Below are positions 1 to 25,907 of a DNA stretch of 25,907 nt, one piece after another. The notes below the pieces were generated by a model that was given only the letters and a program-made list of their open reading frames with translations, had not been told where the DNA came from and searched no databases. The position numbers and the translations under genes are program-made. How positions within the stretch are numbered: the first letter of the stretch is position 1; every line of letters begins with the position of its first letter. Source of the stretch: a virus; IMG/VR virus record IMGVR_UViG_3300047177_000005, positions 1-25,907 of that record, one strand, 5' to 3'.

Positions 1-300
1 CATATCAATGCCATGCGGCGCCCCCCAGTAGAGCGCCCATGCAATCAGCCCGAATGCCGTGCAGAGCGCCAACTTAGAAAGAACGCGCACAGCGCCTCCG
101 AATATCGCCCCCCACGCACACAAGAGCGAGACGATGGAGAATATCAAACTCCACTGCCACGCCTCTCCGTGGTTGTGAAACCAAATCCAGTGGGGGCGGT
201 TGACGATTTCCGTCTCATCCATCTTGATTGCAAAAACGAGCATGACGGAGCCGAGCGCGATGTAGCCAGGACGCCAGGTGATAGGTCGCTCGCTGTGCAT
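1..300 (-). CDS. Small membrane protein, partial (3' end outside window)
   Basis: The ATG at 300 opens a frame that stays open for 100 codons to the left edge, so the C-terminus is missing. Three hydrophobic stretches are visible: around residues 13-25 (YIALGSVMLVFAI), 52-75 and 80-96. A Trp/His-rich loop (HWIWFHNHGEAWQW) lies between the first two. It is probably an inner-membrane protein. It follows a secreted protein gene at the end of the late operon, a common place for lysis genes, so a holin role is conceivable, but no holin family is recognisable. The start lies 22 bases after the previous stop, with a weak GAAGAG as possible ribosome-binding site. Function unknown. Confidence 0.6.
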   Translation of the reverse strand, partial: MHSERPITWRPGYIALGSVMLVFAIKMDETEIVNRPHWIWFHNHGEAWQWSLIFSIVSLLCAWGAIFGGAVRVLSKLALCTAFGLIAWALYWGAPHGIDM

Positions 301-321
301 TGGATTCACTCTTCGCTCAAT

Positions 322-627
322 CTACGGGGTCGCCGGAACCGGCTCGGGCTTGGTCGTCTTGCGCGCCTCGGCGACGGCATCGCGCTGCGCCCTGAGCGCG
401 GCCGTGACCGCCGGGCAGTCGTCCCGCGCCGGCGGGTGCGCCGCGTTCGCCGCCTCGCACGCTTCGAGGGCCGCGTAGAGCTGCACGGCGGTCGTGGCGT
501 CCGGGTGCCCGATCCAGGTGCGGACCGCTTCAGCGAGGGTGCGGGGTAGCAGCACCATATCGGGTGCGGGCTGGGCGGACGCCGCGCAGGGCAGCAGCAG
601 GACGAGGAGGATCGTCAGTCGTTTCAT
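322..627 (-). CDS. Small secreted protein with Sec signal peptide
   Basis: A 101-residue product. Residues 1-18 look like a classic Sec signal peptide: MKR, then TILLVLLL, then a cleavage site after ASA. The mature part is helical and Ala-rich, with two cysteines in EACEAANAAHPPARDDC that could form a disulfide in the periplasm, and it ends in a Pro-rich tail (KPEPVPATP). Cys14 lies in the signal region, but the context LLPC is a poor lipobox because of the proline at -1, so I do not call a lipoprotein. I chose the ATG at 627 because it begins the signal peptide; a longer frame to 669 runs into the fibre gene. A spanin-like or periplasmic lysis role is possible but unsupported by any motif. 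Family not recognised. Confidence 0.6.
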   Translation of the reverse strand: MKRLTILLVLLLPCAASAQPAPDMVLLPRTLAEAVRTWIGHPDATTAVQLYAALEACEAANAAHPPARDDCPAVTAALRAQRDAVAEARKTTKPEPVPATP

Positions 628-631
628 TGGT

Positions 632-2680
632 CTAACCCGTCGTTGTGCAGAGGTAGCGGAACGAGGCACCGTTGGAGCTGGGATGAGCGACGACCCACGG
701 GCTGGCGTAGGACGGTTGCGGCGCGCTCCACGACGACGAGGCCATGTCCGTCGCGGCGGCCCCGTTGAGCGGAGACAAGCTGCAGACGTAGTTGTCGTTG
801 ATCAAGAAGGTCAGCGTAAAGCCGGTCGCGCTCGTTCCCTCGGTGACGACGCCGCTCATGTCGCTGTTGGTCGTGAGCTGCGTCGGGCAGGACGTGCCGC
901 ACGCGGTGACGCTGGGGTTCGTGGTGCCGTTCGAGCGCAGGGCGAGGTGCCCCATCGTCACGATGCGCTGCGTCGGGTCAAAGTTCTGCAAGCAGGCAGA
1001 ATAGTAGGGAACCGCGCCGCCGCCGATCATCGGGATGCAGTTGATCCCGATGAAGTTGGCAACCGACCCCGCTGTTGTGTTAGCGTTTGTCCAGCCGATG
1101 TTCAATCCAACCATGTAGCCGGTAACAGTCGCGCCCGCCTCATTGTAGAGATCGGTCGTGTAGGCGGCCGCCTCACTCGTGTGCGCAAAGTTATCGACCG
1201 ACGACTCGACCGCCTCGCCACCGTACAACGTGCCCCCGTCGAGTCGTAGCAAGAACTTCGTCACGTTAAGCTCGCCGCTGTAAGTGACGTTGTTCACCGT
1301 CTGAAGGGTGCGTTCCTCCATGCCGTAATGATTCGTGCCGCTGGCTAACAGGGTGACGTTGTCCGTAGCCATCTGGGAGTAGATGCCGCCGCCCGTCGCG
1401 GTCGACGTGTCGGTCCAGCCGCTGATCAGCGGAGCGCCCGTGTAGACGCCGGTCGCTGTCGGTATGTTCGCGGTCTCGGGGCTGAGGATCGGCGAGCTGA
1501 CGTTGGACAGGAGGTTCATCGCGACCGTCGTGCCGAGACCGAAGCCGCTCGTTCCAGCCTTGACGCTCGGAGCGGTCAGCGTGCCGGCGAACGTCGAGAC
1601 CGACGAAGCAGGCACGTTGATGCTGGTCGCCGTCCAGATGTTGTTGAAGTTCAGGTAGTCGTTCGTCGTCGTCGTCGGCGGCTCGACGGCGGTGGCGCCC
1701 GTGCCGATGAGGATCACATCTTGATCGTTTAGCGCGGTCTGAGCTATCGCCGTGCCTAAGATCAGAACGTTGTTCATATAGGTGGCGTTTTGCGCTACGG
1801 CCGGTCCGATCACCGTCGAGTTGCCAACCGTCAGGCCGGAGGACGCGCCGTAGCCGGCGTTGGGGCCGACCGCGAGCGAACCGTTGCCACCAACAGCGGT
1901 GAGATTGGCAAACGAGTGGTTGCCGAACGCTCCGATACTGCTGAAGCTGCCGGAGATTGACACGGAGCCGAGCTTCGACAGCGCTCCGGCGCCGAAGCAA
2001 TCAATCCCGGTTATCGTGCCACCTGAGGTCGTGATGTCCCGCGCGCAGTCCGTTCCGACGCCGGTGCTGCTGCTGATGACCGTAGGAGAGCCACCGCCGA
2101 TACCGAAGTCGTTGAGACCGAGGAACGTGTTAAAGCTTGAGTTACCCGTGGCGGCGCCACCGGCGCCGTGAGCGATGAAGACGTTCTCGCCTCCGTAGAG
2201 GCCGGCCTGCGGGCTCGTGGTGTCGGTGAGGAAGAGGTTGCCGTTCGCCGAGGGCGCCACGTACAGAGAAGACGCTTCCGGCTCCCAGGCAACGTTAAAC
2301 GTCGCGCCCGCGCCGACGCCCGTAGTCGAGAGCACGCTTACCGGGTTAACCGGCGCTACCGCGCAGCTCCCCCTAACCGTCGTGAGCGCCTGCGTGACGG
2401 CGCCGCTCGTAACTGCGACGACGGCGAGCTTAGCGTGCGTCGCGCAGCCGTCGTTGAGCGTGAGAACGTCGCCGACGGCGTTGCCGGTTCCACCCGACGC
2501 AGGGGTCGCCGTCCACTGGTCCTGCGCGACGAGGCCGAGTCCCCAACCGTTTAGTGAGCCTACCTTGAGCGGCATGCCGTTGAAGCCGCTCAGCGTGCTC
2601 GGCGTGACGACATTCTGTTGAGCGCGGGCGCCGGTAGCGAGCGCGAGCGCGGCCAGTAGCCCGAGAAGGACGCGGCGCAT
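632..2680 (-). CDS. Tail fibre/spike-like protein with N-terminal signal peptide
   Basis: A 682-residue product, rich in Gly, Ser, Thr and Ala and poor in charge, as in trimeric phage fibres. Residues 1-20 ([20 protein letters not shown], then QQ) form a convincing Sec signal peptide, which is odd for a virion protein assembled in the cytoplasm. The middle has short strand-like repeats (GNGSLAVGPNAGYG, LGTAIAQTALNDQDVILIGTG) resembling the head domains of trimeric adhesins. The C-terminal third has paired cysteines (TACGTSC, YVCSL, YLCTTTG). The ATG at 2680 overlaps the stop of the tailspike gene (TGATG), which fixes both the start and the coupling. Most likely a second receptor-binding protein or a secreted late protein. 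No enzymatic motif is seen. Confidence 0.65.
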   Translation of the reverse strand: MRRVLLGLLAALALATGARAQQNVVTPSTLSGFNGMPLKVGSLNGWGLGLVAQDQWTATPASGGTGNAVGDVLTLNDGCATHAKLAVVAVTSGAVTQALTTVRGSCAVAPVNPVSVLSTTGVGAGATFNVAWEPEASSLYVAPSANGNLFLTDTTSPQAGLYGGENVFIAHGAGGAATGNSSFNTFLGLNDFGIGGGSPTVISSSTGVGTDCARDITTSGGTITGIDCFGAGALSKLGSVSISGSFSSIGAFGNHSFANLTAVGGNGSLAVGPNAGYGASSGLTVGNSTVIGPAVAQNATYMNNVLILGTAIAQTALNDQDVILIGTGATAVEPPTTTTNDYLNFNNIWTATSINVPASSVSTFAGTLTAPSVKAGTSGFGLGTTVAMNLLSNVSSPILSPETANIPTATGVYTGAPLISGWTDTSTATGGGIYSQMATDNVTLLASGTNHYGMEERTLQTVNNVTYSGELNVTKFLLRLDGGTLYGGEAVESSVDNFAHTSEAAAYTTDLYNEAGATVTGYMVGLNIGWTNANTTAGSVANFIGINCIPMIGGGAVPYYSACLQNFDPTQRIVTMGHLALRSNGTTNPSVTACGTSCPTQLTTNSDMSGVVTEGTSATGFTLTFLINDNYVCSLSPLNGAAATDMASSSWSAPQPSYASPWVVAHPSSNGASFRYLCTTTG

Positions 2681-5532
2681 CAGACGAACCTCCAGCAGGT
2701 AGCGCCCGCCTTGAGCTTGATTGAACCGCCCGCGCTCTCGATCATAGCTGTCCCCGCATTGTTGATGAGGTTTGACCCGTTCGCGTTGACGACGATCGGC
2801 AGGGTCGGACTGGCGATGCCCTGATCGTCCACGATCTGAACGACCGGCGTCCCGAGCGCCGGGAGCGGTGGCAGGTAGATCTCCTGCGCGGCCGTGGTCC
2901 CGATCGCCACGAAAATAGTGTGGCCGAGGTCGCCGAGCGTGAGCGTGCCCTGCGCGGTCGTGGTCGCGCGCCGGTCGGCGCCGATCCCGATCCCGCTGCT
3001 GGGGACCTGCACCAGGCCACCGTTCTGGTTGACGTAGAGCTGCCCGACCGCGCTCGGCGCGACGGTCGGCAGGTTCGGCAAGATGAAGACCGTCTGGTTG
3101 CTCTCTTGAAACGGGCCGTAGTCACCCTGCAGGATGAGCACGCGCCCGACCGCCCCGGCTGGGATGTTGTGTCCGGGCACGATGCCGCCGGCATACTGGG
3201 GCCAGACGGCCGCGAAGAAGCCGACGTTCGGGTCAAAGTTCAGGAGGTAGTTGTCGCCGTCGCTGTTGAGGACCGTGCCGAACATCGCGCCGCGCGCGCC
3301 GGGTCCGACGTCGACGACCGGCACCGTAGAGGCCGAGTTATCGTTGCCGAACGTGCAACCGTAAAAAGAGACCCAAGAGTTAATGGTGTTACAGTAGAGA
3401 CCGACGCTGTGATCGACGGTGCCGGTGTAGCAGGCGTGAAACTCAGTGATCCGGACGTCGCCCATGATCAGAATGGCGAAGCTCGGTAGGTTGTTGTTCG
3501 ACGTGGTTTCGGGTCCAAAACTCCAAATCTTCGAGCCGAACTGCCCGGACCCGGTGCCACCGAGCACCATACCGAAAGCATAGTCCTCCGCAACGCAGTC
3601 GCTCCAGCACTGACCCGTGTTCGACCCGCCGTTAGCTGCGTGCGACTGAAAGCCGATGCCCTGCCGCGAGCCGGCGCCGCCGTAGGCGTCGCTCCCGGAC
3701 ACGCCGGTCGAGTAGATGCCGTAGGCTCGGCAATCTTTGAGATACCCGTTGGCGCCGTTGTTCCAAGCCTCGAACCCGACGCCACCGCAGTCGGCGGTGC
3801 ATTTGCTGATCAGCACGTTGCCACCGTAGACGACGCCGGTGTGGGCGCCGATGACCTGGACCTCCTCCATCACGCCGTCACCAGTGAAGAACAGCCAGTT
3901 CGTGCAGGCAAAGAAGGTGATCTCGGTCCCCGCCGGGATGCTGCTGTTCATCGCGCCGAGCGCGATCACGATGTTCGTAGACGTGATGCTGACAGAGGCG
4001 AGCGTCTGAGAGACGCTGACGGTGTAGGTCCCGACGCCACCCGTGCCCGTGCCGAAAGCGGCGATGTAGGTCCCGTCGACGGCGCCGGGGACGTACATGC
4101 CCACGGCCAGCGTTCCGCTGGTGACGGCCGAGACCGTCAGCGTGCTGCCGCTGATCGCGCCGGTGAACGAACACTGATAGAACTGTTCGATCTTGGCACC
4201 TGGCGGGATGGCGTTGTTCGCGGCCGTGACCGCCCACCCTTCGTAGAGACCCGAGATCGACGCTACCGGCAGCACGCACGACGCGCCGCCCTTCACGCCC
4301 TGCGGGACCGTCATCGTCACCGGCATCGTCGCGTTGCCGTAGCCGCTCTGAGCGGTAGCCCAGCGAGCCGACGCGGCGCGCGCCTGAGCTAGCGTCGTGG
4401 GGTTCTCGATCAGGCCGGCCTCCCAGGCCGTAAAGCGCCGGATCGAGCAGCCGTCGGAGAACTTAAACCCAGCGGGGTTCGCGAACACGAGCTGGGTCTG
4501 CATGATGCTGGTCTGTGTGTAGGAAGCGCCGTTGCTCACGGTCGCCAGCGTCCCCTCGATGGAGACGTTGGGCGGAACGAACTCTGACGCTTGAGTCTCA
4601 AGGTAGTATCGCTTGCCGGCGTTGAGGACAATGCGAATGCCGTTGATCGTCGCCGCGTAGGCGAAGATGATGTTGAACGCGGCCATGTCCTTGCTGACAA
4701 CGCTCGTGCTTCCCATCGGGCCGGTGCCAACCTGATAGAGCGCGTAGCTGTAGTTGCCGACCGCGCCCGCCATCTCGGGGCAGACGCCCCACGACGGCAT
4801 GCGTCGCGCCCAGCCGTACCCGGCCGTCGCCGAGGGAAAGTAAGAAAACCCGTCCGACGCGTAGCTGCCCTGCGCCACTAGGTCAAACGTGCCGCCGCCG
4901 AAGTCGTTGCGGACGTAGTAGCCCTGAACGTCGGTCGATACGCCGCCGGCTGTGATTAGGGCGATGTCTTGCGGCGTCGGTGCATAAGCTCCAAGTGCGG
5001 CGACGGTGGCAAAATGGCGATGCACGCCGGCCGTGCGGGCGAGAGAGGCCGCCGCAGCGAGGGTGCCAGATGTGATGGTGAGGTCGGCCGACGTAGCCGA
5101 GGCCGGCAGCGTGGCGGCGGTGCGGGCCAGCGACGACGCTGCTGCCAGGGTTCCGCTAGTGATTGTGAAGTCAGCCGTGGTCGCGCCGGCCGGCAGCGTC
5201 GTGGAGGTCCGCGCAATCGTCGGCCCAAGTCCAAGCGTCGGCGTGGCGCCCTGGGAGATCGTCAGGTCGTTGCTGATCGGCACGCCGCCGGGCACACCCG
5301 CTATCGTGCCGGAGTTGCCCAGGAGCGACTGCGCCGCCACTGTGCCGAGGCCGATAATGTCCGCGGCGATGGTGCCGATCTGTGCCGGCGTCATCTGGCC
5401 ATCGGCCCATTGCGTCACTCCGGCGATGACCGTGCCCGTGTTGATCTGAGCGTAGATCGCGACTTGGGCTGTGCCGATGTTTTCCAGAACCGGAAACTGA
5501 TGCGCCTGGTTCGGATATGTGTTGCCGGACAT
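2680..5532 (-). CDS. Tailspike / receptor-binding protein, probable beta-helix
   Basis: A 950-residue product. The N-terminus ([20 protein letters not shown]) and the following Ala/Gly/Thr-rich region probably attach to the tail. Residues 109-166 hold two copies of a 29-residue repeat. Residues from about 180 begin a spike body. A beta-rich module shared with two other virion proteins lies at about 456-517. Residues 530-740 look like a right-handed parallel beta-helix, with regularly spaced small residues, Asn and Cys ([32 protein letters not shown]). The C-terminus ([16 protein letters not shown]) resembles the last strands of other phage spikes. The ATG at 5532 is preceded by AGGA five bases upstream; the frame is open a further 27 codons, but those would overlap the adaptor gene. 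Depolymerase activity is plausible for such spikes, but no catalytic site was identified. Confidence 0.75.
3980..4165 (-). repeat. Shared beta-rich repeat module, tailspike copy
   Basis: The segment encodes about 62 residues of the pattern [14 protein letters not shown], then a strand, then [19 protein letters not shown], then SQTLAS. The same pattern occurs in baseplate J (10560-10745) and twice in the cement protein (23501-23670 and 23690-23862). Here it splits the putative spike body, and is flanked by two similar segments ([13 protein letters not shown] and [12 protein letters not shown]). Confidence 0.75.
5033..5206. repeat. Tandem 87-bp repeat, two copies, inside the tailspike gene
   Basis: Two 87-base units start at 5033 and 5120, and a third starts at 5207 but degenerates after a few codons. 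Each unit encodes 29 residues with the pattern [26 protein letters not shown]. The frame is kept, so copy number can change without disrupting the protein. The copies differ at many bases, so this is not a very recent duplication. Confidence 0.8.
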
Positions 5533-5539
5533 GACTATC

Positions 5540-6043
5540 CTAAGCCTGGATCTGGGCGAGGCCGATGTAGGCGCCGGATGCGGTCTGGAGTCCGTAACTG
5601 CCGGCCGCGACAAGAATTGCCTGCGTCGTCACAGGTCCAGGTCCGGTGCTGCTTGGCGCCGGAAGCGGCCAAGTCGCGGACAGAAGGCTAACCTGGATGT
5701 TGACGAACATTTCGAAGGTTCGGCCCATCGTCGTCTGGACTCCTATCGTCGCCATTGAAGTGCGGCCAGCGACGCCTCCGCAGATCCAGACAGTGACGAG
5801 ATTGCCGTAGATCGACAGCAGCGTGGGCTGCGCATCGGAGCCGCCAGACGGCGCCATGGATACCGATGCCGAAGCGATGTAATCTCCCACGTCGTCTAGC
5901 AGCGCGGTGAAGTCCAGGCTGTAGTCGAGTTCGTCTTCCGGCTGCTTGACGGGCCACGGCGGCAGAGACGGTGTGATGTATGGCGCCCAGGGCGTCGGCG
6001 CCGGAGGCTGCAACGTGATGGTGCGGGCAACAGAGATTGTCAT
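5540..6043 (-). CDS. Phage fibre-tail adaptor protein (Gp77-like)
   Basis: A 167-residue product. After a Pro-rich N-terminus ([10 protein letters not shown]...[14 protein letters not shown]), residues about 38-115 match the pattern of the Gp77/fibre-tail adaptor family: [20 protein letters not shown], a [12 protein letters not shown]-type segment, then a strand ending in [12 protein letters not shown]. The family is thought to link fibres to the baseplate. The ATG at 6043 overlaps the preceding stop (TAATG). The gene sits directly before the tailspike, consistent with attaching it. Family assignment is from memory of the motif pattern. Confidence 0.65.
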
Positions 6044-6588
6044 TACACGGCCAGCGACACGCTGCTGGCCGGAAGCGCCGTTGCGGACAACGGATTGCCG
6101 TCTATAATCAAATCGAGCGCCGCCACGTAACTCGCGATTGCGCCAGCGACGGCCTTGTATTGGTTGACAGTAAACGTGTGCCACTCGCCGGACGCGCTCT
6201 TCAACGGATAGTTCGCAGCACCGCCAGGGAACTCGTTGGTTGCCGTCAGTGTCGTCACCACCGCAGCCAGCTTGGCTTGCGTGACCGGATCGGTCGGGAA
6301 GATTGTCGCGGACAGCGTCACAGAGCCAGACAGAGCGATCATCAGGCCCGCCCCGATGGCCGCCATAGCATCCTCTGCCAAGGTTGGCGCGGGCGCCGTA
6401 GAGGCCACCAGCGCGCCGCCCTGGACGGCCCAAAGGCCCGTCATGCGAGATGCCCACTGGGTCGGCGTGAGCTGCAGCAGATTGGCCGATGCCGGCAGCG
6501 CCGGATAGGCAATGACCCCCGTATCATACCAAGCAAGGACCGGCTGCGGCGCGGGCTGTGTGGAGTCGAAATAGGCCAATAGCGCCAT
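6043..6588 (-). CDS. DUF4376-like tail fibre-associated protein
   Basis: A 181-residue product. The N-terminal third (LLAYFDSTQPAPQPVLAWYDT, then LLQLTPTQWASR) resembles the start of small phage tail proteins encoded next to fibre genes. The C-terminal half (KLAAVVTTLTATNEFP, then KSASGEWHTFTVNQYKAVA, then IDGNPLSATALPASSVSLAV) has the layout of DUF4376 proteins, often annotated as fibre assembly or tail proteins. I chose the ATG at 6588, two bases after the fibre stop; a TTG at 6606 would add six residues. It lies between the gp53-like fibre and the Gp77-like adaptor, as expected for an accessory fibre protein. Biochemical role unknown. Confidence 0.6.
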   Translation of the reverse strand: MALLAYFDSTQPAPQPVLAWYDTGVIAYPALPASANLLQLTPTQWASRMTGLWAVQGGALVASTAPAPTLAEDAMAAIGAGLMIALSGSVTLSATIFPTDPVTQAKLAAVVTTLTATNEFPGGAANYPLKSASGEWHTFTVNQYKAVAGAIASYVAALDLIIDGNPLSATALPASSVSLAV

Positions 6589-6590
6589 CG

Positions 6591-7616
6591 CTACCACCCA
6601 ACACAAATGAAGTGGCAGCCATTGGTGGAAGACGCGGTGTTCGTCGCGACGAAGCTGTAGGCTGTCGTGAATTGTGCTCCGACCGCTCCGGATGTCGGTG
6701 GCACCTCACCTTGATAGCTGATGACGATCGCCAAGCCTGCGTTCGGAAAGGCAACCGGAAGCGTGTAGGTGTGTGGAACTGTGCCCGTCACGGAAACCAG
6801 GCCCCACTGAATGATAAGTCCCCCGGCGATGTATTGGTATCCAGTGCCAGTCAGAGACGCGCCAAACTGGCTGATGTTGACAGCTTGCTTGCCAGCAACG
6901 CCGTTGCCGACATTGACCGCGCCTGCGCCCGTCCCGATCAGCTCAAACTGAGTGCCGTCATATTTCAGCACCCCGAACGAGTTGGCTGCTACCTCGCCGC
7001 CGGTAAGCGCGACGCCGCCCTGATGGATAGCCGTCGCACCCAGCCCGTTCGGGTTGAACGTCGAAGCGCCCGTGTTTGTATTCGCGAACCGGGCTGTGAT
7101 CGGGACGCCCGTTAGAGCGGCCAGCGAGGCGGGCGCGGGCGACATTGTAACCGCAACGGCATTCGTAGTGCCGGTGTCCGTCCAAGCCGCCGCAACCCAT
7201 GTCTCTGGCGGCAGAAACAGCCATCCGGCGCCGGCCGCATCAGGGTTCGTGGTGTTGTTATCGGCAGTGCTCAGCCAACTTGCGCCGGTTGTGGCCGCCG
7301 CCGCGATGATCGCGCCCTTCGGGTAGCCGCCGATCGAGGTGGAAAACGAACCGTCGTATCCGACAGGCGCTCCGGCCTGCTGCCACTGATTCCACTGCGT
7401 GATTTGCTTCAAAAGGCCATTGACATCCTCGCCCCATGGCCACTTTCCGCCGGAAGCGATCGGCGAAAAGCAGAGCGGAGGAAAGCCGTCCGTGAGCGAA
7501 GCTGCGCCGTCTTGCACCCCTATCTGTGATGCCTGAGGCACATTGCGAATATACGAAGAGCCAGCGCCGTTGGCGAACGGGATCGGAAATTTTGCCGGGA
7601 TGCCGGATGCGAGCAC
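6591..7616 (-). CDS. Tail fibre protein with gp53-like C-terminal domain
   Basis: A 341-residue product. The N-terminus (IPAKFPIPFANGAG...IRNVPQASQIG) and the segment FSPIASGGKWPWGEDVNGLL, then ITQWNQWQQAG are typical of short tail fibres that attach to DUF2612 baseplates. A central region includes ITARFANTNTGASTFNPNGLGA, a pattern common in fibre shafts. Residues about 265-341 match the gp53-like C-terminal receptor-binding fold: GGLIIQWGLVSV, YTLPVAFPNAGLAIVISY, ending FICVGW. The GTG start at 7616 abuts the DUF2612 stop and has GGGGG six bases upstream. Direct adjacency to DUF2612 supports this as the standard short fibre of the phage. Confidence 0.8.
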   Translation of the reverse strand: MLASGIPAKFPIPFANGAGSSYIRNVPQASQIGVQDGAASLTDGFPPLCFSPIASGGKWPWGEDVNGLLKQITQWNQWQQAGAPVGYDGSFSTSIGGYPKGAIIAAAATTGASWLSTADNNTTNPDAAGAGWLFLPPETWVAAAWTDTGTTNAVAVTMSPAPASLAALTGVPITARFANTNTGASTFNPNGLGATAIHQGGVALTGGEVAANSFGVLKYDGTQFELIGTGAGAVNVGNGVAGKQAVNISQFGASLTGTGYQYIAGGLIIQWGLVSVTGTVPHTYTLPVAFPNAGLAIVISYQGEVPPTSGAVGAQFTTAYSFVATNTASSTNGCHFICVGW

Positions 7617-8264
7617 TTAGGCCCCCTGAACAATCGTCAGCGCCACGCCGGCCGGTTTCGGTAACACGCCAGACGTAACCACGATGGCGTATTGAAGCGG
7701 CGTGAGCGTGAAGTCGAAAGTGTAGGTCATAGTCATGTTGAGTCCGTCCGTCACGTAGGCGTTGCCGAGACCTGGGAGCATCATAAGTAATATCTGGTTG
7801 ATGCTGGCGCTGGAACCATTCGAGATGTTAGCCAGAGCCTTTGCGTAGATCAGCGTTCGAAAGGCGTCGTCAGACAGTGGGTAGTTTTCGGTGCTGGGCT
7901 GCCCGCTGTAGAACGGCGCGCTGTTGAACGGTTGCTCCGAGTCGTCACCGGCTTCCGCAAAACCGAAATAGTCCCCAGTCGGCACCGCGATCACGCGATT
8001 AACGCCGACGATGCGGCCCCATACGTCGAGACCGTATCCCTGCGCGGTGTCGAGATTCCAGATAAGGCTGAAAAACTGATCGAACAGCGCGGTCGGATCG
8101 AGGTAGCCGCACAGATTGAAGATAATTTGCACCAACGACGGACTGTTGGCGTATTGGCTGATGATCGTGTCCCACGGGTTCAGCGGGGATTGCGAACCGA
8201 TCGAGCTGATACCGATGGCGAACGCGCCGATGCCGTTTACGGTCGGGTTAAAGGTTTCAGACAT
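7617..8264 (-). CDS. DUF2612 baseplate protein
   Basis: A 215-residue product matching the DUF2612 family of myovirus baseplate proteins. The hallmark is a helix ending in LDTAQGYGLDVWGRIVGVNR, followed by a segment rich in aromatic residues (GDYFGFAEAGD...PFYSG) and by DDAFRTLIYAKALANISNGS. The latter resembles the part of P2 gpI-like proteins that joins baseplate J to the fibres. It normally directly follows baseplate J; here a fibre gene and a small gene intervene. The ATG at 8264 has only a weak ribosome-binding site. Confidence 0.85.
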   Translation of the reverse strand: MSETFNPTVNGIGAFAIGISSIGSQSPLNPWDTIISQYANSPSLVQIIFNLCGYLDPTALFDQFFSLIWNLDTAQGYGLDVWGRIVGVNRVIAVPTGDYFGFAEAGDDSEQPFNSAPFYSGQPSTENYPLSDDAFRTLIYAKALANISNGSSASINQILLMMLPGLGNAYVTDGLNMTMTYTFDFTLTPLQYAIVVTSGVLPKPAGVALTIVQGA

Positions 8265-8284
8265 TTTGGCAGAAGTCTCTTGTG

Positions 8285-8518
8285 TTACTTGTCGGCCGCG
8301 TCGGCTGCGATGTCGGCCGCTGCGTATCGCCTCCGCGCGTGGTCAACAGCCGCCAGCCGGTGCCGCTCCTGGTTCGCCCGGTTCCGCTCCAGACGGCGCG
8401 CGTGGTGATCGGCCACGTCCTGTCGGTGTTGCTCCATGGCGGCGTGCCAGGCGTCTATTTTGGCTTGCTGCGCGGACGCGGCCTCCGCCATCGCGGCGGC
8501 GATTTCTTCTTCCGTCAT
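8285..8518 (-). CDS. Small charged coiled-coil protein, unknown
   Basis: A 77-residue product predicted by eye to be one long helix: MTEEEIAAAMAEAASAQQAK, then a stretch very rich in Arg, His and Glu (HHARRLERNRANQERHR), then an Ala-rich end. No family recognised. It starts five bases after the fibre stop, with GGAA nine bases upstream of the ATG, and fills the space between the fibre gene and DUF2612, so it is translated with the baseplate genes. It could be a chaperone or assembly factor for the preceding fibre, inferred only from position. A longer frame to 8593 would overlap the fibre gene and is less likely. Confidence 0.55.
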   Translation of the reverse strand: MTEEEIAAAMAEAASAQQAKIDAWHAAMEQHRQDVADHHARRLERNRANQERHRLAAVDHARRRYAAADIAADAADK

Positions 8519-8522
8519 GGCG

Positions 8523-10469
8523 TCAGGTTCCGATGAGGCCGTGGCCGGTCGCGGCGAACAGAGCTTGCTCAAGCGCAAACACGCGCGAGGCAAGTTGCGC
8601 CAGCGTAGCCGTGTCGTAGTTCATCGTGCCCTTGTTCGGGACGTTCGTCGTGCCAGTGCCGGCAGTCCATCCAGTGTTGCGGGCGCCGACCACCTGCACG
8701 CTAGCAACCGAGTAGTGTCCGGTCGGGAGGTTGAGGCCGGCCGAGCTGTAGGCTAGCACCAGCGCCGTGCCGGAGTCATACCACTCTGTCTGGCCCGAAT
8801 ACTGGTTCCACTGCACGTAATGGCCGCCATCGCGGCTGGACGTGGTGAGCTTGTATGTGTTCCCGTCCGTGCTGGCCGTGGCCGGGTTCGGGCCGATCGT
8901 CAGATTGCCGGTGATGAGCTGGTTCGAGTTCGTCACCAGCCCGCCGGCACCGCCGAACTGCGTGCTGTCCCACCCGCTGTGATAGGTCCCGGTTGCTTCC
9001 CAGCCGAGAAGCTGGCCGGTGTTCATGATGCCGAAGAATGTGTCGCGCGTGATCGTCAGCCCGAGCGCGGTGTCAGCGGATTGCAGCGAAGTCGAGAGTT
9101 GCAGATAGCCGCCCTCGTAGCCGGGGCCGTCCATCTGGTAGCCGACAGCCTGGTAGACGTTGCCGGAAGCCACGAACTTGATGTGCAACGGGTTCGACGG
9201 CGAGACGGTGGAGAGCGTTTCGCCCATCGCCCGAAAGCCGTGGACAAACCCGTAGATGCCGCCGAACTGCGTGCTGTGCGGGCTGGGGCTATCAACGTGG
9301 ATAACCGCGCCACCGCCGATCGATGCCGGGGCCGCTGCGGGAGCCGGAGTGCCGGCGGGCGCATTCGTGGCCGCTGCGTTGTGGGCCGCGCTCGTGACCG
9401 CCGTGGGCGCGGTGACGTTTCGGCTATCGAGCGAGAAACCAATGCAGCCGCCCGCTCGGTAGCCGACCTGGGCATACGTGCAGTCGGACGTGTCGGCGCT
9501 GAAGCACTGGAATATCGTGGCCGGCGTGCCGGCGTTGGACGATGCGCCGGGACTTGCTTGATTGAAGAAGTTCAGGATGTAGCCGCTACGCCAGAAGTTC
9601 ACGTCCAGATTATTAAGGACCATGTCCTCTTCGTCGCAGTTCATTGCGCCCGAGACATTGCTTGGCACGTCCAGAACATAGACGTTGTTGTACTGATCGA
9701 CGTAGCTGGTCGCGACGATGCCGTTCCGCGCCCAGACCTGCGGCAGCAGCGGCTTGCCGACATAGGCCGCCATCAGGGCCGCGTTGGACGAGCCGTTCGG
9801 ATAACCGACGTTGACGGCAGAATACGTCACCACGTAGCCGCTATTGCCGACCGACGTGGAACCGGATGGGTTATCACAACCAGTGCGAACCGTAGCGGTG
9901 TCGGAACTAACAAAGGCTGAATAATTGAACGCCGTGCCGGGGTTCGAGAGATACTCGGTGCTGACGTTGAGGTTGTTTTGATAGGCGTAATTGTTGCCGC
10001 CGGGGCCGGTGCGGTCCTCGGTGAGCGTTTGGACGAGCGACCCGGCGCTTGCGTTTGAACCCGGCTGCGTCTGCGTGACCGCCACCCCGGCATAGTGCGT
10101 CGCGGCGTCCACCGAGGGCGACACCGAGGCCGTGCCGGTCGCGTTGATGGCCCCGACGATCTGCACACCCGCCGGCCCCAGCACGCCCGGCACCGTGAGG
10201 TTGCCGGTCATGGTGCCGCCGTAGTTCGACACCACCTGCGAAATCTGCGCCGGCTGCGCGCTCCCGGGCGCTGCAGCCACAACGTTAAACGCTCCGGTCA
10301 TCGTCACGCCGCCAGTCAGCGGCACCACCGCACCCAGGGCGGGCGCGCCGCCCTGCGCTATGACGTTCGCGAGGATCTCGGAGTAGTCCTGCTTCTGCGC
10401 AAAGTAGGAATTCCACTGCTCCGCCGTAGGAGACTGTCCGTATATCAGGCCGGGACTATTGCCGCTCAT
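8523..10469 (-). CDS. Tail fibre / receptor-binding protein
   Basis: A 648-residue product. The N-terminus ([19 protein letters not shown], then NSYFAQKQDY) is of the type seen in phage fibres. GGTMTGNLTV and TGNLTIG motifs are short beta-hairpin repeats common in fibre shafts. A long Ser/Thr/Asn-rich body follows, with an Ala/Pro-rich linker near residues 365-385 (NAPAGTPAPAAAPASIGGG). The C-terminal 50 residues (VVGARNTGWTAGTG, then ASRVFALEQALFAATGHGL) match a widespread fibre ending with a short coiled coil, probably for trimerisation. The ATG at 10469 overlaps the baseplate J stop (TGATG). The position, between baseplate J and DUF2612, is unusual. Confidence 0.75.
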   Translation of the reverse strand: MSGNSPGLIYGQSPTAEQWNSYFAQKQDYSEILANVIAQGGAPALGAVVPLTGGVTMTGAFNVVAAAPGSAQPAQISQVVSNYGGTMTGNLTVPGVLGPAGVQIVGAINATGTASVSPSVDAATHYAGVAVTQTQPGSNASAGSLVQTLTEDRTGPGGNNYAYQNNLNVSTEYLSNPGTAFNYSAFVSSDTATVRTGCDNPSGSTSVGNSGYVVTYSAVNVGYPNGSSNAALMAAYVGKPLLPQVWARNGIVATSYVDQYNNVYVLDVPSNVSGAMNCDEEDMVLNNLDVNFWRSGYILNFFNQASPGASSNAGTPATIFQCFSADTSDCTYAQVGYRAGGCIGFSLDSRNVTAPTAVTSAAHNAAATNAPAGTPAPAAAPASIGGGAVIHVDSPSPHSTQFGGIYGFVHGFRAMGETLSTVSPSNPLHIKFVASGNVYQAVGYQMDGPGYEGGYLQLSTSLQSADTALGLTITRDTFFGIMNTGQLLGWEATGTYHSGWDSTQFGGAGGLVTNSNQLITGNLTIGPNPATASTDGNTYKLTTSSRDGGHYVQWNQYSGQTEWYDSGTALVLAYSSAGLNLPTGHYSVASVQVVGARNTGWTAGTGTTNVPNKGTMNYDTATLAQLASRVFALEQALFAATGHGLIGT

Positions 10470-11896
10470 CAGTGCAAGCTCACTTTGATGTCAAGAGCGG
10501 ACGTGAAAGGGACCTGATTGATATTCACCGGCATGCCGGTCAGGCTGGGCGCCACCGCATAGAGCGTTCCGCTCGCCACTGTCTGCGTAATGCCGAGCGT
10601 GTAGGTTCCGGTCCCGCCCGTGCCAGATCCGAGCGCAGTGATGTAGGTTCCGTCAGCAACGGTTGATCCCGTCACCGCCTGCCCAACCGCGAGCGTTCCC
10701 GACGCGACAGCGGAAACCGTCATCGTGGTGCCAGAAATGGAGGCGGTAAACGTCGCGGCGGGCGAATTGGCCGAGCCGATCGCAAGCGAGTATATCTGCG
10801 CCCAGGCGCCGATCGTCGCGATGTTTGCATAGTAGCGCGAGGCCAGTATCTCGGCGCCGATGCCGGCAGCCGCTCCGCTATCCTCGCCGGCAAAGGATTG
10901 CAGGATCGCGGCTTGCACAAGCGCCGCCGCATTCGACGGAACGCCAGAACTGTTCAGGATCGATACGGCAAAGTAGATCGTGAGCGGCGCGGGCGTTTCA
11001 TAGGTGACAGCGTAGCTCGGATAAGGCGACGTGTAGCCGGCGCTGGTGTCATAGACCGTGACTGTCGTGTTTCCGTTGTAGGCACAGCCCGGCGGCTTCT
11101 TCGTCCAGATGGCCTGCGCGACGGCGGCAGACTCTCCGCCGACTACCGCGACATAGATCGAATTTGCCGCAAGCGTCACGCCGCCGATCGTGGCCGGCGA
11201 AGCGGAGTCGTTTTCTGTCACGTAGCAGTTCAGGACGCCGGGCACCGCGAGCACGGCGCCCTTAATCGCCGGCAGCACGCCGACTGCGTTCTGCTCTACA
11301 GATGCCTGGCGCCGCAACTCGAATGCCGTCCGCGTCTCCGTGTTTGTGCCAACCACACCCGAGACGCACGTCACCGAATCCCAACCCGGTATCGCTTGGT
11401 AGATCGACACATCATCCGTGCCGGGGACGGCGATCGGCCCATTGGTCTGCGCGGAAAAAGACAAAACCACATAGCCGAGGCCGGTTATTGTCCCGGCGGC
11501 CGTGCAGGAATAGAGATTGCCCGATGCGTCCTGGATCAGCGCGCCGACACCTATTGTCAGTCCTGTCAGCCCGTTGCACTGCACCTGCAACACTGTCGGC
11601 TCTGCGCCGTTGCGCGTGATGAAGTAGATTCGAGCAATGCCGTCCTGCATGCGTCCCGCAGCGTAGGCGGGATCGACCTGATTGCAGTAATAGCAGAACA
11701 GATCATACATAATGCCGATGACCGCCGTCTGGCTGGTCATTAGCTGACCCTGCGGCGTGTTCAACGCGAGGTTCAGATTGCCGCCAAGGGCCGCGTTGTA
11801 GTCGGCTTGCACGCCCGTCAGGATTGCGGATTGCGTAGGGGCGGTGAAACCGTTGGCGCCGAATGTCGGAACGGGGACGGAGGAACTGTAGCTCAC
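10469..11896 (-). CDS. Baseplate J-like protein
   Basis: A 475-residue product of the baseplate J/gp47 family, which forms the arm of the baseplate wedge. Typical features are an N-terminal helix ([20 protein letters not shown]), the [15 protein letters not shown] segment, a central beta domain, and the [23 protein letters not shown] helix with [11 protein letters not shown] before it. Residues about 384-446 carry an inserted beta-rich module ([13 protein letters not shown]...[12 protein letters not shown]) that is not part of the usual family and recurs in two other virion proteins here. The GTG start at 11896 lies four bases after the gp25-like stop. Wedge, spike and hub genes are directly upstream. 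Confidence 0.9.
10560..10745 (-). repeat. Shared beta-rich repeat module, baseplate J copy
   Basis: The segment encodes about 62 residues: [20 protein letters not shown], then a [20 protein letters not shown] stretch, then [10 protein letters not shown]. It is the same module as in the tailspike and cement genes. It sits near the C-terminus of baseplate J, before the final strands ([18 protein letters not shown]). Confidence 0.75.
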
Positions 11897-11900
11897 GACA

Positions 11901-12254
11901 TCAGAACCCGGCCGTTGTCGTCACGCCATTGATATCTGTCACCTGCACCTGGCCCGACACCTTCCGTCCCTCGATGGACGAGATGTAGACCGCAGCGCTT
12001 GCCGCGTTCGGAGCTGACATGGCCGCCGCCACAAGCTGCGATTTCAGGAATTGGATCGGCGGCGTAAGACCCAGCATTTGGCCGAAATACTGCACGCCGA
12101 GCGTTGTGTCGTAGTAGACTTCACCCGCGAACGTGCGGCACGCGCAGGCGGCGTCCTGAGCGGTGGCGTATGGAGTGGATGTGATCGCGAGGTTGCCGAG
12201 GGCGTCTAGCGTGAGATCCCAGAGCGTCCTGTCGAGAAGTAGCGACTGGCTCAT
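11901..12254 (-). CDS. gp25-like baseplate wedge protein
   Basis: A 117-residue product. It starts [20 protein letters not shown], followed by a [21 protein letters not shown] segment and [10 protein letters not shown], the layout of the GpW/gp25 wedge family in phages of this type. It ends with a predicted beta hairpin ([21 protein letters not shown]). In related baseplates this protein joins the inner baseplate to baseplate J, which is encoded next. The ATG at 12254 overlaps the spike stop (TGATG). Confidence 0.8.
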
Positions 12255-12892
12255 CAGATCGGCATTCCCGTGTTGCCGGTTCCGGTCTGCACGCCACCAT
12301 GCTCGTGCGTATGCACATCCGTCCCGGCGAATACGCCATCGCCCGTGCCCATCGTGGTGCCGCTGATCGTCAAGTTTCCGGTCACCGCCACCGTCGTCGC
12401 TTGCAATCCGATCGTGCCGGGAGAGACGATGTTGATTCCGCCGGATGAGAACTGCACATATTGCGTAGGAACGGCGTTAAGCATGCCGCCGAAATAGATG
12501 CCGTCCGCTCGGTCGTGCCGCCTGAACGAGCCGGGGTTCGATTGTACGCCGGCCGCTTTCACGGATGAAATGTCCCGACTGCAATAGGCTGCCATGCCGA
12601 TGTCGCCAACGGCAGGGTCGAGAATGACCGCGTTCGCGCCACCCTGCATGCGGAAGTAGATCAGATTGTAGATCGTGCCGTGCGGCGTCGCATTTCCCTG
12701 ACCGTCGATCTGGTTGACGAGCGGCTGCACCGCCACGACGCCGGCCTTTGCAAGCGCGCCGGCACTCGTGACCGAAACAACTTTTACTAGGTCTGCGGTG
12801 TTCGTCTCGGCGAGCATTTGGCGGACCAGGAAGGAGGTGGCGTTGAATGCGCCATTGCCGTCCGTGATGTCCTGTTGGCCCGTGCCGCTCAT
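12254..12892 (-). CDS. Baseplate spike protein, Gp138-like, with histidine tip
   Basis: A 212-residue product. The N-terminal region (residues about 15-120) looks like the Gp138 OB-fold: VVAVQPLVNQIDGQGNATP, then RMQGGANAVILDPAVGDIGM, then SRDISSVK. A repetitive beta stretch follows (GLQATTVAVTGNLTISGTTM), forming the spike shaft. The tip has His194, His196 and His198 in VHTHEHGGV. In Mu gp45-type spikes an HxH motif binds an iron ion at the membrane-piercing tip; the same role is inferred here. I chose the ATG at 12892 (ATGA overlap with the hub stop) over a longer frame to 13009. Confidence 0.88.
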   Translation of the reverse strand: MSGTGQQDITDGNGAFNATSFLVRQMLAETNTADLVKVVSVTSAGALAKAGVVAVQPLVNQIDGQGNATPHGTIYNLIYFRMQGGANAVILDPAVGDIGMAAYCSRDISSVKAAGVQSNPGSFRRHDRADGIYFGGMLNAVPTQYVQFSSGGINIVSPGTIGLQATTVAVTGNLTISGTTMGTGDGVFAGTDVHTHEHGGVQTGTGNTGMPI

Positions 12893-13773
12893 GCGCCATT
12901 GCTCGCGGCGTATTGCGGGCTGACAAGCCGCACGGAGCTTTTCCAAGCACCGCCAGGCGTGATGCTTTCCAGATCGTGCGTCAGTCCATACACCTGCCAA
13001 GTTCCGCACGCTTGCGGCAGGCTACTCTGAACTTGCACCTTGCCGCCGAACGTGATCGACGGATTGTAAAGCACTTCGATGTCAATGCCGTTCGCTGTGT
13101 ATGTCGGATAGCCGATCAGGCCCGTCGACGGCGATATGAGCGGAACAGCGCCACCCTTACTGCCGTTCTTCGGCCATATGTAGAGCGTGTTCGCGTCGAT
13201 ATCGAGATTGATCCCGGCATGCTGCGCGACGTTCTTCGCCTGCTGCAGCGCCGTGCCAGAAAGATAGGAGTTCGACAGCACAACACCCGACACGCCGGAG
13301 TTTTGAAAAGCGAGGCCCATCTGCGTGGCAAGCGATGCCATGATAACCGCGACATCAGCCGCGCCCGTGTAGCTGGACGGCGCCACCGGAGTGACGGCCG
13401 CCGTCAGCCCGGTCTGGCCAGACACCACGAACGGCACCTCCGGCATCTGCCGAAAGTCCGTCCACGCCTGATAGATCGTGCCCTCAAACACGAGACCCAG
13501 CGCTGACCCGACGTTGCCGGCGAACACTGAGACTGAGTTCTTCTGATCGGTCGTCACCAGCATTCCAAGCGTGGAAAGATCGTTCATCGTGGATAGCGTC
13601 ATGCCGTAGACGCGCAGATCGAGCGCGCCCCAGGACGCGCCGCCGTTTTTCGTGATCACCGCCGAGCACCGCAGCCCCGACAATGTAAGCGTGTTCTTCC
13701 CGCCCTCCGCAAAAACGCCCGTAGCCCGCGTGAAAGTCACGTCTATTGCGCGCTGGACGAATGAACCGCTCAT
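12889..13773 (-). CDS. Baseplate hub protein (gp44/gpD-like)
   Basis: A 294-residue product in the position of the hub, directly before the spike. It begins with a beta-rich domain (RAIDVTFTRATGVFAEGG, then LRCSAVITKNGGASWG, LDLRVYGM), includes FEGTIYQAWTDFRQMPEVPF and an AKNVAQHAGINLDIDANTLY segment, and ends with WQVYGLTHDLESITPGGAW. These are the recurring elements of hub proteins in phages with DUF3383/DUF3277 tails. The hub forms the ring on which the spike trimer sits. The ATG overlaps the plug stop (ATGA). Confidence 0.8.
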   Translation of the reverse strand: MSGSFVQRAIDVTFTRATGVFAEGGKNTLTLSGLRCSAVITKNGGASWGALDLRVYGMTLSTMNDLSTLGMLVTTDQKNSVSVFAGNVGSALGLVFEGTIYQAWTDFRQMPEVPFVVSGQTGLTAAVTPVAPSSYTGAADVAVIMASLATQMGLAFQNSGVSGVVLSNSYLSGTALQQAKNVAQHAGINLDIDANTLYIWPKNGSKGGAVPLISPSTGLIGYPTYTANGIDIEVLYNPSITFGGKVQVQSSLPQACGTWQVYGLTHDLESITPGGAWKSSVRLVSPQYAASNGA

Positions 13774-14075
13774 GCCAAATCGCTCGGTTCAAGCCACATC
13801 AGCACGAACTGCGATCCCAGGCCGGTGTAATACGGATCTTCGCCCTGCAGCGTCGTATCATAGAATGCGAGATCGCCAGCGAATCCGAAGTAGCTGGATC
13901 GCACGATCAAATTCGCGTCGAGGCAGATTACACCGCCGATCACCTGCGTTCCTGATAACAGAACGTCGATGAAAAGCCCGGTTGACTTTTGATAGACGTT
14001 CAGAGCGCAGCTCTGGGTGCCTAATAAGACAGCAACAGTCTGCGACGGAACAGCGTTGAGTGGGATCACCTGCAT
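13770..14075 (-). CDS. Baseplate plug protein (Pam3 gp18-like)
   Basis: A 101-residue product. It begins MQVIPLNAVPSQTVAVLLG and continues CALNVYQKSTGLFIDVLLSG, a pattern I associate with the small plug protein described in the Pam3 cyanophage baseplate. The GDLAFYDTTLQGEDPYYTGL stretch before the end also fits. I prefer the ATG at 14075, one base after the previous stop, because the family starts close to the IPL motif; a GTG at 14102 would add nine residues. Neither start has a clear ribosome-binding site, so translational coupling is likely. It lies between the Dit-like protein and the hub. Confidence 0.75.
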   Translation of the reverse strand: MQVIPLNAVPSQTVAVLLGTQSCALNVYQKSTGLFIDVLLSGTQVIGGVICLDANLIVRSSYFGFAGDLAFYDTTLQGEDPYYTGLGSQFVLMWLEPSDLA

Positions 14076-14076
14076 G

Positions 14077-14943
14077 TCAGATGGCAATCGGGTTTGAGCC
14101 ACCCAGGCCGGTTGTCGCCGGACCTGGCGCAGCAGCGCCGCCGCCGAAGGCTCCCCCTATACTGCCCCCCGCGCCGTTCGTAACGGCTCCCGCGGCCCCG
14201 CTCGCCGCCGAAGCGCCTACGTTGCCCGCTGCCGCTGCAACACCGCTGCTGACGGCCGCAGACTGCGCCGCCGTGGGGGCTGTTGGCTGCACCGTGCCGC
14301 CGCTCTGCGGCGAGGCTCCGTTCGCCGCCTTCGTGGCTGTAAACGTCCCGGTCGCGGAGACACGCACCTCTTCAAGCCAAATCTCTACCAGGATCAGCGT
14401 CGCGCCGTTTTTCGCGGTGCGGCGGTAGTCGTAGTGGATGATATTGTAGCCGGAGTATGTCGCCTCGGGCGTGACCGCGTTGAACAGCGTGAGTGAGTTT
14501 GCTGCCGCCTCGACCGAAGCGAGAAAGGCAGTCCGGTTGGCCTGCGCATCGTCTACGCCAGACAGCGCCGCTCCGATCGCGCCACCGGAAGTTAGCGACG
14601 AGAAAATTGAGCCTACGCCAGAGGATGCGAATGTGATCCGCACGTCGGCGGGGAGTTGCACTTTGTTGTAGCTGTCAAATCCGCCCTTTTCGACAGGATA
14701 ATCCGAAATCTTGCTTTCGCGTCGATGGTCAACAGAGATGACGGAATCGCCGACGATGGCCGGGGCGCCGGCGGTAGTGAAGAGACCCCACTGCGGCCCT
14801 AGCATCGATCTTGCCAGGGATGTGGCGTCTGCCGTCAGCAGCACGGCGCTTTCGATAATCGTGCCGGCCCCGACCATTGGCGGCACGCCTGGCGCGACCG
14901 GGACATTGGCCACGGCAGGAACCGCGATGGTCTGTAGGGGCAT
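14077..14943 (-). CDS. Dit-like baseplate/tail protein
   Basis: A 288-residue product. Residues about 60-110 contain SVISVDHRRESKISDYPVEK, then GGFDSYNKVQLPADVRITF, the signature of the Dit-like phage tail protein N-terminal domain. The central part (NIIHYDYRRTAKNGATLILV, then EIWLEEVRV) completes the fold. The last 80 residues are almost only Ala, Gly, Pro, Ser and Thr, so probably a flexible tail. It directly follows the tape measure, as expected for the protein that closes the distal end of the tail tube. Confidence 0.8.
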   Translation of the reverse strand: MPLQTIAVPAVANVPVAPGVPPMVGAGTIIESAVLLTADATSLARSMLGPQWGLFTTAGAPAIVGDSVISVDHRRESKISDYPVEKGGFDSYNKVQLPADVRITFASSGVGSIFSSLTSGGAIGAALSGVDDAQANRTAFLASVEAAANSLTLFNAVTPEATYSGYNIIHYDYRRTAKNGATLILVEIWLEEVRVSATGTFTATKAANGASPQSGGTVQPTAPTAAQSAAVSSGVAAAAGNVGASAASGAAGAVTNGAGGSIGGAFGGGAAAPGPATTGLGGSNPIAI

Positions 14944-14958
14944 TCGTGGCGCCCCTAA

Positions 14959-17085
14959 TCACGCGAGCGCGTAATTTGCCTGACTCGCGAAAACCAGATG
15001 CTCTTTGAGCGCGCCACCCAAGCCACGCGCCACGCCACGCGCGTCGGTCGCCTGGGTCTGGACGCTGATCGGGCCGTTAAGATGGACCTCGGAGCTGCTG
15101 CTGTTGGACGTGTGCGAGACGTTGCCGCGAGCGTGCATCGCCAGCTTGGCGCCGCCGTGTTTCACATCGCCCGCCGGATGGCGACCGAGACCTGCCATGC
15201 GAGACGACGGCAGCCCAGCGAACCGATCGGCGTATTGCTGATGCGCACCAAGCCAGCGCTCCAGCGAAGCCGCGCCGCCGGTTTCGTAGCCGTGGAAGAA
15301 CTCTCGCGCCGCGTCGCGCGCCGAGTGAGCGCCGCGCACGGCTTGGAGGGTCCGGCCATACTTGGTCTGCAGCTCGTGGAGCAGAAACCCGTAGTTGGCC
15401 GCATCCGAACTCGGGTCCAGCTTGCGCTCCTTTGCCCAAGCCTCGAATGCCACCCGGCGCGGCCCCGTCCATTGCGCCCAACCGAAGCCGCCGCGCGAGC
15501 CGGGAACCGCCGGGTTGCGCTCGTTGATGCCCTTCAAGCCGCTTTCCGCTTGGAGGTTGCTGACGATCCCGGCCGCCTGCTCCCGTGTCAGGCCAAGGTC
15601 GCGCATGAGCATGTCGCGGATGCCGGCTGCGCGGGCGTCGCCAGCGGCCGGAAGAGTGCCGCCCATGCCGCTGACGGGCGCCCTGGACCCGCCGCCACCG
15701 GCCGCGGGCACGTCTTGGGTATAGGATGCCGGGGTAGCGCGCAGGCCGCCGCCAGACGACGCAGGGCGCCCCCCTCGCAGCACCGTCCCGAGCGTCATTC
15801 CGAGTGCGCGGTGAAGCCAGTCGCCCAGAACCCCGCCGGGACCACTGCTGCTGCGCCCGAACAGCCACTTTTCAAACCGGCTCAGAAAGTCGTCACCAGA
15901 TCGCCCGCTGAGGAACTCGTCGTTCTTTTTCTTGCTGAAATCTGGGTCTTCCCCGCCGGCGGCTCCGGTCGCCAGCAGCGGCAGAAGTTTCGTGAGCAAC
16001 CCCAGCAAGCCGCCGACCGCTCCACCGCCAGCGCCGCCAAGCGTCAGCATCCCGGCCGCAAGCCGAAGGTTCGCCATCACTGCCAGGAACTTTGCGCCAA
16101 GCCACAGCGCAAACAGCGTCTCCGTGACCCTGATCCAGCCGCCGAGATGGGTGATAACGCCGGCGGTGCCTGACATGAAATCATGCAGGCCCTTCTGGAC
16201 TGCGGCCCAGTCAATCGCCTTGATCCAGCCGACGAACTTTTCAAGCTCAGCGCTGATGTTCTGCGCGAGCCAGTCTTTGTTCTTTTTCAGCCAGTCGTCG
16301 AGCTGCGCCAGGAGCTTCGATATCTCAGGCGAGAGGTTGTTCAGGATCGTGCGAAAGAGTTGGTCAATTTGCTGTCGGATATCCTGTAGCTGCGCGATCA
16401 AACCCTGCGCGCGGCCGGCATCGGCATCGGTTGGACTGACCTTCGCTTTTTCGGCCAGCAACTTTGCGACCGCGGCGCGGCCCTGTTCCAAGAGCGTGAT
16501 CGTGCCCGGATCGAGACCGAGCGCTCGGCCGAACGCTTGCGCGCGCGCCGGGTCCATTCCTTTGAACTTGTCGGCCAAGTCCAGAAGGATGTCGCCGAGC
16601 GGCCTGAGGTGGCCTTGGGCATCAGAGATGGAGACGTTCAACGCGCGGAAATACTGGATGACGCTGCTTTGACCAGTCAAAGCGAACTGCTGAAACTGCT
16701 GCGTCAAGCTATCAAACGAACTAGCCGTTGCGCCCGCGCTGCCGCCAACGCTCTCGGCGGCCTTTTCCCACGCCGATAGCTGCTGTGTCGACATATCGAG
16801 GTTATGCGCCAGCCGCCCCGTCGCCGCGTCGCTAAGCGTTATGTCGCGGATAAATTCCGCCAGTCCGCGCCCAGCCGTGAACGTCGCAAACAGCGCAATC
16901 GCTTCGTTGCGAAGGCGCTTGAAGAACTCCGCCGCCTGGCGCCCAGATGCTTCGATCTGCTTGGCCGCGGCGTTCGCGTCTTCCTTCGTTTTCCGAAGAT
17001 CGGCGCTTGCCTGCTTGGAGCCGGACGTGAACCGGCTTGCGTCCAGACCCAGCGTGACCACAAGCGCATCAACAATCGAGGCCAC
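14959..17085 (-). CDS. Tail tape measure protein with tail-lysozyme domain
   Basis: A 708-residue product. The N-terminal half is helical: SGSKQASADLRKTKEDANAA, then EASGRQAAEFFKRLRNEAIA, followed by coiled-coil regions to about residue 300. Residues 320-375 are hydrophobic (LFALWLGAKFLAVMANL, then GGLLGLLTKLLPLLATG), possible membrane-inserting segments. Residues about 480-627 look like the phage tail lysozyme domain: LGLTREQAAGIVSNLQAESG with a probable catalytic Glu, GGFGWAQWTGPRR, and AREFFHGYE. This part probably cuts peptidoglycan during DNA entry. The GTG start at 17085 has AAGGA about nine bases upstream. It follows the tail chaperone pair, the standard order. The protein length is set by the tail length, so the tail is fairly short. 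Confidence 0.9.
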   Translation of the reverse strand: MASIVDALVVTLGLDASRFTSGSKQASADLRKTKEDANAAAKQIEASGRQAAEFFKRLRNEAIALFATFTAGRGLAEFIRDITLSDAATGRLAHNLDMSTQQLSAWEKAAESVGGSAGATASSFDSLTQQFQQFALTGQSSVIQYFRALNVSISDAQGHLRPLGDILLDLADKFKGMDPARAQAFGRALGLDPGTITLLEQGRAAVAKLLAEKAKVSPTDADAGRAQGLIAQLQDIRQQIDQLFRTILNNLSPEISKLLAQLDDWLKKNKDWLAQNISAELEKFVGWIKAIDWAAVQKGLHDFMSGTAGVITHLGGWIRVTETLFALWLGAKFLAVMANLRLAAGMLTLGGAGGGAVGGLLGLLTKLLPLLATGAAGGEDPDFSKKKNDEFLSGRSGDDFLSRFEKWLFGRSSSGPGGVLGDWLHRALGMTLGTVLRGGRPASSGGGLRATPASYTQDVPAAGGGGSRAPVSGMGGTLPAAGDARAAGIRDMLMRDLGLTREQAAGIVSNLQAESGLKGINERNPAVPGSRGGFGWAQWTGPRRVAFEAWAKERKLDPSSDAANYGFLLHELQTKYGRTLQAVRGAHSARDAAREFFHGYETGGAASLERWLGAHQQYADRFAGLPSSRMAGLGRHPAGDVKHGGAKLAMHARGNVSHTSNSSSSEVHLNGPISVQTQATDARGVARGLGGALKEHLVFASQANYALA

Positions 17086-17087
17086 AG

Positions 17088-17692
17088 TCAGTCTTCCTTC
17101 TGTGCCACGCGCTGATTGTGCGCGTCCACCGTGATGATCTCAATCAGCGCATACATATCCTCGGTGCCATACACGGTATCGAGTTCATGCAGCGTGGCGA
17201 GTCGAGACGACACGATCATGCCGAGGCTGGCGGAGATATTCCGGTATTCTGCGAACTGTCGTCCGTCCGCGAGGAACTGGTCAACTTCAACCGCAGCTCG
17301 GCCAGAGAAAAACCCACATGCAGAGACAGCACCTCCTCGCGCAGCCGAAGAAGCGTCTTCACTTCGTCAATGTCATCATCGGTCACATCGCGCCGAAATG
17401 GCGAGCGGCCAGGATCGGTGACGATCTGCACGCACGTCATCATCTCGTCCAGCAGCGGCTCCGCGTCATCCCATCGCATGCCTAAGAATGCCCGAATGCC
17501 CATCGCCGCAACGCCCGCCATGCCTGCGCCGGCGATCTCGTCGGGGATGTCCGCGCCGGCCCGCACCGCCGCCATGAGCGCGCGCGAGGCCCACTTTTCT
17601 GCGGCCCTGGCCGACATTTCGCGGATATGGAAGACCTTACCGCGGTCGCGGTTGTCATCCGTGACCGTGAACGTCGTCTCGTGCCGCGCCAT
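17088..17692 (-). CDS. Tail assembly chaperone, -1 frameshift fusion product
   Basis: If the ribosome slips back one base at the GGGTTTT heptamer (17309-17315), translation continues in the -1 frame to the stop at 17088-17090. That gives 128 zero-frame residues plus 73 more, 201 in total. The extension reads as a coherent protein (DQFLADGRQFAEYRNISASL, then LATLHELDTVYGTEDMYALI, EIITVDAHNQRVAQKED) and ends two bases before the GTG of the tape measure. This is the lambda G/GT arrangement. The alternative is a separate 43-codon gene from an ATG at 17219 (ATGA overlap with the zero-frame stop), without a ribosome-binding site. I favour the frameshift. Confidence 0.75.
17216..17692 (-). CDS. Tail assembly chaperone (zero-frame product)
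   Basis: A 158-residue product encoded between tail tube and tape measure, the position of tail assembly chaperones (lambda G, P2 E). It begins MARHETTFTVTDDNRDRGKV and is helical and acidic (DDAEPLLDEMMTCVQIV; DDDIDEVKTLLRLREEVLSL). The last 30 residues (SSSRTDDSSQNTGISPPASA) look like the low-value end of a frame that is normally left by frameshift. The ATG overlaps the tail tube stop (TGATG). Chaperones of this kind coat the tape measure before tube polymerisation. Confidence 0.8.
   Translation of the reverse strand: MARHETTFTVTDDNRDRGKVFHIREMSARAAEKWASRALMAAVRAGADIPDEIAGAGMAGVAAMGIRAFLGMRWDDAEPLLDEMMTCVQIVTDPGRSPFRRDVTDDDIDEVKTLLRLREEVLSLHVGFSLAELRLKLTSSSRTDDSSQNTGISPPASA
17309..17315 (-). 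promoter_or_regulatory. Slippery heptamer G GGT TTT for -1 frameshifting
   Basis: On the minus strand the zero frame reads GTG GGT TTT TCT. The heptamer G_GGT_TTT fits the X_XXY_YYZ rule with X = G and Y = Z = T, and both tRNAs can re-pair on GGG TTT. It sits 31 codons before the zero-frame stop, inside the overlap of the two frames, just as in lambda G. I did not find a convincing downstream stem. Confidence 0.75.
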
Positions 17693-18126
17693 CAGAACGG
17701 CAGCGGCGCAATCACGCCCCAGGTGATCGTAAACGGCCGGCCCTGCAACACGCGCCGCGCCTCGGGGATGGGATTGTAGTTCGAGATCACGCCGTTGTTC
17801 ATCGCGAACTTGCGGCCAATGCTGGTCATCGTCAGGATCGCGGCTGCCGGATAGATTTCCGAAATTGCGTCCTGCGCCGCAACCCAGGCATCGAAGATCA
17901 CCGACGACGGGCTATCCGGCATGATGGAGATGGTCTGCTTATACATCCGCGGCACCCAGCCGCTCGACATCACGCCATCGACACCCATGATGTTTTCGGA
18001 TGTCTCGGCGGCTTCGGTTGCGAAGGCCGCGTCAGCCATGAAGCCCTGTAGCTGCTGGCCGACCGCGTAGACGCCAGGGATTGTCAGAATATAGACGGAG
18101 TTGGCGCTGGTGATTGTGTTTGCCAT
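17692..18126 (-). CDS. Tail tube protein (DUF3277)
   Basis: A 144-residue product matching DUF3277 tail tube proteins in length and pattern: MGVDGVMSSGWVPRMYKQTI, then SIMPDSPSSVIFDAW, and QGRPFTITWGVIAPLPF at the end. Hundreds of copies stack to form the inner tube. The ATG has GGAG seven bases upstream. It follows the sheath gene, as usual for contractile tails. Confidence 0.9.
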   Translation of the reverse strand: MANTITSANSVYILTIPGVYAVGQQLQGFMADAAFATEAAETSENIMGVDGVMSSGWVPRMYKQTISIMPDSPSSVIFDAWVAAQDAISEIYPAAAILTMTSIGRKFAMNNGVISNYNPIPEARRVLQGRPFTITWGVIAPLPF

Positions 18127-18130
18127 GACG

Positions 18131-19648
18131 CTACTCCACGTCCACAGAGTTCATGGAAAGCGTCTGCACACTCTGCCCGTCAAAGTAATACAGGAAGATT
18201 GGCGGCGATCCGCGCGCGGCCTGAACCTGCGGCGAAGCCGTCCCGATCAGCAGATAGTATCCGACGTTCTGCACCGCGAGGCCGGCCCCCGTAACGCCAA
18301 CCGCGTTGTCGATTTCCTGCAACTGCAACGCCGACAACGTGCCGCCGGACCGGATCGCGCCGTAGTTCAGCGCTGCCTGGATCGGGGTCAAAAGCGCCGA
18401 TTCGATAAGCGCGTTGCCATAGGCGTTGTAAGGAATGTTGCCGTCTGTGACCTCCAGTTCCATCAGCGCAAGCTGGAACTGCGAGTTCATCCAGATCTGG
18501 TTGACGTAGCTGTCGAACCACAGGAACGGGCCGGAGATCAGCCCCGACTGCATGAACGTGAACGACTGGTTCGCCGTCGCGACGGCGGCGAGATAATTGT
18601 ATCCGTTGGCGTCCAGGTTGTCCGATATCTGCTGATTGGTGACGCTCGCCGTCAATCCGGGCTGGCTGCGATATGCAAGCGTCTGGCGCCCATCCGTTTG
18701 CGCAAAGTTCAGCGATGCCGCGAAGCCGAGCACGAATGTCGCGAGATACTGCGCCCCGGTTTCATACACGGGGCATGTGCCAGAGTAGTCGTTCCGCTCC
18801 AACAAATAGCCGAGCGACGTGGTAGTGCCCTGTTGGGTTGCAGCTACGTCACTGTCCCACGGCACATAGGCGTATCGGTTGTTCTGCCCGTTCGTCCAGG
18901 CTGCGAACGCGAGTTTCTGCGTGTTGGCGCCGCCGGTATCCGGATTGAACAGCGTCGTGAAGCAGGCCCAGTTCTGGGTGATCCCGGTGACTGCCGTCAT
19001 AAACGCTGCCGGCGTCGATACCGCAGCACCTTGCGACAAGACGGCGCCGGCCGCTTGCGTCAGCGCCAACTCGGTCGCCAGCGTGCCGGTTGTCGGGAAG
19101 GCGACCGTCGATCCGGTGCCGGCGGTGCTGGACGTAAAGACGAAGGCGCTTGCCACGCTGTCATAGGTGACAGTGAACGGAGGCGCCGTGAACGCAGTCT
19201 GAATGATCGTCGCGGCATTTGAAAAGCTGGTCGCGGACGAGAGATTGATCGTGCCGGATGTCGCGCTCGTGCCGTTGACGACAATGACGATCGTCCCAGT
19301 GAACGCTTGGAGTTGCGCCAGCGTAACGCCAGACAACGAACCGCCGCGCAGATATGCCGCCACCGACGATGTCGGAAACTGAGTGACCAGCATGGCGCCA
19401 GGCAACGCTGTGCAGTTGGTAAAGCCGGCGAAATACACCTGCGCCGCAGAATAGGCCGGCGTGCCTGCGCCGAAATACGCGAGCACCGAGGCCGGAGAAG
19501 CAAACGAAAGCACCTGCCCGACCGGAACCCGCGTCGTAGAGTCGAGGAACAGCCCGTTGAGCTGAAGCGCGTTTCCGCCGGCGCCCAGGACGCCAGGAAT
19601 GACGCTGACATATTTTGAAGCGGGAATGCTATTGAGGCTCGCCGACAT
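18131..19648 (-). CDS. Tail sheath protein (DUF3383)
   Basis: A 505-residue product of the DUF3383 family, the contractile sheath of these myoviruses. Typical are the N-terminal YVSVIPGVLGAGG, then the VLAYFGAGTPAYSAAQVYFAG region, the NNRYAYVPWDSD segment, AQTDGRQTLAYRSQPGLTA, and a C-terminal LQNVGYYLLIG-like segment with IFLYYFDGQSVQTLSMNSVDVE (here split for brevity). Its presence shows that the tail contracts. The ATG at 19648 has AGGAG eight bases upstream, fused to the previous stop codon (TAGGAG), suiting high expression. Confidence 0.92.
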   Translation of the reverse strand: MSASLNSIPASKYVSVIPGVLGAGGNALQLNGLFLDSTTRVPVGQVLSFASPASVLAYFGAGTPAYSAAQVYFAGFTNCTALPGAMLVTQFPTSSVAAYLRGGSLSGVTLAQLQAFTGTIVIVVNGTSATSGTINLSSATSFSNAATIIQTAFTAPPFTVTYDSVASAFVFTSSTAGTGSTVAFPTTGTLATELALTQAAGAVLSQGAAVSTPAAFMTAVTGITQNWACFTTLFNPDTGGANTQKLAFAAWTNGQNNRYAYVPWDSDVAATQQGTTTSLGYLLERNDYSGTCPVYETGAQYLATFVLGFAASLNFAQTDGRQTLAYRSQPGLTASVTNQQISDNLDANGYNYLAAVATANQSFTFMQSGLISGPFLWFDSYVNQIWMNSQFQLALMELEVTDGNIPYNAYGNALIESALLTPIQAALNYGAIRSGGTLSALQLQEIDNAVGVTGAGLAVQNVGYYLLIGTASPQVQAARGSPPIFLYYFDGQSVQTLSMNSVDVE

Positions 19649-19659
19649 GCGTCAGGCTC

Positions 19660-20202
19660 CTACGGGGCAGGGACGGGGATGAAAGTCGGCGTGAGCGTTC
19701 CAGCGAAGGCTTGCTGCGTGATCACGACTGGATTGATCTGCAACGCAGCCTCAACGATCCAGCGGAACTCGTATTGCTGCTCGCCATCGGTGAAAGGAAT
19801 TTGCCGAGGATCGCTGGCGTAGAGTGGTTGCACGCCCGGTTGCGCGGCAGCGAAAGCGACGCAGGCAAACTCGTCGCGCAGCAGCGTGGATGCGATCTGC
19901 GCGTTGTCGCCCGACGCTGGGCCGTGAAAGTCAAGCTGGATCGTCAGTTTCGTCGGAGCCAGAGAACTGCGGGTGCCGGACGGATTACCGACCGGGCTTG
20001 TCGCGTCGGCGTAAGTATCGACGTTGGTTTCTATGCGCTCGCGAAAGAGCGGCGTCATTAGGACGAAGTTGGCATCGTCAGGCTCGGGAACGCGATTGTC
20101 CTGGCCGCGCAGAACCGGCGTTCCGTTCGGCAAAATGGCCGTGAGGAAGCCCTCCATGGCCGTGAAGACCTGGACTTCCGTTAGCGTTAGAGTGGCCTCC
20201 AC
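19660..20202 (-). CDS. Neck terminator protein (LIC_12616 / gp12-like)
   Basis: A 180-residue product. The pattern GTPVLRGQDNRVPEPDDANF, then VLMTPLFRERIETNVDTY, and LTIQLDFHGPASGDNAQIAS, then TLLRDEFA is characteristic of the LIC_12616 (phage neck terminator gp12-like) family. It caps the tail tube and sheath at the neck and lies immediately before the sheath gene. The start is a GTG two bases after the previous stop, without a clear ribosome-binding site. Confidence 0.85.
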   Translation of the reverse strand: MEATLTLTEVQVFTAMEGFLTAILPNGTPVLRGQDNRVPEPDDANFVLMTPLFRERIETNVDTYADATSPVGNPSGTRSSLAPTKLTIQLDFHGPASGDNAQIASTLLRDEFACVAFAAAQPGVQPLYASDPRQIPFTDGEQQYEFRWIVEAALQINPVVITQQAFAGTLTPTFIPVPAP

Positions 20203-20204
20203 GA

Positions 20205-20585
20205 TTAGCTATTCTGTCTCGTAACGGCCACTTTGACCCAGCCGTCGCGCTCGCTCCAGTTCTCCAATACGAGAGCAACAAGCCAGATATCGCCATTCGG
20301 CATCGTGACGAGATCACCGCCACGCCGATCCGCGCGAACGAGACCTTCCCAGTTGCCGTTGATATAAAGTGCGCGGCGCTCGCCCTGAATGTTGAGCGCG
20401 TCGAGCTGGGCGATGTCGTTATATTGAAGGCTCTGCATCTGCACGGTGACATACTGCGTCGGTGCATATGTCGGCACACGCGAACCGTCCGGCCCGATTG
20501 TGCTTCCGGTGCTGCGCTGGATGCCGGCGACGATGGGCGGATTTATCGCAGCAATGATCGGAGAGACGATGGAATGTAGATTCAT
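20205..20585 (-). CDS. Neck/collar protein (head-tail junction)
   Basis: A 126-residue product. The segments VQMQSLQYNDIAQLDALNIQ, then GERRALYINGNWEGLVR and GDIWLVALVLENW, then GWVKVAVTRQ resemble a small protein often annotated as phage collar or neck protein between the tail-completion and neck-terminator genes. Its ATG at 20585 overlaps the previous stop (ATGA). The longer open frame to 20807 only shadows the upstream gene. Exact role not established from sequence. Confidence 0.65.
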   Translation of the reverse strand: MNLHSIVSPIIAAINPPIVAGIQRSTGSTIGPDGSRVPTYAPTQYVTVQMQSLQYNDIAQLDALNIQGERRALYINGNWEGLVRADRRGGDLVTMPNGDIWLVALVLENWSERDGWVKVAVTRQNS

Positions 20586-21037
20586 CCCTCCGTCACCTCG
20601 TAATCGACAGAGTGCTGCATCACGCCGCTGTCGATAAGCTGCTTGTCGAACCCCTTTGCGGCAACCGTAGCGGGCGCCAGCGGCGCGCCGGCAAAGTCCA
20701 CAATCGCTTGCTGCAACTGGCCTTTGATGCCTTCGCCCACCAGGCTGAGCGCGGCGCTGGAGTTGTAATCCTTCGCGACAAGGCACTTGCCCACCGCATC
20801 GCCCCATCCGGAGCTTTTCGCCGCTATCATCCCGCGAAAGAATGGCCGCGCCGGAATGCCGGCCTTCGGCGCCCCGAACTCCTGGATAGCGGCAACCATC
20901 GGCACCGACGTTCCGTCTGGATAAGTCGCGCCTTCGAGGAATCCGACCCGCACCTCGGCGTTTCTGTCGGCGCGTCCGGCGATTTGCCGCAATCGCTCTT
21001 CCAGCGCCGCGCCGCCGGTCAGACCGATGTCAGGCAT
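20582..21037 (-). CDS. Tail completion / HK97 gp10-like morphogenesis protein
   Basis: A 151-residue product. The core EVRVGFLEGATYPDGTSVPM, then VAAIQEFGAPKAGIPARPFF is a hallmark of small phage morphogenesis proteins of the HK97 gp10 type, with the IPARPF motif before a helix (GMIAAKSSGWGDAVG). It also has SLVGEGIKGQLQQAI and a PLAPATVAAKGFDKQLIDSG end. It probably acts at the head-tail junction. The ATG at 21037 overlaps the stop of the secreted protein (TGATG), which favours it over a frame to 21082. Confidence 0.8.
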   Translation of the reverse strand: MPDIGLTGGAALEERLRQIAGRADRNAEVRVGFLEGATYPDGTSVPMVAAIQEFGAPKAGIPARPFFRGMIAAKSSGWGDAVGKCLVAKDYNSSAALSLVGEGIKGQLQQAIVDFAGAPLAPATVAAKGFDKQLIDSGVMQHSVDYEVTEG

Positions 21038-21399
21038 CAGTTGAAGATCTGCACCGCAACTACGCACGTCCCGGTCGCGCACATCAACTGATAGCCGAGC
21101 GGATTGCCGTAAAACGAATAGGAGCCGCCGGATGCCGATAGTTGAAACGTGTAGGACGAAGCCGAGAGCGTGTTGCCGTCGCCGCGACCGTAGACAACAC
21201 TCGATCCGTAGTTGATCATTACAATATAGTGGATCGGAACCGAGCTACTGACGCCGAGCGCAGCAAGCGTCTGCGGCGTCGTTGTGACCGTGAGCGGCGA
21301 GAATGTCTGCGGAATGACGGTAGGGGCGTCGGGCGGCGGAATGGACGCGACCGCGGGCGATACCGTGAGAAGTGCCGCCAGAAGAAACCGCTTCACCAT
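21037..21399 (-). CDS. Small secreted protein within the head-tail module
   Basis: A 120-residue product. Residues 1-18 form a Sec signal peptide (MVKRFLLAALLTVSPAVA). The mature part has PTVIPQTFSPLTVTTTPQTL, GSSVVYGRGDGNTLSASSYT, and YGNPLGYQLMCATGTCVVAV at the end, suggesting a small beta sandwich with one disulfide (CATGTC). The ATG at 21399 has a perfect GGAGG six bases upstream, the best ribosome-binding site nearby, so this start is well supported; it overlaps the DUF4054 stop by seven bases. A secreted protein among cytoplasmic head-tail connector genes is unexpected. Family not recognised; receptor masking, decoration or superinfection exclusion are only guesses. Confidence 0.7.
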   Translation of the reverse strand: MVKRFLLAALLTVSPAVASIPPPDAPTVIPQTFSPLTVTTTPQTLAALGVSSSVPIHYIVMINYGSSVVYGRGDGNTLSASSYTFQLSASGGSYSFYGNPLGYQLMCATGTCVVAVQIFN

Positions 21400-21842
21400 G
21401 GGTAGCCTCCGCCTGCGTATGGCCGCCCCCAGCGTCCGCCTGGAATGTATCGCGCAGTGCGGTAGGGCAGCATCGCTTGCCACGCCGCCAGACCGTATTT
21501 TGACTGAGCAAACCAGGCCGCCGAACCCGGAACCTGCAAATCCGTCTGCACCGAAACGGAACCTTCCGTCGCGCCACTGATGCGCCCGACGATCGGCGAT
21601 GATGGCTGATTGCCGAGCGGCGCATTCAGCGCGGCGATATGCGCTGTAATCATGTTCAGGATTATCAGCAACGTGCCGCTGTCACCGATGACGCGGCTCG
21701 GATTGGCACAGTATGTCGCGGCCTCGGCGAAATACATCTGTGCGACCGCGGCCGGCACATAGGCCGCAAGTTCTGGATATCGAAGCTGCCACGTCGGATA
21801 GTCGAACGTGACGGCGACCGGCGCAGCCCAGCACCCGGACAT
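21393..21842 (-). CDS. Head-tail connector (DUF4054)
   Basis: A 149-residue product fitting DUF4054: FDYPTWQLRYPELAAYV near the start, then QMYFAEAATYCANPSRVIGD, an IILNMITAHIAALNAP helix, GRISGATEGSVSVQTDLQVP, then AAWFAQSKYGLAAWQAM, and a C-terminal RYIPGGRWGRPY. The family is an adaptor bound beneath the portal. I chose the ATG at 21842, two bases after the stop of the upstream gene; the frame is open to 22157 but only as a shadow. Confidence 0.88.
   Translation of the reverse strand: MSGCWAAPVAVTFDYPTWQLRYPELAAYVPAAVAQMYFAEAATYCANPSRVIGDSGTLLIILNMITAHIAALNAPLGNQPSSPIVGRISGATEGSVSVQTDLQVPGSAAWFAQSKYGLAAWQAMLPYRTARYIPGGRWGRPYAGGGYPW
21406..21410 (-). promoter_or_regulatory. Strong ribosome-binding site (GGAGG) for the secreted protein
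   Basis: GGAGG on the minus strand, six bases before the ATG at 21399. It decides the start, since the open frame continues to 21483, and it lies inside the end of the DUF4054 gene. Confidence 0.75.
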
Positions 21843-21844
21843 GG

Positions 21845-22273
21845 TTAGGTGCGAGTGTCCTTCTTGATCCCTTTCGGCACGCGCGCATCGCCGTTGTCGG
21901 GATCGATCGGCTCCAAGCCGGAGCGAACACGCTCGTTCTCGCGCGTCATGGCATCCACGGACGGAAGTTTCTCGTGCGCGAAGATCAGCCGCTCCGTCAC
22001 GATGGCGGTGTCCGCTTTCTGCTTCATCCACTCGGCGAAAAAGTCCGCATCGACGTTGTGGGTCAGGGCATAGCCGTTCGAAATGGGCGCCAGGGGCGGA
22101 CGGTTGATCGGATGCGCCGGGCCTTTGATGACGATCTGCTTGCCAACCCGAGTCCAACGAACGGTATCGCGTTCACCGCCGCCAAGAACAGGCTCGGTCT
22201 TGGTTTCCGGTTTTTCCAACTGCAGCACGATCCCGTTCGGGATTTTGCACGCGACTGTCACGACGCCAGGCAT
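21845..22273 (-). CDS. Hypothetical phage head-module protein
   Basis: A 142-residue, hydrophilic protein. The first half (VVTVACKIPNGIVLQLEKPE, then RDTVRWTRVGKQIVIKGPAH) looks like a small beta domain. The second half is charged (DADFFAEWMKQKADTAIVTE, then DAMTRENERVRSGLEPIDPD). Proteins with this layout are commonly seen between the major capsid and DUF4054 genes of similar phages, but I know of no assigned function. The ATG lies four bases after the capsid stop. Confidence 0.7.
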   Translation of the reverse strand: MPGVVTVACKIPNGIVLQLEKPETKTEPVLGGGERDTVRWTRVGKQIVIKGPAHPINRPPLAPISNGYALTHNVDADFFAEWMKQKADTAIVTERLIFAHEKLPSVDAMTRENERVRSGLEPIDPDNGDARVPKGIKKDTRT

Positions 22274-22277
22274 CGGT

Positions 22278-23402
22278 TCAGACCCCGATCATCTGAGCGA
22301 CCGCGACGGGCATTTTCAGCACCGTGCCCCAAGTGCCGCCGGTGACCTTCTGTTTGAAGGCGGAAAGGTCGCGAATGACCGGATGCGCCCTCATCTTTTC
22401 GTTGAACGCGCACATGCCGGTGTCCTGGCCGTCGAGATTTTCGGCGATAAGCTGCACCACGTTGCCGCCCGTGATGCCCTGCGGGTTCGACGCACTGACC
22501 ACGCCGTATTGAACTGCTGTCTTCACTTTCAGGTTCGGGAAGTTCTTTTTCAGGAGGTCTTCCACGTTGACATTGTAGGTGTTCGTCGCCGTCAGGGCGA
22601 CAGACGACTGCGGCGAGAGCGCCAGAGTCATCGGCGTTGCGCGGTCCACCACACCGGCGGTCTGCTGCACAAGCTGGCCGAACACCGCCTGAATGTCGGC
22701 ATAGACCTCATTTGCGGTGGCGTTGATGTTGCCGTTGTAGATCCAGACGTTACCGTTGCCGGCCTGCTTTGTGCCTGGCGCGATGTAAGCGGCAAGGTTC
22801 GGATCGTTCAGCAGCCCGTAGTTTTCGAGGCCCGCCACGCCGAACGCATACGTCAAGTTCAGGAACTTGGCCATGACGGTCGCCGCTGCGCGGTCCATCT
22901 GCGCCGCCCAGTTCAGCCGCGCGCGGCCGGCCCGCTCCAACTCGCGCTCGCCGTACTGCTTGATCGTCTGGAACAGATATGCCTGGCGCTGCGGAAAGTT
23001 GACGTTGGCGCCGGCCCGGCCGTTGTTGTTGTAGTCGCCGTAGCTGGAAACCTCGCCAGTGTGCTCCACCACCTCGAACATGATGGTTTCGTCGATCCAA
23101 CTGCCGCGCTTTTCCTCGCCGAAGATCTCGGCCATCTGGTTTTTCGCGAACACGACTTCGATCACGGCAGGATCGATGAGAGTCGTCAGAAACGCCGGTA
23201 TGGCGGCGCTCGGTGTCGTGGAAGACAGGCCGACCTGAGCATCCATCGCGATAGACACCGCCGAGTCCCAGTCGTCGCGCCAGCCTTTCGGCAGGTAGCT
23301 GCGAACCTCGGGAAAAACGATACCGTTTCGGGCAAGCTGGGCACTGTCTTCCGCCCAAGCGGAGCGCGCCGCGTCGTATGTCGGGAAGGAAATCGCGTTC
23401 AT
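22278..23402 (-). CDS. Major capsid protein (DUF2184 family)
   Basis: A 374-residue product matching the DUF2184 major capsid family in length and pattern: AFLTTLIDPAVIEVVFAKNQ, then MAEIFGEEKRGSWIDETIMF (E-loop side), the GEVSSYGDYNNNGRAGANVN stretch, RQAYLFQTIKQYGERELERA, and near the end AFNEKMRAHPVIRDLSAFKQ. It forms the icosahedral shell with an HK97-like fold. The ATG at 23402 has AAGGAG eight bases upstream, fused to the preceding stop codon. Cement gene upstream and connector genes downstream support the call. Confidence 0.93.
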   Translation of the reverse strand: MNAISFPTYDAARSAWAEDSAQLARNGIVFPEVRSYLPKGWRDDWDSAVSIAMDAQVGLSSTTPSAAIPAFLTTLIDPAVIEVVFAKNQMAEIFGEEKRGSWIDETIMFEVVEHTGEVSSYGDYNNNGRAGANVNFPQRQAYLFQTIKQYGERELERAGRARLNWAAQMDRAAATVMAKFLNLTYAFGVAGLENYGLLNDPNLAAYIAPGTKQAGNGNVWIYNGNINATANEVYADIQAVFGQLVQQTAGVVDRATPMTLALSPQSSVALTATNTYNVNVEDLLKKNFPNLKVKTAVQYGVVSASNPQGITGGNVVQLIAENLDGQDTGMCAFNEKMRAHPVIRDLSAFKQKVTGGTWGTVLKMPVAVAQMIGV

Positions 23403-23410
23403 GGGGAGTG

Positions 23411-23416
23411 CTCCTT
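23411..23416 (-). promoter_or_regulatory. Strong ribosome-binding site (AAGGAG) for the major capsid gene, overlapping the cement stop codon
   Basis: The minus strand reads TAAGGAG, in which TAA ends the cement gene and AAGGAG is the Shine-Dalgarno sequence eight bases before the capsid ATG. An identical TAAGGAG precedes the cement gene (24365-24370). Confidence 0.8.
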
Positions 23417-24356
23417 AACCCAACAGGTGCGACGAGATTTTGACGAGTTCGCCCGGCGCGCCGCTGGACATCGCGACCCACTTGGTCTGGACTGATGTGC
23501 CGGCAGTGATGGTGGTGCTGGCGGCGGTCTGCGTCGGCGAGACGATGTAGGTTCCGGTCCCGCCGGTGCCGGTGCCCAGCGCGGTGATGCTGGTTCCCGT
23601 CGTGACGTTGGTGCCGGACAGCACATCACCGATACCAAGAGCGCCGGAGCCGACCGCGGACACAGTCAGGGTGCCGTAGGTCTCGCTGATGGTTGTGCTC
23701 GCCACGGACTGCTCAGGGATCGACACCTCATAGACGCCGACGCCGCCCGTCGTGCCGCTGAGCTGCGCCACGATCTGCGTGCCGGTCGCGACGTTGGTGC
23801 CCGACAAGATGCCGCCAGGAACCAGCGTGCCGCTGCCGACCGCGGAGACCGTCAAGATGTTGTTGGCGATCGAGCCGGTCACGCTGGCGGTGCTGGCGGC
23901 AATAGCGCCGGTCACGCTGGCCGAACTTCCCGCGCCAGCCGCAGCGAATGACGCCAAGCCGTTGCTGTAACTGGCGAAAGCGTTCATGCCGGGGCGGGCT
24001 TCGGTGGTGCCGTTGTTCACGATCCAATAGTCGCCGCCGCTGTGCAGTGTGCATTGGAACCCGGTCGGGATCGTCATGCCGTATTCGGTCAGATAGGTGG
24101 TGATCAGACCCTGCATGTTGCGCGGCACGAACCCGGCCACCGGCCCGGAGCCGAAGTTGTTGGCGATTATCGGCGCGCCGTTCGCGTCGAGCGGCTGGGT
24201 GATCCAGGCGAACGCACCGATCGTCAGACCGTTCGGGCCGGCGATCAAGCCGCCAGGTCCGGCATCCACCGAATACCAGAGGTTTGCCGAGGCGAAGTCG
24301 CCGGCGACCGCGGGGGCGGGCTGGACGTTGACTTGGCGCTGAAAGTTGTCGGTCAC
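23415..24356 (-). CDS. Capsid cement/decoration protein (gp24-like) with two repeat modules
   Basis: A 313-residue product. Residues 1-100 resemble structural cement proteins of the Gp24 type: [20 protein letters not shown], then [32 protein letters not shown], and [20 protein letters not shown]. After an Ala/Ser/Thr linker, two beta-rich modules follow at about 165-222 and 229-285, which make it longer than usual for cement proteins. The C-terminus ([20 protein letters not shown]) returns to the cement fold, so the modules look like insertions in an external loop. The GTG start has AAGGAG eight bases upstream. It decorates the shell built by the next gene product. Confidence 0.82.
23501..23862 (-). 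repeat. Shared beta-rich repeat module, two tandem copies in the cement protein
   Basis: Copies lie at about 23690-23862 and 23501-23670. Both encode LTVSAVGSG, then LSGTNV, then TGTxI, a Gly/Thr turn ([11 protein letters not shown] or [12 protein letters not shown]), and a final xxAST-TI strand. The second copy matches the tailspike and baseplate J modules more closely ([10 protein letters not shown]) than the first. Confidence 0.75.
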
Positions 24357-24368
24357 TGCTCGCGCTCC

Positions 24369-25190
24369 TTAGTTCGCCGAGGCGACAAACGCGCCCCAGC
24401 GGCTGTTGAACCCGGCTGCGGCCGAGGCGTCCGCGGCCATCTCGCTCGGCCGATTGCTGCGCGCGCCGGGCTTCGGCTGCGCCATCAGGATGTGTTTCAG
24501 CGCGGCGCCGGGAACGTCCTTGACATCGGGCACACCCAGCGTTGTCAGGGCCATCCGGTAGACCCCCTCGGCGCTGTCCTGCGCAATGTTCAGCTCGCCG
24601 ACCCACTGCGCAGCAAACCGCTCGGCCTCGCGCACCGCGTTCAGGCGAGCGATGGTAGCGGTCTCGGCCTGACGCGCGGCTGCAGACGAAGCGACCGCAA
24701 TCGCCGCGTCCATGGCCTGCTTGCTGACAGTCTCGCTCGGGGGCTTGGGCGTGCCGGGCGTCGGTGGCGGATCGTCCATCGCGGCCGGAGGCGCGGCCTT
24801 GCACAACGCCTCGATCTCGTCGTCGGACATGCCCTTGGCTTTCAGGGCGGCTTTCAGTCGCGTGATGGTCTCGCCGTCGTCGTCCATATTCATGTCCGGA
24901 TCGTCATCCACCGCGGCGGCGGGATCGGCGACCTCGTCCGTGATGCTGTCGAGCTGGTCCAGCATCTCGATCACGTCGGCAATGTCGGCGTCCTGGGCGA
25001 GCTTGCCCTTCACGGCTGCGTCGAGTGCCGTCTTGATTTTCGGCTTGTGCGAGATCCAGTTCTTTGCATCGACGCCTTTCAGCATCGCGGCCAGATCGAC
25101 CTTCGCGTCGGCCGCCATCTTCGGGTTCAAATAAACCGCCAGTGCCCCCATCGCGAGAGCGGCTTTGCGGGACAGTGGACGGGATGCCAT
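24369..25190 (-). CDS. Acidic helical head protein, probable scaffold
   Basis: A 273-residue product. It starts LSRKAALAMGALAVYLNPKM, then KVDLAAMLKGVDAKN and KTALDAAVKGKLAQDADIAD, which I know as the C-terminal continuation of DUF2213 proteins in other phages. A very acidic stretch (DEVADPAAAVDDDPDMNMDD), a Pro-rich linker, and long Ala-rich helices (AARQAETATIARLNAVREAE) follow. Acidic, helical and placed between protease-like and capsid genes: consistent with a scaffold. The ATG at 25190 overlaps the upstream gene by 64 bases and has AAGGA ten bases upstream, so it can be translated independently. Confidence 0.65.
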   Translation of the reverse strand: MASRPLSRKAALAMGALAVYLNPKMAADAKVDLAAMLKGVDAKNWISHKPKIKTALDAAVKGKLAQDADIADVIEMLDQLDSITDEVADPAAAVDDDPDMNMDDDGETITRLKAALKAKGMSDDEIEALCKAAPPAAMDDPPPTPGTPKPPSETVSKQAMDAAIAVASSAAARQAETATIARLNAVREAERFAAQWVGELNIAQDSAEGVYRMALTTLGVPDVKDVPGAALKHILMAQPKPGARSNRPSEMAADASAAAGFNSRWGAFVASAN

Positions 25191-25768
25191 GTGGGTCTTG
25201 TCCTTTCGATGGCAGGCTTGGAATCGCCGATAACAACGTCAGGGCCGGCGCGCCCTTCTGAGACGATTGCGACGTGATTGCCGCGGATATTGATCATCCG
25301 GCCGTCGTATCGCTGGCCGTTGTGTTCACCGGGCGTCATGTCCGCGTCGTAGCGATACGCAGCGGAAAGCTGGCGTTGTTCGCCGCTTTCAACTGCACCG
25401 ATCGCATCGCCGTCCCAGATCACCAACTCGGCCTTAAGGTAGGGTGCTTCCCAACGGACGTTGTTGATTGAGCCTACGGTCAGCTCGTGGTCATGGTCCT
25501 GTGCAGTCTGCGGCTTGTGGACGATCAAGAGCGGCTTAGCGTTGAAGCTCGGGGCGGCTTTCTCTAGCTCAGCAGGATCGCGCAGAAGTTGATACATCCG
25601 CGCAGGATCGAGGCCGAGGCGTTCGCCATCGGGGATTTCGCGACCGTAGTAGCCGCACACATTTGCCTTGCTGATTGGCGCCACTGCGATGTGCATGTGG
25701 CCGTCTTGATCGATCGCGCGGACGCTGGCGCGGTCTAGCGCTATGCGGTCCTGCAGCATTTCGGGCAT
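25127..25768 (-). CDS. DUF2213 protein, probable prohead protease
   Basis: A 213-residue product of the DUF2213 family. Visible motifs are NVCGYYGREIPDGERLGLDP, then FNAKPLLIVHKPQTAQDHDH, KAELVIWDGDAIGAVESGEQ, RQLSAAYRYDADMTPGEHNG and INIRGNHVAIVSEGRAGPDV. His84, Ser135 and His165 lie in conserved-looking strands with the order and rough spacing of the His-Ser-His site of herpesvirus/HK97-type prohead proteases; that functional reading is inference. The last 20 residues (KPAIERTRPTWHPVHCPAKP...) overlap the next gene in another frame and do not look like family sequence, suggesting that relatives continue in that other frame. Confidence 0.8.
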   Translation of the reverse strand: MPEMLQDRIALDRASVRAIDQDGHMHIAVAPISKANVCGYYGREIPDGERLGLDPARMYQLLRDPAELEKAAPSFNAKPLLIVHKPQTAQDHDHELTVGSINNVRWEAPYLKAELVIWDGDAIGAVESGEQRQLSAAYRYDADMTPGEHNGQRYDGRMINIRGNHVAIVSEGRAGPDVVIGDSKPAIERTRPTWHPVHCPAKPLSRWGHWRFI

Positions 25769-25777
25769 GGTTAGCCT

Positions 25778-25907
25778 TTAGTCAAAACCGCTCACGATCG
25801 ACTTGCTCACGCAACGGCAGTTAATTTCACGCCCCGGCCAAGTCCAGACGCCGTCGAGATACATGCCCTTAGCGATGTCGTATCGCTTGCCAGAAGCGGC
25901 GACGTGC
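25778..25907 (-). CDS. Minor head protein, Mu gpF / SPP1 gp7 family, C-terminal fragment
   Basis: Only the last 42 codons are in the window; the gene continues past the right edge. They read GKRYDIAKGMYLDGVWTWPG, then REINCRCVSKSIVSGFD and a TAA stop. The PGREINCRC element is the usual end of the Mu gpF/SPP1 gp7 head-morphogenesis domain, in which a Cys-x-Cys follows a Pro-Gly pair. The protein binds near the portal and takes part in DNA packaging or ejection. It ends nine bases before the DUF2213 start. Confidence 0.75.
   Translation of the reverse strand, partial: HVAASGKRYDIAKGMYLDGVWTWPGREINCRCVSKSIVSGFD

What the first reader, a model, noticed from the sequence alone, without database searches (positions are those of the whole stretch)
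3980..23862. One beta-rich repeat module in three unrelated virion proteins (four copies)
The pattern TVSAVxSGTLxxG ... GTGTGGxGTYxV ... QTxAS occurs in the tailspike (3980-4165), baseplate J (10560-10745) and twice in the cement protein (23501-23862). These proteins share no other ancestry. The module therefore seems to travel between surface-exposed loops, like Ig-like domains of other phages, perhaps binding a host surface glycan or stabilising particles. DNA similarity within the module, such as repeated GGCACGGGC-type stretches, also makes it a substrate for recombination between genes.
Basis: partly seen in the sequence, partly recalled or inferred. Interest (0 to 1): 0.65.

Follow-up and report, generated by a model that had tools for sequence, protein, structure and literature searches.

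The report
Roaming barrel domain on phage surfaces
This phage carries four copies of a small barrel-shaped protein domain that, across hundreds of related viruses, has been slotted into many unrelated proteins on the outside of the particle (head, neck, tail, baseplate, fibres) but not into the enclosed ones examined, so it looks like an uncatalogued, reusable surface add-on.

Summary
In detail: four copies of one ~64-residue module lie in the tailspike, baseplate J and (twice, in tandem) the cement protein. A profile built without the window finds all four (66.8-81.9 bits, E 4e-17 or better); shuffled or reversed controls give nothing. AlphaFold (pLDDT 96) shows a β-barrel like domain 2 of EF-Tu/IF2, not an Ig fold. 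The nearest solved structure is a protein of Arthrobacter phage Bridgette. Pfam and NCBIfam lack the module; two PHROGs contain it unnamed.

In relatives the module fills 0-3 copies at fixed loop sites of sheath, neck terminator, baseplate J and cement protein, plus 32 other carrier clusters. Homologues with empty sites are common. In 419 homologues of tube, tape measure, hub, MCP and other enclosed or core proteins it is never found. So it is a mobile, surface accessory domain.

Function is inferred: weak multivalent adhesion (moderate confidence), or stabilisation, or a passive spacer. Its near-total lack of charge (2.5% DEKR) is unexplained.

The parts
3982..4167 (-). module copy in the 977-aa tailspike-like protein (ORF 2680-5613)
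   Evidence: profile without window: 71.3 bits, E 1.4e-18
10559..10750 (-). module copy in baseplate J (ORF 10469-11896), inserted about 30 residues before the C-terminus (host site ~382)
   Evidence: 81.9 bits, E 6.9e-22; 41 of 61 homologues carry a module, most at this site
23685..23882 (-). cement-protein module 1 of a tandem pair (ORF 23415-24356)
   Evidence: 72.2 bits; inserted at host residue ~158, 0/1/2 copies in relatives
23505..23687 (-). cement-protein module 2; its first strand runs on from the last strand of module 1
   Evidence: 66.8 bits; shared linker [13 protein letters not shown]; AF2 model of whole protein
23415..24356 (-). cement/decoration protein, XM1 gp53 family, with the two modules inserted before its last strand
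   Evidence: PF23982 2.2e-20; model vs 7kmx_a Z 13.6, 9kmg_b Z 15.2
10469..11896 (-). baseplate J / wedge protein carrying one module
   Evidence: PF04865; E217 gp44 8env_J 4.2e-18
2680..5613 (-). tailspike-like protein carrying one module
   Evidence: no family match outside the module; only one relative, L178, and only around the module
18131..19648 (-). tail sheath (DUF3383) with an EMPTY module site at residue ~153 (about position 19190); relatives carry 1-2 modules there (one has 3 nearby)
   Evidence: 22 of 50 homologues filled
19660..20202 (-). neck/tail terminator (PF23961) with EMPTY module sites at residues ~74 (about 19981) and ~26 (about 20125)
   Evidence: 18 of 36 homologues filled

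Best explanation
The module is an independently folding ~64-residue EF-Tu-domain-2-like beta-barrel that can be spliced into surface loops of virion proteins without disturbing the host fold. Many tailed phages acquired, duplicated and lost it at favoured permissive loops of outward-facing proteins (cement, neck terminator, sheath, baseplate J, podovirus adaptor and nozzle, fibres). In this phage it studs the head, baseplate and spike. Most likely function (inferred): many identical weakly adhesive knobs give multivalent, low-affinity contact with host-surface or environmental polymers, as proposed for phage Ig-like domains, holding particles near cells before specific receptor binding. Shown here: family, predicted fold, insertion sites, restriction to outward-facing proteins, presence/absence variation, age. 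Not shown: any ligand or phenotype.
For: Window copies. Fold: pLDDT 96.2, pTM 0.83; best PDB matches 8eci_1 phage Bridgette Z 7.2, IF2 Z 6.2; within the cement model eEFSec/eEF1A/EF-Tu Z 6.3-7.5 over ~70 residues. Mobility: baseplate J sites ~234, ~341 and ~375-382, terminator ~26 and ~74, sheath ~153 with 0-2 copies (3 near 119 in one), cement ~158 with 0, 1 or 2; sheath occupancy changes at least 8 times on the baseplate J tree; the same two-module cassette is in sheath and cement; 32 further carrier clusters. Outward-facing only: 0 of 419 homologues of tube, tape measure, hub, gp25-like, MCP, scaffold, protease etc. carry it, against 22/50 sheath, 18/36 terminator, 41/61 baseplate J, 13/14 cement (the last two families were themselves queries, sheath and terminator were not). 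Precedent: phage Ig-like domains and extra sheath domains proposed to aid adhesion (PMC9230969).
Against: No conserved polar or aromatic surface patch is evident: the near-invariant positions are T, V, G, I plus one Y and one Q. Charged residues are only 2.5% and aromatics 4.6%, unlike typical carbohydrate-binding modules. Modules diverge at about the same rate as their hosts in baseplate J, sheath and terminator, with no sign of diversifying selection. No ligand was tested. Surface exposure is inferred from the identity of the carriers, not from a structure of a module-bearing virion.
Confidence: 0.5

Rival explanations
1. Stabilising clamp: the barrels contact neighbouring subunits (as many decoration proteins and some extra sheath domains do) and strengthen capsid, neck, sheath and baseplate.
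For: Nearest solved chain belongs to the capsid entry of phage Bridgette, which has dimeric capsid cement proteins (PMC13033339). Present in cement, neck and sheath, all load-bearing. In cement, modules are more conserved than the host part, 0.65 vs 0.51.
Against: Presence is patchy at every site and homologues do without it. The same module sits in fibres, secreted-type proteins and podovirus parts with no common interface. A conserved interface would be expected to leave conserved surface residues; none is evident.
Confidence: 0.25
2. Passive or selfish spacer: a well-folding, charge-free, Thr/Ser-rich barrel tolerated in exposed loops, possibly giving a neutral anti-aggregation or stealth surface rather than binding anything.
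For: 2.5% charged residues vs 13.4% in the rest of the carriers, 21.6% Thr; conserved residues look structural; frequent changes of occupancy.
Against: Copies persist without decay over deep divergence and evolve no faster than their essential host proteins, implying constraint.
Confidence: 0.2
3. Recent intragenomic recombination or gene conversion spreads the module between genes of this phage.
For: Repeated GC-rich DNA between the copies.
Against: Codon identity at conserved residues close to codon-usage expectation, e.g. spike/baseplate J 16 vs 15.5 expected; nearest relative never in the same genome, 0 of 99.
Confidence: 0.03
4. Convergent low-complexity Gly/Thr sequence, not a homologous domain.
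For: BLAST's low-complexity filter masks part of it, giving few or no hits in phage and plasmid collections.
Against: Window-free profile E down to 6.9e-22 with clean shuffled and reversed controls, collinear full-length alignment and one confident fold.
Confidence: 0.01

Closest known systems
Ig-like domains on phage virions (Fraser et al. 2006, cited in PMC9230969; T4 Hoc, PMC10385173)
   Same: Small beta domain reused in many unrelated virion surface proteins, patchily present among homologues; the works-like comparison is strong.
   Different: Predicted fold is an EF-Tu-domain-2-like barrel and no significant Ig family match was found; inserted inside loops; almost no charge.
PHROG 21413 and PHROG 38233
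   Same: Both contain this module and match the module in the carriers tested.
   Different: Unannotated ('unknown function', 'tail fiber protein'); whole-protein families, not a domain model.
Arthrobacter phage Bridgette protein, PDB 8ECI chain 1
   Same: Closest solved structure to the module: Z 7.2, rmsd 2.2, 65 residues, 29% identity.
   Different: A separate 124-aa protein rather than a loop insert; that chain 1 is the cement protein is inferred, and Z below 8 can be only a common arrangement.
Domain 2 of EF-Tu / eEF1A / IF2
   Same: Same barrel arrangement, Z 6-7.5, ~70 residues.
   Different: No sequence family match, about 10-18% identity; no translation role implied.
XM1 gp53 / E217 gp24 / FCWL1 and T1 decoration proteins (for the cement carrier)
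   Same: Host part of 23415-24356 has this fold (Z 13.6-15.2) and a PF23982 match.
   Different: Those proteins are about 150-211 aa, without the modules.
Protein-fragment shuffling in phages (PMC10684548)
   Same: General phenomenon of mosaic phage proteins, recent examples mostly in receptor-binding and baseplate proteins.
   Different: That study used ECOD domains; the passages read do not describe this module.

Membership tests
Phage Ig-like accessory domains | Ig-like beta-sandwich fold | tested here: inconclusive
   Confident model best matches barrels; Pfam on 82 members gives only one non-significant Ig match, Big_6 E 0.088. Best reading: a different fold.
Phage Ig-like accessory domains | occurs in several unrelated virion surface proteins and varies in presence among homologues | tested here: met
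Phage Ig-like accessory domains | weak carbohydrate or mucus binding | not testable with these tools
   needs binding assays
EF-Tu domain 2 superfamily | barrel fold | tested here: met
   Z 6-7.5 with many EF-Tu/eEF1A/IF2 chains; middling Z, so fold resemblance only
EF-Tu domain 2 superfamily | sequence-profile match | tested here: not met
   no Pfam or NCBIfam translation-factor family reported for any of 82 members at E <= 0.1
XM1 gp53 cement proteins (23415-24356) | PF23982 match above cut-off | tested here: met
   73.5 bits vs cut-off 27
XM1 gp53 cement proteins (23415-24356) | decoration-protein fold | tested here: met
   7kmx_a Z 13.6 over 141 residues; 9b40_K, 8frs_f
[quoted passage not shown]
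   known for XM1 gp53 (PMC10457771), not modelled here
Baseplate J / wedge (10469-11896) | PF04865 match and E217 gp44 homology | tested here: met

The most novel reading that the evidence does not exclude
An uncatalogued, charge-free beta-barrel is a general virion-surface currency: tailed phages (and, from predicted structures, a giant virus) stud head, neck, sheath, baseplate and fibres with the same neutral Thr-rich barrel, giving a whole-particle multivalent or stealth coat that tunes particle behaviour independently of the receptor-binding protein.
Probability: 0.3. Interest if true: 0.8.

Novelty: new variant of a known kind. Interest (0 to 1): 0.6.

Why it matters
It is a second system of promiscuous virion-surface domains beside the Ig-like ones, absent from Pfam and NCBIfam, with naturally occurring filled and empty versions of the same sheath, neck, baseplate and cement proteins. 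That makes the long-standing question of what accessory surface domains do for phages directly testable on matched pairs. Its Gly/Thr-rich sequence is masked by ordinary low-complexity filters, which may be why it has been overlooked.

Tried and rejected
Ig-like fold: not supported by model or family scans. Low-complexity artefact: rejected by shuffled and reversed controls. Recent gene-to-gene recombination: rejected by codon and nearest-neighbour tests. Sequence searches of the PDB with one module and with the 82-row profile: nothing significant. tblastn in phages and plasmids with the consensus: no match, presumably because of low-complexity masking; a single window copy found Sinorhizobium phage tail fibres and a 12-module concatenate three metagenomic phage records. 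Close homologues of the tailspike: none beyond the module region. Correlated gain between baseplate J and sheath: Fisher p 0.004, but after allowing for relatedness only 2-4 independent pairs remain, too few to test. Carbohydrate-binding clue from a GH5 cellulase carrier (L150): its neighbours look prophage- or tail-fibre-like, so it is not used as evidence. Literature searches for a description of the module found none, but only open-licence papers are held.

Full report
What was checked. The window is a whole linear IMG/VR virus record of 25,907 bases, a contractile-tailed phage whose structural genes lie on the minus strand. A profile made only from other viruses finds exactly these four in the window at 66.8-81.9 bits, and residue-shuffled or reversed ORFs give no hit better than E 11. 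Direct repeats at the DNA level also pick out parts of the copies.

Carriers. Baseplate J matches PF04865 and E217 gp44. The 'cement' protein matches PF23982 (XM1 gp53 minor capsid); an AlphaFold model of the whole protein (pLDDT 82.7) superposes on decoration proteins of FCWL1, T1, Pa193, E217 and XM1 (Z 13.6-15.2) with the tandem modules as an insert: the aligned model range runs from about residue 6 to 311 although only about 140-157 residues align. The 977-aa spike has no match outside the module, so its name rests on position and length.

Fold. An 82-row alignment gave a model at pLDDT 96.2, pTM 0.83, all beta. Foldseek and VIA-align: nearest solved chain 8eci_1 of Arthrobacter phage Bridgette (Z 7.2, 65 residues, 29% identity), followed by IF2 domain 2 and the barrels of F1-ATPase and E1; in the cement model the first module matches eEFSec, eEF1A and EF-Tu at Z 6.3-7.5. 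These Z values are middling, so this is a statement about fold class only. Among predicted viral structures, near-identical folds with roughly 40-60% sequence identity occur in a P22 gp10-like protein, an HK97-type capsid protein, side-tail-fibre proteins and Indivirus ILV1 collagen proteins. No Pfam or NCBIfam family covers the module and no PDB sequence matches it; two PHROGs contain it without a functional name.

Distribution. In sampled Pseudomonadota genomes it is rare: 3 of 397 besides the query genome. With modules masked, carriers not homologous to window proteins fall into 32 clusters, the window spike being one of them; the largest are podovirus head-closure/nozzle and SU10-type adaptor proteins, others are baseplate wedges, collar fibres, a capsid-protease fusion and some secreted-type bacterial proteins.

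Insertion sites. Excising modules and aligning the host parts gives clean, recurrent sites. Sheath residue ~153 holds 0, 1 or 2 copies (one relative has 3 at ~119). The terminator holds 0 or 1 at ~74, and two relatives have another at ~26. Baseplate J has ~375-382 in most filled homologues, ~234 in a separate clade (support 99), and one protein with an extra copy at ~341. Cement ~158 holds 0 (L148), 1 (L172) or 2. Empty homologues are frequent; they include this window's own sheath and terminator and the cultured Acetobacter phage phiAO1, in which no module was found in the 30 kb examined, cement and baseplate J genes included.

Outward-facing only. Among homologues of the window's genes in the fetched loci, none of 419 for tube, tape measure and its chaperone, hub, gp25-like, spike tip, baseplate 14077, MCP, scaffold and protease carries a module, against 22/50 sheath, 18/36 terminator, 41/61 baseplate J and 13/14 cement. 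Baseplate J and cement were themselves search queries, so their fractions are not unbiased; sheath, terminator and the enclosed proteins were only neighbours. Not every exposed protein carries it: 0 of 56 homologues of the fibre at 6591 do. This contrast is the strongest evidence that the module belongs on the virion surface. Published work places extra sheath domains away from the tube (PMC9230969) and XM1 gp53 and E217 gp24 trimers on the capsid surface (PMC10457771, PMC10329688).

Age and movement. Between window copies, identical residues use identical codons about as often as codon usage alone predicts (e.g. 16 observed vs 15.5 expected), so divergence is near saturation; the largest excess (spike/cement 1, 18 vs 13.0) is small. 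Of 99 non-identical copies, 72 have their nearest relative in the same slot of another genome, 27 in another carrier of another genome, none in the same genome. Modules in baseplate J, sheath and terminator diverge in step with their hosts. Movement is therefore old and episodic, followed by vertical residence. One likely transfer unit is a two-module cassette with a shared strand, found in both sheath and cement. Sheath occupancy changes at least 8 times on the baseplate J tree, which cannot tell gains from losses.

Function. Inferred only. The module has 2.5% charged residues against 13.4% in the rest of the carriers, and 21.6% threonine, with no conserved aromatic platform. I favour weak multivalent adhesion by analogy with phage Ig-like domains, with stabilisation and passive or stealth spacer as live rivals.

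Noticed in passing
window 5028-5201: Tandem 87-nt direct repeat (74% identical) in the N-terminal part of the spike gene, a different repeat from the module.
   Followed up: no
window 632-2680: 682-aa ORF with a signal-peptide-like start ([20 protein letters not shown]) and a GGTGNAVGDVLTL stretch that looks like another reusable phage module.
   Followed up: no
window about 4170-4290 and 3890-3980 (spike, flanking the module): Sequence on both sides of the spike module ([22 protein letters not shown] ... [21 protein letters not shown]) resembles degenerate module halves, as if the module lay within older, decayed copies.
   Followed up: no
L150:3160-7356: Roseicella 1399-aa protein with a signal peptide and GH5 cellulase match; two modules sit in a second GH5-like half and a degenerate module-like stretch in the matching loop of the first. 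Neighbours look prophage-like.
   Followed up: partly
L170:2950-6852: Rhodocyclaceae 1301-aa secreted-type protein, resembling MshQ-like pilus adhesins by eye, with two modules.
   Followed up: no
BFVD entries A0A1V0SCQ2, A0A1V0SDM6: Giant virus Indivirus ILV1 collagen-repeat proteins contain the same fold with 39-54% identity to the module, suggesting spread beyond tailed phages.
   Followed up: no
L180 (Acetobacter phage phiAO1): A related phage record annotated with catalase, superoxide dismutase, peroxiredoxin and sorbosone dehydrogenase genes between structural genes.
   Followed up: no
L164:4033-6567: Capsid/maturation-protease fusion protein carrying a module near its capsid domain; head-shell carriers are otherwise rare among the fetched loci.
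   Followed up: partly
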